Shown: in pieces, positions 1 to 64,000 of the stretch
How the letters are laid out: the number at the start of each line of letters is the position of its first letter
How positions within the stretch are numbered: the stretch's first letter is position 1
NCBI RefSeq assembly: GCF_000423365.1
Contig: NZ_AUHV01000005.1
Location: 62,001-126,000 of the forward strand
Origin: Maritalea myrionectae DSM 19524
GTDB taxonomy: Bacteria; Pseudomonadota; Alphaproteobacteria; Rhizobiales; Devosiaceae
Direction of reading: 5' to 3'
DNA: 64,000 nucleotides
Notes under the pieces: model-generated
Database searches by the model: none
What the model was told of the DNA's origin: nothing
What the model saw: the letters and a program-made list of their open reading frames with translations, nothing else
Program-made: the position numbers and the translations under genes

Positions 1-3000
1 TGCTGCGATGGCGACTTCGGCGCGGCTATCGTCAGCAAACAAAAATTTCAGCGTGTCTGCGCCCAATATATTGAGCGCTTTTTCAATGATTTCTTCATGT
101 AATTCAGGGGCTTCTGGCAATATCAACGGCAATGCAATTTTGGCCAGGGCCTCCCGCTCGTCTTCGGCATAGTCGGGCAAATATTGCAACAGGGCATGCA
201 GCGCATTGCCGCGCGCCATCGCCAATTTCGGCGGCAAGCCGACCGGACCATCTGTCGGCGCAATTGCGACGGACAACGATTCTTCCCCTTTCGATGGCTC
301 GATGATGTCGCGCTTCACCGGTGGGGCTACAGGGGTCGAAATCTCCTTCGGCATGGTAGATCGAAGGTGCGCGATGGGTGTCGGCGTTGCGGGCACGTGT
401 GTGACGCTGCCTTTGGGATAGATGGTGCCTTCCTCGCGCTCGTCACTGTGGTCATTTAACGCACCCTTGGCCATGTCATACCAGCTGGCGGGGCCGGATT
501 TGGACGGTTTTTTCTCAACGCCTGTGAGATAGAGCTCGTCCTCAGCCCGTGTTAGCGCCACATAAAGTTTGCGGCGATATTCATCGAACTCTTTTTCCGC
601 ACGTTTTTCTTTCAGCATTGCCGCGGCTTCGGGCAGATTGGTCGCGCCGCCAATATTCCAGGCCAAAAAGCTTTGGTGCGGCAGTTCGGCAGGCACGTCG
701 AGAAAGACGGGTGACGAATAATTGCGGCTATCCGGCACTTGCGTCGCGTCCAAGCAGATCACAATCGGTGCCTCAAGGCCTTTCGCCCCATGCACGGTCA
801 TCACCCGGATATTGTCTTTCACGTCGCTCAGCTCGCGCTTCACCTCTGCCGGAGACGCACGCATTTTGGTGAGAAAACCGATCAGACTCGATTGATCCTG
901 CCGCTCATGCGCCAGCGCCATGGTCATAAACTCGCCGATCACATCGTCGATTTCCGGCCCCAAGCGGGCGTGCATTTTTTGCAAGCCCTTGTGCGCGTAT
1001 AGGATAAAGGCGAAAAACTCGTATGGGCGGTCCACATCCAAGTGTGTGCGCCATTCGCGCAGGGTGGCATAGGCCTTTTCCGCCCAAACATGTGTTTTGG
1101 CAAATTGGCGCAAATGCGCCCAAAGCGGTCCTTTGGGGCGGTCGTGGCATAACGCGAAGAGTTGCTGCTCGCTGATGTCGAACAGGGGCGAGCGCAGCAC
1201 TGTTGCCAGCCCCAAATCATCGGCCGGGTTGACCATCACGTCGCCGAGCACCAGTAAGTCCTTGACTGCGATATGATCGTTTACGACCAGCTTATCTTCG
1301 CCCAGATTGGGCAAATTGCGCTGTTTCAGCGCTTTGATCATTTCCTTGAAGAGCTTGCCGCGCGTTTGCACCAAGATCATGATGTCATCGGGCTTTACTG
1401 CACGATCATGGCCCGACAATTGCCGCCCCTTGGTCAACCAATCTTCAATTGTGCGTGCAACTTTTTGCGCCAGTTTCGCTTCCGGGCGCTGCTCGTGCCG
1501 AGATGCTTCGATGGGGTATTCATCCCGCGGCTCTGGCTTTTCGGCCGCAGGCTCGATTGGCCAAAGCGCAACAAACCCGGCTTTTGTGGTGCGGGCGGCG
1601 CGGTGGCTGGGCGCGGCCGCCACCCCGGCAAGACCTTTATGGTTTTGCTGCGCTTCAAACACCAAATCCACCGCGTCCAGAATTGGGCTTTGGGTCCGAA
1701 AAGAGGTTTGCAGCGGCACATCATGCCAAATCTGTTCGACTTCGCGGGCGCGGCGGGCAAAGCGTCGCCCCATTTCGCCGAACAGGCGCGGTTCCGCCCC
1801 TTGGAAGCTATAGATGGATTGTTTTTCGTCCCCCACCGCAAACAGGGTGCGCTTTTTTTGCACGGCCCCTTCGCCCGCAAAAAACTCTCTGGCAATGGCT
1901 TCAATAATGTCCCACTGCTCGGGGTTCGTGTCCTGGCTTTCATCCACCAGAATGTGGGTGATGCCTGCATCCAGTTTGTAAGCCACCCACGGCCCGTAGG
2001 CTTCATTGGCAAACAGGCGCTTTAATGCCAGAATCAAATCGTCAAAATCCAACTGCGCTTTGGCCTTTTTGCCCGCTTCATAAGCACCCATCACCGCTTC
2101 AGCCAGAGTGAGCAGCACTTTGGAATTGTCCAGCATGCGCGCCAGCTTTAGCTCTTCAAACAGGTCCGCCAATCGGTTCGCTTCATCTTCGATTTGCGCC
2201 GCTACTGCCGGATCTTTTTTGGCGATGCCGGCTGTGCCCTTCTTCGGTGTGCCCTTTTGCGTGAGCAGCGCACTGAAGGCTTGATCGATATTTGGCTGTG
2301 TGGGGTCGGCTGCCAACAAGCCGTCGGCGATGGTTTTGGCCAAATTTTGATGGCTCAGATGCTGGCCGACTGCGTGATATTCTGACTGCGGCAGAATCGC
2401 TTCGTTGATCACCTGATTGGTGACGGCATTTTCGCTCAGTTGCGGATCAATGTTCAAAAACCGGGCAAGATTGCCGATGGCCTTCTCTTTGAACATTAAT
2501 AGCGTTTTCAGTTTCGCGCCTTCAGAGAGCAGTCGATCCAATGCTTCTTCGATCTGTGCATCGCTTGCCCGGGCAAATAGGACGTCTAGGAGGGGCGCAA
2601 TCTGCTCCTTGCGATATCGCCCCGCCAGCACCCGCTCCCGCGCCTCCTGCATCATTTGTGTGCGATCGGCGTCTTCAATCACTTCAAAGTCAAACGGCAC
2701 CCCCGCTTCCAGCGGAAAGCGGTGCAACACAGATTCGGCAAAGGCGTGAATGGTGTTGATTTTCAACCCGCCGGGGGTTTCCAATGCGAGGGCAAACAGC
2801 TGTTTGGCGCGGCGCAATTTGTCCGCGTCAGGACGATGGCCCGTCAGGTCCAACAGTTCGCTGCCCAGTTCAACATCGTCCATCAAAGCCCATTCGCCCA
2901 GCTTGTCGGTGACGCGAGCGCGCATTTCGGCAGCAGCGGCTTTGGTGTAGGTCAGGCACAAGATTTCATCTGGCGCGACGCCGTCGAGCAAAAGGCGCAG

Positions 3001-3129
3001 CACACGACGCGACAGCACGAAAGTTTTGCCCGATCCAGCATTGGCCGCCACCCAAGCATGCGCCTCGGGATTGGCGGCGCGTTTTTGCGCGTCAACTGTT
3101 TCTGGCGCGATATGAAGATCCTGCCGCAT
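1..3129 (-). CDS. addA: Double-strand break repair helicase-nuclease AddA (partial, C-terminus outside window)
   Basis: AddA is the UvrD-like helicase and nuclease subunit of the AddAB complex, which resects double-strand DNA ends for RecA. I translated this frame by hand: it stays open for 1043 codons from the ATG at 3129 to the window edge. Walker A (ANAGSGKT) is at residues 29-36, followed by QT-rich UvrD motifs; LVDESQDTNPEQW is the DEAD-box-like Walker B, and VGDEKQSIYSFQGA and VMTVHGAKGLEAP are helicase motifs. The family is usually about 1150-1200 residues, so roughly the last 120, including most of the PD-(D/E)XK nuclease motif, lie outside. The start overlaps the addB stop by one base (TAATG), which indicates translational coupling. 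Confident identification. Confidence 0.95.
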   Translation of the reverse strand, partial: MRQDLHIAPETVDAQKRAANPEAHAWVAANAGSGKTFVLSRRVLRLLLDGVAPDEILCLTYTKAAAAEMRARVTDKLGEWALMDDVELGSELLDLTGHRPDADKLRRAKQLFALALETPGGLKINTIHAFAESVLHRFPLEAGVPFDFEVIEDADRTQMMQEARERVLAGRYRKEQIAPLLDVLFARASDAQIEEALDRLLSEGAKLKTLLMFKEKAIGNLARFLNIDPQLSENAVTNQVINEAILPQSEYHAVGQHLSHQNLAKTIADGLLAADPTQPNIDQAFSALLTQKGTPKKGTAGIAKKDPAVAAQIEDEANRLADLFEELKLARMLDNSKVLLTLAEAVMGAYEAGKKAKAQLDFDDLILALKRLFANEAYGPWVAYKLDAGITHILVDESQDTNPEQWDIIEAIAREFFAGEGAVQKKRTLFAVGDEKQSIYSFQGAEPRLFGEMGRRFARRAREVEQIWHDVPLQTSFRTQSPILDAVDLVFEAQQNHKGLAGVAAAPSHRAARTTKAGFVALWPIEPAAEKPEPRDEYPIEASRHEQRPEAKLAQKVARTIEDWLTKGRQLSGHDRAVKPDDIMILVQTRGKLFKEMIKALKQRNLPNLGEDKLVVNDHIAVKDLLVLGDVMVNPADDLGLATVLRSPLFDISEQQLFALCHDRPKGPLWAHLRQFAKTHVWAEKAYATLREWRTHLDVDRPYEFFAFILYAHKGLQKMHARLGPEIDDVIGEFMTMALAHERQDQSSLIGFLTKMRASPAEVKRELSDVKDNIRVMTVHGAKGLEAPIVICLDATQVPDSRNYSSPVFLDVPAELPHQSFLAWNIGGATNLPEAAAMLKEKRAEKEFDEYRRKLYVALTRAEDELYLTGVEKKPSKSGPASWYDMAKGALNDHSDEREEGTIYPKGSVTHVPATPTPIAHLRSTMPKEISTPVAPPVKRDIIEPSKGEESLSVAIAPTDGPVGLPPKLAMARGNALHALLQYLPDYAEDEREALAKIALPLILPEAPELHEEIIEKALNILGADTLKFLFADDSRAEVAIAA

Positions 3130-6100
3130 TATTGATCCTCCCCCTCAGGCGCCCATTCTTTGGCGCGGGCCAGATGATCATAATCGCCCTCAAACCGTTG
3201 TTCCGGCTTCGGATTGAGCTGCGCCACCATCGCGATATCATCGCGCAGCAACATCAATTCAGCAAAGCGCGAGAACCGTTCCCAATATTGATCCACCCAG
3301 GCGTCGGCATCCTGATTGGAAGGGAAATTGCTCACATTTAGCGTATCCGGTCCATGGGCCAGCTTGATATAGCGAAAAGCGCCGCTTTTGGCCCGCTCGA
3401 CCCCTTCAAATCCGCCTTGCCGGGCAATCAGGCCCGCCATGGGCAATTGCGGGGCCATAAAGTTTTCCATGTCCTTCTTGCCCGGCACACCGCCGGTTTT
3501 AAAGTCGACAATTTCTAACGTACCGGACTGTGTTTGATCGACCCGGTCGGCGCGACCATGCAAGGTGAATGGTGTGCCCGCAATCTCCAGGGTAGCCTCA
3601 CCGCGAATTTCGGCATGGCGCATGGCCAGATGCACATTATTGGTGGTTTCGTGGGCAAGGAAGGCCCTGGCGATGGCGTCAAACCGCTTAAGCCAAATGT
3701 CGCGTCGGTCCGCGACATCGGCCAAGCGTTCATATGCAACCGCGGCCAACTCCATCATTTTGGCGTGCGCGTCCGGCGCGGCACAATCATGCCCGTCGGC
3801 GATAAAGTCACCCAACACATCGTGGATCAAATTGCCGCGTTCGGCAAAATCAGGCGGCGCGCCCAACGGATCAAGCGGTTTTAGGCGAAGTACATGTTTG
3901 GCATAGATGGCGTAAGGATCGCGGAGCAGCGTTTCAATTTCAGTGATCGAAAGGCGACGTGGGCGCAATTCGGCGGGCGGCTGCGGCACAGGGCGCTGGG
4001 CGGGAGCTACCGTTTCCACGGCATCAATTTGCATGGCCCATGCTTTCAAATGCGCTGATCGCTCAGCCAGTTCAGCCTCACATTCTTTGCCGACAAATGC
4101 CAACAGACGCTTTAGGAAGCGCGACTGATCCGCGGGTGACGTGCCGCGCCGTTCGGCAAAGCACAACACAATTTCAGGTGAGCTGAGCGCCAGCAAAAAG
4201 TCGTGGGCGGCCAACCCCACTTTGCGTTCCGGCGGTTCGAGGCCAACAGCGATCTTCATACCGCGCGACATCCATGGTCCTGGATCTGCATCTTCGGGCC
4301 AAACGCCTTCGTTCAACCCCGCCAAAATCATCACATCTGCACTTTGCAATCGCGCTTCAACGCGGCCCCATATCTGCACGTCGTGGCGAGCCTGTTCCAA
4401 GGGGCGCACGGAAACTGAGCTCATTAAGAGCGTCATGGCAGACACGAACTGGCTGCCCGCAATGCGACTAAGGTCAATGCTGCCCGCGGCCAACTCCTTT
4501 AGCCAATCTTGCAATTGATCATAGCCGTGCGGCAAGTGCGGCTTGCCCTGATCATCAGCGATCACTTGCGCAATAATATCGGGCAGCGCCCGTGCAATAG
4601 ACAAGAGCCCCGGCGTACCCGCCGCAAAGGGCGCGATCAGAGGCGCCAGGATGCGTTCCATATCGGTCAACAGCACGGTAAGCGCTTCTGCCTCTTCAGC
4701 CGACAAGCGCCGTTGACGTGGGGCTGGATCGTGATGGGCTTTATGCACGGCGTCCATCAGACCATCAAGGCCGGGCTTCCCCCGCATGCCGCGCAGGATT
4801 GAGAGGTCGATTGTTTCGCGCAAGGCGGACAATGTGCCACGATCCCGCCCGAAACAGACAGACGAATGGATCAGTAGTCCCACCACATCAATCGCAGTAA
4901 ACTCGGCATGCACCATTTGCAACAATTGCCGCACCAAGCGTCCAGCCGGACTTTGGCTCAACGGCACACCGGCGCTATCGTCGACAGAGATGTCAAAGCG
5001 ATGCAGTTCAGCAATGATTTGGCGGGCCTGATCCCGATCCGGCGCGATGATGCCGACAGATTTACGATTGGCCAAAGCCTCGCGCGTGGCCATCGCGATG
5101 GCGCGACTTTCCAACGCCTCATTGGGCATCGACAAGAGACTGATTTGATCTGTGGCGGCGACCATCTCTTCCCCGATTTCGCCGCGCTGATCATGCCATT
5201 GCGCCGTATTTTCGGCACTGGCCAGCGCGCGATGCAGCACCTGCGCGCGGCCCCGCCCGGCATGGAACAGTTCCTCAACATCCGCCGGCCCGGCATTAAA
5301 ACTGCGTAAAAGCTTGGCCATGCCAAATTGCGGATGGGCGTGGGCTTTGTTCTGCGGCTCCAGCAAATAGCTAAAATCGTCCACTGACATCGCGGCGTCA
5401 AAACCAGGCAGGACCAGCGCACCATTCGGCAATTGGCTGATTTCGGCCAGAAAGCGGGCATTGGCCGGCACCGAGCCGGTGGAACCGGCCGCGATTACAG
5501 GCCGATTGCCATACCGCAATTTTAAGGATTGTTGCGCCAGCGCGAACTTTTCGCGACGCACGGTGGCAGCTTCCTGTACGCCTAATTCTTCGAGATATAG
5601 CGGCCAGTTTTCGGTGACGATCTGAATGAAATTGAGGCTTTGCTGCCAATTCTCTGCCAGCTCATCAGGCACCAATTGGCTTAGCGCGCTGTAATCAATT
5701 TCTTCGGTGAGAAAATCATCCAACAATTGCCCAAGTGATTGGGCCATGGCCAAAATTTCCGCAGCACTTGGGGGAGAAGCAAACCCGACTTGCTTCGCCT
5801 TTTCAGCTTGGTGTGCCCACCCCTCAATCAAGCGCGCGAGAAACAAGGTCCGCTCGGTTTTTGACGCGGCGTTGGTTGTGCTTAAATCTGGCTCTGCGAA
5901 GAACGCGTTTTCCACTTCATCGCTTTCGCCCAATGTATAAATATTGGGCAGCAAAGCCGCGCCACCCAGCTGCTCGAGTAAAATGTCGATCAGCGCCAAA
6001 CGCGCACGTTTTGTGGGTAAATAAATGGTAATGTCAGACAGCCAGAACGGCCCCTCGCGCGGCCAATCAGGCGTAAGGGTGCCTTGCATTATATGCGTGG

Positions 6101-6158
6101 CCAGCACCTTGAGAAAAGGCGCATCTGGCGCGATGGTGAAAAGCGAGCGCCGCATCAT
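3129..6158 (-). CDS. addB: Double-strand break repair protein AddB
   Basis: AddB is the second subunit of AddAB; it carries a degenerate helicase core and a C-terminal nuclease. At 1009 residues the length is typical for alphaproteobacteria. The C-terminal PD-(D/E)XK nuclease is seen as RGEATLEI followed by a GRADRVD element and the catalytic VDFKTG (D885, K887). The N-terminal part contains no good Walker A, as expected for the alphaproteobacterial type. The gene lies between tsaE (5 nt upstream) and addA (1 nt overlap), the usual tsaE-addB-addA order in this class. Nothing unusual was seen in the reading frame. Confidence 0.93.
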   Translation of the reverse strand: MMRRSLFTIAPDAPFLKVLATHIMQGTLTPDWPREGPFWLSDITIYLPTKRARLALIDILLEQLGGAALLPNIYTLGESDEVENAFFAEPDLSTTNAASKTERTLFLARLIEGWAHQAEKAKQVGFASPPSAAEILAMAQSLGQLLDDFLTEEIDYSALSQLVPDELAENWQQSLNFIQIVTENWPLYLEELGVQEAATVRREKFALAQQSLKLRYGNRPVIAAGSTGSVPANARFLAEISQLPNGALVLPGFDAAMSVDDFSYLLEPQNKAHAHPQFGMAKLLRSFNAGPADVEELFHAGRGRAQVLHRALASAENTAQWHDQRGEIGEEMVAATDQISLLSMPNEALESRAIAMATREALANRKSVGIIAPDRDQARQIIAELHRFDISVDDSAGVPLSQSPAGRLVRQLLQMVHAEFTAIDVVGLLIHSSVCFGRDRGTLSALRETIDLSILRGMRGKPGLDGLMDAVHKAHHDPAPRQRRLSAEEAEALTVLLTDMERILAPLIAPFAAGTPGLLSIARALPDIIAQVIADDQGKPHLPHGYDQLQDWLKELAAGSIDLSRIAGSQFVSAMTLLMSSVSVRPLEQARHDVQIWGRVEARLQSADVMILAGLNEGVWPEDADPGPWMSRGMKIAVGLEPPERKVGLAAHDFLLALSSPEIVLCFAERRGTSPADQSRFLKRLLAFVGKECEAELAERSAHLKAWAMQIDAVETVAPAQRPVPQPPAELRPRRLSITEIETLLRDPYAIYAKHVLRLKPLDPLGAPPDFAERGNLIHDVLGDFIADGHDCAAPDAHAKMMELAAVAYERLADVADRRDIWLKRFDAIARAFLAHETTNNVHLAMRHAEIRGEATLEIAGTPFTLHGRADRVDQTQSGTLEIVDFKTGGVPGKKDMENFMAPQLPMAGLIARQGGFEGVERAKSGAFRYIKLAHGPDTLNVSNFPSNQDADAWVDQYWERFSRFAELMLLRDDIAMVAQLNPKPEQRFEGDYDHLARAKEWAPEGEDQ

Positions 6159-6163
6159 GTCCT

Positions 6164-6670
6164 TTAGATTAGTTTGATGCCGCTATCTGATCCGGATTCG
6201 ACAAGATGAGCAAGGGCTTCAAGGCGCGTTGGATCGCCCCAGACATGTAATGTGCGGCCTTCCAACATTTCAGAAATCAAATGCAGGGACAGGTTGAAGG
6301 TCGCCCGCTCGACAAGACCAGGCAAGCGTTCGGGCCACTCGATCAACAAGACCGCCTGATCATCATCAAATAAGCCCAGTTCTTGAGCTTCGCTTTCGTC
6401 ACTCAAACGATAAAGATCAGCATGAAGAAAAGATTGATTGGGCAATTGGTAATTTTGCACCAACGAGAAAGTTGGGCTCGGCACTTCTAACTCAGGATCA
6501 TTTGCAGCGTGGCGCAGCAGTGCGCGCGCTAAAAAGCTTTTACCAGCTCCTAAATCCCCGGTGAGGGTGACGATATCTCCCGGTTGCATCAGGGAATAGA
6601 GCATCTTTGCAAAGTCGAGCGTTGCGCGTTCGCTTACAAGAATTATTGATAGTTGGTCATCATGGATCAT
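6164..6670 (-). CDS. tsaE: tRNA threonylcarbamoyladenosine biosynthesis ATPase TsaE
   Basis: TsaE is the small P-loop ATPase that works with TsaD and TsaB to make t6A at position 37 of ANN-decoding tRNAs in the cytoplasm. The 168-residue product has Walker A GDLGAGKS at residues 38-45, a Walker B-like stretch ending in LLIEWPERL, and the SPTFSLVQNY motif typical of the family. Its ATG follows the divL stop codon with no spacer, and addB starts 5 nt downstream, so translation is probably coupled in a divL-tsaE-addB-addA transcript. The family length is usually 150-170 residues. Confidence 0.93.
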   Translation of the reverse strand: MIHDDQLSIILVSERATLDFAKMLYSLMQPGDIVTLTGDLGAGKSFLARALLRHAANDPELEVPSPTFSLVQNYQLPNQSFLHADLYRLSDESEAQELGLFDDDQAVLLIEWPERLPGLVERATFNLSLHLISEMLEGRTLHVWGDPTRLEALAHLVESGSDSGIKLI

Positions 6671-9136
6671 TTATTCGGCTGCGCCTTTGGCCACCTGTTC
6701 CGTTGGTAGGTTGACCGTAACTTTAGTGCCGCTCGGCTGCAAGCGTTCAATCGCGACAGTGCCGCCATGCATATGCACAAAGGTCTTTACAATCGAAAGA
6801 CCCAGCCCTGCTCCACGCTGACGGCCTTCAACGGCACGGCCTTCGAATCGGTCAAAGACCGAGGCAATAATGTCGTCTGGAATGCCTGCGCCTTCATCCT
6901 CCACAACAAACAGGATGCGGCCGCCGCGCTCAAACACATTCAAGCTCACCCGCGCACCTGGGTCCGAATAGCGCACCGCGTTGGACAGAAGATTATAAAG
7001 TACCTGCACAATCCGCGTGCCGTCGGCAACAAAAGTCGGCAAATTGTCGGCAATGGAGATCTCAAGATTGATCGGCACCTCATCGCGGCCCACTTGCAAT
7101 GCGGCCAGCACGCCTTTGCGCGCCTTTTCAACCAGCGACGGCACATCAAGCACTTCGGTCTGCAATTCGGCAATGCCCGCATCAATCGTTGTGAGATCCA
7201 AAATATTGTCGATCAGCAAGCCCAATGAGCTTGAGGACGCGCGGATAAAGTCGGTGTAGTCTTTTTGCTTTTCCGTAAGCGGGCCGGCGGCTTCGCTGGC
7301 CAACAGATCGGCAAAGCCAATAATATTGGTCAAAGGTGATCGGAACTCATAAGAGATATTTTGCACGAATGCATCTTTGAGCTTATCCGCTGTCTCCAGC
7401 GCCTCATTGCGTTCCTTCAGCACTTTTTCGAACGATGCCCCTTCCGTCACATCAACGAAAGTGACAAGGGTTTGGCTGTCGGGCAGCCGCACAATGGCAT
7501 AGTCGATTAGCCGATTATCTGAACGTACAATGCGGCCCTTTTTATCGTGGCGCTCTGTGTCTAAATCCAAAATATCAGATTTTAGATCGCCCCAAATGCG
7601 CGCGCCATCCTCGGGCAGTGTTTCAGCGCTGATGGAGGCGATGTCGGCGATATGGGTTTGCTTATCCAGCTTGTTCATCGGCAATTTCCAAATGCGCGAG
7701 AGCTGCGCATTGTGGAGCTTCAAACGCCCGTCTGTGCCGAACACCGCCACTGCCTCGGACAAGGCGTTCAATGTTTCGTCCTGCACATGAATGAGCGCAT
7801 TGTACCGACTTTCGAGGGCAAGCTGCTCGGTCACATTGTGATAAACATAGATGACGCCGCGCTCATGTGGCGCGGGTGAAGCGATGACATTCAGCGCTTG
7901 GCCACTGGGCAAATGCCACATGGTTTCGCGGGTTTTCTTCAACCCATAAGCTTCCAAATGCTGCGCACGCCACTTTTTGTAATCCGGTTCCATCGGCAAT
8001 TTGCCTTGGGTGCGCAGGCGATCCAAAATGGCCTTTTCGCTCGGTTGCGTTTCGAGCCATTGAATATCCATTTCCCAAAACTCAGCAAACGCCTTGTTGA
8101 AATGGGTCAGCTGCGCGGCACCATCGAATACGGCGACAGGCGTGCGCAGTTCGTTGATGGCGGCGGTGAGAAAACTTGCTTTGGGATCGTTGCGCTCTTC
8201 ATTGGAGGCAAGGCCCTGCACCGCATAGCCTGCCGCGCCGTCCGAAAGTTTGAACAAAGTCACGTCAAGCACGCCAAACTCTTCGTGCTCCTCGGTAACC
8301 GAAAGTGGTCCACCATCCAGCGGATCCAAACGACGATGTCGTGCCAACGCCTCATCATCAAACAGTTCTGGAATCGGTTGATCTGGTTCCAGACCAGCGC
8401 CGCCCAAGGCGAGCTTGAGATAGGCGGCATTGACTTTGACCAACTGCCCTTGGAAATTGCGCACCCATGCGGGGTGGTTAAACTTATCGATGAGCGCCGC
8501 ATAGGTTTCGATGGTGGGCACATTGTTGCGTGTTTCCGCCAATACATATGGCTCATCCACTTCAACCTCGCGTGGCGAAATGCGGATCAGCGGTTTGCCC
8601 GCAACCACGCGACCGGAAATGCGATAATCCCGGTCCCCTAAACCCGGTGCACGATATTCAAATTCGCGCCCTTGCGCTTGCAACTCGTCCAATTTGAACG
8701 AGACTTCAATCGCCGCTTTTGAATCGAGCCAGGCCTTAAAGTCCAATACATCATCAACTGTGGTGCATGACGGAATTGTTGCATGGATGGGGCCGATTGA
8801 ATCCGCTTTTTTGGCTTCACCGCGCCAAATCAGAGTCACCTCGCGCATGCCATGCAAGATTGCGCCTTTTTCATCCAAAGCTGCGCTTAGCTCAGCCAAT
8901 TGACGCTGGCTCTTTACGCGCATTATCTCCGCTTTTCGATATTGCCGAAGCGCCAGATATGTGGTGACACCGCCACATAGGAGTGCCCCCAGCGCTATTG
9001 CTAGCGGTGTGGTGGAAATCAGTTGTGCTGTGGAGATGTCTGTTTGGGCAAGGGCTGGTTTTGCCGCCAGCATAGCAAGGGTTGCGCAACCAAGTTTCGC
9101 GACTCCTTTGTTAATCCGGAATGTGACCGGCGTCAT
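6671..9136 (-). CDS. divL: DivL-type PAS sensor kinase/pseudokinase with Tyr in place of phospho-acceptor His
   Basis: The 821-residue protein has an N-terminal hydrophobic stretch (residues 11-31), a membrane segment (about 44-63), PAS-like regions between about 210 and 570, a dimerisation helix (about 575-640) and a HATPase domain with an N-box (NLLSNAVRYS), G1 (EDEGAGIPDD) and G2 (GAGLGLSIVK). The H-box reads ISYEFRSPL: the residue that should be histidine is Tyr596 (codon 7351-7349). A tyrosine here is the hallmark of Caulobacter DivL, which binds DivK and controls the CckA-CtrA phosphorelay rather than acting as an ordinary kinase. The position next to tsaE also fits. It probably sits at the inner membrane and, by analogy, at a cell pole. 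The function is inferred from Caulobacter; the tyrosine is seen directly. Confidence 0.85.
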   Translation of the reverse strand: MTPVTFRINKGVAKLGCATLAMLAAKPALAQTDISTAQLISTTPLAIALGALLCGGVTTYLALRQYRKAEIMRVKSQRQLAELSAALDEKGAILHGMREVTLIWRGEAKKADSIGPIHATIPSCTTVDDVLDFKAWLDSKAAIEVSFKLDELQAQGREFEYRAPGLGDRDYRISGRVVAGKPLIRISPREVEVDEPYVLAETRNNVPTIETYAALIDKFNHPAWVRNFQGQLVKVNAAYLKLALGGAGLEPDQPIPELFDDEALARHRRLDPLDGGPLSVTEEHEEFGVLDVTLFKLSDGAAGYAVQGLASNEERNDPKASFLTAAINELRTPVAVFDGAAQLTHFNKAFAEFWEMDIQWLETQPSEKAILDRLRTQGKLPMEPDYKKWRAQHLEAYGLKKTRETMWHLPSGQALNVIASPAPHERGVIYVYHNVTEQLALESRYNALIHVQDETLNALSEAVAVFGTDGRLKLHNAQLSRIWKLPMNKLDKQTHIADIASISAETLPEDGARIWGDLKSDILDLDTERHDKKGRIVRSDNRLIDYAIVRLPDSQTLVTFVDVTEGASFEKVLKERNEALETADKLKDAFVQNISYEFRSPLTNIIGFADLLASEAAGPLTEKQKDYTDFIRASSSSLGLLIDNILDLTTIDAGIAELQTEVLDVPSLVEKARKGVLAALQVGRDEVPINLEISIADNLPTFVADGTRIVQVLYNLLSNAVRYSDPGARVSLNVFERGGRILFVVEDEGAGIPDDIIASVFDRFEGRAVEGRQRGAGLGLSIVKTFVHMHGGTVAIERLQPSGTKVTVNLPTEQVAKGAAE

Positions 9137-9234
9137 TTCTTGCCCCTTAAAAACAAATCGCTGCCCGCTCAGCGAATCACTTCACCATACCGCCTCGGCG
9201 AATCTGCCAACAAGAGTCAAAATGCGTTTTGGCC

Positions 9235-9265
9235 AAAAAAAAGGGACGTTTTACACGTCCCTTTT
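9235..9265 (-). terminator. Rho-independent terminator of ahcY
   Basis: An 11-bp perfect stem (9239-9249 with 9255-9265, core AGGGACGT/ACGTCCCT) with a 5-nt loop is followed, on the minus strand, by a run of T residues (A8 on the plus strand at about 9235-9242). It lies 22 nt beyond the ahcY stop and before divL, so divL probably has its own promoter. Confidence 0.85.
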
Positions 9266-9287
9266 AATAAATCTCTGCAAATGAATC

Positions 9288-10691
9288 TTAATAGCGATAT
9301 TGCTCTGATTTGAACGGGCCGTTTTGCTCAACGCCGATATAGTCGGCCTGCTCTTTTGACAATTTGGTGAGCTTTGCGCCCAACTTATCCAAATGCAGCG
9401 CAGCAACTTTTTCATCCAAATGCTTGGGCAGCACATAGACCTTGTTGTCATATTTATCGCCATGGGCGAACAGTTCAATCTGCGCCAATGTCTGGTTAGC
9501 AAAAGAAGCGCTCATCACAAAGCTAGGGTGGCCCGTAGCGTTGCCCAAATTCACCAAACGGCCTTGCGACAACAAGATCATCCGGTTGCCCTGTGGAAAC
9601 TCAATCATATCCACTTGTGGCTTGATGTTGGTCCATTTTTGGTTGCGCAAGGCAGAGACCTGAATCTCATTATCAAAGTGACCAATATTGGCAACGATCG
9701 CCATGTCTTTCAGGCGGCGCATATGATCCAGCGTCAGAATATCCTTGTTGCCGGTCGCAGTGACCACGATGTCGGCGCGTTGAATATCGTCTTCCAAAGT
9801 CACCACTTCGTAGCCATCCATGGCGGCTTGCAGCGCACAAATCGGATCAACTTCGGTGACCATTACGCGGGCACCAGCGCCACGCAATGAAGCGGCAGAG
9901 CCTTTGCCCACATCGCCATAGCCGCAAACGATGGCAACTTTGCCTGCCATCATCACATCGGTGCCACGACGGATCGCATCAACCAAGCTCTCGCGACAAC
10001 CATATTTGTTGTCGAATTTCGACTTGGTGACGCTGTCATTCACATTGATCGCAGGGAACGGCAATTCGCCTTTTTCCTGCAGCTGATACAAGCGGATCAC
10101 GCCGGTGGTGGTTTCTTCGGACACGCCCTTAAGGCTCTCACGAACGCGGGAATAGAAGGTCGCGTCTTTGGCCAGGCGCTTTTTGATGGTGGCCACGAAA
10201 ACTTCTTCTTCCTCGTTGGACGGATTGTCCAATACAGAGGGATCTGTTTCGGCCTTGGCCCCATTAAGGATCAACATGGTGGCATCGCCGCCATCGTCCA
10301 AAATCATATTGGCCAGTTCGCCATTGTCGAATTCAAACAAGCGGTCTGCAAAGTCCCAATATTCTTCCAGAGTTTCGCCTTTGTGGGCGAACACCGGAAT
10401 ACCTGCCGCAGCAATTGCTGCTGCTGCGTGATCTTGTGTTGAGTAAATGTTGCAAGATGCCCAGCGCACTTCTGCGCCCAATGCCACCAATGTCTCAATC
10501 AAAACAGCGGTTTGAATGGTCATGTGCAATGACCCGGCGATGCGTGCGCCCTTAAGCGGCTTGGACGCGGCAAACTCTTCACGGATGGCCATCAAACCAG
10601 GCATTTCTACCTCAGCCATTTCGATTTCCTTGCGGCCGTAATCAGCAAGGCTCAGGTCTTTTACGGCATATTCTTGGGTCAACGCGCTCAT
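9288..10691 (-). CDS. ahcY: Adenosylhomocysteinase (S-adenosyl-L-homocysteine hydrolase)
   Basis: AhcY hydrolyses S-adenosylhomocysteine to adenosine and homocysteine in the activated-methyl cycle, using tightly bound NAD. The 467-residue length is standard for the proteobacterial form with its insertion. The NAD-binding glycine motif CGYGDVGKG is at about residues 256-264. The N-terminal substrate-domain motif [16 protein letters not shown] and the C-terminal KSEQYRY tail are both present. The start has a good ribosome site (GGAGA 7 nt before the ATG). It is a single-gene transcript between an upstream AT-rich palindrome and a strong terminator. Its product may be in extra demand if the methylamine genes 20 kb away are active, but nothing links them directly. 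Confidence 0.97.
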
Positions 10692-10756
10692 TCACGGGTC
10701 TCCTTAAAATCAATTTGCCCGTGTTATAACCTTGAAAGGTTGACCATTCAATAAAG

Positions 10757-10776
10757 ATATAAAGATTTATTTATAT
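10757..10776. promoter_or_regulatory. AT-rich imperfect palindrome upstream of ahcY, candidate SahR-type operator
   Basis: The 20-bp site has half-sites ATATAAAGAT and, read from the other strand, ATATAAATAA (7 of 10 positions symmetric). A further ATAAAGAT direct repeat lies at 10751-10758. It is 66 nt before the ahcY start. From memory, ArsR-family SahR regulators of proteobacteria bind AT-rich ATAAAGAT-like palindromes before ahcY and methionine-cycle genes. No sahR gene is in the window, so the assignment is inference. Confidence 0.4.
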
Positions 10777-10782
10777 GACCTA

Positions 10783-11292
10783 CTAATCGCTGAATTTGAG
10801 GCGGTTGCGGCGGCGAAAGGGTAGCCGTGCCACACCCCATCCAAAAGCCGCGGTGAGCCAAGCCAGCGCCCCGCCTATGGCACCAAAAGCACCCCCTTCA
10901 GCATTTAGCGGCACCGAGATGTCATATTGCGCCCAGGTTGCCTCAGCCAATTCGGGATCGAAATATTGTACAAAGCCAGCCGCCTGTTCAAAAGCGTTGG
11001 CGTTTTGCAATGCTTGCTGGTGGGCAGTTAGCTTATCGTAGCGGATAAACACTTCGCGCATGGAGAGACCTTGCTTGACCAAAAATTCATCGCCAGCGCG
11101 ATCATAGGTTTCCAGCGCGTCTTGGCGTGACAGGTTTTGCTCGGCGGCATCCTGATCAAAGCGAAGAATAATTGTGCGCAATTCGTTGATAGCCCCATCA
11201 AGGCGCTGTTCATATTGGCTGGTAAAGCCGGGGAATTGCGCCCCTACCACCGCACCAATTGAGAAAAAAACGATATAAAACAAGCCGCGCAT
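10783..11292 (-). CDS. DUF2937 family membrane protein
   Basis: The product has about 169 residues if it starts at the ATG at 11292, where GGAGAG stands close upstream; an in-frame start 18 codons earlier has no such site. It opens with a membrane segment (RGLFYIVFFSIGAVVGAQFP), continues with a helical, probably periplasmic domain containing the family's RLDGAINELR and SRQDALETYDR elements, and ends with a second membrane segment followed by the basic FRRRNRLKF. This layout matches DUF2937, whose function is unknown to me. It follows HPr by 68 nt on the same strand and precedes ahcY. Confidence 0.75.
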   Translation of the reverse strand: MRGLFYIVFFSIGAVVGAQFPGFTSQYEQRLDGAINELRTIILRFDQDAAEQNLSRQDALETYDRAGDEFLVKQGLSMREVFIRYDKLTAHQQALQNANAFEQAAGFVQYFDPELAEATWAQYDISVPLNAEGGAFGAIGGALAWLTAAFGWGVARLPFRRRNRLKFSD

Positions 11293-11360
11293 GCGCTCTC
11301 CAATCTGCTTCGATTTACATATTGGCACGCAATGAGGATAATTCAAATATGGATCGCGCG

Positions 11361-11681
11361 TCAGGAAACGCCTTGGTCGTCAGCCTCGGTATCTTCATCA
11401 AAGCCATTTTCGACCAATTGCACCAGAGCATCCAGTGCTTCGCGGGCTTGCCTTCCCTTGGTTTTGACCAAGATGGTGGAGCCCGGCCCCGCCGCCAAGA
11501 GCATTAATCCCATGATGGAACTGCCGCCCACTGTTTGGCCATCGCGGGTGACGCTGATCTCTGCATCAAAACATTCAGATGTGCGGGCGAAGCGCGCCGA
11601 TGCGCGGGCATGAAGCCCGCGTCGGTTGCATATGCGCAGGAGTTGCCCAAATGATTTTTCTGGATGCGACGAATTTGGCAT
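11361..11681 (-). CDS. ptsH: HPr-family phosphocarrier of the regulatory PTS
   Basis: HPr passes phosphate from enzyme I (PtsP-type, not in this window) to EIIA proteins. The 106-residue product has the active-site histidine in GLHARASARF (H24) and the HPr-kinase target serine just before IMG (S55). Its C-terminus is an acidic tail. The gene lies 9 nt after the EIIA gene in the hprK-EIIA-HPr order usual for alphaproteobacteria, which generally lack sugar-transporting EIIB/C parts and use this chain to regulate carbon, nitrogen and envelope functions. Naming varies (ptsH, npr). Confidence 0.9.
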   Translation of the reverse strand: MPNSSHPEKSFGQLLRICNRRGLHARASARFARTSECFDAEISVTRDGQTVGGSSIMGLMLLAAGPGSTILVKTKGRQAREALDALVQLVENGFDEDTEADDQGVS

Positions 11682-11690
11682 GCGCTCGGA

Positions 11691-12092
11691 CTACACACCT
11701 CCGAGCACGTCATTGGCCACGTTGATATATTTGCGCCCGGCTTCTTGCGCTTCGTGCACCGCAGTGTTCATATCCAGATCAGGACGCACACGGGCCAGTT
11801 TCACCAACATTGGCAAATTGACACCGGCAATCACTTCTACTTCCCGGTTTTCCATCACCGAAATAGCGAGATTGGATGGCGTACCCCCAAACATATCGGT
11901 GAGAATCACCACACCCTGGCCAGAATCCACATCGTGCACCGACGTTAAGATATCCTGCCGCCGCACCTCCATGTCATCGTCGGGCCCGATGCACACTGCT
12001 GCGCATTGTTCCTGCGGTCCCACCACATGTTCCAGCGCAGCCTTAAACTCATCCGCCAATGCCCCATGGGTCACAAGCACCATACCGATCAT
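11691..12092 (-). CDS. PTS EIIA component, mannose family
   Basis: This 133-residue protein is the EIIA-Man type phosphate acceptor: the phosphorylated histidine is H9 in VLVTHG, and the family's LTDMFGGTPSN loop is intact. No EIIB or EIIC is encoded nearby, so it probably has a regulatory rather than a transport role, receiving phosphate from the HPr encoded just downstream. The ribosome site is AAGGGG before the ATG at 12092. A 90-nt gap separates it from hprK. Confidence 0.9.
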   Translation of the reverse strand: MIGMVLVTHGALADEFKAALEHVVGPQEQCAAVCIGPDDDMEVRRQDILTSVHDVDSGQGVVILTDMFGGTPSNLAISVMENREVEVIAGVNLPMLVKLARVRPDLDMNTAVHEAQEAGRKYINVANDVLGGV

Positions 12093-12182
12093 ATTTTTTG
12101 CCCCTTGATCACGCCGCAGCGCCGTTTACTCACTTCGAAAGTCTAGCGGCAATCCGTGATGACACCAACTTTTTTTTGCAGC

Positions 12183-12650
12183 CTAATTGCCGCGATTTTT
12201 GATCTTGCGCAAGGCCTCAAGCACCAGCAGGCGTTGATGGACAGAATCAATCAAGCCACGCGATGGGACCGGCACACGGTCTAACTTGACGCCCAAAAGC
12301 TCAGTTTCAAATTCTTCATTTTCTGGCATCCTGTCCATTTCACTTGAAATATCGACGACAAGTTGAATGGAATGTCGCTCGATCACGGGCCGGTCCACAA
12401 TGCCAAAGCCCCGCAATTCTATTTGGCCTTTAATCTGCTCCGGTGCACTAGCAATAAGCTCACCATTGTCCGCTTCAATGAGAATGCGATCATCGGAAAT
12501 CAGCCCTGATTCTTTCCCCCGAGATTCTGCTCTGTCCATCAAATCGAAGGACAAAAGCGATTTGCCTGCGCCGCTTTCTCCACGGATCAAAACCCCCGTG
12601 CCGTCATAAACAATTCCAGTCGCAAAAATATTTTCAGTATGTTCCGCCAT
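12183..12650 (-). CDS. hprK: HPr kinase/phosphorylase, short alphaproteobacterial form
   Basis: HprK phosphorylates the regulatory serine of HPr. At 155 residues this is only the C-terminal catalytic domain, as is normal in alphaproteobacteria; the Gram-positive N-terminal domain is absent. Walker A GESGAGKS is at residues 24-31 and the ISDDR catalytic loop at 51-55. The start codon follows a strong GGAGGGG. It lies 11 nt after chvG, so ChvG/ChvI and the PTS chain are probably co-transcribed, consistent with known cross-talk between them in rhizobia. Confidence 0.93.
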   Translation of the reverse strand: MAEHTENIFATGIVYDGTGVLIRGESGAGKSLLSFDLMDRAESRGKESGLISDDRILIEADNGELIASAPEQIKGQIELRGFGIVDRPVIERHSIQLVVDISSEMDRMPENEEFETELLGVKLDRVPVPSRGLIDSVHQRLLVLEALRKIKNRGN

Positions 12651-12661
12651 TAAATCCCCTC

Positions 12662-14470
12662 CTATTCGGCGCGTGGTAGTCTAACAATAAACACTGCACC
12701 AGACCTATCGTTGCGGTTATGGGCGTTAATATCCCCTAAATGTGCATCCACGATCTGCTTGGAAATAGATAGGCCCAGACCTGAATGATCGCCAAAGCTC
12801 TCACCGTCTGGCCGATCCGTATAAAAACGTTGAAAGACCTTGTTGGTATCTCCCCGAATGCCACGGCCCTCATCCAACACGCGCAACTCGACCCAATTGC
12901 CATCTGCCGCCAATTGCACGGTTACAGTCGCGCCTTCTGGCGAAAATGAAACTGCATTGTCGACCAAATTGGTCACGACTTGTGCCAACCGTGAATCATG
13001 GCCAACGATTTCGCAAGAGGCGCCATCCAGATTATTTTGCAACTCAATCTTCACCTGGCGTTTCGCCGCATTATCCTCTTGGATGCTGATGATGGTTTCG
13101 GTCAGGTTTAAAAGATCCACTTTGTCGGCAGTTTCCCGCGCCAATTCGGCATCCAACCGCGACGCATTGGAGATGTCAGAAATCAACCGATCCAGGCGCC
13201 GGACATCATGCTGGATGATGCTGGCCAATCGTTTTCGATCTGCGTCCTTTTTCGCCAAAGGCAAAGTTTCCACCGCGCTGCGCAACGAGGTTAGCGGGTT
13301 TTTCAACTCATGGGCGACATCGGCAGCAAAGCTTTCAATGGCTTCAATCCGATTATAAAGGGCGTTGGTCATCTCACGCAGGGAACCCGACAGGTGGCCG
13401 ATTTCATCGGGCCGTTGCGTATAGTCGGGAATTTCCTCGCGATCTTTGATTGAGCGGCGCACCCTTTGGGCAGCCGCAGACAAACGCCGCATCGGCCCTG
13501 CAATGGTGCTGGCCAACAAGAGCGACACCATGGTTGTGATGGTGGCCGCAATCATAAAGATACGCACCACGTTCCAGCGCTCTTTTTCGACGATGATATC
13601 AATGGTGCCCGGTTGGGTGGAGAGGAGCAACACCCCTACATTGGCCCGCAACCGTTTGACCGGCACGGCCACAGACACGACCAACCGATCGCTTGCATCC
13701 ACGCGCACAATGGAAGCAGCCGCGCCAGACATGGCAGAGGCCACTTCTGGATATTTGGTGCCCTCAGTGGAGCCATATTCTTGATAGCGTGGGAACTCAC
13801 GCGCGGCCAGGCTGCGGAAGAAACGGTTGACCCATTCGATCAAAAAGAAACTTTCCCGCTGGGCCGCTTGCGGCGCGGTGCCCAGCACCTCGCCCTGGAT
13901 ATAAAGATCTTCACTGTCCAAAATCATCAGCCCATTGCGGTCATAAATGCGGGCGCGCGTGCCCGTCGGCGTGATCAAGTTGCGCAATAACGGCGCCACG
14001 CGCTCGGGGTTGATGGGGAATTCCAAACTGGGATCAAAAAAGCTCAGCGTTGAAAGTGGTGCATCGCCTTGCAGCTGCAGGAATTTATCTGGATCAAGGG
14101 TGATCACATCGCTATCGACCGTGGCCGATGCAGCGATGGCGCCTGCGATGATTTCGCCTTGCACGCGCAAACTATCCACTTGCGCATTGATGAGGCCAGA
14201 GCGCCACTGCGTCTGGTTGATGATGGCGCCGACCAACGCCGCCAACGCCACCACATTGAGAATGACAATGCGGCGGGTGAGCGACGAAAAAATGGTGAAA
14301 GACAGCCAACGGCGCACAGCGCGGTAGGTCAGGATGAGTGGATTGGTCTTTTTGGGTCGGCGTGCGGGTTGATCAGCATACCCGTCGTCGTTGGCATGGG
14401 CCGATGGCTTATCATGCTCATGGCCCGGGGTGTTATCGTCTTCACCGTGTGCTGATTTTTCCAGCGTCAA
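12662..14470 (-). CDS. chvG: Sensor histidine kinase ChvG
   Basis: ChvG (ExoS) senses acid and envelope stress and phosphorylates ChvI. The 602-residue reading has a hydrophilic His/Asp/Glu-rich cytoplasmic N-terminus (about 1-45), a first membrane segment (about 68-86), a periplasmic domain (about 90-300), a second membrane segment (about 302-322), HAMP, an H-box AHELKNPL with H387, and HATPase motifs (NLVDNAVSFS, DEGRGI, GLGLSI). The best start is a TTG at 14470, about 11 nt after GGAG; no ATG fits. It begins 5 nt after the chvI stop. A periplasmic repressor such as ExoR is not in the window. Confidence 0.9.
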   Translation of the reverse strand: MTLEKSAHGEDDNTPGHEHDKPSAHANDDGYADQPARRPKKTNPLILTYRAVRRWLSFTIFSSLTRRIVILNVVALAALVGAIINQTQWRSGLINAQVDSLRVQGEIIAGAIAASATVDSDVITLDPDKFLQLQGDAPLSTLSFFDPSLEFPINPERVAPLLRNLITPTGTRARIYDRNGLMILDSEDLYIQGEVLGTAPQAAQRESFFLIEWVNRFFRSLAAREFPRYQEYGSTEGTKYPEVASAMSGAAASIVRVDASDRLVVSVAVPVKRLRANVGVLLLSTQPGTIDIIVEKERWNVVRIFMIAATITTMVSLLLASTIAGPMRRLSAAAQRVRRSIKDREEIPDYTQRPDEIGHLSGSLREMTNALYNRIEAIESFAADVAHELKNPLTSLRSAVETLPLAKKDADRKRLASIIQHDVRRLDRLISDISNASRLDAELARETADKVDLLNLTETIISIQEDNAAKRQVKIELQNNLDGASCEIVGHDSRLAQVVTNLVDNAVSFSPEGATVTVQLAADGNWVELRVLDEGRGIRGDTNKVFQRFYTDRPDGESFGDHSGLGLSISKQIVDAHLGDINAHNRNDRSGAVFIVRLPRAE

Positions 14471-14475
14471 AAAGC

Positions 14476-15192
14476 CTATTGCTCCTTAAATCGATAGCCA
14501 ACCCCGTAGAGGGTTTCGATCATATCGAATTCTTTGTCAACGACGCGGAATTTTTTGCGTAAGCGCTTGATATGGCTATCAATCGTTCTGTCGTCGACAT
14601 AGACCTGATCATCATAAGCGGCATCCATTAAGCTGTCACGGCTTTTCACCACGCCGGGGCGTTGCGCCAAAGCGAACAGAATCAAGAACTCGGTCACTGT
14701 CAGCGTTACGTTTTTCCCATCCCATGTGCAGGTATGGCGCTCCTGATCCATGGCCAAGCGTCCACGCTCGATCATCGATTTGCCTTGTGGCTGGTCGGCA
14801 TTGCCGCCCGCAGATTGGGTTTCATTGCGGGCTTGGGCGCGGCGCAAAATGGCTTTTACGCGCTCCACCAGCAAACGCTGCGAGAATGGTTTGGTGATAA
14901 AATCGTCTGCACCCATCTTGAGGCCAAACAACTCATCAATCTCATCATCCTTTGAGGTAAGGAAAATTACAGGCACGTCCGATTTTTGGCGCAGACGGCG
15001 CAACAATTCCATGCCATCCATACGTGGCATCTTAATGTCCAAAATCGCCAGGTCCGGCATGTCCGAGGTAAGGCCCTCAAGCCCGGACGCCCCGTCGGTA
15101 TATGTGTTAACGCGATAGCCTTCGGCTTCCAATGTCATGGACACGGAGGCCAGAATGTTTTGGTCGTCATCAACCAATGCAATTTTAGGCAT
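14476..15192 (-). CDS. chvI: Response regulator ChvI (OmpR family)
   Basis: The 238-residue protein has an N-terminal receiver with the acidic pocket D8-D10, the phosphorylated D52 in LAILDIKMP and a conserved lysine in the FLTSKDD stretch, then a winged-helix DNA-binding domain with [17 protein letters not shown]. In rhizobia and Brucella ChvI controls envelope, exopolysaccharide and central carbon genes, often including the divergently placed pckA. The gene leads a chvI-chvG-hprK-EIIA-HPr series. Identification rests on sequence plus a very well conserved neighbourhood. Confidence 0.93.
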
Positions 15193-15566
15193 TTATCGTC
15201 CCTTTCGTTCGGCTCAATGGAACATAACATAAGCCGTGGCTTTTCGTTCCAGCCTGCAAGCCGAATTTTTTTAATTCTCTTCGCCTCTTAGCTCACAAAA
15301 TGCGCACAAATTGTGTCCTTTGCAATGATTGGCGCACGATTTACCGCAGCAATTTCTCTAACGACATTGTGGTTAACCGTCCAAACTTTGACTAAGCCTT
15401 TATAATTACAAATATTTTTTCGCTCAAATTGACCTTAGACGAAGGTATTAAGACCTATCTCTAAATGAAAAACGATGCCTGCATCTGTAGGTTGGCAGCA
15501 GGAACTGGGCTTTGGCATTTTTAAAATTGTCCCAGCGAATTTTCAACAACCACATGGAATAGAGCG
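15193..15566. other. Divergent promoter region between chvI and pckA
   Basis: This 374-nt stretch contains no coding frame I can support. It is AT-rich in the middle (15390-15430) and must hold the promoters of both divergent genes. I looked for a clear ChvI-type direct repeat and a riboswitch-like fold and found neither with confidence. Confidence 0.6.
15388..15416 (+). promoter_or_regulatory. Possible sigma-70-type promoter for pckA
   Basis: TTGACT at 15388-15393 and AATATT at 15411-15416 are separated by 17 nt. If used, the leader before the pckA start would be about 145 nt. The -10 element is weak, so this is only a candidate. Confidence 0.3.
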
Positions 15567-17159
15567 ATGAGCACGATCACGCGGGCCGACGTTAACGCAA
15601 AAATCAAGTCACTGGCGGCCAATCTCTCGTTTAACGACAAGGCGCCCAAACTGGTTGAAAAAGCCTTGGCGCGAAATGAAGTAGAGCTGAGCGCAGATGG
15701 TGCGGTTGTGGCGACAACAGGTCAGCATACTGGCCGTTCTGCCAACGACAAATTCATCGTTGATGATGCGCTGACCCACGACACGGTGTGGTGGGACAAT
15801 GCGAAATCCATGACGCCAGAGAAATTCGATATTTTGTTGTCAGACATGCTGGCGAGCGCAGAGAACAAAGATTTGTTCGTGCAGCAGCTTTACGCCGGTG
15901 CAGATGTGAGCCAGCAATTGAATGTTGAAGTGTTCACCGAGAATGCCTGGCATGCTCTGTTCATCCGCAATTTGTTGATCCGCCCAGCGCTAAACGCACT
16001 GAGTGACTTCGATGCCAATGTGACCATTGTGCATATGCCATCCTTCAAAGCGGACCCAGCGCGCCATGGCACGCGGTCTGAAACAGTTATTGCGCTCGAT
16101 TTCAGTCGCAATATGGTGGTGATTGGCGGCACATTCTATGCCGGCGAAATCAAGAAGTCCGTATTCTCCCTGTTCAACTTCCATGCGCCACAAAATGGCG
16201 TGTTGCCGATGCACTGCTCTGCCAACATTGGTGAAGCGGGCGACACTGCCCTGTTCTTTGGCCTTTCCGGCACTGGCAAAACCACGCTTTCAACCGATCC
16301 AAATCGGGTGTTGATCGGCGATGATGAGCACGGCTGGACTGCTGATGGCGTGTTTAACCTTGAGGGCGGTTGCTACGCCAAAACCATCAATTTGTCGCGG
16401 CAAGCTGAACCTGAAATCTTTGCTGCTACGGAACGTTTCGGTACGGTGCTGGAAAATGTGATTTTGGACGAAGAGACATTGAAGCCTGATTTCAATGACG
16501 GGTCCCTGACTGAAAACACACGGGCAGCCTATCCGCTCACCGCGCTCGACAATGTGTCGCGCACCGGCATTGGCCCTGTGCCCAAAACAGTGATGCTGTT
16601 GACGGCTGACGCGTTTGGCGTCTTGCCTCCAATTGCACGGCTGACACCTGAGCAAGCAATTTATCACTTCTTGTCTGGCTACACCGCAAAAGTGGCGGGT
16701 ACTGAGCGTGGTGTTACTGAGCCACAAGCCACTTTCTCCGCGTGCTTTGGCGCCCCGTTCATGTCCTTGCACCCAAGTGTTTATGGCAAGATGCTGAAGA
16801 AACAAATTCGCGATAGCTTGGCGGAATGCTGGTTGTTGAACACCGGCTGGACCGGCGGCGCCTATGGCACAGGCAAGCGGATCTCTATTAAAGACACACG
16901 CACATTGCTCTCTGCAGCATTGACTGGTGAGTTGGTGAACGCGGAGATGCGGGTTGATCCGATCTTCGGGTTTGAGGTGCCAACAGCAGTCGATGGTGTT
17001 GCCCCTCAATTGCTGACACCACGTGCCACATGGGCCGATGTTGATGCCTATGATGCGCAAGCTGAGAAGTTGGTCAAATTGTTTGAAGAAAACTTCAAGA
17101 AGTTTGGGGCCAGCGCTATTGAATTGGCCAATGCCGGACCGAAATTGGCCGCTGCATAA
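15567..17159 (+). CDS. pckA: Phosphoenolpyruvate carboxykinase (ATP)
   Basis: PckA converts oxaloacetate and ATP to phosphoenolpyruvate, CO2 and ADP, the entry to gluconeogenesis from organic and amino acids. The 530-residue length fits the ATP-dependent family. The kinase-1 P-loop GLSGTGKTT is at residues 232-240, followed by the LIGDDEHGW kinase-2/metal motif; the oxaloacetate-binding GQHTGRS element is near residues 52-58. It is transcribed away from chvI, an arrangement known in rhizobia, where ChvI or its partners affect pckA. A strong terminator follows 28 nt after the stop. Confidence 0.97.
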
Positions 17160-17186
17160 TTTTACAACAGTTCATCCTCCCTTAAT

Positions 17187-17212
17187 ATGGCTCCTTCGGG
17201 AGCCATTTTTTT
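17187..17212 (+). terminator. Rho-independent terminator of pckA
   Basis: An 8-bp stem (ATGGCTCC with GGAGCCAT) closed by a TTCG tetraloop is followed directly by a run of seven T residues. It is a textbook intrinsic terminator on the plus strand. Confidence 0.92.
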
Positions 17213-17279
17213 ACGCCCACGTCTTGACCCTCACGCAACGTCAGCCCCTATTTGATGTGTCAGCGGAAGGAAAGGACCA

Positions 17280-18074
17280 ATGAAATCCTATTTGATCAAG
17301 CAAGTTGCTGAAATGGCGGGCATCACCGTGCGCGCGCTGCGCCACTATGATCAGGTGGGTTTGTTGCACCCTGCCTATGTTGGCGAGAATGGCTATCGCT
17401 ATTACACGCGCGATGAATTGTTGCGATTGCAGCAAATCATGTTTTTTCGCGAAATGGATATGCCATTAAAGGATATTCATAAAGTGATGGCTGGCACTGA
17501 TTATGAGCGTTTGCGGCACATGAAGCTGCATCGGGATAAGCTGGCGCAGAACCTTCGTCGTCAACAAGAATTACTGACGGTGATTGACCGCTCAATCGCT
17601 GAATTGGACGGAGATATCAAAATGAACAATGACGAACTGTACAAAGGCTTTTCACCGCAAAAGCAACAAGCCTATCAAGATGAGCTTGTGGCCAAACATG
17701 GCGGCATTATGCGGGACAGAATAGCGAAATCGAACCAACAATATGCTCACGATGCGCAAGCGCATGCGGGCGGCGAGGATGGTCTTGTGAAGGAACGCAT
17801 GGATCAGTTGCAGCAAATTGAAGGCGATTTGATCTTGATGATGCAAGCGGGCAAAGATCCATCCGACAAAGAGGTTCTTGAGCTTGTGGCTCTCCATCAT
17901 CGTTGGGTTGGCCAATGGTGGGGACAGCAGCCCGATGCGCAAAGCTATGCCGGGTTGGCGGATATGTATTTACACACGCCTGACTTTGAAGCCCGCTACG
18001 AGCAATTGGCAGAAGGGTTCGCCGTTTATTTGGCGACCGCCATGAAAGATTTTGCGAAATCTCGATTGAACTAG
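17280..18074 (+). CDS. MerR-family regulator with TipAS ligand-binding domain
   Basis: The 264-residue protein has an N-terminal MerR helix-turn-helix (residues 1-70; IKQVAEMAGITVRALRHYD and the wing GYRYYTRDEL), a long coiled dimerisation helix (about 75-110), and a C-terminal TipAS-type all-alpha domain (about 125-260) with the HHRWVGQWW and YLHTPDFEARYEQ signatures. TipAS domains bind thiopeptide-like or other hydrophobic ligands; the ligand here is unknown. The start follows AAAGGA. It has its own terminator and no obvious target gene beside it. Confidence 0.85.
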   Translation: MKSYLIKQVAEMAGITVRALRHYDQVGLLHPAYVGENGYRYYTRDELLRLQQIMFFREMDMPLKDIHKVMAGTDYERLRHMKLHRDKLAQNLRRQQELLTVIDRSIAELDGDIKMNNDELYKGFSPQKQQAYQDELVAKHGGIMRDRIAKSNQQYAHDAQAHAGGEDGLVKERMDQLQQIEGDLILMMQAGKDPSDKEVLELVALHHRWVGQWWGQQPDAQSYAGLADMYLHTPDFEARYEQLAEGFAVYLATAMKDFAKSRLN

Positions 18075-18077
18075 AAT

Positions 18078-18104
18078 GGGGGCGCTGCGGCGCCCTTATT
18101 TTTT
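18078..18104 (+). terminator. Intrinsic terminator after the MerR/TipAS gene
   Basis: A GC-rich stem (GGGCGC/GCGCCC with a 4-nt loop, extendable by wobble pairs) is followed by TTATTTTTT on the plus strand. It overlaps the last codons of the convergent acetyltransferase gene and has no T-run on the minus strand. Confidence 0.8.
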
Positions 18105-18848
18105 GACGCGGTAATGATATCGATAAAGCTCTTTGGAAAACCCAAGCTTTGTATAGAGCGTCGTTGCAGGCTCATTCTCTGCCACAACCTGCAACGCCGC
18201 TGCGGTGCAACCGTGTTTTGCCGCCCAGACCAAAAGGCTGTTGATGGTTTTTTGCGCCATGCCCTTTCGGCGAAAATCAGGATGCGTGGCGACGGATTCA
18301 ATAATGGCGATTCCATCTACGGCCACTACATAGGCGATCGCGGCCACTTCATTCCCATATGTAAACTGACCAAAGGCACAGGGCATCGCGATTTTGCCGA
18401 GCATGTCTTGGAAAGTTTTTCGCTGCGGCTCGCCTTTGTCCGACTGGCTAAAATAGAAATCGAGCCAACTGGCAGGCACATGATTTGGCGCGACATACAC
18501 ATCACGATCTGGCTGCATCTTTGACAAGTCTGAAGCGAAAAGCGTGATGGTTTCAGCTTCGCGTTGATAACCCAAACTTGCCAAATCAACGTCCAACTCG
18601 TTGGCGATATCCGGCAAACGAAAACAGGCCCGCATATGGAAATGATCGAACACACCTTCAGCCAAGGATACGAAATGCGTGCCACGGGCGCGTGGGCCAT
18701 TGAGCGGATTAAGTGAATTGGCGCGTCGGGATCTGTTTGATCCGCTATAGCGCAAAATATAGCCGCCAAATTGTTGCGCATGCAAAGCTGGCCAAGCCAA
18801 CTGGCAAGCTTCTTCAACCCGCCAGCAAAGTGCCAAATCTTCGTGCAT
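18096..18848 (-). CDS. GNAT-family N-acetyltransferase
   Basis: The C-terminal half holds a GNAT fold with the acetyl-CoA loop FRRKGMAQ (motif A) after the strand IESVATHPD, and the motif B region NEPATTLYTKLGF. The N-terminal half (LRYSGSNRSRRANSLNPL) resembles other two-part alphaproteobacterial acetyltransferases and may be a degenerate second GNAT unit. I place the start at the ATG at 18848 (250 residues), 8 nt after the upstream wall-hydrolase stop; the frame is open 24 codons further, but that part overlaps the hydrolase gene. The substrate cannot be told. Confidence 0.8.
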   Translation of the reverse strand: MHEDLALCWRVEEACQLAWPALHAQQFGGYILRYSGSNRSRRANSLNPLNGPRARGTHFVSLAEGVFDHFHMRACFRLPDIANELDVDLASLGYQREAETITLFASDLSKMQPDRDVYVAPNHVPASWLDFYFSQSDKGEPQRKTFQDMLGKIAMPCAFGQFTYGNEVAAIAYVVAVDGIAIIESVATHPDFRRKGMAQKTINSLLVWAAKHGCTAAALQVVAENEPATTLYTKLGFSKELYRYHYRVKK

Positions 18849-18856
18849 ATTGCGCT

Positions 18857-19558
18857 CTAAAGGGGGGTGTAGAAAATATGAGCGCCGATCTTTTTCACCG
18901 GCTGATAGGCTGTGGCCCAATTGGGCGACACCCGCGCCGCGTGATAGTAAAGCGCGGTAACAGGCAAGGTATCCAAATGGTCGCGCTGTTGGAACCGTTT
19001 AAAGGCGGTGTTGGCGATCAGTCCGGCGCGCACCCAGCTTTCCCGCACGATGCGGTTGCCCTTGCCGCCATTGTCCGACTTGCCATCGCAGGCAAATGAG
19101 AACTGGCAAGAGTGCAAACGGTGGGCATTTTGAAACACAACCCCGCAAATGCTGTTGGGATATTTTGGGTGCTGCACACGGTTGAGAATCACTTGCGCCA
19201 CAGCCCATTGGCCATCTTCTGGTTCACCGCGCGCTTCATGATAAATTGCCTGCGTCAGACAAATCTTTTCTTTTGAAGCGATAGCGATTTTTTCTTCGGT
19301 GGGTTTGAATTTGGTTTTGGCATATTTCGCCAACAATTCAGGTGTGAGCGGGTTGGCCGCCTGCTGTGAGGCAGCAGGCAGTGCGGCAAGGAGCAAAAAC
19401 GCCACAGCCAACCCGTATTGCAAAATAGATTTTGCCACCCTTAACAACCCCGTTTCCCCGAAAGCTTTGCAGCTTGAATGGACGTTAATAAATCTTTTAC
19501 CGGAAATCGAGCCGTTTGTTAAGTAATGGTTAACCGTAAAAATTTGCATTTTTTTCAT
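18857..19558 (-). CDS. SleB-like cell wall hydrolase
   Basis: The C-terminal domain (about residues 95-230) is Hydrolase_2/SleB type: [19 protein letters not shown] contains the catalytic glutamate, followed by LNRVQHP and SFACDGKSD. Such enzymes cleave peptidoglycan, here probably in the periplasm. A hydrophobic export segment sits at residues 45-66 and ends in ALPAASQQ, a plausible signal-peptidase site. Because 40 residues precede it, the true start may be a GTG at 19438 rather than the ATG at 19558; neither has an ideal ribosome site. Confidence 0.82.
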
Positions 19559-19667
19559 AAATCAGATCAACTGTTTTGGTCCAACCACATATTTTTCTTT
19601 CACGCATGGCGACCTGACCTGTTGCGGGTTCAAATTTGCTTGCAAGAAAACACAGAAAGAGATTCAA

Positions 19668-20942
19668 ATGTCCCTTATCTCCCCGAGCCCGCCATTGTCG
19701 GAGCTAAACCGACGACAAGTGCAATGGATTGGCGCTGGCTTTATTATGACGTTCGCCTCCATGGGTGGGCAGACGATTTTTATCGCGCAGTTCAACACGG
19801 AGATACGCAGCTTTTTCAATCTGACTGACGGTCAGTTTGGCCAACTCTATATGCTGGCGACGCTGGCAAGCGCGATTCTCATTTCGATTGTGGGCAATTT
19901 GGCCGACCGGATTGGGCCGCGCCTGTTGGGCATTTTATGCATGGTGGGCCTTGCGGTGATGACCCTCGTCATGTCGCAAGTGGGCAATTTGGTCATGTTG
20001 GTGTTGGCGCTTTTTGGCCTGCGTTTCTTTGGCCAAGGCATGTTGCCCCATGTGGCGCAAACGGCGATGGCGCGGTGGTTCAACCGTTTCCGGGGCCGCG
20101 CCCTGGCTTTTTCACAAATGGGCTATACGTTGGGCGAAGCAATTCTGCCGTTTTCGGTAACGGTGGGTATTTTGGCTGTTGGCTGGCGCAATGTTTGGAT
20201 CGCCGTTGCAGGCATTTTGATTGTCGCCTTCATTCCCATCATCACTTTTTTGCTGCGTGACCCGCCAGATGGCAAACGCGCAAAGGCGCGTGGTGATGTG
20301 AACCCGGACGGCGGTGAAGAAGGCAAAGTCACTGGCGAACATTGGACCCGCGCGAACGTGCTCAAAGATCCGCTATTTTATTTGTTGGTCTTTGGGGCCA
20401 TGACGCTGCCTGCCCTGGCCACCATTTATTTTTTCCACCAAGCTCATTTGGTGGGAATTAAAGGCTGGTCCGTTTTAACTTATACCGCGTGGTTGCCTCT
20501 CATGTCAGCGACCAATGTGATCATGGCCCTGGCCACAGGCTTTTTGGTAGATCGATTTGGCGCATTCCGCATTTTGCCCTTTTTCTTGCTGCCCATGGGC
20601 ATTGCGAGCCTCGTGATGGCCAGCTTTAACGCCCAGTGGGCGATCCCGCTCTTCTTTATGTTTGTGGCGCTTTCCGGCGGCATGGCTCCCTCAGTTGCAG
20701 GCGCGCTATGGGCGGAGATTTATGGCACCGCCCATATTGGTGGCATTCGCGCCTTGGCCATTGCGGGCATGGTATTTGCCTCCGCCGCCGGTCCGGGCAT
20801 TTCAGGCATGTTGATTGATGCTGACATCAATTTGGCGCAACAGAGCTGGGGCAACGCGATTTATTGTTTCGCCATTTCAGCGCTCTATTTGGCATTGCAA
20901 CCGAAACTCGCCGCCCGGCGAAACGAAATGATGGCGAGTTAG
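19668..20942 (+). CDS. Major facilitator superfamily transporter
   Basis: The 424-residue protein shows about twelve hydrophobic segments with a charged central loop (residues about 200-225, rich in K, R, D, E). The MFS motif A-like loop GNLADRIGPRLLG lies between the second and third segments, with a counterpart GFLVDRFGAFRILP in the second half, which indicates the two-fold repeat. The substrate is not identifiable; the sequence resembles uncharacterised MFS proteins rather than drug exporters. It is transcribed alone, and its last 4 nt overlap the convergent gene. Confidence 0.85.
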   Translation: MSLISPSPPLSELNRRQVQWIGAGFIMTFASMGGQTIFIAQFNTEIRSFFNLTDGQFGQLYMLATLASAILISIVGNLADRIGPRLLGILCMVGLAVMTLVMSQVGNLVMLVLALFGLRFFGQGMLPHVAQTAMARWFNRFRGRALAFSQMGYTLGEAILPFSVTVGILAVGWRNVWIAVAGILIVAFIPIITFLLRDPPDGKRAKARGDVNPDGGEEGKVTGEHWTRANVLKDPLFYLLVFGAMTLPALATIYFFHQAHLVGIKGWSVLTYTAWLPLMSATNVIMALATGFLVDRFGAFRILPFFLLPMGIASLVMASFNAQWAIPLFFMFVALSGGMAPSVAGALWAEIYGTAHIGGIRALAIAGMVFASAAGPGISGMLIDADINLAQQSWGNAIYCFAISALYLALQPKLAARRNEMMAS

Positions 20943-21748
20943 CAGCCTGCAAAATGGTTGGTGAGGAAGTTTGTCCACCCTTTCTCACCACCCTTTTGGG
21001 TCGATAGCAGATCGAGCTTAAAATCTTCATAGCCGAGATGATTGGGCATATTGAGCTCCGCCAACTCCAAATGGCCATGCATCGAGTTAAAAATCAGCTG
21101 GCCAATTTCGGCATCATCACCCACAAAGCTCAGACTAAATCGATGCGATAATGCGGTATATTTATCATCGTAACTCGCCTTCACCGTGCCCAGATAGGTC
21201 AGCGGTTCATCCAATGATGGGTCGGCCAACAGCAAGGGCAAACCAAATTCAAAATCGGCCTTTGGATTGTTGGCCGCTTGGTGCGCGATGGTGAGGCTGG
21301 CGAAATCGAAATCATATAAATGCCAAGGGGTGTGCTCCACCTGCGTTGATTTTTCAATCACTGGCATATTGGGCAATTCCACACGAATCGACAGCTCCTT
21401 TGCTGCTTCATCGTAGGTGAGGAACGCAAAGTCCCGATGCTGGGCATCAGGCAAAAGCCGTGCGCCAGTGATCGATGCGGCCACGCCGCTTTCCGGGTCC
21501 AATTTGGCATGAACAAACGCGGCATCGGTGCATTTTTCACGCGCCTTATAAACTTCAACCGCATCCGCTGCCGCATAGAAAACTGAAACCTGCTCCGGCA
21601 AGCTGCCATCCTGATTGGTGCGCTCATAGTGATAAATGGTCCCCACCTGATCAGATGCGGCCAATGCAGCTGAAGTCGTGCCCATCGTCACGACGGCCAA
21701 TAAGCCCACGCAACCCTGCCTAATCATGCTTGATGTTTGTTTGCCCAT
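20939..21748 (-). CDS. Unrecognised exported protein
   Basis: The ATG at 21748 follows GAGGG at a 7-nt spacing, giving 269 residues. The start carries a signal peptide (MIRQGCVGLLAVVTMG stretch, cleavage near SAALAAS). The mature part is rich in beta-type sequence, with YHYERTNQDGS near its start and a conserved-looking WHLYDFDFASLTI in the middle; two cysteines are separated by most of the chain (EKCTDA and the C-terminal FAGC). I do not recognise a family. It is probably periplasmic. It converges with the MFS gene with a 4-nt overlap of stop codons. Confidence 0.65.
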   Translation of the reverse strand: MGKQTSSMIRQGCVGLLAVVTMGTTSAALAASDQVGTIYHYERTNQDGSLPEQVSVFYAAADAVEVYKAREKCTDAAFVHAKLDPESGVAASITGARLLPDAQHRDFAFLTYDEAAKELSIRVELPNMPVIEKSTQVEHTPWHLYDFDFASLTIAHQAANNPKADFEFGLPLLLADPSLDEPLTYLGTVKASYDDKYTALSHRFSLSFVGDDAEIGQLIFNSMHGHLELAELNMPNHLGYEDFKLDLLSTQKGGEKGWTNFLTNHFAGC

Positions 21749-21857
21749 GCTTGGTCCCTCTTTCAGCTGCACTTTGGATCGCTTTGATATGGGTGTGATT
21801 GATCGGCGTTCAAGATTACGGCATTCTTCATCCTGCCCAAGAACGGAGGAATTAGCT

Positions 21858-22277
21858 TTGGCTTTTGATATTCACCCCATCAGTGATGCCAATAGTGCGT
21901 TGCTGGATATGGTGGCACCGGATGTGTTCGATTCCCCCATACACCCCCAAATGCTCGCCGCATTCTGCAATCAGCCGGGACATTTTTTGGCCGTGGCAAC
22001 GATAGATCGCCTTGTGGTGGGGCAAGTGCGCGGCATATTGCACCTAAGTCCGGATGAGCCCGCCGTGCTCTATATCGATAATTTGGGTGTAACACCGAAA
22101 CACAAACGCAAAGGCATTGCCCGCGCATTAATGCAATCTGCCTTGGCGTGGGGCCACGCCCGCGGGGCACGCAGTTTTTGGGTTGCAACTGAAATTGACA
22201 ATGCAGAAGCCCGTGCGTTTTACGCCTCATTATCGCTCGACGAACAACCGGTGGCCTACTTTGAAGGCCGCATTTAG
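21858..22277 (+). CDS. GNAT-family N-acetyltransferase, TTG start
   Basis: I chose the TTG at 21858 because a perfect GGAGGA lies 7 nt upstream; the frame is open to 21678 but that part runs over the start of the divergent exported-protein gene. The 139-residue product is one GNAT domain: VLYIDNLGVTPKHKRKGIARALM carries the acetyl-CoA pyrophosphate loop (KRKGIA), and NAEARAFYASLSL is motif B. Similar proteins act on small amines or aminoglycosides (AAC(3)-I-like outline), but the substrate is unknown. Confidence 0.8.
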   Translation: MAFDIHPISDANSALLDMVAPDVFDSPIHPQMLAAFCNQPGHFLAVATIDRLVVGQVRGILHLSPDEPAVLYIDNLGVTPKHKRKGIARALMQSALAWGHARGARSFWVATEIDNAEARAFYASLSLDEQPVAYFEGRI

Positions 22278-22430
22278 AAAACATCGTCTCAAAGGGCGAA
22301 CCACATTTTGGGGACATACAGGCAGCGACCACGGTGTCGCCAGCTTCAATCTTTTTTTGCTGGAGGATGCCCTTAGATCAGATCACACTTTCGATTGACT
22401 CGGTGACCTGGCTTGAGCGATCAGCCCGGG

Positions 22431-22643
22431 TTATTTTTTGAACCATTGTCGTGCGCCAAGCACAACAAAGCTGATCAATGCCAGCGCGATCAGTATAAAG
22501 GTAAGCGGTAGGAAAAAGCTTTCTTGCACCACGTTGTTTTGATCCAGCCGACTGCCATAAAAAACAGATTCAGCCGTGGCTGACGCGGCGGCCAACACCA
22601 GCAAAACCAACGGGGCGATGATATAAGATTTTCGCATTTTCAT
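22431..22643 (-). CDS. Small two-segment membrane protein downstream of polA
   Basis: The product has about 70 residues: a first membrane helix or uncleaved signal (IIAPLVLLVLAAASATAES), a short periplasmic part with FYGSRLDQNN, and a second helix (FFLPLTFILIALALISFVVLG) ending in a basic RQWFKK. I start at the ATG at 22643; the GTG two codons earlier and the ATG two codons later are alternatives. It lies about 60 nt after polA on the same strand. The family is unknown. Past its end on the plus strand an imperfect hairpin plus T6 (about 22407-22439) may terminate the upstream acetyltransferase. Confidence 0.6.
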   Translation of the reverse strand: MKMRKSYIIAPLVLLVLAAASATAESVFYGSRLDQNNVVQESFFLPLTFILIALALISFVVLGARQWFKK

Positions 22644-22704
22644 ATCCACTTTGAGGAACGTCTAGCGGAATTTGCTAGGCCCTCAAAGTGGCAATTCGGT
22701 GGCG

Positions 22705-25557
22705 CTAGTGCGCGTCATTCCAATTGTCCGCCGCGCGGGCGTCCACTTCCAACGGCACGCTCAAATGCACTGCCGGCAGCGACGCGTCACACATAACCCG
22801 TTGAATAAGCGGTATAGCTTGATCGACGGATTCTTTTGGCACCTCAAAAATCAATTCATCGTGCACTTGCAGCAGCATATCCGCTGGCACTGAACTTTCC
22901 TGCAGCACGGATTCCATTTTAATCATGGCGCGGCGGATAATGTCCGCAGCAGACCCTTGGATCGGCGCATTGATTGCCGCCCGCTCATAAAAGGCGCGGT
23001 GGCCCTGGTTCTTGGTGTTGATTTCGGGGAAAAACGCTTTGCGCCCAAACAAGGTCTCCACATATCCCTTATCGTGGGCAAACTTTTTCATCTCATTCAT
23101 ATAGTCCTGGATGCCGGGGAAACGCCCAAAATATTTCTTGATATATTCGCTGGCTTCCGAGCGTGAGATGCCTAACTGGTTGGCCAAGCCAAACGCTGAA
23201 ATACCATAAATGATGCCGAAATTGATCGCCTTGGCTTGGCGGCGCACCATGGGGTCCATGCCTTCAATCGGCACATTGAACATTTCCGACGCGGTCATGG
23301 CGTGAATATCGAGCCCATCTGAAAACGCATTTTTCAACGCATCGATATCCGCGATATGCGCCAACACGCGCAGCTCGATTTGGCTATAGTCAGCCGAAAT
23401 CAGTTTCTTGCCCTTTTCCGCCACGAATGCGGTGCGGATCTTTCGGCCATCTTCAGAACGTACGGGGATATTTTGCAAGTTTGGATCAGATGAAGACAGG
23501 CGACCCGTGGCCACTGCTGCTTGGGCATATGATGTATGCACCCGGCCCGTGTTTGGATTGATAAATTCCGGCAGCGCGTCCGTATAGGTCGATTTCAACT
23601 TGGACAGTCCGCGCCAATCCAGCACTTTTTGCGCCAACTCGTTGCCTTCTGCCGCCAAATCATCCAGCACGCTGGCACCGGTTTGCCACGCCCCGGTTTT
23701 GGTTTTCTTGCCGCCGGGCAATTCCATTTTACCAAACAAAATGTCACCCAATTGTTTGGGCGAGCCAACATTGAACTTCTCACCCGCCAGCTCATGCGCT
23801 TCCGCCTCAATTGCCGCGGCGCGTTGGGCAAATTCGCCCGACAATTGGCTCAGAATTTGGCGGTTTACGTGAATGCCACGGGCTTCCATACGTGCCAATA
23901 CTGGCACCAATGGCCGCTCAATAGTTTCATAAAGCGTGGTGGCTTTTTCAGCGACCACCCGCTGCTTGAGAATGTGCCAAAGGCGCAGGGTAATGTCCGC
24001 ATCTTCCGCTGCATATTTGGATGCAGATTCAATTTCGAGCAGGTCAAATGTCTTTTGCTTTTTGCCTGTGCCCGCCAAATCTGTGAATTTGATTGGCGTG
24101 TGGTTCAGCCATTTTTCCGACAGTGCATCCATGCCGTTATTTCGCGCACCATCGGTTGTGTAAGACATCAACATGGTGTCATCAATGGGCGACATTTCAA
24201 TGCCATAGCGCATCAACATGCCCATGTCATATTTCATATTTTGCCCGATTTTGAGTATCGAACGCGCTTCCAAAACAGGCTTTAGCGCGTCGAGCACATC
24301 CGCCAGCGGCAACTGATCTGGTGCCTTGCCGCCGCCCAGCAAATCGTCCTCGCCAGATTTGTGTTGCAAGGGAATATAGCACCCCTCGCCCATTTCAGTG
24401 GCCAGGCAAATGCCCACCAAATCCGCTTGCTGGTTGTCCAGCCCGGTGGTTTCCGTATCGATCGCCACATAGCCCTTGTCCCAAATGGCATCCACCCATT
24501 TTTGCAGCGCTTCAGGGGTGCGGACAATTTCATATTTGTCATGATCAATCGGGATGGCTTGCACTTCTGCCAAGCGTTTTGCAAACAAACCTTCGGGCGT
24601 ATGTTCCCCCGATTCTGCGCTTGCTGTCGTTTCCACTTCGCTTTCGTCTGCGGCCAGGTTTTCGTCCGCTTCAATCTCGTCGGCATCCGCTTCCAAGGCC
24701 GAAGCCACACGCTTGGTGATGGTGGTGAACTCCATGGCTTTCAGAAACGGAATCACATCGCTGGCGCTGATGGGTTGCCGCGCCAAATCATCCAGCGGCA
24801 CTTCCACTGGCACATCAGCTTTCAAGGTCACCAAATCGCGCGAAATTCGGGCCTGATCAGCAAATTCGATCAGCTTTTCGCGGCGCTTGTTCTGTTTGAT
24901 TTCGCCAGCTCGTTCCAACAGCGTATCGAGATCGCCATATTCGGCGATCAGCTGCGCCGCTGTCTTAATGCCGATGCCAGGAACACCGGGCACATTATCT
25001 ACGCTATCGCCCGCCAGTGACTGAATATCGATCACCTTATCCGGGCCGCAGCCAAATTTTTCCTGCACCTCATCATAGCTGATCCATTTGTTTTTCATGG
25101 TGTCGAGCATAGAGATTTTGTCCGACACCAGCTGCATCAAATCCTTATCGCTCGATACAATCGTCACCCGCATGCCTTTGGCCTCGGCTTGACGGGCATA
25201 GGTGGCGATCAAATCGTCAGCCTCAAAGCCTTCCTGTTCAATGGACGCGATGCCGAATGCGCGGGTTGCGTCGCGCGTCAGCGGAAATTGCGGCACCAAA
25301 TCTTCTGGCGCAGGCGGTCGATGGGCTTTGTATTCAGGATAGAAATCATTGCGGAATGTTTTGCCGGAATGGTCGAAAATCACCGCCATGTGGGTGGGGT
25401 TTTCTTCCCCTTCAAAATCTAACGTCAGCTTATAAAGCATGTTGCAAAAGCCGGAGACGGCGCCGACGGGCAGCCCATCCGACTTGCGTGCCAGCGGTGG
25501 CAAGGCATGGTAAGCACGAAAAATATAGGTGGAGCCATCGACCAGCAAGAGATGCAT
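22705..25557 (-). CDS. polA: DNA polymerase I
   Basis: The 950-residue protein has the three classic domains: a 5' nuclease (about 1-300, starting LLLVDGSTYIFRAYHAL), a 3'-5' exonuclease (about 350-540) with an apparently intact Exo I motif (AIDTETTGL), and a family-A polymerase (about 560-950) with motif A (DYSQIELRVLAHI), the O-helix (RRQAKAINFGIIYG) and motif C (QVHDELIFEV). A charged E/D-rich linker at about 290-320 separates the first two. It fills Okazaki gaps and acts in excision repair. Nothing unusual apart from the long acidic linker. Confidence 0.97.
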   Translation of the reverse strand: MHLLLVDGSTYIFRAYHALPPLARKSDGLPVGAVSGFCNMLYKLTLDFEGEENPTHMAVIFDHSGKTFRNDFYPEYKAHRPPAPEDLVPQFPLTRDATRAFGIASIEQEGFEADDLIATYARQAEAKGMRVTIVSSDKDLMQLVSDKISMLDTMKNKWISYDEVQEKFGCGPDKVIDIQSLAGDSVDNVPGVPGIGIKTAAQLIAEYGDLDTLLERAGEIKQNKRREKLIEFADQARISRDLVTLKADVPVEVPLDDLARQPISASDVIPFLKAMEFTTITKRVASALEADADEIEADENLAADESEVETTASAESGEHTPEGLFAKRLAEVQAIPIDHDKYEIVRTPEALQKWVDAIWDKGYVAIDTETTGLDNQQADLVGICLATEMGEGCYIPLQHKSGEDDLLGGGKAPDQLPLADVLDALKPVLEARSILKIGQNMKYDMGMLMRYGIEMSPIDDTMLMSYTTDGARNNGMDALSEKWLNHTPIKFTDLAGTGKKQKTFDLLEIESASKYAAEDADITLRLWHILKQRVVAEKATTLYETIERPLVPVLARMEARGIHVNRQILSQLSGEFAQRAAAIEAEAHELAGEKFNVGSPKQLGDILFGKMELPGGKKTKTGAWQTGASVLDDLAAEGNELAQKVLDWRGLSKLKSTYTDALPEFINPNTGRVHTSYAQAAVATGRLSSSDPNLQNIPVRSEDGRKIRTAFVAEKGKKLISADYSQIELRVLAHIADIDALKNAFSDGLDIHAMTASEMFNVPIEGMDPMVRRQAKAINFGIIYGISAFGLANQLGISRSEASEYIKKYFGRFPGIQDYMNEMKKFAHDKGYVETLFGRKAFFPEINTKNQGHRAFYERAAINAPIQGSAADIIRRAMIKMESVLQESSVPADMLLQVHDELIFEVPKESVDQAIPLIQRVMCDASLPAVHLSVPLEVDARAADNWNDAH

Positions 25558-25779
25558 TTTGTTTCCTTCAGACCATAAGAGCGATATGGGATTCGCTCAT
25601 CAGGCGCTCATGTTACCTGCCCCCCCGGCCCATTCAACCCGAAATTTCAAATGGTGAAGCGCAATCGCCAAATTTATCCCAAATTGGGTGAAATTGAGCA
25701 TTGTCACAGGCCAAGGCTTGGTTTAAGTTCCCGGCACATTCGCGCCGTGGCAAACATTGCCACTCATAGGCGCACCGGC

Positions 25780-25856
<77 letters not shown>

Positions 25857-25913
25857 ATTCCTCAAGTAACCCACCGACATCTCAGCGTTTTCATTCGGAA
25901 TAATGCTGGAGAG

Positions 25914-26300
25914 TTGACCAAAACATCTCACTATTTATTCGAAAAACGCGGGTATTATTATTTCTCGCGACGAATTCCATCTGATCTACGCGGGTCATAT
26001 AAAACGCTGCGAGTCGTTCTCTCGCTTAAGACAAAATCTCTAAACCTGGCGCATTCACGTGCTATTTCTCTTTCGTCAAAGCTCGAAGAAGAATGGCACA
26101 CGCTGAGGTTTCTGAATTAAGAAAGTGTTCTTTCGCGTTTCTTGATTACACGCAGCAAGTTTGACGGCACTCCTTCCTCCGCTCGCCAGATGAGTAAAGC
26201 GAAGAAACTTTATCTTGATGATAAGTCGGAAGGGAAATCGAAAACATTCCGGCAGGTTGCACGCATACGGTCCAAATTCGATGCGGACGTCATCAACACG
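25914..26300 (+). pseudogene. Broken tyrosine-recombinase (integrase) gene next to tRNA-Arg
   Basis: From a possible TTG start at 25914 (GGAGAG just before) the frame gives TKTSHYLFEKRGYYYFSRR and SLKTKSLNLAHSRA, the N-terminal DUF6538-type domain of phage and island integrases. An in-frame TAA at 26118-26120 interrupts it. The same frame continues afterwards with AKKLYLDDKSEGKSKTFRQV, which resembles the next segment of such integrases (the SAM-like core-binding region). The catalytic domain with its R-H-R-Y residues is missing. The position 57 nt after a tRNA 3' end is typical of integrase genes. I read this as a decayed integration-module remnant; the homology is from memory and not from a search. 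Confidence 0.65.
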
Positions 26301-26526
26301 TGGCGGGCCCTCAAAACACTTTCTGCCGGTGATGCCGTTTGGAACAGTGCCGCTGCCCACGCGCTCAATTTTCTGGCGCTGGGGATCGTTTTTCTTGACG
26401 GTGATAACCATGTGGTTTTTGCCAACGAAGCGGCAGGCTGACCTTGTCGCCAAAATTCTAGTTGGTGTCGGGGCTCTTTCCTTACCGAAAGGATTAGAAA
26501 AACCGCAAGAAGCATCCGGCGACTAG
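26301..26526 (+). pseudogene. Fragment of a PAS/LuxR-type regulator gene
   Basis: Right after the integrase remnant the frame reads AHALNFLALGIVFLDGDN and HVVFANEAA, very like the PAS-like segment of LuxR-family regulators (LplGvvLlDadgrVvfaNraA). A stop follows at 26439-26441, but shifting to the frame that ends at 26526 continues the theme (ADLVAKILVGVGALSLPKGL). No helix-turn-helix follows. I take it as a frameshifted gene fragment joined to the integrase scar. From 26527 to 26733 I see nothing recognisable. Confidence 0.42.
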
Positions 26527-26733
26527 CTGCATTGTGTTGGCACTTTTGGCATGAGCCAAATCGCTCGAAGGGGAGCAAACAAATTAGTGCAATTTGCTTC
26601 TAAAAAAGCCCGCTCTGATTTGCACACATTTGGAGATCCAAGGATCGTTTTGTAAGGCTGCCGCCAGGTCGGTCACGTAAAAGTTGACAGGACTACATTT
26701 GCAAAGACGCGCAAACTCTGTACTCTATTTAGG

Positions 26734-28158
26734 ATGAGCTCACAAAAAAAGCACTTCAGTGAAATGATGTCAGATGATGGCATTAGATCAACTTACCGCT
26801 CTTATAATGAGTGGTTTTCTGAGCAGGACAATCGTCGTCTCGCAAAAAAATCAGCACAAGCGGAAGCGCTGTTTAAGCGCACCGGCATCACGTTCAATGT
26901 TTATGGTCAGTCAGATGCCGAAGAACGTTTGATCCCGTTTGATTTGGTGCCCAGGATCGTCTCCAATTCTGAATGGAGCAAGCTGGCAAGAGGCATCGAT
27001 CAGAGGGTGCGCGCGATCAATGCGTTTTTGCACGACATCTATAATCGGCAGGAAATATTGCGGGCCGGAGTTTTGCCGGTAAAGCTGATTGCGCAAAATG
27101 ACGCGTTTCTGCCCCAGATGATGGACTTCAGCCCACCGGGGGGTGTTTACACGCATATTGTGGGGACAGACATTGTTCGAACGGGCGAAGATGAATTCTA
27201 TGTTCTGGAGGACAACGCCCGGACCCCCTCAGGCGTCAGCTATATGCTGGAAAATCGTGAAACTATGTTGCAAATGTTTCCCGAGCTATTCAGCAAGATC
27301 AGGGTTCAGAACGTTGGTAATTACCCCAAAAATCTACGACGCTCCCTGGAAGCCAGCGCGCCCGCCTCATGCAACGGCCGGCCAACCGTGGCGATCCTTA
27401 CGCCAGGCATTTATAATTCGGCCTATTATGAGCACAGTTTCTTGGCTGACCAGATGGGCGTTGAATTGGTTGAGGGCCATGATTTGCGGATTGTTGATGG
27501 GCATGTCGCCATGCGCACCACGCAAGGATACCGGACGATCGATGTGCTCTACCGCCGGGTAGATGACGAGTATCTTGATCCATTGACATTCAACCCCAAC
27601 TCGACGCTGGGCGTGCCCGGCATCATGGATGTTTATCGCGCCGGCAATATTACAATCGCAAATGCCCCTGGCACCGGCGTGGCCGATGACAAGGCGGTTT
27701 ATAGCTATATTCCCGATATAATCGAGTTTTATACTGGCGAAAAAGCCATCCTTAAAAATGTGGAGACCTATCGCTGTTCTGAACCGGACGCGCTGAAATA
27801 CACGCTGAGCAACCTTTCTGAATTGGTTGTGAAGGAGGTGCACGGCTCTGGCGGATATGGCATGTTGGTTGGTCCGGCTGCCAGCAAGCGTGAGCTTGCC
27901 GATTTTGCCGACAAGCTTAAAGCACAACCGGAAAATTATATCGCGCAGCCAACGCTGTCGCTCTCAACCGTACCCATCTTCACAAAGAAAGGGTTGGCGC
28001 CGCGCCATGTTGACTTGCGCCCTTTTGCGCTTGTGTCGCCTGATGGCGTGGACATTACGCCCGGTGGCTTAACGCGGGTTGCGCTCAAAGCCGGAAGCTT
28101 GGTTGTGAATTCCAGTCAGGGCGGCGGCACAAAAGACACATGGGTATTGGAAGACTGA
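26734..28158 (+). CDS. Circularly permuted ATP-grasp protein (type 2) of the Anbu operon
   Basis: The 474-residue protein belongs to the circularly permuted ATP-grasp family (DUF404/DUF407). Recognisable parts are FNVYGQSDAEERLIPFDLVPRI near residues 50-75, YVLEDNARTPSGVSYMLENR (nucleotide and metal contacts), and the glycine-rich KEVHGSGGYGMLVGP near residue 370. ATP-grasp enzymes join a carboxylate to an amine; comparative genomics suggests that this one makes a peptide or peptide tag, though the product is not established. It is the first of four genes (alpha-E 1 nt later, transglutaminase, Anbu) that recur together in proteobacteria. Confidence 0.92.
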   Translation: MSSQKKHFSEMMSDDGIRSTYRSYNEWFSEQDNRRLAKKSAQAEALFKRTGITFNVYGQSDAEERLIPFDLVPRIVSNSEWSKLARGIDQRVRAINAFLHDIYNRQEILRAGVLPVKLIAQNDAFLPQMMDFSPPGGVYTHIVGTDIVRTGEDEFYVLEDNARTPSGVSYMLENRETMLQMFPELFSKIRVQNVGNYPKNLRRSLEASAPASCNGRPTVAILTPGIYNSAYYEHSFLADQMGVELVEGHDLRIVDGHVAMRTTQGYRTIDVLYRRVDDEYLDPLTFNPNSTLGVPGIMDVYRAGNITIANAPGTGVADDKAVYSYIPDIIEFYTGEKAILKNVETYRCSEPDALKYTLSNLSELVVKEVHGSGGYGMLVGPAASKRELADFADKLKAQPENYIAQPTLSLSTVPIFTKKGLAPRHVDLRPFALVSPDGVDITPGGLTRVALKAGSLVVNSSQGGGTKDTWVLED

Positions 28159-28159
28159 T

Positions 28160-29101
28160 ATGCTGGGAAAAACTGCAGGTGGTCTCTATTGGATGTTTAG
28201 GTTTCTCGAGCGGGCAGAAAACACCGCCCGCTTGCTTGAAGCCGGGTTTCGAATTGCGCTGACCAGATCTACGGATGCGGAAGCCGAATGGAAATCGGTG
28301 ATTATCACGTTGGCGGCCCAACAAGGGTTTGAAGCGAAATACGACACATATGACAGCACACATGTCATCAATTATTTGCTGCGCGACGCTGACAATCCAA
28401 GTTCTATTCTTTCCGTTGTCAATGCGGCGCGTGATAATGCGCGGCTGGTGCGCACAGCACTGACTTCTGAAGTTTGGATGTCTGTCAACGAAACATGGAT
28501 GCAGCTTTCAGACATCCTGAAGCACCAGGTGCGCGAGGTGGACCTGCCCGACGTGCTGGCCGCCATTCGGCAGCAAACTGCACTCGTGCGTGGGGCACTT
28601 AATGGCACCATGCTTAGAACAGATGTCTATCGCTTCTGCCAGGTTGGCATTCACATTGAGCGCATCGACAATACAGCGCGGATCATTGACGTTAAATATT
28701 ACTCATTGCTGCCCGCCACCTCAATTGTGGGCGGAAGGCTTGATAATGTGCAATGGGAGACGCTGCTCCGTTCTGTTTCCGCCCACCGCTCATTTCGCTG
28801 GGCTGTTGATGAGGGCTTTACCGGTCCCGCGATTGCCAATTTTCTAATATTGGACACCCGCCTGCCGCGTTCGCTTATCTTTTGCAGCAAAGAAATCGTG
28901 TCAAATCTTGCTTTTATTGAGCAAGCCTATGGGGAACGGGCCATATGCCACGATCAAGCGGATAAGCTTTTGCAGCGGTTTAGCAATCGCGAAATTTCGA
29001 CAATTTTTGAGGAAGGTCTTCACGAGTTTATTGGCTCAGTTCTGGGCGATACAGCAAATCTTGGATACCAGATCGAAAAAGATTATAGGTTCAACATATA
29101 G
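28160..29101 (+). CDS. Alpha-E domain protein (DUF403) of the Anbu operon
   Basis: This 313-residue, almost fully helical protein starts MLGKTAGGLYWMFRFLERAENTA..., which is the family signature (two tyrosine/tryptophan-rich turns followed by ERAENTARLL). No catalytic motif is visible. The alpha-E domain always travels with the permuted ATP-grasp protein, sometimes fused to it, and is thought to assist it. Here it is separated from the ATP-grasp gene by a single nucleotide and its stop codon touches the transglutaminase start, so the three are surely co-translated. Confidence 0.9.
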   Translation: MLGKTAGGLYWMFRFLERAENTARLLEAGFRIALTRSTDAEAEWKSVIITLAAQQGFEAKYDTYDSTHVINYLLRDADNPSSILSVVNAARDNARLVRTALTSEVWMSVNETWMQLSDILKHQVREVDLPDVLAAIRQQTALVRGALNGTMLRTDVYRFCQVGIHIERIDNTARIIDVKYYSLLPATSIVGGRLDNVQWETLLRSVSAHRSFRWAVDEGFTGPAIANFLILDTRLPRSLIFCSKEIVSNLAFIEQAYGERAICHDQADKLLQRFSNREISTIFEEGLHEFIGSVLGDTANLGYQIEKDYRFNI

Positions 29102-29899
29102 ATGCAGCTCCAGATTTCACACACCACGCATTATCGCTACGACAAGCCGGTTGATTATGCTTTGCAACGGGTCCATCTGCGCCCCATGACTATGGATATC
29201 CAAGAGGTTGGCTCTTGGAACCTCGAGATTGAGGGTGGGCGGATTGAAGCCAGCTACCGTGACCACTACGGCAATCATAGCGATTTGATCAGCACCGATC
29301 CCGGCGTGCAAACACTCGCCATTACGGCGACCGGATCGGTTACAACCCGCGATACGAGTGGCGTTGTTGGCAAAGTCTATGGCCGCGCACCATTGTGGCA
29401 TTTTTTGCAATCCACGCCATTAACGGTAGCCGGGCCAAAAATCCGCGCTTTATCCAAAATCATCATGCAAAGCGACGATCAACTGAGTGGGCTTCATGCC
29501 CTTTCAGCCGCCATATTGGAAGCTACCCCTTATAAACTGGGCGAGACTGATACGAACTCAACGGCTGAGGATGTTGTTGGCATCGGCAGCGGTGTTTGTC
29601 AGGATCATGCGCATGTTTTCACAGCAGCGGCGCGAGCTGCGGGCATCCCTGCTCGATATGTAAGCGGCTATTTGATGATCAACGATCAGATTGACCAGGA
29701 CGCCAGTCATGCTTGGGCCGAGGTTCACCTTGATGAGCTCGGGTGGGTTGGTTTCGATGTTTCCAATGGTGTTGCGCCCGATGACAAATATGTGCGCCTC
29801 GCCGTCGGCCGAGATACGCGCGACGCGGCCCCAATCAAAGGCATGCGCCTGGGCGATTCAGATGAAACTATGATTGTATCTTTGCAGGTTCAGCAGTAA
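29102..29899 (+). CDS. Transglutaminase-like cysteine protease/ligase of the Anbu operon
   Basis: The 265-residue protein has the bacterial transglutaminase N-terminal beta domain (HTTHYRYDKPVDYALQRVHLRP) and a papain-like core with C166 (GSGVCQDHAHVF), H203 (ASHAWAEVHL) and D219 (GFDVSNG). Such enzymes cut or join peptide bonds; in this operon it may process the ATP-grasp product. The ATG follows the alpha-E stop directly. There is no signal peptide, so it acts in the cytoplasm, where the proteasome-like partner also is. Confidence 0.92.
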   Translation: MQLQISHTTHYRYDKPVDYALQRVHLRPMTMDIQEVGSWNLEIEGGRIEASYRDHYGNHSDLISTDPGVQTLAITATGSVTTRDTSGVVGKVYGRAPLWHFLQSTPLTVAGPKIRALSKIIMQSDDQLSGLHALSAAILEATPYKLGETDTNSTAEDVVGIGSGVCQDHAHVFTAAARAAGIPARYVSGYLMINDQIDQDASHAWAEVHLDELGWVGFDVSNGVAPDDKYVRLAVGRDTRDAAPIKGMRLGDSDETMIVSLQVQQ

Positions 29900-29932
29900 A
29901 TAGGTGTGTAATAACCTCATTGGATCTATGAA

Positions 29933-30664
29933 ATGACATATTGTGTTGGCATGCGATTGAATCGCGGACTGGTGTTGATGTCTGACACCCGCACAAGCGC
30001 TGGCGTTGACAATTTCTCGGTCAGCAAAAAAATGTTCACCTGGGCCAGCCCAGACGAATATGCAATCACCATCATGACTGCCGGCAATTTGGCCACCACC
30101 CAGGCGATGATCAGCTTGTTGGAGGAGCGCTCAAAAACCGCAGAAGAGCGCGATCCAAGCATTTTGCGACAGCCAACAATGTTTCAGGTTGCGCGCCTTG
30201 TTGGCGAGACCCTTAAAGAAGTGATCGCAGGGAGCAGCCCAAATGGCCAAACCTCGGATGACCAATTCCGGGCCTCCGTGATCTTGGCGGGCCAGATCGC
30301 AGGCGGGCAGCCGACCGTATTTCTGATCTATCCCGAAGGTAATTTTATTGAAATTACCGATGACACGCCGTTTTTTCAGATTGGCGAAACCAAATATGGT
30401 AAGCCAATTCTGGTGCGGGCATATGATGCGGACATGACTTTTGATGATGCTGTGAAGCTGTTGCTCGTTTCGTTTGATTCAACCATCAAATCCAACCTTT
30501 CTGTTGGGATGCCTTTCGATGTACTCGTTTACGAAAATGACGCCTTCGACGTTGGGCGTCAAAAGCGGGTCGAGGCGACAGATGAGGTTTTTCAGAAAAT
30601 CTCAACGGGCTGGAGCAAAGCCTTGAAAGACGCCTTCCAGGAGCTACCGCGTTATTCGGTTTAA
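29933..30664 (+). CDS. Anbu, proteasome-related peptidase
   Basis: The 243-residue product begins MTYCVGMRLNRGLVLMSDTR, a proteasome beta/HslV-like N-terminus in which Thr2 would be the nucleophile after removal of Met. The DTRTSAG motif and the following VSKKMF lysine correspond to the Asp17/Lys33 elements of HslV. Anbu (ancestral beta subunit) forms open ring or helical assemblies. No ATPase partner gene (HslU, ARC) is near. The gene closes the ATP-grasp/alpha-E/transglutaminase operon with a 33-nt gap. Confidence 0.9.
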   Translation: MTYCVGMRLNRGLVLMSDTRTSAGVDNFSVSKKMFTWASPDEYAITIMTAGNLATTQAMISLLEERSKTAEERDPSILRQPTMFQVARLVGETLKEVIAGSSPNGQTSDDQFRASVILAGQIAGGQPTVFLIYPEGNFIEITDDTPFFQIGETKYGKPILVRAYDADMTFDDAVKLLLVSFDSTIKSNLSVGMPFDVLVYENDAFDVGRQKRVEATDEVFQKISTGWSKALKDAFQELPRYSV

Positions 30665-30944
30665 GTGGAGAATTGCGCCCTGTAATGCCCGCCTAATTGG
30701 AAAGGGAATAGCTCTTATTATACAGAACCGATGCCGCAAATGATGTTGCGATTATGCTTGCGCAACTCGACAAAGCCGCGAACGACCATTTTCTGATCGC
30801 GGTCTGCGTAATTCGCGTGCGCCTGCTTGAACTCTATGCTGTGAGATCAAAGCATTTCAAAGCTCCGGTATTTTTCCGGAGACCTTGACCCGATTGAAGC
30901 TGGTGCCGTCAGAGCGCTCATGTCTTTGTCTTCAAATAAATCCC
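30665..30944. other. Convergent intergenic region, no gene seen
   Basis: This 280-nt gap between Anbu and the convergent mttB gene holds no supported frame. A CTCCGG/CCGGAG hairpin at 30863-30881 could weakly end transcription, but no T-run follows on either strand. Confidence 0.5.
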
Positions 30945-32477
30945 TTAAGCGACGTTTGAATCGGGGAAGCTGGTTTTTTTGGCGGTCATGAAGCTGATCA
31001 GGCGCTCGTCGATTTCCGGGTCAAGTTCCGGTGGCTGGTACGCCGCCAGCATCGATTTATAGAGCTTTTCAGCGCGCACCTCTGCTGTCAGCGCCCCATC
31101 TTCCAGCCATTGTTCATAGCTATTATTGTCGGCAATTTTCGAGCGATAAAAGGCGGATTTAAAGTTTGCCTGTGTGTGCGCACAGCCGAGGAAATGCTGT
31201 CCCGGCCCCACTTCACGCAACGCGTCGAGCGCTTGCCCGTTCTCCGACATGTCGACCCCATTGGCATAGACGGCCAACATATTGGCCTGATCGGCATCCA
31301 TCACGAATTTTTCGTAGCCCATGGCCAAACCACCTTCGAGCCAGCCTGCGGTGTGCAGCATGAAATTCACGCCCGCAATTAGCCCCTGCTGCAGCGTGTT
31401 GGCGGCTTCATAAGCGGCTTGTGCGTCAGGCACTTTTGAGGCTGTGAAGCCACCAGCGCTGCGGAATGGCACGCCCAAACGGCGCGCCAACGCGGCACCG
31501 ACATTGATCACCATGGAGGCTTCAGGCGAGCCAAAGGTTGGCGCCCCTGACTGCATCGACATGGAACTCACAAAGTTGCCGTAAATCACCGGCGCGCCTG
31601 GTCGGGTTAGTTGGGCCAGCGTCATGCCACAAAGGCCTTCTGCCAGGCTTTGCGCTGCAACTGCGGCTGAGGTTACAGGCGACATCGCACCAGCCACAAC
31701 AAATGGGCTGACCATGGCCGCCTGATTGTGCCGCGCATAAACCTTTAGTGCGCCAAGCATTGTGGAATCAAAAGTCATGGGCGAATTGGCGTTGATCAAA
31801 TTGACCAGTACGCAATTTTCTTCAACAAAGTCATGACCAAAGACGATTTTGGCCATATCGACGGAATCTTGCGCCCGCTCTGGCGCCGTGACGGACCCCA
31901 TGAACGGCTTGTCAGAATATTTGATGTGGCTATAGAGCATATCATAGTGGCGTTTGTTCACCGGCAAATCCATGGGCTCGCACAGGGTGCCGCCGGAATG
32001 GTGCAATCCCTCGCACATATAGGCGAGCTTTACGAAATTGCGGAAATCCTCAATTGAAGCATAACGTCGGCCGCCTTCGCGGCTATAGACGAACGGCGAG
32101 CCATAGGCGGGCACCAGCACCGTGTTGTTGCCACCAATGACAACATTCCGCGCTGGGTTGCGCGCATGCTGGGTGAACATGCTCGGCGCGCTTTTCTGGA
32201 TGATCTCCCGGCACATGCCGCGCGGGAACCGCACGCGTTCACCATCGGCGCTCGCCCCTGCCGCAACAAAGGTCGCAATAGCGTCCGGATCGTCCTTAAT
32301 GTCGATGCCGATCTCTTCAAGAATGGTATCCGCATTATATTCGATGATTTGCAGATCCGCATCGCTGAGGATTTCATAAGGGGGAATCTTGCGGGTGATA
32401 AAGGCCTGTGCCGGGGCTTCAGTTGTGCTCCCTGCCGTGCGTCCGCGGCGTCCGCCTTCGCGTCCTGGTCTGGGCAT
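30945..32477 (-). CDS. MttB-family (trimethylamine/glycine betaine) corrinoid methyltransferase without pyrrolysine
   Basis: The 510-residue protein belongs to the MttB superfamily: it moves a methyl group from a quaternary or tertiary amine to the cobalt of a corrinoid protein. The core starts at ILSDADLQIIEYNADTILEEIGI; a glycine/arginine-rich tail (PRPGREGGRRGRTAG) precedes it. The frame has no in-frame amber, so it is of the non-pyrrolysine type, like the glycine betaine enzyme MtgB; proline betaine or carnitine are other known substrates of this branch. The next genes encode a corrinoid protein, a methyl-THF methyltransferase, MetF and Fhs, and sarcosine oxidase is beside them, which makes glycine betaine the best guess. 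The ribosome site lies within the preceding gene's last codons (AAGGAGTAG). Confidence 0.88.
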   Translation of the reverse strand: MPRPGREGGRRGRTAGSTTEAPAQAFITRKIPPYEILSDADLQIIEYNADTILEEIGIDIKDDPDAIATFVAAGASADGERVRFPRGMCREIIQKSAPSMFTQHARNPARNVVIGGNNTVLVPAYGSPFVYSREGGRRYASIEDFRNFVKLAYMCEGLHHSGGTLCEPMDLPVNKRHYDMLYSHIKYSDKPFMGSVTAPERAQDSVDMAKIVFGHDFVEENCVLVNLINANSPMTFDSTMLGALKVYARHNQAAMVSPFVVAGAMSPVTSAAVAAQSLAEGLCGMTLAQLTRPGAPVIYGNFVSSMSMQSGAPTFGSPEASMVINVGAALARRLGVPFRSAGGFTASKVPDAQAAYEAANTLQQGLIAGVNFMLHTAGWLEGGLAMGYEKFVMDADQANMLAVYANGVDMSENGQALDALREVGPGQHFLGCAHTQANFKSAFYRSKIADNNSYEQWLEDGALTAEVRAEKLYKSMLAAYQPPELDPEIDERLISFMTAKKTSFPDSNVA

Positions 32478-32481
32478 GTGA

Positions 32482-32949
32482 CTACTCCTTATTCGCTCGC
32501 TTTAAATTGTGCGCCTCATGGGCGTTAAAATGATCTCTGACGCCATCGCCTGGCGGGTGGCGCTCAAATTGCGGCAAACCGTCAGTAATCTGGTAATAGT
32601 CGCCTTTTTCGCCAACAAACATGTGTCCCTTGACCGCCAGCCCATCTGTGTGCGTCAAGCTGCCCGCAAATATCGAGAGTGTGCGTCCATTTGTTTGCCG
32701 CCAGAAAAGTGGCGTGCCGCAAGCAAGACAAAACGCATATTCGGCGGTGGCGGTGAACGGCGTCCATTTTAGCGGGCCTTCCATTTTCACATTTTCGCGC
32801 ATCACCGCGGCAGCAGCCACAAAATGTCCGCTCAAATACCGACATTGGCGGCAATGGCAGAACCAAATGTCGGCGAGGCCCAGTGCTTCAAATTGCACAG
32901 CCCCGCAAAGGCACCCGCCCTTATGGCGTTCAGGCGCGCCGGCGGCCAC
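32482..32949 (-). CDS. GFA-family (glutathione/formaldehyde-activating enzyme-like) zinc protein
   Basis: The likely start is the GTG at 32949, with GAGGAGGA 7 nt upstream; this gives 155 residues and a 20-nt overlap with the upstream methyltransferase gene. The zinc sites of the GFA fold are intact: GGCLCGAV, CHCRQC and a later FCLACGTPLFW. Members of the family bind zinc and, in the founding case, bring glutathione and formaldehyde together; most members have no proven role. In an operon for demethylation beside formaldehyde-producing oxidases, dealing with formaldehyde or a one-carbon adduct is plausible. I have not seen a proven case for this operon type. Confidence 0.8.
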   Translation of the reverse strand: MAAGAPERHKGGCLCGAVQFEALGLADIWFCHCRQCRYLSGHFVAAAAVMRENVKMEGPLKWTPFTATAEYAFCLACGTPLFWRQTNGRTLSIFAGSLTHTDGLAVKGHMFVGEKGDYYQITDGLPQFERHPPGDGVRDHFNAHEAHNLKRANKE

Positions 32950-33832
32950 GACGACGTCCTCCTCGACCTTCACCATCATTTTCGGCCGGGGGTGCACGAA
33001 ATGTGTGAATCCAATTGGTGCAATGCGGGTCGACCCCGTTCAAGACATCCGCTGCTTTAATGGCTGGCACAAGCCCCTCATGTAGCGGGTTGAGGATGGC
33101 CGAAGTCATGCCTGCGGCGGCGATCATTGGTAGAAATGCGTTGTTGATCGCGTGTCGGTTGGGTAAGCCAAAACCGATATTGGAGGCGCCGCAGGTTGTG
33201 TTGACTTTGAGTTCCTCGCGAAGCCGTCGCACGAGGTGAAAAACATCTTTCCCGGCCCGATTGATCGCCCCAATGGGCATAACAAGCGGGTCCACGACAA
33301 CATCTTCGGCTTTGATCCCATAGTCCGCTGCGCGCTCAACAATGCGTTTGGCAATTTCAAAACGCACATCGGGGTCTTCGGAAATGCCAGTTTCGTCATT
33401 TGAGATGGCCACCACCGCTGCATCATATTTTTTCACCAGCGGCAAAACGCGCTCCATCACCTCTTCTTCAGCGGTGGTGGAGTTAACCAGCGCCCGCCCC
33501 TGGTAAACCGAAAGCCCGGCTTCAAGGGCTTCAATCACGGAGGAATCGATGGAAAGTGGCACGTCCGTTATTGATTGAACAAGCTGGATGGTCTCGGCGA
33601 GGATTTTGGGCTCGTCAGCCAAGGGAATGCCGGCATTAACGTCGAGCATTTGCGCCCCAGCGGCCACTTGGGCCAGCGTGTCCCGTTCAACGCGGGAATA
33701 GTCGCCTGCCTTCATTTCAGCAGCCAGAAGTTTGCGGCCTGTGGGGTTGATGCGCTCGCCAATCATAACGAAAGGCTGATCGAACCCGATACGCACTTCC
33801 TTGGTTGCTGAACTGACTATCGTTTGCGTCAT
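32930..33832 (-). CDS. Methyltetrahydrofolate:corrinoid methyltransferase (pterin-binding family)
   Basis: The 300-residue protein has the pterin-binding TIM-barrel fold shared with AcsE, MtgA and the MetH folate domain: VMIGERINPTGRKLL at the start, MLDVNAGIP, LSIDSS and TTCGASNIGFGLPNR. It should carry methyl groups between a corrinoid protein and tetrahydrofolate. With the corrinoid protein and MttB homologue in the same operon it would be the MtgA-like partner that makes 5-methyl-THF. The C-terminus is an odd GEGRGGRRRGRRRA tail, whose codons also hold the ribosome site of the GFA gene. Confidence 0.9.
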   Translation of the reverse strand: MTQTIVSSATKEVRIGFDQPFVMIGERINPTGRKLLAAEMKAGDYSRVERDTLAQVAAGAQMLDVNAGIPLADEPKILAETIQLVQSITDVPLSIDSSVIEALEAGLSVYQGRALVNSTTAEEEVMERVLPLVKKYDAAVVAISNDETGISEDPDVRFEIAKRIVERAADYGIKAEDVVVDPLVMPIGAINRAGKDVFHLVRRLREELKVNTTCGASNIGFGLPNRHAINNAFLPMIAAAGMTSAILNPLHEGLVPAIKAADVLNGVDPHCTNWIHTFRAPPAENDGEGRGGRRRGRRRA

Positions 33833-33843
33833 GGGCTGTTTCC

Positions 33844-34917
33844 TTAGCTTACTGTGCTTGTCAAATTATCCAGCATTTCATCGTTGGGCGTCACAACACC
33901 AATGGTGGAGTCCAGCGGTTCAGGTGCCCAGGGTTTTCGATCCCCCAGCACACCGGATGCTTTGACGATTTCGCCCACCCATTTTTCGTGGCGGTACGCC
34001 ATTAGGTGCACGCCAGAAACGCCGGGCGTCTCTTTGATTTGCTGCATCAAATCAACGGCAATGCGACGACCTTCTGCCTTCGGGTTGGGCGCATCTTCCA
34101 AGCGCTTGATGATGGCATCGGGGATATGAACCCCAGGCACATTGGCGCGGAGCCAGCGCGCGGTTTGTGCCGAGCCCAGAACACCCACACCGATGATAAT
34201 ATAGCTTTTCTCATGCAGCCCAAGGTCGCAGGCGCGGGCCATAAAGGTGCGTAAACGCTCTATGTCGAAACAATATTGAGACTGAATAAATTCAGCGCCG
34301 GCGCGAATTTTCTTTGCCAATTGATCAACGCGGTTTTCCAACGGCGGCACAAACGGATTGATGGACGCGCCCACGAACAAGCGCGGTGCCGTGTCGAGCT
34401 GGCGCCCGCTCAAAAACCGCGATTCATCGCGCAAAATCTTTGTGGTTTGCAGCAACGAAATACTGTCCAGATCAAACACGGGCTTGGCTTCAGGATGGTC
34501 CCCAGCGCCCACATCATCGCCCGTCAGGCACAGCACCGAACAAACACCAAGGGCGGCCGCGCTCAACAGATCGCCTTGCATGGCGATACGATTGCGGTCA
34601 CGACAGGAAAACTGGATGATCGGCGAATAGCCCGCGCGGGTAAGAATGGCGCAAACGCCAAGGCTCGACATATGACAATTTGCACCAGACCCGTCGGTGG
34701 CGTTGATGGCATCGACATAGCCATCAAACAAGTTGGCGCGGGCCAAAACTTCGTCAGGGTCAACTGAGTCAGGCGGGGCAATCTCTGTGGTCACCACAAA
34801 GTGGCCCGACCGCACGACGCGCTCAAACCGACCGTGCGATACGTGACCGGGCCGCTGGGTGAGCGGATCGCCCGGGTTAACACCGAATTCTTCAACAAAA
34901 TCGAGATCATCATTCAT
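33844..34917 (-). CDS. Methylenetetrahydrofolate reductase (MetF family)
   Basis: The 357-residue protein has the MTHFR TIM barrel: VVTTEIAPPDSVDPDEV, NATDGSGANCHMSSLGVC, IQFSCRDRNR, VLCLTGDDV and FIQSQYCFD. It interconverts 5,10-methylene-THF and 5-methyl-THF with FAD. In this operon the physiological direction is probably oxidation of 5-methyl-THF coming from demethylation. It overlaps the next upstream gene, an MTHFR C-terminal zinc/iron-sulfur-type protein, by 8 nt; such pairs occur in acetogens (MetF/MetV). This copy is therefore probably catabolic rather than the biosynthetic MetF of methionine synthesis. Confidence 0.88.
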   Translation of the reverse strand: MNDDLDFVEEFGVNPGDPLTQRPGHVSHGRFERVVRSGHFVVTTEIAPPDSVDPDEVLARANLFDGYVDAINATDGSGANCHMSSLGVCAILTRAGYSPIIQFSCRDRNRIAMQGDLLSAAALGVCSVLCLTGDDVGAGDHPEAKPVFDLDSISLLQTTKILRDESRFLSGRQLDTAPRLFVGASINPFVPPLENRVDQLAKKIRAGAEFIQSQYCFDIERLRTFMARACDLGLHEKSYIIIGVGVLGSAQTARWLRANVPGVHIPDAIIKRLEDAPNPKAEGRRIAVDLMQQIKETPGVSGVHLMAYRHEKWVGEIVKASGVLGDRKPWAPEPLDSTIGVVTPNDEMLDNLTSTVS

Positions 34918-35350
34918 CGCGCGCCAGCCTTAACCAAGAGGATTGTCCAATGCGGGAATGATCAACGGCAAATTCCAAATCTTTGATCGCGTCGCCGTCT
35001 TTCATCTTTGCCGCGCCATTCCAGGCATCCACCCAAACGCAGCGCATTTCGGGCTTCACCTCGCACATGCCATTTTCCCGAACGCCCCCGCACGGGCCGT
35101 TGCGAATGGACTTCGGGCAATTCATGGGACAGGTCATGCCAGTTTTGGAGAGAACGCAATCGCCACACATCTGACAATCAAAGACCACTCCCTTAACCAG
35201 CCGTTCAGCGGCTGTGATCGGCGTGTCGAGCCTGCGCCCAAAAAGCCGTGTCACCCCGCGCAATCCAGCAAGAATACCCGGCCGTGTCGCCGTGTAGATA
35301 CGTTCTAAAAACCGGGCATGGGCACTTGACCAGCGTCTAATCGCGTACAT
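34910..35350 (-). CDS. Cysteine-rich MTHFR C-terminal-domain protein (MetV-like)
   Basis: The start at 35350 is chosen because GGAGGG is 7 nt upstream; 146 residues result. Eight cysteines fall in residues 59-104 (FDCQMCGDC, TCPMNCPKSIRNGPCGG, GMCEV, MRCVW), the signature of the MTHFR_C family, which in acetogens is the MetV subunit linking MetF to other electron carriers. The N-terminal part is basic and helical. It lies between DUF1638 and metF with overlaps on both sides. Likely role: electron transfer or stability partner of the catabolic MetF; direct evidence in alphaproteobacteria is unknown to me. Confidence 0.82.
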   Translation of the reverse strand: MYAIRRWSSAHARFLERIYTATRPGILAGLRGVTRLFGRRLDTPITAAERLVKGVVFDCQMCGDCVLSKTGMTCPMNCPKSIRNGPCGGVRENGMCEVKPEMRCVWVDAWNGAAKMKDGDAIKDLEFAVDHSRIGQSSWLRLARDE

Positions 35351-35999
35351 GGTCATGCCCTCCATATTCAACAATTGCGTCGGTAGCGGCTTTTATTGCG
35401 GATTTGAGTTCGCCATAGCCGACATAACGATAGTCAAACTCCAGCCCAAGCTTGTCCGCCGCGTCAGCTGCCGCAGACTCCAAACTGATATCATGCGTCT
35501 GCGCCAGATAGACGACACGCCGATAATTGCCAAAATAGAGATCCCGCAAGTGAGGGTACCGATCGAGACCCAAGCCACGGATCACCAAACGGTCGAAATT
35601 TCGCACCAGATAATCGGTGAGGAAGAAGCTGCCAATCTCTTCATCAGTGATCTGAGCAAAGAGCGGGGAGCCGGCAAAAAACTCATAACAGTGTGCGAAC
35701 GGCAGCCGCTGAGCGTCATGCTTTTCCAGCACCTGATCCAAAGCCCCGCCGGTGCCGCACTCACCATAGCTAACCAACACCTGATCAAACTCGTCGCGGC
35801 GCTCGGTGAGGATCATATCAATGGCGGGTGCAATTTTTTGCGGGGCGTTGTGATATTCAGCTGGCAGGCATTGCAGCGTCATCGCGCTTGCGCCATCGCC
35901 CATTTGCGCGCGCAAGGCGACGATTTCTTTCGCCAGCGCACCGCAGGCGATCACCAAAAGACGCGGACTATCGGGCTTATGTCCACGCATCGCACCCAT
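35337..35999 (-). CDS. DUF1638 protein of the corrinoid operon
   Basis: The ATG at 35999 lies one nucleotide past the corrinoid-protein stop, with GGGAGG upstream, giving about 220 residues. The family is recognised from RLLVIACGALAKEIVAL at the start, the LPAEYHNAPQKI segment and YGECGTGGAL, which hold conserved cysteines (CGAL, YGECG) and the histidine of EYHN that could bind a metal. Function is not known. DUF1638 often accompanies MttB-type methyltransferases, so roles in corrinoid loading, activation or methyl transfer are possible. No reductive activator (RamA/ASKHA type) is present in the window, which leaves this protein as a candidate. Confidence 0.82.
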   Translation of the reverse strand: MGAMRGHKPDSPRLLVIACGALAKEIVALRAQMGDGASAMTLQCLPAEYHNAPQKIAPAIDMILTERRDEFDQVLVSYGECGTGGALDQVLEKHDAQRLPFAHCYEFFAGSPLFAQITDEEIGSFFLTDYLVRNFDRLVIRGLGLDRYPHLRDLYFGNYRRVVYLAQTHDISLESAAADAADKLGLEFDYRYVGYGELKSAIKAATDAIVEYGGHDHVRD

Positions 36000-36000
36000 A

Positions 36001-36684
36001 TTAGTGGTTCCTCCCGACAAGGGCTTTCGCCAATTCAGCGCTTCTTGCGGCATCCCGGCCATAGGCGGTTGCGTTTATGGCATCGGCAAATTCCTGGTTC
36101 AGCGGTGCGCCGCCCACCATGATGGGCAATTCTTTCAAAATGCCCCGCTTGTCGAATTCTTCAATCACCACGCCCATATAGGGCATGGTTGTGGTCAGCA
36201 GCGCTGACATGCCAAGTACGGTCGGCTCATGTTCGTCAATGGCCGCAAGATAATTCTCGACAGGGTTGTTGATGCCAATATCGATCACTTCGAAACCCGC
36301 ACCTTCGAGCATCATGCCCACGAGGTTTTTGCCAATGTCGTGGATATCGCCCTTCACCGTGCCGATGACATATTTCCCGATCTTTGCGGAATTCTCCGTT
36401 GCGGACAGGATGGGGCGCAATATCCCCATGCCGCCTTTCATGGCGTGGGCGCATTGCAACACTTCTGGCACAAACAGAATGCCGTCGCGAAAATCGACGC
36501 CGACAATCCGCATTCCTTCCACAAGCGCATCGCTGAGAACTTGATTGGCGTCCCACCCGCGTTCAAGCAGGATTTTTGTACCTTCAAGCACTTCGTCGGC
36601 CATGCCGTCATACAGATCGTCTTTCATCTGCTCGACAAGGTCATCGTCGCTCAATTCGCGGAGGACAATTTCGTCGTCACTCAT
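36001..36684 (-). CDS. Corrinoid (B12-binding) methyl-carrier protein
   Basis: The 227-residue protein is of the MttC/MtgC type: a helical cap (about 1-95) and a B12-binding Rossmann domain with KGDIHDIGKNLV, where H115 is the lower cobalt ligand (DxHxxG). The remaining base-off motifs MSALLTTTM and the C-terminal VGGAPLN are present. It shuttles methyl groups between the MttB homologue and the methyl-THF methyltransferase. The gene is second in the fhs-led operon, 17 nt after fhs. The organism must make or import cobalamin; no riboswitch for it was seen here. Confidence 0.92.
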   Translation of the reverse strand: MSDDEIVLRELSDDDLVEQMKDDLYDGMADEVLEGTKILLERGWDANQVLSDALVEGMRIVGVDFRDGILFVPEVLQCAHAMKGGMGILRPILSATENSAKIGKYVIGTVKGDIHDIGKNLVGMMLEGAGFEVIDIGINNPVENYLAAIDEHEPTVLGMSALLTTTMPYMGVVIEEFDKRGILKELPIMVGGAPLNQEFADAINATAYGRDAARSAELAKALVGRNH

Positions 36685-36701
36685 CTTTATTATCTCTCTT
36701 C

Positions 36702-38417
36702 CTATGCAAGTCCGACGATGTCGCCGTTTTCATCCAGGCCAATATCCAACGCCGCGGGACGCTTCGGCAGCCCGGGCATCGTCATGATGTCGCCGCATAC
36801 AATGACGACAAATCCAGCCCCCGCAGAGAGGCGCGCTTCGCGCACTTCCAGCGTGTGGCCTTCCGGCGCACCAGTAGATTTGGGGTTGGTGGAAAAGCTA
36901 TATTGGGTTTTCGCGATGCAAACCGGCAAATGGCCGTATCCAAGCTTTGAAAACTCATCGAGGCTACGGGATGCCGCGCTGCTAAAGTCAACGTGCGCCG
37001 CCCGGTATATTTCACGCGCCACCGTTTCAACCTTCGTTTTCAGCGGTGCATCATCAGGATAAAGCAAGTTGATTTCTGGCGTGCCTTGATCCAATTGATC
37101 CTTGACTGCTTGGGCAAGATCTTCCGCCCCAACGCCGCCTTCGGCCCAGTGCTTCGCCACGGTGCAACGCGCGCCCAGCTCATCACAAACCTTCTGAACA
37201 ACGGCGATTTCCTCATCGCTATCCAGAACAAAATGATTGAGCGCCACAATTGGTGTCACGCCAAATTTTTGCAGATTTTCGATGTGACGCCGCAAGTTCG
37301 CAACGCCACGTTCAACAGCTTCAGGGCTGGAGTCGCCGAGGTCTTTTTTCGCGACGCCGCCTTGCATTTTCAAGGCACGGACTGTCGCCACGAGCACAAC
37401 GGCATCCGGACGCAGTCCGGACTGTCTGCACTTAATGTCCAAGAATTTCTCTGCGCCAAGGTCTGCGCCAAACCCGGCTTCCGTCACCACCACATCGCAC
37501 AGCGAAAGCGCCGCCTTGGTGGCCATAACTGAATTGCACCCGTGGGCAATATTGGCGAACGGTCCGCCATGGATAAAGGCTGGGTTGTGCTCGATGCTTT
37601 GCACCAGATTGGGCTGAAGCGCATCTTTCAGCAACACGGCCATCGCGCCATCGGCCTCAATGTCTCGCGCGGTCACCGGTGATTTATCATGCCGCCGCGC
37701 AACGATAATATCGCCCAAGCGACGCTGCAGATCAGCAAGGTCCGTCGCAAGGCAAAGAATAGCCATGATTTCAGAAGCGACCGTGATGTCAAAGCCGGTT
37801 TCGCGCGGTATGCCATGGGCCACACCACCAAGACCGACATTGATGTTGCGAAGTGCACGGTCATTCATGTCGACAACACGGCGCCACACTATGCGGCGCG
37901 GGTCGATATCTTGTTCATTGCCCCACTGCAAATGGTTGTCGATGATTGCTGCCAGAAGGCTGTGCGCTGAAGTGATGGCGTGGAAGTCACCATTAAAATG
38001 GAGATTGATATCCTCCATCGGGATGACTTGCGCACGACCACCACCAGCTGCGCCGCCTTTCATGCCGAAGCATGGGCCCAGGGAGGGTTCACGCAGACAC
38101 ACCATTGAGTTCAGGCCAATGCGGTTCAGCCCGTCATTCAAGCCAACACTTGTGGTTGTTTTGCCTTCGCCTGCGGGCGTGGGGGTAACAGCGGTTACCA
38201 AAACTAGCTTGCCTTTTGGCGCCTCCGCTTTGGACGCAATATAATCCAGCGATAGCTTTGCCTTATAATGCCCGAAGGGGATGAGCGCTTCTGCGGGCAC
38301 GCCCAAGCGGTCTTCAGCCAACGCCACGATGGGGCGCATGCTGGCCGCGCGCGCAATATCAATGTCCGGGGATCCCGGGGGCGGCAACTCCTCTTCGATC
38401 ATGATGTCCAATGCCAT
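36702..38417 (-). CDS. fhs: Formate--tetrahydrofolate ligase
   Basis: Fhs interconverts formate + ATP + THF and 10-formyl-THF. I prefer the ATG at 38417 (571 residues) because GGGAGGA stands 7 nt upstream; the frame extends 8 codons more. The P-loop-like [16 protein letters not shown] lies near residues 75-95, followed by [19 protein letters not shown] and later [15 protein letters not shown]. In this operon it likely runs in the ATP-forming direction, releasing formate from C1 units stripped from methylamines; FolD, needed between methylene- and formyl-THF, is not in the window. It is the first gene of an eight-gene minus-strand operon ending with mttB. Confidence 0.95.
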
Positions 38418-38722
38418 GAGCGCGTCCTCCCTATTCGTCAATTTCGCCGTGGTCTACGGCGCCTCCGTCGCTGGATAAAAACCCCGCGCTGACTACAAAT
38501 CATGATCTCTTTTCAAATTGGCGGCTGTTCCAAATTCGACTTCAAATCTTCAAAAAACGACAAATAGAGGCACAAAAATGCTTGGCGTTGTCGAATTGGC
38601 GGTGAATAATGCGTTGGGAAATGCAGAACGATTGGTGCGTGTAGCCGACGCTAAGCGATTGTTTTTGCGATCGCTCCAGGGTTCGAAATTATCGCGCTCG
38701 ATTTGCGATTGGGGGAGGAAAG
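38418..38722. other. Divergent promoter region between fhs and the GlxA-type regulator
   Basis: These 305 nt separate two divergent transcripts and carry no credible gene. It is the natural place for binding of the neighbouring AraC-family regulator, but I could not pick out a convincing repeat. The regulator's ribosome site GGGGGAGG lies at about 38711-38718. Confidence 0.5.
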
Positions 38723-39724
38723 ATGTTCAGCACGGACGCCCAGAAGGAACCTAAAACAATCGGTTTCTTGCTCGTTCCCGAATTTTCAATGTTGGCGTTT
38801 ACGTCCTCCATTGAACCCTTGCGTACGGCCAACAGGTTGAGCGGACGGACGCTTTATTCATGGAAGATCATCAGTCTTGACGGTGACATTGTTTATGCCA
38901 GTAGCGGTGTTGGGGTTGCGGCGGATGCGGCGCTGACCGAAAAGCCACCCGTCGACACTTTGATCGTTTGCGCGGGTTTACAGGCCGGTGCCCATAGCAC
39001 CCCGGCCCTTCTTGGCCTTTTGCGCGATTATGCCCGCACCGGCGTGACCATTGGCAGTGTGTGCACGGGCAGTCACCTTTTGGCGCGGGCAGGTTTGCTC
39101 GACGGGCACCGCTGCACGATCCATTGGGAAGATGTGGAGGGCTTTGCCGAAAACTTCCCTGACCTCGACATCACCGCGACGCTGTTCGAAATCGATCGAA
39201 ATCGATATACTTGTTCCGGCGGCACAGCGCCGCTTGATATGATGATTTTCGGCATCGCACAGGATCATGGCCGGGAACTTGCCATCAGCGTTGCGGAGCA
39301 GTTGTTGCATAATTTTGTGCGCGTGCCACACGATACGCAACGCATGCCCATCAAGCACCGCACGGGACTAAATCAACCCAAATTGCTTGCGGCGATTGCC
39401 CATATGGAGGCCTATATCGAGACCCCTGTCTCCATCAATGACATTGCTGAGGCGACGCAAGTGTCTGTGCGACAACTTGAGCGACTGTTTCGGGTCAAAC
39501 TCGGCAAAACGCCGACACGCTATTATCTCGAAGTTCGGCTCAATCGGGCCAAGCTCCTTCTTGCGCAAACCACAATGCCCATCATTCAAGTTGCGGTGGC
39601 AACAGGCTTTACGTCCGCCTCGCATTTTGCCAAATCGTATAAAGAGCTTTTTGGCCGATCGCCCTCAGCTGAACGCTCAGACTCTCTGGTGCTGTCGCCC
39701 TCCCATGCTCACGGGACTGCCTAG
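38723..39724 (+). CDS. GlxA/GbdR-like AraC-family regulator with DJ-1/PfpI sensor domain
   Basis: The 333-residue protein has an N-terminal class-I-amidotransferase-like domain (about 10-195; IGFLLVPEFSMLAFTSSIEPLRTANR and the nucleophile-elbow-like IGSVCTGSHLLARAGLL) and a C-terminal AraC pair of helix-turn-helix motifs (about 220-320; SVRQLERLFRVKLGKTPTRYYLEVRL and VAVATGFTSASHFAKSYKELFGRSP). Proteins of this type (GbdR, CdhR, SouR) sense glycine betaine, dimethylglycine, carnitine or sarcosine in Pseudomonas. It sits between the corrinoid operon and the sox operon, so control of both is likely. Ligand is inferred. Confidence 0.88.
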   Translation: MFSTDAQKEPKTIGFLLVPEFSMLAFTSSIEPLRTANRLSGRTLYSWKIISLDGDIVYASSGVGVAADAALTEKPPVDTLIVCAGLQAGAHSTPALLGLLRDYARTGVTIGSVCTGSHLLARAGLLDGHRCTIHWEDVEGFAENFPDLDITATLFEIDRNRYTCSGGTAPLDMMIFGIAQDHGRELAISVAEQLLHNFVRVPHDTQRMPIKHRTGLNQPKLLAAIAHMEAYIETPVSINDIAEATQVSVRQLERLFRVKLGKTPTRYYLEVRLNRAKLLLAQTTMPIIQVAVATGFTSASHFAKSYKELFGRSPSAERSDSLVLSPSHAHGTA

Positions 39725-39733
39725 CGCCGTTCC

Positions 39734-40309
39734 CTATTGGGCTTGGCCACCATTGGAGAGCACAGAGAGAAAGTACGGCGCAAATGATCGCCATATCTCG
39801 ATGTGAAAAATCGTTTCTGTTTCGCGAAACAGCACAATCTCCGCGCGCTCAAAAATGGTGCGCGTACATTTGCCCACCGGAAATGTGGCCAAATCCAAAT
39901 CAAGCGGACAGCCCACATTGATCAGCTGCGCTGCTCCCTCGCCACCAATATGGAACGCGACGTTGCGATGCGACACGTCAACAAGGCTGAAGGGCGATGC
40001 CGTATGGCGTTTGCACTTCTCTTGAAGTGTCGCACCAACCTCGGGTGCTGCGATGATCAACCATTCGTCCGGCGCCAAGCACATGATAAGCGCATCATCG
40101 TCACGATAGACTGTGTTGATCTTGGTGGGCAGCGCCAGGCCAGTTGCCTTGGCAAAAGCCGCCACATTGCTTTCGCGCAAGCGGAGGCTGAAGCGAGACT
40201 TTTCACCCATAAGCTCGACGGTAAAAGATTGGCCAGGATGGTCTAGGCTCTGGCCCATCGTCACGCCCTGATCCATTTCCAAGGTGCTGTTGGTCGCATC
40301 AGATGACAT
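39734..40309 (-). CDS. soxG: Sarcosine oxidase gamma subunit
   Basis: SoxG is the small GcvT-like, non-catalytic subunit of heterotetrameric sarcosine oxidase. Starting at the ATG at 40309 (GGGGAG 7 nt upstream, 11-nt overlap with soxA) it has about 191 residues. Features seen are SRFSLRLRE, CLAPDEWLII, SLVDVSHRNVAF and GCPLDLDLATFPVGKCTRT, typical of the family. It is the last gene of the TetR-DMGDH-soxB-soxD-soxA-soxG series and converges with the GlxA-type gene with only 9 nt between the stops. Confidence 0.88.
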   Translation of the reverse strand: MSSDATNSTLEMDQGVTMGQSLDHPGQSFTVELMGEKSRFSLRLRESNVAAFAKATGLALPTKINTVYRDDDALIMCLAPDEWLIIAAPEVGATLQEKCKRHTASPFSLVDVSHRNVAFHIGGEGAAQLINVGCPLDLDLATFPVGKCTRTIFERAEIVLFRETETIFHIEIWRSFAPYFLSVLSNGGQAQ

Positions 40310-43274
40310 TGAGCCGCTCCCCTTGCTTATCGTAGAAAATCGTCTCGACAATTTCTGCTTTGATCATTTTATCGGGCATCGGCACATAAATGGTTTCGCC
40401 CTTCAGCGCATGGCCGTTAGCCACAAGCGCCAGGGCGACTGAGCAGCCCAATGTCTCGCTCCAATAGGATGAAGTGACATGCCCGACCATATCCATGGGG
40501 ATGGGCTGGTCCGGGGTCATGACAATTTGAGCCCCCTCTTCCAACACAGTCTTTGGATCACTGGTTTTGAGGCCCACCAATTGTTTGCGCCCTTCGGCGA
40601 CAATGTCAGGCCGCGCAAGCGATCGCATGCCCACAAAGTCGGTTTTCTTTTTGCCGATGGCCCAAGACATGCCCGCATCATAGGGCGTAACCGTGCCGTC
40701 CGTGTCCTGACCGACAATGATAAAGCCTTTCTCTGCCCGCAATACGTGCATGACTTCGGTGCCATAGGGCGTGATGTCATATTGCTTCCCGGCTTCATAA
40801 AGCATTTCCCACAGGGCGCGGCCATAATGGGCAGGCACGTTGATCTCAAAGCCCAACTCGCCACTAAAGCTCACGCGGAACAGGCGCGCATCGACGCCAC
40901 ACACTTTACATTCGCGCACCGCCATGTGTGGGAACGCGTCTGGCGACAGATCAACCCCTTCAACAAACGGCTCAATCAGCTTGCGGGCATTGGGACCGTT
41001 CAGGGCAATTACCGCCCATTGCTCGGTGATGGAGGTCAACCAGACATCAAGGTCCGGCCACTCTGTTTGTAAATAGTCTTCCATATGCGCCAAAACGCGC
41101 GGTGCCCCACCTGTCGTGGTGGTCACATGGAAACGATCTTCCGCCAGTCGCCCGATTACCCCATCATCCATGATGTAGCCATCTTCGCCCAGCATCAGCC
41201 CGTAGCGACAACGCCCGACACCTAATTTGGTCCATGGGTTGGTGTACATGCGGTTCATAAATTCGGCGGCATCTGGGCCAACCACTTCAATTTTGCCCAG
41301 CGTGGATGCATCAAATATGCCCAACGACTCGCGCGTCGCCTTGCATTCGCGGGCCACGGCTTTATGCATATCCTCGCCCTTTTGGGGGAAATATCGCGCG
41401 CGCCGCCACAAGGCGACCGGCTCGAAAACCGCGCCATTTTCCTCCGCCCAACCATCAATCGATGTTTTGCGCACCACATCAAAGGCTGCGCCGCCATTAT
41501 TGCCCGCCAGTGCACCGAACGTGGTTGGGGTGTAAGGCGGGCGAAATGTGGTCAGGCCCACTTGCGTGACGGGGCGATTGAGCGCGCGCGAGGCAATTTG
41601 CAACCCGTTCAGGTTTGATGTTTTGCCCTGATCGGTTGCCATGCCGGTTGTGGTGTAGCGTTTAATATGCTCAATCGATTTGAAGCCTTCGCGCACGGCC
41701 AAGCGGATGTCTTTCGCGGTCACATCATTTTGAAAATCCACAAAGGCTTTGACGCGTGACTCGTCGCGGTGGGTTGGCAAAATTTCCAAGGCCCCGTCGC
41801 CAGTCCATGGTGCAGGTTCAACCACTTCAAAACTGTCATTGCCACCGCCTGCGTTTGCGCCTGTTTCAAGTGCAACGCCAAGCCCGAAATCGCCGTTGCA
41901 AGCACCGACGCAAACAGCATTTTCATTTGCTTGGTCCGGCACATAGGCAGCGAGGTCTTCACGCCATTTCAACGAGCCCTTGGAATGGGACCAAAGATGT
42001 ACGCTGGGCGTCCAGCCGCCCGACATAATCACCGCATCGCACGAAAGGGTTTCACCCTTCGGATCAACTTGATCTCCGTTCACCTTATTTGTCGTGACAC
42101 TGCTCACACGATGACGACCGGCGGTCGCCGTCACTGTCCACCCGACGCGAACTTCAATGCCGCGTTTTTCCGCTTCTGCCTGCAAGTTTTCATCGACTTG
42201 AGGACGGCAATCAATGATCGACACAATTTGGCTATTGGCATCTGCCAAATCGAAAGCAGCCTGATAGCCGCTATCATGGCTGGTGACCAACGCGATGCGT
42301 TCGCCCACCGCCACGCCGTAGCGATTAAGAAAAGTTTGTGCGGCAGAAGCCAACATAACACCGGGACGGTCATTTCCGGCGAAAACCAACGGCCGTTCGA
42401 TGGCGCCTGTCGCAAGTATGATTTTTTTGGCCCACACGCGGTACAACCGTTCGCGCGGCCCGTCTGCTTCTCCATCTTTCAAATGGTCAGTTAGACGTTC
42501 GGCAAGACCGAGGAAATTGTCGTGATAATAGCCGATCGCTGTGGTGCGTGGCATCAAGGTGACATTTTCCGCCTTCTCCAGCTCATCCAAGCTACGGGCC
42601 AGCCAGTCTGCCGCGGGCAAGCCGTCGATCATTGCCTCCGGCGTGGACAAGAGTGACCCGCCGGGTTCGGCCTGCTCATCAACAAGGATCACACGGCCCG
42701 CCTGTTTGGCGGCCGCAAGCGCCGCTGCAACACCTGCTGGCCCTGCACCAACAATCAGCGTTTCACAATGGGCGTAACAGGCTTCATATTTATCGGGGTC
42801 TTCTGCCTTTGGCGCTGGCCCCAAACCTGCTGTGGCGCGGATGACCGGTTCATACACTTTGTCCCAGAAGGATTTCGGCCACATGAAGGTTTTGTTGTAA
42901 AACCCGGCCGGGAAAAAAGCGGAAAACACATCATTGAGCGATGTGACATCAAACTTGAGCGAGGGCCAATTGTTCTGACTTTGTGCCGTCAATCCGTCGA
43001 ACAGTTCCAGCGTTGTTGCCCGCACATTGGGCGTGACACGCCCCGGCCCCCGATCAAAGGCGACAAGGGCATTTGCCTCGTCTGATCCCGCCGCCAAGAT
43101 GCCGCGCGGGCGGTGATATTTGAACGAGCGCCCCACCAAATGCACGCCATTGGCCAGCAAGGCCGAGGCGAGCGTGTCCCCCTCATAGCCTTGATAAGTT
43201 GCCCCGTCGAAAGTGAATTCAACTGGTGCGTTTTGATTGACCCTGCCGCGTCCAACACGTCTAAAATTGTTCAT
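40299..43274 (-). CDS. soxA: Sarcosine oxidase alpha subunit
   Basis: The ATG at 43274 overlaps the soxD stop (ATGA) and gives 991 residues. Order of domains: a 2Fe-2S-ferredoxin-like N-terminus (VEFTFDGATYQGYEGDTLASALL), a NAD(P)-binding/FAD-type Rossmann region with LIVGAGPAGVAAALAAAK and ATGAIERPLVFAGND, and a C-terminal GcvT-like folate-binding half (about 600-991) with GELGFEINVP. The enzyme oxidises sarcosine to glycine, giving H2O2 and either formaldehyde or, with THF, 5,10-methylene-THF. Length and motifs match known heterotetrameric enzymes. Confidence 0.95.
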   Translation of the reverse strand: MNNFRRVGRGRVNQNAPVEFTFDGATYQGYEGDTLASALLANGVHLVGRSFKYHRPRGILAAGSDEANALVAFDRGPGRVTPNVRATTLELFDGLTAQSQNNWPSLKFDVTSLNDVFSAFFPAGFYNKTFMWPKSFWDKVYEPVIRATAGLGPAPKAEDPDKYEACYAHCETLIVGAGPAGVAAALAAAKQAGRVILVDEQAEPGGSLLSTPEAMIDGLPAADWLARSLDELEKAENVTLMPRTTAIGYYHDNFLGLAERLTDHLKDGEADGPRERLYRVWAKKIILATGAIERPLVFAGNDRPGVMLASAAQTFLNRYGVAVGERIALVTSHDSGYQAAFDLADANSQIVSIIDCRPQVDENLQAEAEKRGIEVRVGWTVTATAGRHRVSSVTTNKVNGDQVDPKGETLSCDAVIMSGGWTPSVHLWSHSKGSLKWREDLAAYVPDQANENAVCVGACNGDFGLGVALETGANAGGGNDSFEVVEPAPWTGDGALEILPTHRDESRVKAFVDFQNDVTAKDIRLAVREGFKSIEHIKRYTTTGMATDQGKTSNLNGLQIASRALNRPVTQVGLTTFRPPYTPTTFGALAGNNGGAAFDVVRKTSIDGWAEENGAVFEPVALWRRARYFPQKGEDMHKAVARECKATRESLGIFDASTLGKIEVVGPDAAEFMNRMYTNPWTKLGVGRCRYGLMLGEDGYIMDDGVIGRLAEDRFHVTTTTGGAPRVLAHMEDYLQTEWPDLDVWLTSITEQWAVIALNGPNARKLIEPFVEGVDLSPDAFPHMAVRECKVCGVDARLFRVSFSGELGFEINVPAHYGRALWEMLYEAGKQYDITPYGTEVMHVLRAEKGFIIVGQDTDGTVTPYDAGMSWAIGKKKTDFVGMRSLARPDIVAEGRKQLVGLKTSDPKTVLEEGAQIVMTPDQPIPMDMVGHVTSSYWSETLGCSVALALVANGHALKGETIYVPMPDKMIKAEIVETIFYDKQGERLNVI

Positions 43275-43573
43275 GATGACCGCTCCGCGATGGTTTCGGG
43301 TGAGGGTCGTTGTTCGCCGCATTTATAGGTCATGACAAACTTGTCGCTCACCGTGTCGCGTACCGCATTGAAAAATTTGGCGCACCCATGGGCATGTACC
43401 CAGCGTTCGAAATGGGTGCCGCGCGGATTGTTGCGTATGAATAGATATTTCGCCCATTCGTCATCGCTTAAAGCGGATGGGTTTTCCGGCCGCGCGATAT
43501 GCGCCTCGCCCGCATAGCGGAACTCCAATTCGGGCCGCTTTTCGTTGCAAATGGGACATTCAATCATCATCAT
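43271..43573 (-). CDS. soxD: Sarcosine oxidase delta subunit
   Basis: The 100-residue zinc-binding subunit has the expected ligands: C6 and C9 (ECPICNEKRP) and the histidine/cysteine cluster HAHGC (H60/H62, C64). DEWAKYLFIRNNPRGTHFERW is the strongly conserved middle. Three ATG codons in a row open the frame, with GGAG upstream. It lies between soxB (12 nt) and soxA (4-nt overlap). Confidence 0.93.
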   Translation of the reverse strand: MMMIECPICNEKRPELEFRYAGEAHIARPENPSALSDDEWAKYLFIRNNPRGTHFERWVHAHGCAKFFNAVRDTVSDKFVMTYKCGEQRPSPETIAERSS

Positions 43574-43585
43574 GGCGAAAACTCC

Positions 43586-44839
43586 CTAGTGCGCTACTGC
43601 GGCGGCTGCCGCTTCGTCGATCAGGCGGCCCGTTGTAAAACGTTCCAACGTAAATGGCGCATTGATCGGGTGTGGTTCATCTTTGGCGATGGTGTAGGCC
43701 AGCAAATCTGCTGCGCCGGGCGTGGCTTTAAAACCGCCTGTGCCCCATCCACAATTGACGTAAAGCCCGGGCACCGGGGTGCGGCCCAAAATACAAGAAC
43801 GATCTGGTGTCACATCGACCACGCCACCCCAGCTGCGTAGCATGCGCATGCGTTTAAAGATCGGGAAAATTTCGCATATTGCGGCCAGCGTGTGTTCGAC
43901 AATGTGCAGCGCCCCCCGCTGGCTATAAGACACATATTGGTCTGTCCCCGCCCCAATCACCAGCTCGCCTTTGTCCGATTGGCTGATATAGGCATGCACG
44001 GAATTGGACATGACCACACAAGGGAAAATCGGCTTCACAGGTTCCGATACGAGCGCTTGCAAGGGGTAGCTTTCCAGCGGAAAATCGAGCCCGGCCATAT
44101 TCATTATGATGGATGAGTTGCCAGCTGCAGACACGCCGATCTTCTTCGCGCCGATAAATCCTTTTTCCGTTTCAACGCCTTCCACTGCACCATCGGCCCC
44201 GCGCCGAACGCCGGTGACAGCGCAATTTTGAATGATGTCGACGCCCAGTTTCGCCGCCGCGCGGGCATAGCCCCACGCCACAGAATCGTGGCGGGCAACC
44301 CCGGCCCGCTGCTGTAAGGCACCGCCCATCACCGGATAGCGTTTGGCTGAGGAAATATCGAGCGGCGGACAGAAGGCTTTGCATTCTTCCGGCGTCATCC
44401 ATTTATTATCAACACCGTTCAATCGGTTGGCGTGGATATGACGCTGAAAGCTTTGAACGTCGTGCACATTGTGCGCCAACATCAAAACGCCGCGCTTGGA
44501 AAACATCACATTGTAGTTCAGCTCTTGCGACAACCCATCCCACAGATCAACCGCGTGATCATAGAGCCGCGCGCTTTCATCATAAAGATAGTTAGAGCGG
44601 ATGATGGTTGTGTTGCGCCCGGTATTGCCGCCGCCGAGCCAGCCTTTTTCAATGACGGCGACATTGGTGATGCCATATTTGCTGGCAAGATAATAGGCCG
44701 CGCCGAGGCCATGCCCACCTGCGCCAACGATGACCACATCATAGGCACTTTTGGGCTGGGCATCAGGCCATTGCTCTGGCCAGTTTTTATGGCCGGAGAG
44801 CGCATTGGCAAAAAGAGAGCGCGCAGAATAACGGATCAC
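43586..44839 (-). CDS. soxB: Sarcosine oxidase beta subunit, GTG start
   Basis: SoxB carries the FAD and covalent FMN and oxidises the amine. The 417-residue frame opens IRYSARSLFANALSGHKNWP, the usual SoxB start, from a GTG that overlaps the stop of the upstream flavoprotein gene (GTGA). The dinucleotide-binding VIVGAGGHGLG is at residues 37-46, and GGNTGRNTTIIRSNYL follows; the C-terminal NCGWGTGGFKATPG is the second flavin contact. Standard member of the soxBDAG set. Confidence 0.95.
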   Translation of the reverse strand: MIRYSARSLFANALSGHKNWPEQWPDAQPKSAYDVVIVGAGGHGLGAAYYLASKYGITNVAVIEKGWLGGGNTGRNTTIIRSNYLYDESARLYDHAVDLWDGLSQELNYNVMFSKRGVLMLAHNVHDVQSFQRHIHANRLNGVDNKWMTPEECKAFCPPLDISSAKRYPVMGGALQQRAGVARHDSVAWGYARAAAKLGVDIIQNCAVTGVRRGADGAVEGVETEKGFIGAKKIGVSAAGNSSIIMNMAGLDFPLESYPLQALVSEPVKPIFPCVVMSNSVHAYISQSDKGELVIGAGTDQYVSYSQRGALHIVEHTLAAICEIFPIFKRMRMLRSWGGVVDVTPDRSCILGRTPVPGLYVNCGWGTGGFKATPGAADLLAYTIAKDEPHPINAPFTLERFTTGRLIDEAAAAAVAH

Positions 44840-47298
44840 GAGCGCAACCTTTCATTTGTGGGATCATAGGGGCTTTCTTCCAGCACAGCGGCCTTATAGC
44901 GCTGACCCAGGATTTCAATCTCAAGCTCCTGACCTGTTTCAGCCAGATCTGGACGAACCATGGCGAGTGCGAGGGACTTATTGAGACGGAACCCAAATCC
45001 ACCCCCTGTCGCCCGGCCCACAACTTCGCCATCAAGGTAGATCGGGTTATTGCCGATGACATCGGCATCTTCACACCCTATCACCTCAAGCGTGGCGAAC
45101 GCGTTCTTCGCGCCACGTTCTTTCCATGCGATCAGATTGTCTTTGCCGACAAAGTCGCCCTTCTTCAACGCGATAAAGCGATCCAAGCCTGACTCATAGG
45201 CCGAATATTCAATCGACATTTCCGTGCCGACGAGGCGGTATGATTTCTCAAGCCGCAAATTATTCATGGCGCGGATGCCAAACGGTTTAAGGCCATGGGC
45301 ATCGCCATTTTTAAAGATCGCATCAAAAATATGATTTTGATATTCGATCGGATGGTGGATTTCCCATCCCAGCTCGCCAACAAAATTGACGCGCAGCAGT
45401 TTGACCGGCGCATGGCCAATTGAGGTCTCCTGCCCTGTGAGCCATGGGAAAGCTTCATTGGACAGATCCGCACCGCAAATGGGCTGCAGCAAATCGCGCG
45501 CCTTTGGCCCGGCGACCACAAGAACGCCCATAGCGCCGGTAAGGTTTTGGAATTGCACGGAGCCATCTGTCGGCATTTGTTTTTTCAGCCAATCATGGTC
45601 AAGCCGCTGCCAGGCACCTGCCGACACGACATAAAAGCTGTCCGGCCCTTCGCGTTGCACCGTAAATTCGGAATGCACGCCGCCGAGTGGCGTTAGCCCA
45701 TGCAGCAAGCCAACCCGCCCGATCTTTTTCGGCAAACGGTTCGCCAAAATTCGATCCAGAAACGCTTCGGCGCCCGGCCCGCTTATGCGCGCCTTGGCAA
45801 ATGCGGTCATGTCCAACAAGCCGACATTTTCTGCCACATTGCGACATTCATTGCCCACATGTTCAAACCATTTGGAGCGACGGAATGACCAATCATCTTC
45901 CTGCGGCACACCTTCAGGCGCGAACCAGTTTGGTCGTTCCCAGCCAAACAATTGACCAAAAACGGCGCCTTTCTCCTTCATCCGGTCATAGCAAGGTGAG
46001 GTCCGCAATGGCCGCGCCGCGCCGCGCTCTTCATCCGGATAATGCACTTTGAAAACGTGATCGTACGCTTCCTCGTTTTTCTTGATGAGGTATGATTTTG
46101 TGGCGTAATCCCCAAATCTGCGCGGATCAACACCGAGCATATCAACGCTTGGTGTGCCTTCAACAATCCATTCAGCAAGCTGCCAGCCCGCACCGCCCGC
46201 TGCGGTGATGCCGAAGCTGTGGCCTTCGCTCAGCCAGAAATTCTTTTTGTCCCATGCGGGTCCAACAATCGGGTTGCCATCCGGCGTATAGGCAATCGCG
46301 CCATTATAGACTTTCTTGATGCCGAGCTCTTCGAAAATGGGTACGCGGCGGAACGCCGACTCGATGTGCGGCATCAGGCGCTCGACATCTTCTTGAAACA
46401 GTTCATATTCGCTCTGGGCATCCGGCCCATCTACATAGCAAGCTGGCGCCCCGGCTTCGTAAGGCCCAAGCAAAAGCCCTCCCGCCTCTTCGCGCATATA
46501 CCATGACCCATCAGATTCACGCAGCACGCCCATTTCAGGCAATCCTTTTTCGCGCCGCTCGAGGATCGCTGGATGAGGCTCCGTCACGATAAATTGGTGC
46601 TCCACGGGAACAACAGGAATATCGAGACCAACCATAGCCCCGGTCTGGCGGGCAAAGTTCCCTGTGCAAGAGATGACATGTTCGCAGGTTACCGACCCCT
46701 TGTCGGTTTCGATTGTCCATTCGCCATTCGCTGCCTGACTAATGCCGTTCACGGTCGTGTAGCGGTGGATTTTAGCGCCCATGGACCGCGCGCCGCGGGC
46801 GAGCGCTTGGGTGAGATCAGCAGGTTGCACATAGCCATCATTTGGATGGCGAATGGCACCGACGAGATCATCCTTGACCGCCAAAGGCCATAGGTCAACG
46901 ACCTCGTCTGGCGTTAGAAATTCAACGTCCACGCCGATGGTTTGGGCGACGCCCGCATATTGATGATATTCATCCATCCGGTCCTGGTTGGTGGCGAGGC
47001 GAATGTTTGAAACCGTGCTCAGGCCCACATCCATGCCGACCTCGGCGCCAAGGCGTCCATATAGATCCACCGAATATTTATGCAACTGGCCCACGGAATA
47101 GCTCATATTGAACAGCGGCAGCAGCCCGGCAGCATGCCATGTGGAGCCAGATGTCAGCTCCTTCCGTTCGATCAGGATGACATCGGTCCATCCCTTTTTC
47201 GCCAAATGATAAAGTGTTGAAACACCGACGACCCCGCCGCCGATCACCACAGCCCGTGCCGATGACGGCAGGGCCTGCTCGCTATTTTGATTGGTCAT
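44836..47298 (-). CDS. Dimethylglycine/sarcosine dehydrogenase-like FAD-GcvT fusion protein
   Basis: Starting at the ATG at 47298 (AAGGCAG upstream) the product has 820 residues. The N-terminal DAO-type flavin domain has VVIGGGVVGVSTLYHL (18-25 core) and TSGSTWHAAG, whose H55 is the site of covalent FAD in dimethylglycine dehydrogenases. The C-terminal half (about 430-815) is a GcvT-like folate domain ending in LEIEILGQRYKAAV. Such enzymes oxidise dimethylglycine or sarcosine and pass the C1 unit to THF. In this setting dimethylglycine to sarcosine is the natural step, since soxBDAG follows. The start overlaps the TetR gene by 17 nt. Confidence 0.88.
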   Translation of the reverse strand: MTNQNSEQALPSSARAVVIGGGVVGVSTLYHLAKKGWTDVILIERKELTSGSTWHAAGLLPLFNMSYSVGQLHKYSVDLYGRLGAEVGMDVGLSTVSNIRLATNQDRMDEYHQYAGVAQTIGVDVEFLTPDEVVDLWPLAVKDDLVGAIRHPNDGYVQPADLTQALARGARSMGAKIHRYTTVNGISQAANGEWTIETDKGSVTCEHVISCTGNFARQTGAMVGLDIPVVPVEHQFIVTEPHPAILERREKGLPEMGVLRESDGSWYMREEAGGLLLGPYEAGAPACYVDGPDAQSEYELFQEDVERLMPHIESAFRRVPIFEELGIKKVYNGAIAYTPDGNPIVGPAWDKKNFWLSEGHSFGITAAGGAGWQLAEWIVEGTPSVDMLGVDPRRFGDYATKSYLIKKNEEAYDHVFKVHYPDEERGAARPLRTSPCYDRMKEKGAVFGQLFGWERPNWFAPEGVPQEDDWSFRRSKWFEHVGNECRNVAENVGLLDMTAFAKARISGPGAEAFLDRILANRLPKKIGRVGLLHGLTPLGGVHSEFTVQREGPDSFYVVSAGAWQRLDHDWLKKQMPTDGSVQFQNLTGAMGVLVVAGPKARDLLQPICGADLSNEAFPWLTGQETSIGHAPVKLLRVNFVGELGWEIHHPIEYQNHIFDAIFKNGDAHGLKPFGIRAMNNLRLEKSYRLVGTEMSIEYSAYESGLDRFIALKKGDFVGKDNLIAWKERGAKNAFATLEVIGCEDADVIGNNPIYLDGEVVGRATGGGFGFRLNKSLALAMVRPDLAETGQELEIEILGQRYKAAVLEESPYDPTNERLRS

Positions 47299-47977
47299 GG
47301 TCCGCTGCCTTTTGTTGAGAGCCAGTAGAAGAATCCGGGCGGTCCATTGCATTGGTCTTTGCATTGAACTTGGGGGCCGTCCGGCCGGTTTCCTTTGCGA
47401 TGGCGGCTAAGGCTGTTTCCAAAATCCGCCAACATTCCTCTTGTCGTACGCTCAGCGCCAAGCGGCGCTCGATCCACAATCCGCGCTGCAATGCACTCAG
47501 CTCAATGGCTTTCATGCGGGCGGCGGCGCGCGAAAAACCCAGTTCGCGCAAATCTGCTGTGCTGTTTGAAATCATTCTGCTGCTAAAAATGTGCATCAGC
47601 CGGGCAACGCTTTTGTCGGCGCCGGAATAGGCCCAGAATTGCGGCCATATGATCGAAATATCGGCCATAAAGTGAAATGGGCTGAAATGCACTTCGAGCG
47701 AGCGCGCAATCCGCTTGAGCGGATCAGGCTCGGTGCGCCGGATCGCAATTGTCTCTTCACGCAGGGTGCGCACCATATAGAGGAAGGCCTGATAAATCAG
47801 CGCATCCTTGGTATCGAAGAAATAGTGGATTGAGGCGGTCGACACGCCCGCGCGTTTGGAGACCAGTTTGGTGGTGAGGTTGGCGATGCCTTCCTTTGCC
47901 ATCACCGAGAGCACGCCATCGATAATCGCTTGCGGCGTATCCCTTGCGATGCTCGCGTTTTTACCTGGCTGATCCAT
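47282..47977 (-). CDS. TetR-family regulator of the dimethylglycine/sarcosine operon
   Basis: The N-terminal helix-turn-helix is clear (LTTKLVSKRAGVSTASIHYFFDTKDALI, residues about 37-64). The C-terminal ligand domain (about 70-205) resembles BetI-type proteins in outline (HFMADISIIWPQFWAYS). I prefer the ATG at 47977; an in-frame ATG lies 7 codons upstream. It heads the operon and probably represses it: a perfect 7+7 inverted repeat lies 46 nt upstream. The ligand could be choline, betaine or dimethylglycine; that is inference from context. Confidence 0.85.
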   Translation of the reverse strand: MDQPGKNASIARDTPQAIIDGVLSVMAKEGIANLTTKLVSKRAGVSTASIHYFFDTKDALIYQAFLYMVRTLREETIAIRRTEPDPLKRIARSLEVHFSPFHFMADISIIWPQFWAYSGADKSVARLMHIFSSRMISNSTADLRELGFSRAAARMKAIELSALQRGLWIERRLALSVRQEECWRILETALAAIAKETGRTAPKFNAKTNAMDRPDSSTGSQQKAADHDQSK

Positions 47978-48022
47978 ATTGCCCACCACCCTGCTCATGG
48001 CTGCTCAGCGCGGCCTTTGACC

Positions 48023-48040
48023 ACTAACTGATTAGTTAGT
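48023..48040. promoter_or_regulatory. Palindromic operator upstream of the TetR gene
   Basis: ACTAACT and AGTTAGT are perfect inverted repeats around a GATT centre. The size and spacing suit a TetR dimer and the site lies in the promoter region of the TetR-led operon, so autoregulation is likely. Confidence 0.7.
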
Positions 48041-48228
48041 CAGCTTATGACCAACTATTTGCAGTGTCAATCCATAGTCGCCTACATTTGTTTGGTGGGC
48101 ATCAAGTCGCTCTGTTTAGCACCTACCGTAGCGCTCATTGTGAGCTGACCGTTGACTGGCGCAATTATGCTCAGGACCCGACAGCGAGAGCAACTGCCCA
48201 ATGCCGACGGGTTCGGATGCCTCTGCGC

Positions 48229-51200
48229 CTAATGGAAGTCGCGGGAGCGGGGGATAACGCGGACATTTCGCGGATGCCGAGCCGTGTCAGGTTTTACGCG
48301 GCTATCATATTCCACGTTTGAGACCACTTCATCTGCGGGCGCATAGGCGGGGCGCACAAAACCATCGGACAATTTTTCCAGCCAGTTTGTGCGGTCAATC
48401 AATTTGCGTGCAATCAAATGCAAAACATTATCTTCTGTTTGCACTTGTCCATGCACTTCAATCAGTTTTGCGCCCATCACCACTTTTCGATATTTCTCCA
48501 AAACCTTTTTCCACACGATGATATTGGTGACCCCTGTTTCATCCTCCAGCGTTACGAAAACGACACCTTTGGCTGTGCCTGGCCGTTGACGCACCAACAC
48601 CACCCCTGCCGTGCTGGCCCAGCGATTATTGTTTAATTTTCTGATCTCTTGTGCCGTTACAAGACGACGCTGTTGCAACTCTTCACGTAGGAATGAAAGC
48701 GGGTGTGCTTTTAAAGAAAAGCGGGTGAATTGATAATCGGCAAAAACTTGTTCAGACAAGCGCAATTGCGGCAGCTGGGTTTCTTTTTCCTGTTGCTGTT
48801 CAGGTGCTTTGGCGTGATCAAACAAAGGCAGTGGTTTGGCAGGCGTCAGGGCGCGCGCCGCCCATTTGGCCTGCCGCCGATCCATACCAATGGAGCGTAA
48901 TGTATCTGCATCGGCCAACCGTTCCACATCAAACAACCGCAAGCCTGCGCGGTGGTGAAGGTCCTCAATTGTGGTAAAGGGTTTTTGCTGTCGTGCCGCC
49001 AGCACTTGCTCGGCATATTGTTTGTGGAACCCATCAATTTGCCGCAATCCAACCCTGATGGCCCATTTGGGCTTGGGATAAAGCGCCGCCCATAATTTAG
49101 AGTTTTGATTGATCGCTTTGCCCCAATGTTCCGGCGCAACTGGCTTTGGTTCTTTAGCTGTGGTCTCGGGGTAATTTTCAATGGGTTCGAGCGTATAATC
49201 CCATTCAGAATGGTTCACATCCGCAGGCAAAATTTCAACATTATGCTCTTTGGCATCACGCACAATTTGGGCAGGTGCATAAAACCCCATCGGTTGCGCA
49301 TTGAGCAGGGCCGCCGCAAAAATTTCCGGGTGATGATGCTTCAGCCAACATGACACATAAACCAGCAATGAAAAGCTGGCCGAATGACTTTCAGGGAAGC
49401 CATATTCAGAAAAGCCCTTAATCTGATTAAAGCAACGCTGGGCAAAGTCGCGGTCATATCCTCGCGCCACCATTCGTTCGACCATGCGCTCTTCCAATGT
49501 ATGAATGGTGCCCGACCGACGGAAAGTGGCCATGGCATGGCGCAGCTCGTCCAGCTCACTTGGGCTGAACTTGGCGGCTTCCATGGCGATGCGCATGGCC
49601 TGTTCTTGAAACAGAGGTACACCCATGGTTTTTTTCAAAATACGCGACAGCTCATCGGGTGGCCCATGTTCAGGCGCGGGCGACGGCATTTCGATGGGTT
49701 CAATCCCTTTACGTCGTCGCAAATAAGGGTGCACCATATCGCCCTGAATCGGGCCGGGGCGCACAATCGCCACCTCAATCACCAGATCATAAAATTTGCG
49801 CGGTTTCAGCCGGGGCAACATGCTCATCTGCGCCCGGCTTTCAACTTGAAAGGTGCCCAACGTATCGGCCCGGCAAATCATGTCATAAACCTGCTGATCA
49901 TCGTGGGGGATGGATGCCAGATTATGGTCGATACCATAATGGGCGCGCAGCAAGTCGAATGCCTTGCGGATACACGTCAACATGCCCAAGGCCAGAATGT
50001 CGACCTTTAGGATGCCCAGCACGTCAATGTCATCCTTATCCCACTCAATAAAAGTCCGATCATCCATGGCGGCATTGCCGATGGGCACCGTTTCAATCAG
50101 CGGTCTTTGGGTCAGCACAAAGCCGCCCACATGTTGGGACAAATGGCGCGGGAAGCCGATCAGTTCGCGCGTTAATTCCACCACTTTAATGAGGTAGGGA
50201 TCAGAAAAATCCAACCCGGATTCACTCAAATGCTTGTCGCCGCCACTGCCCCATGAGCCCCAAATGGTGGACGCCATGGCAGAGGTGAGATCTTCGGTTA
50301 GCCCCATGGCTTTGCCCACTTCACGTATGGCAGATCGGGACCGATAGGTGATCACCGTGGCGGTGAGCCCGGCCCGGTGGCGGCCAAAACGATCATAAAT
50401 ATATTGGATGACTTCTTCGCGCCGTTCATGTTCAAAATCCACATCAATGTCTGGCGGCTCATTGCGGTTTTCCGTGATAAACCGCTCAAACAGCAGATCA
50501 ATTTCATTAGGATCCACCGAGGTGATGCCGAGGCAATAACACACTGTGGAGTTGGCGGCAGACCCCCGCCCCTGGCATAAAATTTCATCCATCCGCCCCT
50601 TATCGGGCTGCGGTGTGCGGGCATATTTCACAATGTCATAAACGGTGAGGAAATAAGGTGCATATTGCTTTTTGGCGATCAGTTTCAATTCACTTTGAAT
50701 ATTGATTTTGATCTTTTCCGGCACCCCATCCGGGTAGCGCCATTTCGCCCCCTCCCACGCGATCTCTTCTAGATAGGCTTGCGGGGTTTTACCTTCGGGC
50801 ACAGTCTCGTCTGGATATTCATATTTAAGCTCACTCAGATCAAACTGACAGGCCTGCGCAATTTCCAACGTTGCCTGCAATGCGTGGGCATATCCCTTGA
50901 ATAACTGCGTCATCTGTTCAGGTGTTTTGAGGTGGCGTTCCGCATTGGCGCTCAACAAAAACCCTGCTTTATCGATTGTTTTCTTCTCGCGAATACAGGT
51001 CAGCACATCCTGCAGGTCGCGGCGTTCTGGTTCGTGATACAGCACATTATTGCTGGCCAGCAGGCGGGTGCCCAGTTGATTGGATATATTATCAAGTCTG
51101 GCGATATGCGCCCGATCATCGCCGCGATAGAGTGCGCTGGCGACAAGATAAACAGGCTTGGGCAGGGCTTTGACCATATGCCGCATCCGGTCCATTTCGG

Positions 51201-51615
51201 CAGCGCCGATATTTTTGGGTGGGATCAGCGCAAAAACACTACCAGCGCAATGCTCTTTCACATCGTCGAAATCGAGGTGACATTCTCCTTTTTCCGCCCG
51301 CATTTTACCCAAGGACAGCAAGGTGCATAAACGGCCAAAGGCTTCTCTGTTTTTGGGGTAAGCAAGCAGGCTATAGCCATCGTCCAAATCAAGACGCACG
51401 CCTGCAATCAACCGGAAGTGATTGTGCGCATCGCCCTCACGAATATGCTTGGCTTCTCGATAGGCCCGCACAATGCCGGCAAAACTATTGCGGTCTGTGA
51501 TCGCGATGGCGCTTTGCCCCTTAAGGTAACTGGTGGCCACCAATTCGCTGGGATGCGATCCGCCGCGTAGAAACGAAAAATTTGAGGTGGCTTGTAGCTC
51601 TGCATAAGCGCTCAT
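48229..51615 (-). CDS. dnaE2: Error-prone DNA polymerase III alpha DnaE2 (ImuC)
   Basis: The ATG at 51615 overlaps the imuB stop (ATGA) and gives 1128 residues. It opens with a PHP domain (AYAELQATSNFSFLRGGSHPSELV), carries the catalytic aspartates in PPDIDVDFEHERREE (around residue 395) and a later one, and ends with an OB domain (GVVLVRQRPGTAKGVVFVTLEDETG). DnaE2 is the translesion polymerase of SOS-induced mutagenesis in bacteria lacking Pol V. Shorter than DnaE1, it lacks the tau-binding tail. Last gene of imuA-imuB-dnaE2. Confidence 0.95.
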   Translation of the reverse strand: MSAYAELQATSNFSFLRGGSHPSELVATSYLKGQSAIAITDRNSFAGIVRAYREAKHIREGDAHNHFRLIAGVRLDLDDGYSLLAYPKNREAFGRLCTLLSLGKMRAEKGECHLDFDDVKEHCAGSVFALIPPKNIGAAEMDRMRHMVKALPKPVYLVASALYRGDDRAHIARLDNISNQLGTRLLASNNVLYHEPERRDLQDVLTCIREKKTIDKAGFLLSANAERHLKTPEQMTQLFKGYAHALQATLEIAQACQFDLSELKYEYPDETVPEGKTPQAYLEEIAWEGAKWRYPDGVPEKIKINIQSELKLIAKKQYAPYFLTVYDIVKYARTPQPDKGRMDEILCQGRGSAANSTVCYCLGITSVDPNEIDLLFERFITENRNEPPDIDVDFEHERREEVIQYIYDRFGRHRAGLTATVITYRSRSAIREVGKAMGLTEDLTSAMASTIWGSWGSGGDKHLSESGLDFSDPYLIKVVELTRELIGFPRHLSQHVGGFVLTQRPLIETVPIGNAAMDDRTFIEWDKDDIDVLGILKVDILALGMLTCIRKAFDLLRAHYGIDHNLASIPHDDQQVYDMICRADTLGTFQVESRAQMSMLPRLKPRKFYDLVIEVAIVRPGPIQGDMVHPYLRRRKGIEPIEMPSPAPEHGPPDELSRILKKTMGVPLFQEQAMRIAMEAAKFSPSELDELRHAMATFRRSGTIHTLEERMVERMVARGYDRDFAQRCFNQIKGFSEYGFPESHSASFSLLVYVSCWLKHHHPEIFAAALLNAQPMGFYAPAQIVRDAKEHNVEILPADVNHSEWDYTLEPIENYPETTAKEPKPVAPEHWGKAINQNSKLWAALYPKPKWAIRVGLRQIDGFHKQYAEQVLAARQQKPFTTIEDLHHRAGLRLFDVERLADADTLRSIGMDRRQAKWAARALTPAKPLPLFDHAKAPEQQQEKETQLPQLRLSEQVFADYQFTRFSLKAHPLSFLREELQQRRLVTAQEIRKLNNNRWASTAGVVLVRQRPGTAKGVVFVTLEDETGVTNIIVWKKVLEKYRKVVMGAKLIEVHGQVQTEDNVLHLIARKLIDRTNWLEKLSDGFVRPAYAPADEVVSNVEYDSRVKPDTARHPRNVRVIPRSRDFH

Positions 51616-53204
51616 GCGTAAACCCCATGCAGCCACCATGAGAGATCTTCTTGCGGTGACATTTTGTGGGGATGTTCACGATAGACCCAAAAGCGCAGCC
51701 CTGCCTGGTCCTCTATTTCATAATAATCGCGCGGCAGCCGGCGCCCTGCTAGATCATCCCACCATTCGGGCAAAATACGTTCCGGCCCCTGCGCATAAAT
51801 GATCTGATGGAGCAATTTACGCCAAATAAAATGCAAAGGCATATCGCTGCTTTGCATCAACGCAACTTTGATTGGCTCAGGCGTCGCCAATAAGGTGGTG
51901 GGACGGCGCGAGGCCAAGGGCCAATCGTGCCATTTCTGCCCCTTTAACGGATGCGCCTTTTTTTGTGACTTTTCCGGCAAATGGCTTTCAACAGGCGACA
52001 GGCAATAAACCGTGCCCTGCCCCAATCGGTTGGCCAATCGGTCCAGTAATGACGCCACATTATGGTCCTGCCTTTTTGTGTTTTTATGGCTGTCCAGTTG
52101 CAATTGGCTGGGGGCAAGATCGCCAATCTTGTTGGCCGTCAAAATCAAAGCATCAATGCCAAAACCGGGATCTATATCGTTGATCTTTTCATCCAACAGG
52201 CGCTTCACATGCGCCTTAGATCGGGTGGGCTGTGCCAGTCTAATGGCAAGATTTTTCACCTTGCCGTCGCTGTAAAACAAATCAAGGCAGAGATGCAGCA
52301 CCCCTTGTTGCGCCTGATCCAACACAGCAAAAAGCTGATCCAACAGCTGATAAAAATGCTGTTCGATATTGGCCTGATCAATCAAAGGCTCGACTGGCGC
52401 TGCGGTGAAACGAAGGTCTGGCTGTCCCTCGATATGTGTTAGCGGCTCTTCTTGCTGCCCCAAGGCTTGCTCTAATCTTTTGAGCACGGCTTCGCCCTGT
52501 TCCACATCAGGAAAACGACGATAAAGCGCCGCTCTTGGCAGTTCAAAAAGCTGACCGATCTTTTTAAATCCTAAATGATAAAGCGCATTTGCATGCTCCT
52601 TATGCAGCCGTAATGCCTCCACAGGCAGCGGTGCCAAGCCTTGCCGGGCTTCATTTGGCGGCAGGATGGTGAGGGCACTGGGCGCATAATGCGCCACAGC
52701 CCAGGCCGCCCCGATATTGTCCCCCAAACCAAGTCGAACCTTATGTCCCATGGTTTTTAAAGAGGCCGCAATTTGGGTGAGCATTTTTTGTTCACCGCCA
52801 AACAGGTGATCGCAGCCTGTGATGTCCAAAAAAATGGTGTTTGCATCGCGCGGCACAACAATGGGCGAAAAACTTTTCAACCAGGCCGCACGTTGATTTA
52901 AAAGCGCACGATCTGATGCGGGATTATGAAAAAGCGCCTCCAATTGATGGCAAAGCGCTTTGGCATCGGTGAGGCGCATGGAAGGATAAACCCCCATCTC
53001 CCGAGCCTCGTCATTCACCGCCACAATATGAATGCCCGCCGTGTTCTGCGCGATCAACGCAAAAGGCTTTTTCCCTTTTTGTGCTTTATTCGCCGCCTGC
53101 AAATCCGGGTTGGAGATGTTCGCGCGGTTTTGCCGCCACGCGATCCGCAAATGTTCGATTGGCAGGTTGGGAAACCATATACAAAGGATACGACGTGGTT
53201 TCAT
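51612..53204 (-). CDS. imuB: ImuB, catalytically inactive Y-family polymerase homologue
   Basis: The real start is most likely the ATG at 53204 (KPRRILCIWFPNLPIEHL), with GGAG 8 nt upstream; the open frame before it overlaps imuA in another phase. The product has 530 residues. The Y-family fold is recognisable (LDITGCDHLFGGE, MRLTDAKAL), but the acidic residue expected in the first motif is missing (LCIWFPN instead of F-D-N) and no SIDE motif is present, as usual for ImuB, which acts as an adaptor joining DnaE2 and the sliding clamp. It overlaps imuA by 119 nt, which is unusually long. Confidence 0.9.
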   Translation of the reverse strand: MKPRRILCIWFPNLPIEHLRIAWRQNRANISNPDLQAANKAQKGKKPFALIAQNTAGIHIVAVNDEAREMGVYPSMRLTDAKALCHQLEALFHNPASDRALLNQRAAWLKSFSPIVVPRDANTIFLDITGCDHLFGGEQKMLTQIAASLKTMGHKVRLGLGDNIGAAWAVAHYAPSALTILPPNEARQGLAPLPVEALRLHKEHANALYHLGFKKIGQLFELPRAALYRRFPDVEQGEAVLKRLEQALGQQEEPLTHIEGQPDLRFTAAPVEPLIDQANIEQHFYQLLDQLFAVLDQAQQGVLHLCLDLFYSDGKVKNLAIRLAQPTRSKAHVKRLLDEKINDIDPGFGIDALILTANKIGDLAPSQLQLDSHKNTKRQDHNVASLLDRLANRLGQGTVYCLSPVESHLPEKSQKKAHPLKGQKWHDWPLASRRPTTLLATPEPIKVALMQSSDMPLHFIWRKLLHQIIYAQGPERILPEWWDDLAGRRLPRDYYEIEDQAGLRFWVYREHPHKMSPQEDLSWWLHGVYA

Positions 53205-53979
53205 ATTCAAGGCTCCATGAACCGGTTTGGCCTGTACGCGCACGCACCAGGTGCGCTTGAATCTTGCGGGTGCCCGGTGCCCGCGCATCAAGTGGATTTG
53301 TGGCGCTGGGTTGGCTTTCAATTTGCCAGCGAGAAAACGCCGTGCTGGTCCCATGGCAATGGTGAGGCCGATGTAAAAATAGAGGGGTGGCGCCCTTTTG
53401 ACAGGCCAGCGACAACCGGCGCGTTTGCGTGAATGTGGGGTCTTGGGCATAGCCAACGATCGCCGCAAAACTCTTGCTGTTGGCGGCCTCTTCCAGCGCC
53501 CACAATATGTCCTGCTCACTGCTGGGTTTCACAAAGATAAATTGGCCGGGATCAAGGCCAAAATCCAATAAGCCGGGGGCATATAAATGGCCTAAATCCC
53601 GCATGTGATATCGGGGCTCACACCATATGATCGGGCTTTTGGTTTTGGTGTCTTGCAGCATCATTTTAAGGGTCAGCAAGATAAAGCTTAAACTGGCCAT
53701 GTCCCCATAAGTTTTGGGATAGATCTCATGCACTGTTGGCCGTTTTAAAATGTCTGACGAATAGGCTTGCCGCCACCATTGCAATAAAGGGTCACGCCGC
53801 TGCAGCGGCAGGGGCGGCAGCGAAAATGGCTGGCGGGGAGCTGCCTGATCATTCGCAGGCTTCAACCCAGATGGTATGCTGGTATCGGTATAAGCATGCA
53901 GCCCATGGGCCTGCATATTTGATTGCTCAATCTGGCGCAGCTTTTGCTGTAATTGCAAAAACTTTTCCTTTTTGTCCAT
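53086..53979 (-). CDS. imuA: ImuA, RecA-like accessory protein of SOS mutagenesis
   Basis: The product has 297 residues from the ATG at 53979; an in-frame start 10 codons earlier is possible. After a charged, helical N-terminus (EKFLQLQQKLRQIEQ) it shows the shortened RecA-like core (VHEIYPKTYGDMASLSFILL, SPIIWCEPRY, LLDFGLDPGQFIFVKP) without a canonical Walker A. ImuA is needed with ImuB and DnaE2 for induced mutagenesis; it is thought to help localise the complex on RecA filaments. The basic C-terminus (VARARTGQTGSWSLEYETT) overlaps imuB. The gene is the first of the cassette and follows an SOS box. Confidence 0.88.
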   Translation of the reverse strand: MDKKEKFLQLQQKLRQIEQSNMQAHGLHAYTDTSIPSGLKPANDQAAPRQPFSLPPLPLQRRDPLLQWWRQAYSSDILKRPTVHEIYPKTYGDMASLSFILLTLKMMLQDTKTKSPIIWCEPRYHMRDLGHLYAPGLLDFGLDPGQFIFVKPSSEQDILWALEEAANSKSFAAIVGYAQDPTFTQTRRLSLACQKGATPLFLHRPHHCHGTSTAFSRWQIESQPSATNPLDARAPGTRKIQAHLVRARTGQTGSWSLEYETTSYPLYMVSQPANRTFADRVAAKPREHLQPGFAGGE

Positions 53980-54042
53980 GCGCATCATCCACCTCACTTC
54001 AAGACTCATAAAAGTGGCTTTACGCCGCTAGACTCCTTAAAT

Positions 54043-54057
54043 GTTCACTTTTTGTTC
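54043..54057. promoter_or_regulatory. LexA (SOS) box of imuA-imuB-dnaE2
   Basis: GTTC-N7-GTTC on the plus strand, the known alphaproteobacterial LexA motif, lies 64-78 nt before the imuA start in the correct position for repression. Confidence 0.88.
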
Positions 54058-54244
54058 TTTTTGTCAAGTCAAGATGGGCAGTGAGCGCCGTGCAAAACGC
54101 CGCAAACGACCTCGCAATTCTTGACGCTATTGAAAGTCCCGACGGACCGACGGCACCGGAAAAGGCAACATTTTATACCCGCGCAATGTCGCGTGGTTAC
54201 CACAACATCTCGCCTAGTAGGTTTATCACTGCTCGGTGCGGCTC

Positions 54245-55018
54245 TTAGCTTGCGCCCGTGAACTCTTCTGCCAGTTTGCTGGTGACACCAGAGAATAGGG
54301 TCACGTCTGTCCCCACTGCCACAAAACTTGCCCCTTGGTCGAGGCACGCCCGGGCGAAGACCTTGTCTGCGCTTAGAACGCCTGCTGCTTTACCTGTGGC
54401 GACAATTTTTGCAATGCCATCAAGCACCGCATCCTTGACCACTTGTTCACCGGGACGGCCCAAATAGCCCATATCAGCGCCCAAATCCGCTGGCCCGATG
54501 AAGATGCCATCTACGCCTTCGACTTGGCCAATCTCTTCAATGGCGTCAATACCGACTTGGCTTTCGACCTGCACGATCAAGCAGGTTTGCTCATTGGCGG
54601 TTTGCAGATAATCACCTATGCGGTTGAACTGCGAAGCGCGGGCCAATGCCGCGCCGACGCCACGCACCCCTTGAGGGGGGTATTTGATCGCCCGCACCAA
54701 TTCTTCGGCTTGTGCGGCGCTTTCCACCATGGGCACCAAAATGTTTTGCGCGCCTAAATCCAGCACCTGCTTGATCAACCATGTTTCGCCAATTGGCACC
54801 CGCACCACAGGGCTCACAGGATAAGCGGCCAGGGCTTGCAACTGTGCCAATGTTGATTGCAAATCATTGGGTGCGTGCTCGCCATCAATCACCAGCCAAT
54901 CAAAGCCTGCGCCCGCGCAAATCTCTGCGGTGTAAGCGTTGGTCAGGCCCATCCAAAGACCAATTTGCTTTTCGCTCTTCTGAATGGCGGCTTTAAACTT
55001 ATTGATCGGGGTTGGCAT
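54245..55018 (-). CDS. hpaI: 4-hydroxy-2-oxo-heptane-1,7-dioate aldolase
   Basis: HpaI splits 4-hydroxy-2-oxoheptanedioate into pyruvate and succinic semialdehyde. The ATG at 55018 gives 257 residues. Motifs of the class II, metal-dependent HpcH/HpaI family: GLWMGLTNAYTAEICAGAGFDW, VIDGEHAPND (catalytic histidine), VRVPIGETWLIKQVLDLGAQ, VQVESQVGIDAIEEI and IFIGPADLGADMG. It is the last gene of the minus-strand hpa operon, 10 nt after hpaH. The catalytic pattern is intact. Confidence 0.93.
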   Translation of the reverse strand: MPTPINKFKAAIQKSEKQIGLWMGLTNAYTAEICAGAGFDWLVIDGEHAPNDLQSTLAQLQALAAYPVSPVVRVPIGETWLIKQVLDLGAQNILVPMVESAAQAEELVRAIKYPPQGVRGVGAALARASQFNRIGDYLQTANEQTCLIVQVESQVGIDAIEEIGQVEGVDGIFIGPADLGADMGYLGRPGEQVVKDAVLDGIAKIVATGKAAGVLSADKVFARACLDQGASFVAVGTDVTLFSGVTSKLAEEFTGAS

Positions 55019-55028
55019 GGTTTCTTCC

Positions 55029-55832
55029 TTATTCAAAATAGGTGCTGACGGTGCCCAGGGGACCAAAGTCGGCCATGATGGTGTCGCCATGGTTGGTTTC
55101 AACTGGGCGGATAAAAGAGCCAGACAAAACAATCTCTCCGGGCAACAGCCCAATGTCAAATTGCGCCAAACGCTTGACCAGCCACACGAGGCCCATGGCC
55201 GGATGGTTCAACACCCCGGCGCCAAGTCCGGTTTCTTCCACCACCCCATTGCGCTGCACGATGGCACCGATCCAGCGCAAATCCACTTCATCCACACGCA
55301 TGGCGCGGCCGCCTAAAACGAGCCCAGCATTGGCGGCGTTGTCCGCGACAGTATCGACAATCGTCCGCATTTGGCCAGTGTCCGCATCTTTGCGCACAAC
55401 CCGCGTGTCCAAAATTTCGAGGGACGGGATCACATAGTCGGTGGCGTTGAGCACATCGAACATGGAGACCTTGTCGCCCTTGAGCGGCGCTTTCAAAATG
55501 AACGCAATCTCCGCTTCAACCCGCGGTTGGATAAAACGGGTTTTGGGAACGGTCGCGCCGTCTTCAAATGCCATATTGTCGAACAGCACACCCGAATCGG
55601 GAGTGGTGATATTTAGCGCCGCTTGCATGGCTTTTGAGGTCAGGCCAATTTTCCAGCCGATACGCTGGTGACCCAAGCCGTATTTGTGGGCCACCCAAGC
55701 GTCTTGCACCTTATAGGCGTCGGCCAATTCGGCCTCCGGAAAGCGCTTGGAAATCAGGGGGATTTGCTGCCGCGTTTCCTCCGCACTATGCAATTCTTCC
55801 GCCAGCTTTTTGGCATCACCCGCACTGATCAT
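55029..55832 (-). CDS. hpaH: 2-oxo-hept-4-ene-1,7-dioate hydratase
   Basis: The ATG at 55832 has GAGG 6 nt upstream and starts one nucleotide after the hpaG stop; 267 residues. The family (MhpD/HpaH, FAH-like fold) is shown by HQRIGWKIGLTSKAMQ, DSGVLFDNM and VEAEIAFIL, a metal-binding glutamate pair, and AGLVLGGRAM. It adds water to 2-oxohept-4-enedioate before HpaI. The context leaves little doubt, although sequence alone would not separate it from the catechol-pathway homologue MhpD/XylJ. Confidence 0.92.
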   Translation of the reverse strand: MISAGDAKKLAEELHSAEETRQQIPLISKRFPEAELADAYKVQDAWVAHKYGLGHQRIGWKIGLTSKAMQAALNITTPDSGVLFDNMAFEDGATVPKTRFIQPRVEAEIAFILKAPLKGDKVSMFDVLNATDYVIPSLEILDTRVVRKDADTGQMRTIVDTVADNAANAGLVLGGRAMRVDEVDLRWIGAIVQRNGVVEETGLGAGVLNHPAMGLVWLVKRLAQFDIGLLPGEIVLSGSFIRPVETNHGDTIMADFGPLGTVSTYFE

Positions 55833-55833
55833 T

Positions 55834-56706
55834 TTAAACCTCATCCCGCACGGTGTTGCGCAACACGCCTATGCCTTCTGCTTCCACTTCGATCACATCA
55901 CCGGGCTTTAGCCATTGTGGTGGATCAAGCCGTGCCCCCGCACCTGTTGGTGTGCCGGTGACGATCACATCCCCCGGTGCCAAAGTGGTGAAGGTCGAGA
56001 TGTAATTGATCAATTTTTTGAAGCTGAAAATCATCCGCGACGTGCGATCATTCTGCCGCAGTTCGCCATTTACTTTGGTGGTCAGGCGGATGTCAGCCAG
56101 TTGCTCTTCGGCCTCATAGGGCACCAACCATGGGCCGATGGCCCCGGTGGAATCAAAGTTTTTGCCTTGGGTCACGTTGAATTTGGCGTGGCGCACCCAA
56201 TCGCGAATGGTGCCTTCATTGCACAAGGACAAGGCGGCCACATGATCCAGCGCGTCCGCCTCCGCAATGTGCCGACCGCCCTTGCCGATCACCAACACGA
56301 TCTCGCCTTCATAATCCAATTGTGGCGATGCATGAGGCCGCACCAAAGGCTGGTCGTGGCCGGTAAAAGAACGCGGAAACCGAATGAACAGCGATGGGTT
56401 TGGCGGTGCCTCCTGCCCATCCTTATATTCTTCATTGCGGCTGGGGAAATTCACGCCAACGCAAATCAATTTCTCTGGATTCTGGATCGGAATTTCATAA
56501 GAAATCTCGTCCAAGCCAAAATCATCTGGTTGGTCCTTGGCAGCTTCAGCCAGTTCGGGCAATGCGCCCGCTTCAATCACTTCGCGCAGCCCGGCATATT
56601 GGGCGCCAAAGCGGGCAGAAAGATCGACAACGCCAGTGTCGGTGATGGCGCCATAACCCAGCTTATTGTTGCGCTTAAAGGTGGCGAGGCGCGTGCGGTT
56701 TGACAT
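55834..56706 (-). CDS. hpaG: FAH-family isomerase/decarboxylase of homoprotocatechuate degradation
   Basis: The 290-residue protein has one FAH domain: KLICVGVNFPSRNEE, PSLFIRFPRSFTGHDQPL, LDYEGEIVLVIGKGGRHI (metal-binding glutamates) and DVIVTGTPTGAGARLDPP. HpaG decarboxylates 5-oxopent-3-ene-1,2,5-tricarboxylate and isomerises the product. In E. coli this is a two-domain protein of about 430 residues; here a single-domain one is present and no second copy lies in the cluster, so either one subunit does both steps or another gene elsewhere helps. Confidence 0.82.
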   Translation of the reverse strand: MSNRTRLATFKRNNKLGYGAITDTGVVDLSARFGAQYAGLREVIEAGALPELAEAAKDQPDDFGLDEISYEIPIQNPEKLICVGVNFPSRNEEYKDGQEAPPNPSLFIRFPRSFTGHDQPLVRPHASPQLDYEGEIVLVIGKGGRHIAEADALDHVAALSLCNEGTIRDWVRHAKFNVTQGKNFDSTGAIGPWLVPYEAEEQLADIRLTTKVNGELRQNDRTSRMIFSFKKLINYISTFTTLAPGDVIVTGTPTGAGARLDPPQWLKPGDVIEVEAEGIGVLRNTVRDEV

Positions 56707-56719
56707 GATTTATCCGTCC

Positions 56720-57700
56720 TTATGGCGCAACAATTGGTTGTGCGGCCAGTTGGCTGTCGCAGATCTCAGTGTCGGCAAAGGTTGTGCCCTCTTCAAACCA
56801 GCTGCGCGGGGCCGGTGCCCCCCAAAGCGTTTGTCGCTGCGGGTCTTTCAAATCCCATTTGATCGGCTCCATATCTGGATCAACGGTCATATAGTCCGAA
56901 CAATAAATCTCGATCCGATGGCCGTCCGGGTCGCGGATATAAAGGAAAAATGCATTTGAAATGCCGTGGCGGCCGGGACCGCGTTCAATATTTTCGAGAT
57001 AGCCGGTGGTGGACATCAAATCGAGCAAATCGATGATCGCCATGGGGTTGGGCACCCAAAAGGCGGTATGGTGCAGGCGTGGGCCACGGCCATTGGTGAA
57101 GGCGATATCGTGCACACCGCCTTTGCGGTGCATCCAGGCGGCCCAGAGCTTTTTGCTCTCTTCATCTTCAGTATATTCGGTGACGCGGAAGCCGAGATCA
57201 TTATAAAAGGCCACGCTGTCATCCACATTGCTTGAAAAGCAATTGAAATGGTCAATGCGTAACGGCCGCACGCCTTTATAGAGTTTATAGTGCTGATGAA
57301 TGGGGGCGAGTTGCTCCATGCGGGCATAAAATTCCAGCGGAATGCCGTGCAAATCGCGGGTGCGCAGCGTGCGGCCCTGATGTGGGCGCTCTATCCACTC
57401 GGTCGGCAGCCCTTTGTCGTTGAAGTAGGTTTCTGCCTTGTCCAAATCCGGCTCATCATAGACTTTAAAGCCCAGCACATTGGCTTCCGCTTTCTGCCCT
57501 TTGCGCAAGATGATGCAATGGTGATTGCGTTCTTCCAGCGCGCGCAAATACACATTTTCGCTGTCTTCGTGCGTGATCTGCAACCCAAGTGTGTCCACAT
57601 AAAAGGCTTTGCTCGCCGCCAGATCGGTCACCCTAAATTCCACATGGGACAAACGGACAATATTAAAGTCAGGATAGAGATTACTCTTGGGTACAGGCAT
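56720..57700 (-). CDS. hpaD: 3,4-dihydroxyphenylacetate 2,3-dioxygenase
   Basis: HpaD opens the ring of homoprotocatechuate beside the hydroxyls (extradiol, Fe or Mn). The 326-residue product shows two vicinal-oxygen-chelate modules: an N-terminal non-metal one (about 13-125) and a C-terminal one (about 143-270) with metal ligands H151 (RIDHFNCF), H211 (LHHTAFWV) and E264 (HRIEIY), which match the spacing H155/H214/E267 known from the Brevibacterium enzyme. The product is 5-carboxymethyl-2-hydroxymuconic semialdehyde, used by HpaE. It starts 61 nt after hpaE. Confidence 0.93.
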   Translation of the reverse strand: MPVPKSNLYPDFNIVRLSHVEFRVTDLAASKAFYVDTLGLQITHEDSENVYLRALEERNHHCIILRKGQKAEANVLGFKVYDEPDLDKAETYFNDKGLPTEWIERPHQGRTLRTRDLHGIPLEFYARMEQLAPIHQHYKLYKGVRPLRIDHFNCFSSNVDDSVAFYNDLGFRVTEYTEDEESKKLWAAWMHRKGGVHDIAFTNGRGPRLHHTAFWVPNPMAIIDLLDLMSTTGYLENIERGPGRHGISNAFFLYIRDPDGHRIEIYCSDYMTVDPDMEPIKWDLKDPQRQTLWGAPAPRSWFEEGTTFADTEICDSQLAAQPIVAP

Positions 57701-57761
57701 CTTAAAAGTCTCCTCAACGCGGCATCCTACCGCAAAATCTTACAGGGCGGCGCGGCTTTGG

Positions 57762-59276
57762 TCAGCCACCCAATTTCGGAATGGCATGGGCCGTTGTTGC
57801 AAACGCAATATTCTTTGTTTCCATGTAGAAATCAAAGGACCAATCGCCGCCATCGCGGCCAATGCCAGAGCTTTTCATGCCGCCGAAAGGTGAGGGCAAA
57901 TGGCGCACATTTTCTGAGTTCACCCAGATCATGCCCGCTTCAAGTTTATCCGTGAAGCGCAGCGCCCGGGTCACATCCGAGGTCCAGACATAACCTGTCA
58001 GGCCATAGTCGGTATCGTTGGCAATGCTCAGCGCTTCTTCTTCGCTCTCAAATTTCAAGGCGCTCAATACGGGGCCAAAAATCTCTTCCCGCGCGATTCT
58101 CATATCATTGGTGACATTGGTGAAAAGGGTTGGTTCCACATAGCAGCCCGTGAAGCCTTCTGCCTTTTTACCGCCCACCGCAACCGTCGCGCCTTCCTGG
58201 GGCCCGATCTCGAGATAGTCCAGCACCTTCTTTTCATGCACGGGATGGATCAGCGGGCCGACAACCGTCTCTGGATCAAGGGGATGCCCCACTTTGATGT
58301 TTTTGGCTTTTTCGGCGACCTTGGCGGTGAATTCCTCATATATCGAGGCCTGTACCAATAGGCGCGAAGATGAGGTGCAGCGCTCACCATTCAGCGAGTA
58401 GATCATAAACACCGCTGCATCCGCCGCGCGATCCAAATCCGCATCGTCAAAAACCACCACCGGATTTTTGCCGCCCAATTCAAAATGAAACCGCTTTAGC
58501 GTGTCCGCCCCCTGCTTCATGATCATGGAGCCAGTGCGGCTTTCGCCCACAAAGCCCACGGCCTTGATGTCAGGATGTTCGGTAAGCGCCTTGCCGGCAT
58601 CTTCACCAAAGCCGTTCACCAGGTTCCAAACACCTTTGGGCAGACCCGCCTCTTCGGCAATCTCGACTAGAAGCCGTGCGGTCAATGGTGAAAACTCGGC
58701 GGGCTTATGCACAACAGTACAGCCTGCGGCTAAAGCCGGTGCGATCTTCCACGTGGACAGCATAAAGGGGGTGTTCCACGGGGTGATGATGCCCACGGGG
58801 CCAATAGGGGTTCGGCTGGTGACATTGAGTTGGTTGGGTGCACGTAAGGATTCACCGTCTCGGGCCATCGGCGCACGATCAGCAAAGAACCGAAAATTTT
58901 CCGCACCACGCAGCGCGGCTTTGGACATGAAGCGGATTGCCTGTCCCGTGTCTACGCTTTCCACAAAGGCAATCTCTTCCGCCCGCGCTTCGATGGCGTC
59001 TGCGATGCGGTGCAACAAATTCTTGCGCTCTTTGCCCGGCATGGCCGCCCATTCAGCAAAGCTCGCCTTTGCCGCTTTTGCCGCCTTGTCGATATCCGAG
59101 GCGCCCCCACGCGCCACCTTTGCAATCGGCTCAAGGTCAATAGGTGAAATTACGCCGAACTGCTCGCCGCTATCGGACCCAACGGCCTGCCCATCAATAT
59201 GGTTTAAGACTCCATCCTGGCGAAAGCGCGCCAAGTAGGATTGTGCCTTTTCGATATTGGTGTTCAGGTCGGTCAT
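57762..59276 (-). CDS. hpaE: 5-carboxymethyl-2-hydroxymuconate semialdehyde dehydrogenase
   Basis: A 504-residue aldehyde dehydrogenase with the NAD-binding GFVGESRTGS region, catalytic E266 (FELGGKNP) and nucleophile C300 (NGERCTSSSR). It oxidises the semialdehyde made by HpaD with NAD+. The sequence could fit several ALDH subfamilies; assignment as HpaE rests on its place between hpaF (4-nt ATGA overlap) and hpaD. No signal or membrane region. Confidence 0.93.
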   Translation of the reverse strand: MTDLNTNIEKAQSYLARFRQDGVLNHIDGQAVGSDSGEQFGVISPIDLEPIAKVARGGASDIDKAAKAAKASFAEWAAMPGKERKNLLHRIADAIEARAEEIAFVESVDTGQAIRFMSKAALRGAENFRFFADRAPMARDGESLRAPNQLNVTSRTPIGPVGIITPWNTPFMLSTWKIAPALAAGCTVVHKPAEFSPLTARLLVEIAEEAGLPKGVWNLVNGFGEDAGKALTEHPDIKAVGFVGESRTGSMIMKQGADTLKRFHFELGGKNPVVVFDDADLDRAADAAVFMIYSLNGERCTSSSRLLVQASIYEEFTAKVAEKAKNIKVGHPLDPETVVGPLIHPVHEKKVLDYLEIGPQEGATVAVGGKKAEGFTGCYVEPTLFTNVTNDMRIAREEIFGPVLSALKFESEEEALSIANDTDYGLTGYVWTSDVTRALRFTDKLEAGMIWVNSENVRHLPSPFGGMKSSGIGRDGGDWSFDFYMETKNIAFATTAHAIPKLGG

Positions 59277-59671
59277 GAATTCGGTCCTGTTGCTCGAATG
59301 CGTTTATGGATCGTGTTGTGCTTCCAGCTCAATTCGGCGTCGATCTCGCGAATTTCCAAAGAGAGGGCAAAATGTTCGGTTTCGAAAAGCGGCGCCAGCA
59401 CGGTCTGCGCGCGCTCCATCAGCGCATCGCCAACTTTCTTTTTGTCTTCAAGGCTGCGGCCTTTACCGATACGCAAATTGAGATCAACAAATCCGTTTTC
59501 CCCCTGCAGATCGGCAATGGCATAATGCGCCGCACTAAAGGCGCGCACGCGGATGCCCCCTAGCTCAAACAAGTTGGATGACACCATCACCGATTGCAGT
59601 TCACGGCAGAGATGATCCATGTCGGTTTTGTCAGCTAAATTGGCTGAATGTTCTATAACTAGATGCGGCAC
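59273..59671 (-). CDS. hpaF: 5-carboxymethyl-2-hydroxymuconate delta-isomerase, GTG start
   Basis: HpaF (CHMI) shifts the double bond of 5-carboxymethyl-2-hydroxymuconate. The 132-residue product begins PHLVIEHSANL, so the mature N-terminal proline (Pro1 after Met removal), the catalytic base of the tautomerase superfamily, is present. The start is a GTG with an excellent GGAGGGG ribosome site 5 nt upstream. It is the first gene of the hpaFEDGHI operon and overlaps hpaE by 4 nt. Confidence 0.93.
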   Translation of the reverse strand: MPHLVIEHSANLADKTDMDHLCRELQSVMVSSNLFELGGIRVRAFSAAHYAIADLQGENGFVDLNLRIGKGRSLEDKKKVGDALMERAQTVLAPLFETEHFALSLEIREIDAELSWKHNTIHKRIRATGPNS

Positions 59672-59693
59672 AAAGACCCCTCCCGCCTATTGT

Positions 59694-59705
59694 TTAACAT
59701 GTTAA
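59694..59705. promoter_or_regulatory. TTAACATGTTAA palindrome, candidate HpaR operator
   Basis: A perfect 12-nt palindrome lies 22 nt before the hpaF start in the 138-nt region between hpaF and hpaR. The place and size suit a MarR-family repressor dimer. Confidence 0.65.
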
Positions 59706-59809
59706 GCATTTTTGTTCGCTATTGTCAAATCAGCAAAAACACTTGCCGCACATCAACAATCCCGCGATAAAGGGAACCAAATGTTTGGAAGCTGAATTGG
59801 ACAGGACCT

Positions 59810-60232
59810 ATGTTTCCACAAAGTACCCGCCGTTCTCTGCCCATGGCCCTTTTGCGTGCACGGGAATCTGTCATGTCGAGGTTTCGCCCGATGTTGGCGG
59901 CGCAAAATGTGACAGAACAACAATGGCGCGTGCTGCGGGTTGTTGATGAAGGCGGGCCGTTGGACGCAACTGAAGTGGCCAAACGTGCCTCGGTTTTGGC
60001 GCCCAGCCTAACCCGCATCATCAAAACGCTGGAAGATCGCGGCTTTATCCAGCGCCGCCGCGCTGATGATGATGGTCGGCGCGCAGTGCTCTCGGTAACT
60101 GATGGGGGTAAGCGGTTTATTGCGGATATTTTGCCCGAACAACGCCGTATCTATAAAGCGCTTGAGGAACAATATGGTGTCGAGCGGATTGAAACATTGC
60201 TCGACCTGTTGGAAGAGTTTGTCGACGACTAG
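59810..60232 (+). CDS. hpaR: MarR-family repressor of homoprotocatechuate degradation
   Basis: The 140-residue protein is a MarR winged helix: VTEQQWRVLRVVDEGGPLDATEVAKRASVLAPSLTR covers the recognition helices and RRRADDDGRRAVLSVT the wing. The start RSLPMALLRARESVMSRFRP is the usual HpaR opening. HpaR represses the hpa operon until homoprotocatechuate or 4-hydroxyphenylacetate appears. The gene is divergent from hpaF and its stop overlaps the end of the convergent MaoC-type gene by 4 nt. Confidence 0.9.
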   Translation: MFPQSTRRSLPMALLRARESVMSRFRPMLAAQNVTEQQWRVLRVVDEGGPLDATEVAKRASVLAPSLTRIIKTLEDRGFIQRRRADDDGRRAVLSVTDGGKRFIADILPEQRRIYKALEEQYGVERIETLLDLLEEFVDD

Positions 60233-60663
60233 CCACCCGGTTTGAGGGCATAATAGTCGCGCATATCTAGCGCCATCACCAATTCGTCGCCCGCCCCTCG
60301 GCAGCTCACCGCATAGGTCACATAGACCCCGGCTTTTTGCGTCCGCACATGGCGAACCTCCGCCTTAAAATAGAGCGGATCCCCAACGCGCGTCGGAGCT
60401 TTAAAGCGCACCCTGTCATAGCCAACACTCATGCCGATAATGCCCGGCGGCAGTTCTAAATGCTGCTGCAAGAAGTGCGGCACAAGGCTCAGCAACAAAT
60501 TGCCCGGCACGATGGCGTCGCGCCCCTCATGAAGATTATTTGCATCGCCAACGGCGCGCAAGAAAGCCTCAAGCTGAGACGCCGAGATCACAAACGGCTC
60601 TACGCTTTTAATGCTTTTGCCGACATGGTCAGGCCAATCGTTCAATGTTGAAATCTTGATCAT
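60229..60663 (-). CDS. MaoC-type hot-dog protein
   Basis: The 144-residue product has the hydratase-like hot-dog signature AVGDANNLHEGRDAIVPGNLLLSLVPHFL, in which the Asp and His of the hydratase motif are present, then VGYDRVRFKAPTRVGDPLYFKAEV. MaoC-type proteins add water to enoyl-CoA or bind acyl thioesters. The start overlaps the thiolase stop (ATGA), so it belongs to the acyl-CoA ligase/thiolase operon. Together the three could run a small acyl-CoA pathway. The substrate is unknown. Confidence 0.8.
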   Translation of the reverse strand: MIKISTLNDWPDHVGKSIKSVEPFVISASQLEAFLRAVGDANNLHEGRDAIVPGNLLLSLVPHFLQQHLELPPGIIGMSVGYDRVRFKAPTRVGDPLYFKAEVRHVRTQKAGVYVTYAVSCRGAGDELVMALDMRDYYALKPGG

Positions 60664-61796
60664 TTCTGCATCACCAAAGCTGCGCCCAACCCGCCTGCAC
60701 CTGCAATAGCGGCCAGGCCATAAGCGCCAATTTCGGCCCGTTGCAATTCATGAAACAGCCGCACCAGATTGATCGCGCCGGAGGCACCAATCGGATGCCC
60801 CCGCGCCAACGCACCTCCGCCAAGATTGGTGCGGGCAAGCGGCAAATCAGTCGCTTCAAGACAAGCCATGGCCTGCGCCGCGAAAGCTTCCATCATCTCA
60901 ACAATGGCAATGTTTGCACAAGACAGATCGAGTTGGTGCAAGAGCTTTTCAATGGCTGCAATCGGCGCGAGGCCGGGCAAGGCAGGATCGCTGCCAACGC
61001 TTAAAGCGCCACGCAATTTTATCGCATGAGGTTTCAGTTCCGGATGATCATTAAGTGCTTTTTCCGACAACAGCACGCAAAGTCCGGCACCGTCGGCTTC
61101 CACAGCGGTGGTCGCCGCGGTCAAACCAGTGTCTTTGTCCCCTGCCAAAAGCGGCAGCTTGGCGCACAATTTTGGCGAAAGGGTACGGGTAAAAGCATCC
61201 TCCGCCACATCCGCTATGGCCACTATTTCAGATCGCAAACCGACCTGCGCCGCCTGCGCCTTTTGATGGCTCTTTATCGCAAATTCTTCTTGCGCTGTGC
61301 GCGATATTTGCTTGTATTTGGCCAAATGTGCTGCTGCTGCAATCATATCCGGATCACGTTCTGGCCAGGGCGAAAAAGGCGGACGGTGATATTCTTGATC
61401 TGGCGCGCCATCACGTCCGCGTTTTATCCGGCGCGGCGCGGTGCTGAAACTCTCCACGCCGCCGGCCAATATAATATCTGCCGCCCCGGCGCTCAGCATA
61501 TGCATGGCCATTTGCACGGCATCGACGCCGCCGCAACATTGGCTGTCCAACGTTATAGCAGGCACGGCTTCGGGCAGTCCTGCGGCCAGCGCCACCATGC
61601 GCGCCACGTTGCCGCCGCCAGCCAAACCATTGCCCAACAGCACATGATCGATTTGGGTTGGCGCAATCTTGGTTTCGGCCAACAGGGATTTGATAAGTGG
61701 CGCGCCCAGTTCATGCGGCTGCAAATGTGCGAATGCGCCGCCGCGTGGCACCACAGCGCTGCGTTTGGCAGCCACCATATAGATCGTGTTGCTCAT
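60660..61796 (-). CDS. Thiolase-family acyltransferase with atypical active site
   Basis: The ATG at 61796 overlaps the ligase stop and gives 378 residues. The nucleophile region is DSQCCGGVDAV (C87 or C88), and the acyl-CoA motif GGALARGHPIGASG with its histidine is present. Two other catalytic residues are not: the Asn of the NEAFA motif is replaced (MEAFA), and the second cysteine near the C-terminus is alanine (A365 in IAGAGGLG). The protein may therefore be a condensing or cleaving enzyme with altered chemistry, or bind acyl-CoA without turnover. The frame itself is intact and its neighbours are tightly packed. Confidence 0.85.
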   Translation of the reverse strand: MSNTIYMVAAKRSAVVPRGGAFAHLQPHELGAPLIKSLLAETKIAPTQIDHVLLGNGLAGGGNVARMVALAAGLPEAVPAITLDSQCCGGVDAVQMAMHMLSAGAADIILAGGVESFSTAPRRIKRGRDGAPDQEYHRPPFSPWPERDPDMIAAAAHLAKYKQISRTAQEEFAIKSHQKAQAAQVGLRSEIVAIADVAEDAFTRTLSPKLCAKLPLLAGDKDTGLTAATTAVEADGAGLCVLLSEKALNDHPELKPHAIKLRGALSVGSDPALPGLAPIAAIEKLLHQLDLSCANIAIVEMMEAFAAQAMACLEATDLPLARTNLGGGALARGHPIGASGAINLVRLFHELQRAEIGAYGLAAIAGAGGLGAALVMQK

Positions 61797-63187
61797 GTGA
61801 GCTCCTGCACGCTGTTGGTTCGCCTTGCCGCCGCCAGCTTTTGCAAATCGGTTTTGCCCGAACTGGTGTGCGGCCAACTATCACATAGATAGAAGCGCTG
61901 GGGCATTAAATAGGGGGTGAGGTGCGGACGCAAGGCTGCGGCCAACGTTGCTCGATCCACCGACTGCGCAAGCTGGACCACGGCCACAATGCGATGGCCG
62001 CGCTTGGCATCCGTTTCGCCGAATATTGCGGCGCGATTCACTTCGGACAGCGCCAGCAGCGCGGCCTCAATTTCCTCCGGTGCAACATTGCGACCGCTCA
62101 CTTGAAACATACGATCCGCTCGGCCCTGCAAATGCAACTGGCCCTGTTCGTCCATAAATCCGGTGTCGCCAACGCTGATGTTGTCAGCCGCGGGGGCGAA
62201 CCCACCTTCGGTCAGATAGCCTTTGAACGCCATGGGGCTGCGCACAAAAACCTGGCCAATTTCGCCCGCTGCCAGGGTTTGCATTTCCGCATCCAAAATT
62301 TCGATCTGCACCGACGAAAGTGGCTGGCCAACCAGGCTGGGCGCATCATCCGGATGCACGGACCGGGCTGCCACATAGCTCAATTCGGACGTGCCATAAA
62401 ATTCGATGAGATCGGCATTGGGGAAACAGGTTTTGACCTTGGCCGCCAGTTCAGGCGACAATTTGGAGCCGGTGGTCAGGATTTTGCAAAATTGTGGTGC
62501 AATCTGTCCAGCCTCGGTCAGGGCCACCAATTGGGTGGGCACCGCAAATAACACCGCATTGTCGTGGTTGGCGGCGTGTCGAAAAATCGCGCCCGGGTGA
62601 AAGCTTGGCAGCAGCAAGATTTTCGCGCCTGCCACCAGGCCGCGCAGGGCGGCATAAGTAAATAGCGAGTGGGCAAAGCTACCAGCCACAATAATTATCG
62701 ACTGCGGCGTGATGTTTGAAAAATCCTGATCTGCCTCAAAGCTGTTGAGCCAGGATTGCTCAGTGCGCATGCAGCCCTTGGGGAGCCCGGTGGAGCCGGA
62801 GGTAAAGCAAGTATAATGCGTTTCACGATCCACCCGGCGAGATGATGACCCACACAGTGATAATTCGCCTTCCTGATCGATCACCAGATCCGGGGCAATT
62901 TGGCGCTGAATTTTGGCGCGGGTTTCGGCGGCCCAGTTTGGGTCGAAATAAATGGTGTTTTCGCCAACATTCAGCGCTGCGATAAAGAAGGCGAGCGCCT
63001 CGGTGCTGGTGGGCAGCGCCAGCGCAATTTTTTGCGGCGCCCCGGCGGCAATCAGCTTTTCTTCAGCCGCATCAATACGGTCCAACAAGTCACCAGCGGT
63101 CAGTGCCTCTTGCCCCGCAAACAGAGTTGGCCGTGCCCTGTCCGCGCGCAGATGTTTTTTTATGCGAGCGACAATAGCGGCACTCAT
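61793..63187 (-). CDS. AMP-binding acyl-CoA synthetase
   Basis: The ATG at 63187 overlaps the DUF1284 stop and gives 464 residues, slightly short for the family. The AMP-binding loop CFTSGSTGLPKG is at about residues 127-138; IEFYGTSELSYVA and GDTGFMDEQGQLHLQGRADRM are the A5 and A7-A8 motifs; the C-terminal lysine is in SSGKTDLQK. It activates a carboxylic acid to its acyl-AMP and then acyl-CoA. The acid is unknown; a thiolase, a MaoC protein and biotin-transport parts in the same operon raise, but do not prove, a link to pimelate or short-chain acids. Confidence 0.88.
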   Translation of the reverse strand: MSAAIVARIKKHLRADRARPTLFAGQEALTAGDLLDRIDAAEEKLIAAGAPQKIALALPTSTEALAFFIAALNVGENTIYFDPNWAAETRAKIQRQIAPDLVIDQEGELSLCGSSSRRVDRETHYTCFTSGSTGLPKGCMRTEQSWLNSFEADQDFSNITPQSIIIVAGSFAHSLFTYAALRGLVAGAKILLLPSFHPGAIFRHAANHDNAVLFAVPTQLVALTEAGQIAPQFCKILTTGSKLSPELAAKVKTCFPNADLIEFYGTSELSYVAARSVHPDDAPSLVGQPLSSVQIEILDAEMQTLAAGEIGQVFVRSPMAFKGYLTEGGFAPAADNISVGDTGFMDEQGQLHLQGRADRMFQVSGRNVAPEEIEAALLALSEVNRAAIFGETDAKRGHRIVAVVQLAQSVDRATLAAALRPHLTPYLMPQRFYLCDSWPHTSSGKTDLQKLAAARRTNSVQELT

Positions 63188-63612
63188 ACGCTCTCGGCCC
63201 GCAGCAAAGTGTTGGCAAACCCATCCGCAGCGATTTGGTCGCAAAAAACGCGCCATTGGCAATCAAAACACCCCCGGCGGATATGGTTGTCGCGAAAGGC
63301 TTTGCGCGTGTCATCGGTAAAAATGTCCGCAGGCACAAGTGTATCGCCAACCTTCAACTCACGCCCGAGCAATTCAGAAATATCGGCCAGCGCCAACGCG
63401 TCACGCTGATCGATGCGCGGTTCGAAACAATGACTGCCGTCGCAATCCTTCACGCTTTGGCAAATCTCGTCGGGCCGATCAATAATCTGCATCATTTCAT
63501 TGGCGCGCATACGTTTGATGATGGCGTGAAAATCACGTTCAAACTGTCGGCTATAGCCGCGTCCCGCGAAGGTGAGCGCACACAGCAAATGATGGCCGCG
63601 AATTCTAATCAT
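63184..63612 (-). CDS. DUF1284 cysteine-rich protein
   Basis: The 142-residue product starts IRIRGHHLLCALTF, the DUF1284 signature. Seven cysteines follow the order C11, C51, C57, C62 and C115, C118, C124 (GCFDCQWRVFC), which could hold an Fe-S cluster or zinc. The function is unknown. The ATG at 63612 overlaps the bioN/ecfT stop by 8 nt and the ligase start by 4 nt. Confidence 0.8.
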   Translation of the reverse strand: MIRIRGHHLLCALTFAGRGYSRQFERDFHAIIKRMRANEMMQIIDRPDEICQSVKDCDGSHCFEPRIDQRDALALADISELLGRELKVGDTLVPADIFTDDTRKAFRDNHIRRGCFDCQWRVFCDQIAADGFANTLLRAESV

Positions 63613-64000
63613 GATGCCGCTCGTCTTTCGCCAACGGTGCCCCGGCCGAGCGGGCATCAATGGCTTGTGCAATATCATCGGCTGACTTGAGGGTGCGGAT
63701 CATTGTGGGCGTGATCAGCGCTCGCCAGTTGCGGCCCAACCCTCGTGCTTTTTGCGCTTCGCGCACCTCTTGATAGGTTTCGCGTACCATTGGGATAAAG
63801 CGCAGCGAAAGCGAGAAGGCAAGGCCAACTTTTTCCGCCACATCGGCGCCAAACACTTTGCCTACGCTGCGTTCAATGCCTTCGATCATTTCGCTGGTTT
63901 TGCTGGTAAGGGTCAACAAGGTTGCCGCCACGATCATGATCGCAAAGCGCAAAACCACATAAAGACCGAACTGCCAATCATTGAGCCATAGCTGCACCAG
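63605..64000 (-). CDS. bioN: Energy-coupling-factor transmembrane protein BioN/EcfT (partial)
   Basis: The C-terminal 131 residues of a membrane protein: two or three hydrophobic segments (FGLYVVLRFAIMIVAATLL, KVGLAFSLSLRFIPMV), then the cytoplasmic coupling helices with REAQKARGLG, the first Ala-Arg-Gly motif that contacts the ATPase, and AIDARSAGAP in place of the second. The N-terminus lies beyond the window. In alphaproteobacteria such a short T component normally belongs to bioMNY biotin uptake; without bioM and bioY in view the substrate is inferred. Confidence 0.78.
   Translation of the reverse strand: MVQLWLNDWQFGLYVVLRFAIMIVAATLLTLTSKTSEMIEGIERSVGKVFGADVAEKVGLAFSLSLRFIPMVRETYQEVREAQKARGLGRNWRALITPTMIRTLKSADDIAQAIDARSAGAPLAKDERHHD

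Follow-up and report, generated by a model that had tools for sequence, protein, structure and literature searches.

Glycine betaine is one of the main osmolytes in the sea. In the aerobe Ruegeria pomeroyi, mutants in mtgC and in mtgD were reported to lose growth on glycine betaine and to become methionine-dependent, and by this work of 2025 the breakdown of glycine betaine was tied to methionine synthesis and B12 (PMC12478193). Two MttB-family proteins, MetF2, RamA and DUF1638 are described to increase on N-osmolytes in R. pomeroyi, and the mtg genes are described as often co-located, even as operons, in Alpha-, Gamma- and Deltaproteobacteria (PMC12478193). The split methionine synthase of Phaeobacter inhibens was reported to be dependent on RamA-like and DUF1638 proteins, and fitness data from this organism tie DUF1638 to corrinoid reactivation (PMC5764234). 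For MtgB of Desulfitobacterium hafniense (2qne, 9yce), residues Y94, N199, R309 and H345 were predicted to bind betaine (PMC6855144); by our reading, the published residue numbers match the 9yce chain with a shift of one.

The locus described here is located in Maritalea myrionectae DSM 19524, in a window (the whole stretch of DNA analysed) of 64 kb on contig C4; the genome has a size of 3.54 Mb and is 99.28% complete. A sequence-only reading had listed fifteen genes in three transcripts. All fifteen are open frames with family matches, are located where that reading had placed them and span 30945-47998 (Table 1). They form three blocks: a minus-strand block of eight genes (30945-38441), a single plus-strand gene (38723-39724) and a further minus-strand block of six (39734-47998). 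In the direction of transcription, the first block reads fhs, mtgC, DUF1638, metV-like, metF, mtgD, GFA and mttB, and the third (47998-39734) reads BetI-like TetR, dimethylglycine-dehydrogenase-like, soxB, soxD, soxA and soxG. The GbdR-like gene stands between the two minus-strand blocks, 281 bases from fhs. Neighbours within a block overlap or are separated by at most 17 bases; some of the overlaps may reflect the choice of the longest frame. On the basis of this layout, one transcript per block would be expected. The families named in the sequence-only reading are confirmed, but its list passed over the GFA-family and DUF1638 proteins. Its TetR-type regulator stands, with BetI as the best model, and its GlxA-type assignment is replaced by GbdR. 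The names MtgC, GbdR, BetI and SoxG were given at scores under the curated NCBIfam cut-offs.

Table 1. Genes of the proposed betaine locus, with positions in the window and the matches on which the names are based.
Gene or product	Position	Strand	Match
mttB/mtgB-type corrinoid methyltransferase	30945..32477	-	PF06253, 721 bits
GFA-family protein	32482..32997	-	PF04828, 59.6 bits
mtgD, methyl-THF:corrinoid methyltransferase	32930..33832	-	NF005719, 364 bits (above cut-off 259)
MetF, divergent type	33844..34917	-	PF02219, 100.7 bits
MetV-like protein, conserved cysteine-rich core	34910..35374	-	PF12225, 94 bits
DUF1638 protein	35337..36062	-	PF07796, 86.4 bits
mtgC, corrinoid protein	36001..36684	-	PF02607 and PF02310; best NCBIfam model MtgC NF047996, 194.6 bits (below cut-off 370)
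fhs, formate--THF ligase	36702..38441	-	NF010030, 889.7 bits (above cut-off 652)
GbdR-like AraC-type regulator	38723..39724	+	NF052371, 379.8 bits (below cut-off 480)
soxG, sarcosine oxidase gamma subunit	39734..40351	-	TIGR01375, 130.9 bits (below cut-off 143.95); PF04268, 47.2 (above cut-off 21)
soxA, sarcosine oxidase alpha subunit	40299..43322	-	TIGR01372, 1487.6 bits (above cut-off)
soxD, sarcosine oxidase delta subunit	43271..43573	-	TIGR01374, 121.6 bits (above cut-off); PF04267
soxB, sarcosine oxidase beta subunit	43586..44839	-	TIGR01373, 699.6 bits (above cut-off)
dimethylglycine-dehydrogenase-like FAD-GcvT protein	44836..47364	-	PDB: mitochondrial DMGDH 5l46, 625 bits (residues 33-841); dimethylglycine oxidase 1pj5, 366 bits
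BetI-like TetR repressor	47282..47998	-	TIGR03384, 104.2 bits (below cut-off 201.3)

Related loci were compared for the best 80 of 588 MttB relatives. Among these 80, Maritalea mediterranea has the nearest named MttB (90% identity), and the own or very near genomes may be absent. In the M. mediterranea genome, two MtgC frames and one homocysteine-domain frame were found, all of them stand-alone. Twenty-five loci (L008-L032), with MttB identities of at least 73% and from 23 genomes (two pairs being the same isolate), make up the operon set. The layout is not due to chance, because the order mtgC-DUF1638-metV-metF-mtgD-mttB is seen again at 17 of the 25 loci; fhs stands in front, as in the window, in 8 of these 17, and many of the loci without the full run end at contig edges. 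The carriers include Maritalea, Novosphingobium and a further sphingomonad, Hellea, Henriciella, Robiginitomaculum, Marinicaulis, Emcibacter and other Alphaproteobacteria, and also Gammaproteobacteria of the Arenicella type. A RamA-like frame cluster (one member scanned) is present in 16 of the 25 loci and is found directly before mttB in 14 mapped loci, a position at which it is absent in the window and in M. mediterranea (L008). By frame clustering, GFA is present in 19 of the 25, and it immediately follows mtgD in each of the 15 maps showing both; at L012, L013 and L018 it was looked for at the locus and not found. The GbdR-like gene is present at 12 of the 25 loci and a BCCT-family transporter cluster (one member scanned) at 3. 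The cysteine-rich core of the MetV-like protein is retained in the 16 related proteins compared, and a PDB search gave no solved relative of this protein. Downstream of mttB and in the same direction, L016, L019, L021 and L027 (4/25) carry an O-acetylhomoserine sulfhydrylase (a cluster named from one scanned member, L016), an alpha/beta hydrolase and a FadB-like gene; the first, an enzyme of the methionine pathway, is a possible tie to homocysteine supply. In the Arenicella-type loci L028, L030, L031 and L032, a gene resembling gamma-butyrobetaine dioxygenase (named from one scanned member, L028) is located near the operon, beside mtgC.

The genes, their order, their copy numbers and the tree are observations; the substrate, the direction of flux and private use of the core are inferred. 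Most likely, the window encodes an MtgBCD-type unit for glycine betaine catabolism, of the sort known from aerobes. The MttB-family (PF06253) enzyme is found together with a corrinoid protein and a pterin methyltransferase. The MttB/MtgB enzyme would transfer one methyl group of glycine betaine to Co(I) of MtgC, with dimethylglycine as product, and MtgD would pass the methyl group from MtgC to THF. Methyl-THF would then be oxidized to methylene-THF by MetF with MetV, and methylene-THF to formate, with a gain of ATP, by Fhs and by FolD, which is encoded elsewhere in the genome. In acetogens, too, MetF stands beside a cysteine-rich MetV-like protein; the pair of the window, as compared with theirs, would work oxidatively. 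The FAD-GcvT enzyme and SoxBDAG would convert dimethylglycine to sarcosine and glycine, the methyl groups yielding methylene-THF. The GbdR- and BetI-like regulators may respond to betaine or related compounds, and the corrinoid would be kept reduced by DUF1638 and the single RamA-like protein of the genome. The genes for dimethylglycine and sarcosine demethylation and the corrinoid reactivation gene DUF1638 co-occur at the locus, while the RamA-like gene lies elsewhere.

In the PDB, the window MttB matches best to 4yyc (693 bits) and to MtgB of D. hafniense (2qne/9yce, 437 bits), with 46.1% identity to the latter over 466 positions. The course first proposed from the sequence, from betaine through dimethylglycine and sarcosine to glycine with the methyl groups oxidized on THF, is well supported, and neither of the two results that the sequence-only reading had named as refuting it turned up. 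Assignment as a trimethylamine enzyme was rejected, with 115 bits to that enzyme vs 437 to MtgB, the two enzymes compared among the PDB matches. The window MttB has the four predicted betaine residues in common with MtgB: the alignment shows Y, N, R and H in 25/25 operon rows, the window included, and in 61-65 of 69 other MttB rows. The aromatic residue at MtgB position 353, however, is replaced by G in 25/25 operon rows (window included) and in 65/69 of the others. Since both F353 and the preceding Y of MtgB are G in the window protein, and an I is W, its pocket differs from that of the proven betaine enzyme; the same substitutions (two G, one W) are present in 64-65 of the 69 other rows. The altered pocket speaks for a first substrate other than glycine betaine, i.e., a different quaternary amine or a related compound (proline betaine, carnitine, gamma-butyrobetaine, DMSP or a choline derivative), with the sox and dimethylglycine-dehydrogenase-like genes serving betaine demethylated otherwise. 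The MttB family is in fact described to have members for several amines (PMC12478193), and at 4/25 operon loci each there are gamma-butyrobetaine-dioxygenase-like and, at another four, DddP-like neighbours, both scoring below their NCBIfam cut-offs and the latter also named from one scanned member. These neighbours and the O-acetylhomoserine sulfhydrylase (each at 4/25) leave room for other readings. A different first substrate is nevertheless unlikely, given that the sole MttB gene of the genome adjoins the dimethylglycine and sarcosine genes and the GbdR- and BetI-like regulators, and that PF00848, the family of GbcA, has no match in the whole genome. The latter result rules out a GbcA-type (Rieske GbcAB) route, as the sequence-only reading had expected. 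Glycine betaine as substrate is favoured by the context of GbdR-like, BetI-like, dimethylglycine-dehydrogenase-like and soxBDAG genes.

The genome contains one MttB (PF06253) gene, two corrinoid proteins with PF02607, three PF00809 proteins (two MtgD and one resembling folP), two MetF, one RamA-like protein, one FolD and at least two DUF1638 proteins. The second MetF, on contig C2, scores 318 bits to PF02219 vs 100.7 for that of the window. On contig C3 (G000, L111 6970-12583, plus strand), mtgE, mtgC, DUF1638, mtgD and ramA stand in a row and make up a complete split methionine synthase, with the same five parts as that of P. inhibens (PMC5764234). In comparison with the latter, the window set has mttB in place of mtgE and ramA. 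The window and C3 copies are 71.7% identical for MtgD and 64.6% for MtgC. A classical MetH or MetE was rejected for this genome, in which the sole PF02574 gene is stand-alone, PF02607 occurs only in the two corrinoid proteins and a search for PF01717 found nothing. Because MtgC, MtgD and DUF1638 stand again with mtgE and ramA on C3, two sets seem to exist in parallel in this genome, and a single RamA-like protein has to serve both.

The single PF02574 protein (332 aa, on C3) scores 463.7 bits, above the cut-off of 338, to the NCBIfam model PRK07534, named 'betaine--homocysteine S-methyltransferase'. Were this name correct, betaine could be demethylated on C3 and the window MttB would have another role. 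This is highly improbable: among solved structures, methionine synthases are the closest (157 bits to the homocysteine module 1q7m vs about 54 to the betaine-homocysteine methyltransferases 1umy/1lt7), the gene is part of an operon with mtgC, mtgD and ramA, and such proteins were argued to be without the betaine residues of betaine-homocysteine methyltransferase (PMC12478193). The protein is probably a methionine synthase subunit, and its database name is an example of how such names can mislead. The lack of a betaine-homocysteine methyltransferase, anticipated in the sequence-only reading, thus appears to be borne out for this genome; folD, which was among its proposed checks, is present.

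The betaine unit preferred here resembles the MtgBCD(E) system of R. pomeroyi DSS-3 in its MttB-type donor enzyme, corrinoid protein, pterin methyltransferase, MetF paralogue, DUF1638 and RamA, in belonging to an aerobic organism and in the dimethylglycine and sarcosine steps that come next (PMC12478193). Since the work on mtgC, mtgD and betaine in R. pomeroyi precedes ours, the pathway itself is not new and is a case of the published one; for the same reason, the earlier statement that knowledge of MttB chemistry comes largely from anaerobes no longer applies (PMC12478193). Two differences are seen: R. pomeroyi is reported to have one MtgC/MtgD pair for betaine and methionine, whereas the pair is duplicated in M. 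myrionectae DSM 19524, and the R. pomeroyi genes are not in one block, whereas those of the window stand all together with fhs (PMC12478193). The arrangement of a separate betaine core beside a full split methionine synthase may be new. In literature titles and the beginnings of abstracts, no description of the operon clade was found, although figures and datasets of PMC12478193 may include some such operons; likewise, titles and abstract beginnings on Maritalea and betaine, and on MetV and Alphaproteobacteria, gave nothing relevant. Because the two sets of this genome are apparently full and separate, they make the tie between betaine and methionine directly testable.

In the MtgC tree (77 rows), the window protein clusters with those of 17 operon loci in a fully supported clade (100/100) on a stem of 0.75, the members belonging to similar operons of several alphaproteobacterial families and of Arenicella. 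The second MtgC of the genome groups with the mtgE-linked rows, though not strongly (84/83). Because the tree is midpoint-rooted and the branches of two outlying rows are very long, its rooting is unsure. The 18 operon rows of the MtgD tree fall on one side of a branch (SH-aLRT 99), as do the 25 operon rows of the MttB tree (SH-aLRT 100), namely the window and 24 of the 25 loci, L021 having been dropped by a length filter; support for both branches is SH-aLRT without bootstrap. In a class sample of 144 Alphaproteobacteria genomes, the genome of the window among them, 30 MtgC matches (at least 62% identity) were obtained in 29 other genomes, and none of the 30, when placed in the tree, fell inside the window clade. 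Since the carriers are scattered over several alphaproteobacterial families and Gammaproteobacteria, horizontal transfer of the operon is suggested.

With its private-looking MtgC, MtgD, DUF1638 and MetF, the window unit looks like a betaine-dedicated version of the system, which has probably spread horizontally, methionine being made via the second, split synthase on C3. In its widest form the proposal is of a mobile, self-contained betaine operon of a distinct MtgC/MtgD/MttB lineage, which brought along an oxidative MetF-MetV pair and a GFA protein, whose core no longer serves methionine synthesis and by which the link between betaine and methionine reported for marine bacteria would be broken in carriers like M. 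myrionectae DSM 19524. This proposal is tentative and may well be wrong, and private use of the core is held with lower confidence than the betaine pathway itself. A somewhat more doubtful reading opposes private use only and leaves the pathway as it is: the MtgC and MtgD of the window would also feed MtgE, or the C3 core would take betaine methyl groups, as one dual system. The similarity of the two MtgD and MtgC copies and the single RamA-like protein, which has to serve both sets, are in line with a shared core, and dual use was demonstrated in R. pomeroyi (PMC12478193); against it, the genome has complete separate operons and the window-type MtgC is on a long separate stem.

Forty genomes, nearly all of them MAGs or draft assemblies, were chosen from the 80 loci, 21 with the operon and 19 with an ordinary MtgC beside mttB. 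A second PF02607 match is present in 16 of the 21 operon genomes, as 15 MetH-like frames (473-1021 aa, domain scores 87-94.5 bits) and 1 stand-alone MtgC. The other five have one PF02607 match only. One of these, G148, carries a homocysteine domain like that of MetH where a contig ends; the other four (G154, G157, G159 and G161; MAGs that may be incomplete) have stand-alone homocysteine-domain frames without a MetH-like one, which is consistent with a shared core. At least two PF02607 matches were found in 14 of the 19 comparison genomes, 10 of them with a MetH frame longer than 1000 aa. Operon and comparison genomes differ neither in MetH-like frames (15/21 vs 10/19, Fisher p = 0.33) nor in any second PF02607 match (16/21 vs 14/19, p = 1.0), and the idea that carriers always keep a second methionine synthase was not upheld. 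Private use of the core is thus a reasonable reading for the M. myrionectae DSM 19524 genome, because this has its own two operons, but the comparison did not support it as a rule across genomes.

Other genes were observed on both sides of the locus. At 26734-30664 (plus strand), genes for a circularly permuted ATP-grasp protein, an Alpha-E protein, a transglutaminase-like protein and a proteasome-type protein are consecutive, a row which we take to be an Anbu-type operon. At 48229-54009 (minus strand), the gene of the error-prone DNA polymerase DnaE2 is followed by two further genes, which were without an NCBIfam match at 1e-30 and, from their sequence, presumably encode ImuB and ImuA. Genes of homoprotocatechuate meta-cleavage (HpaI, HpaH, HpaG-like, HpaD and HpaE) are located at 54245-59276 on the minus strand.
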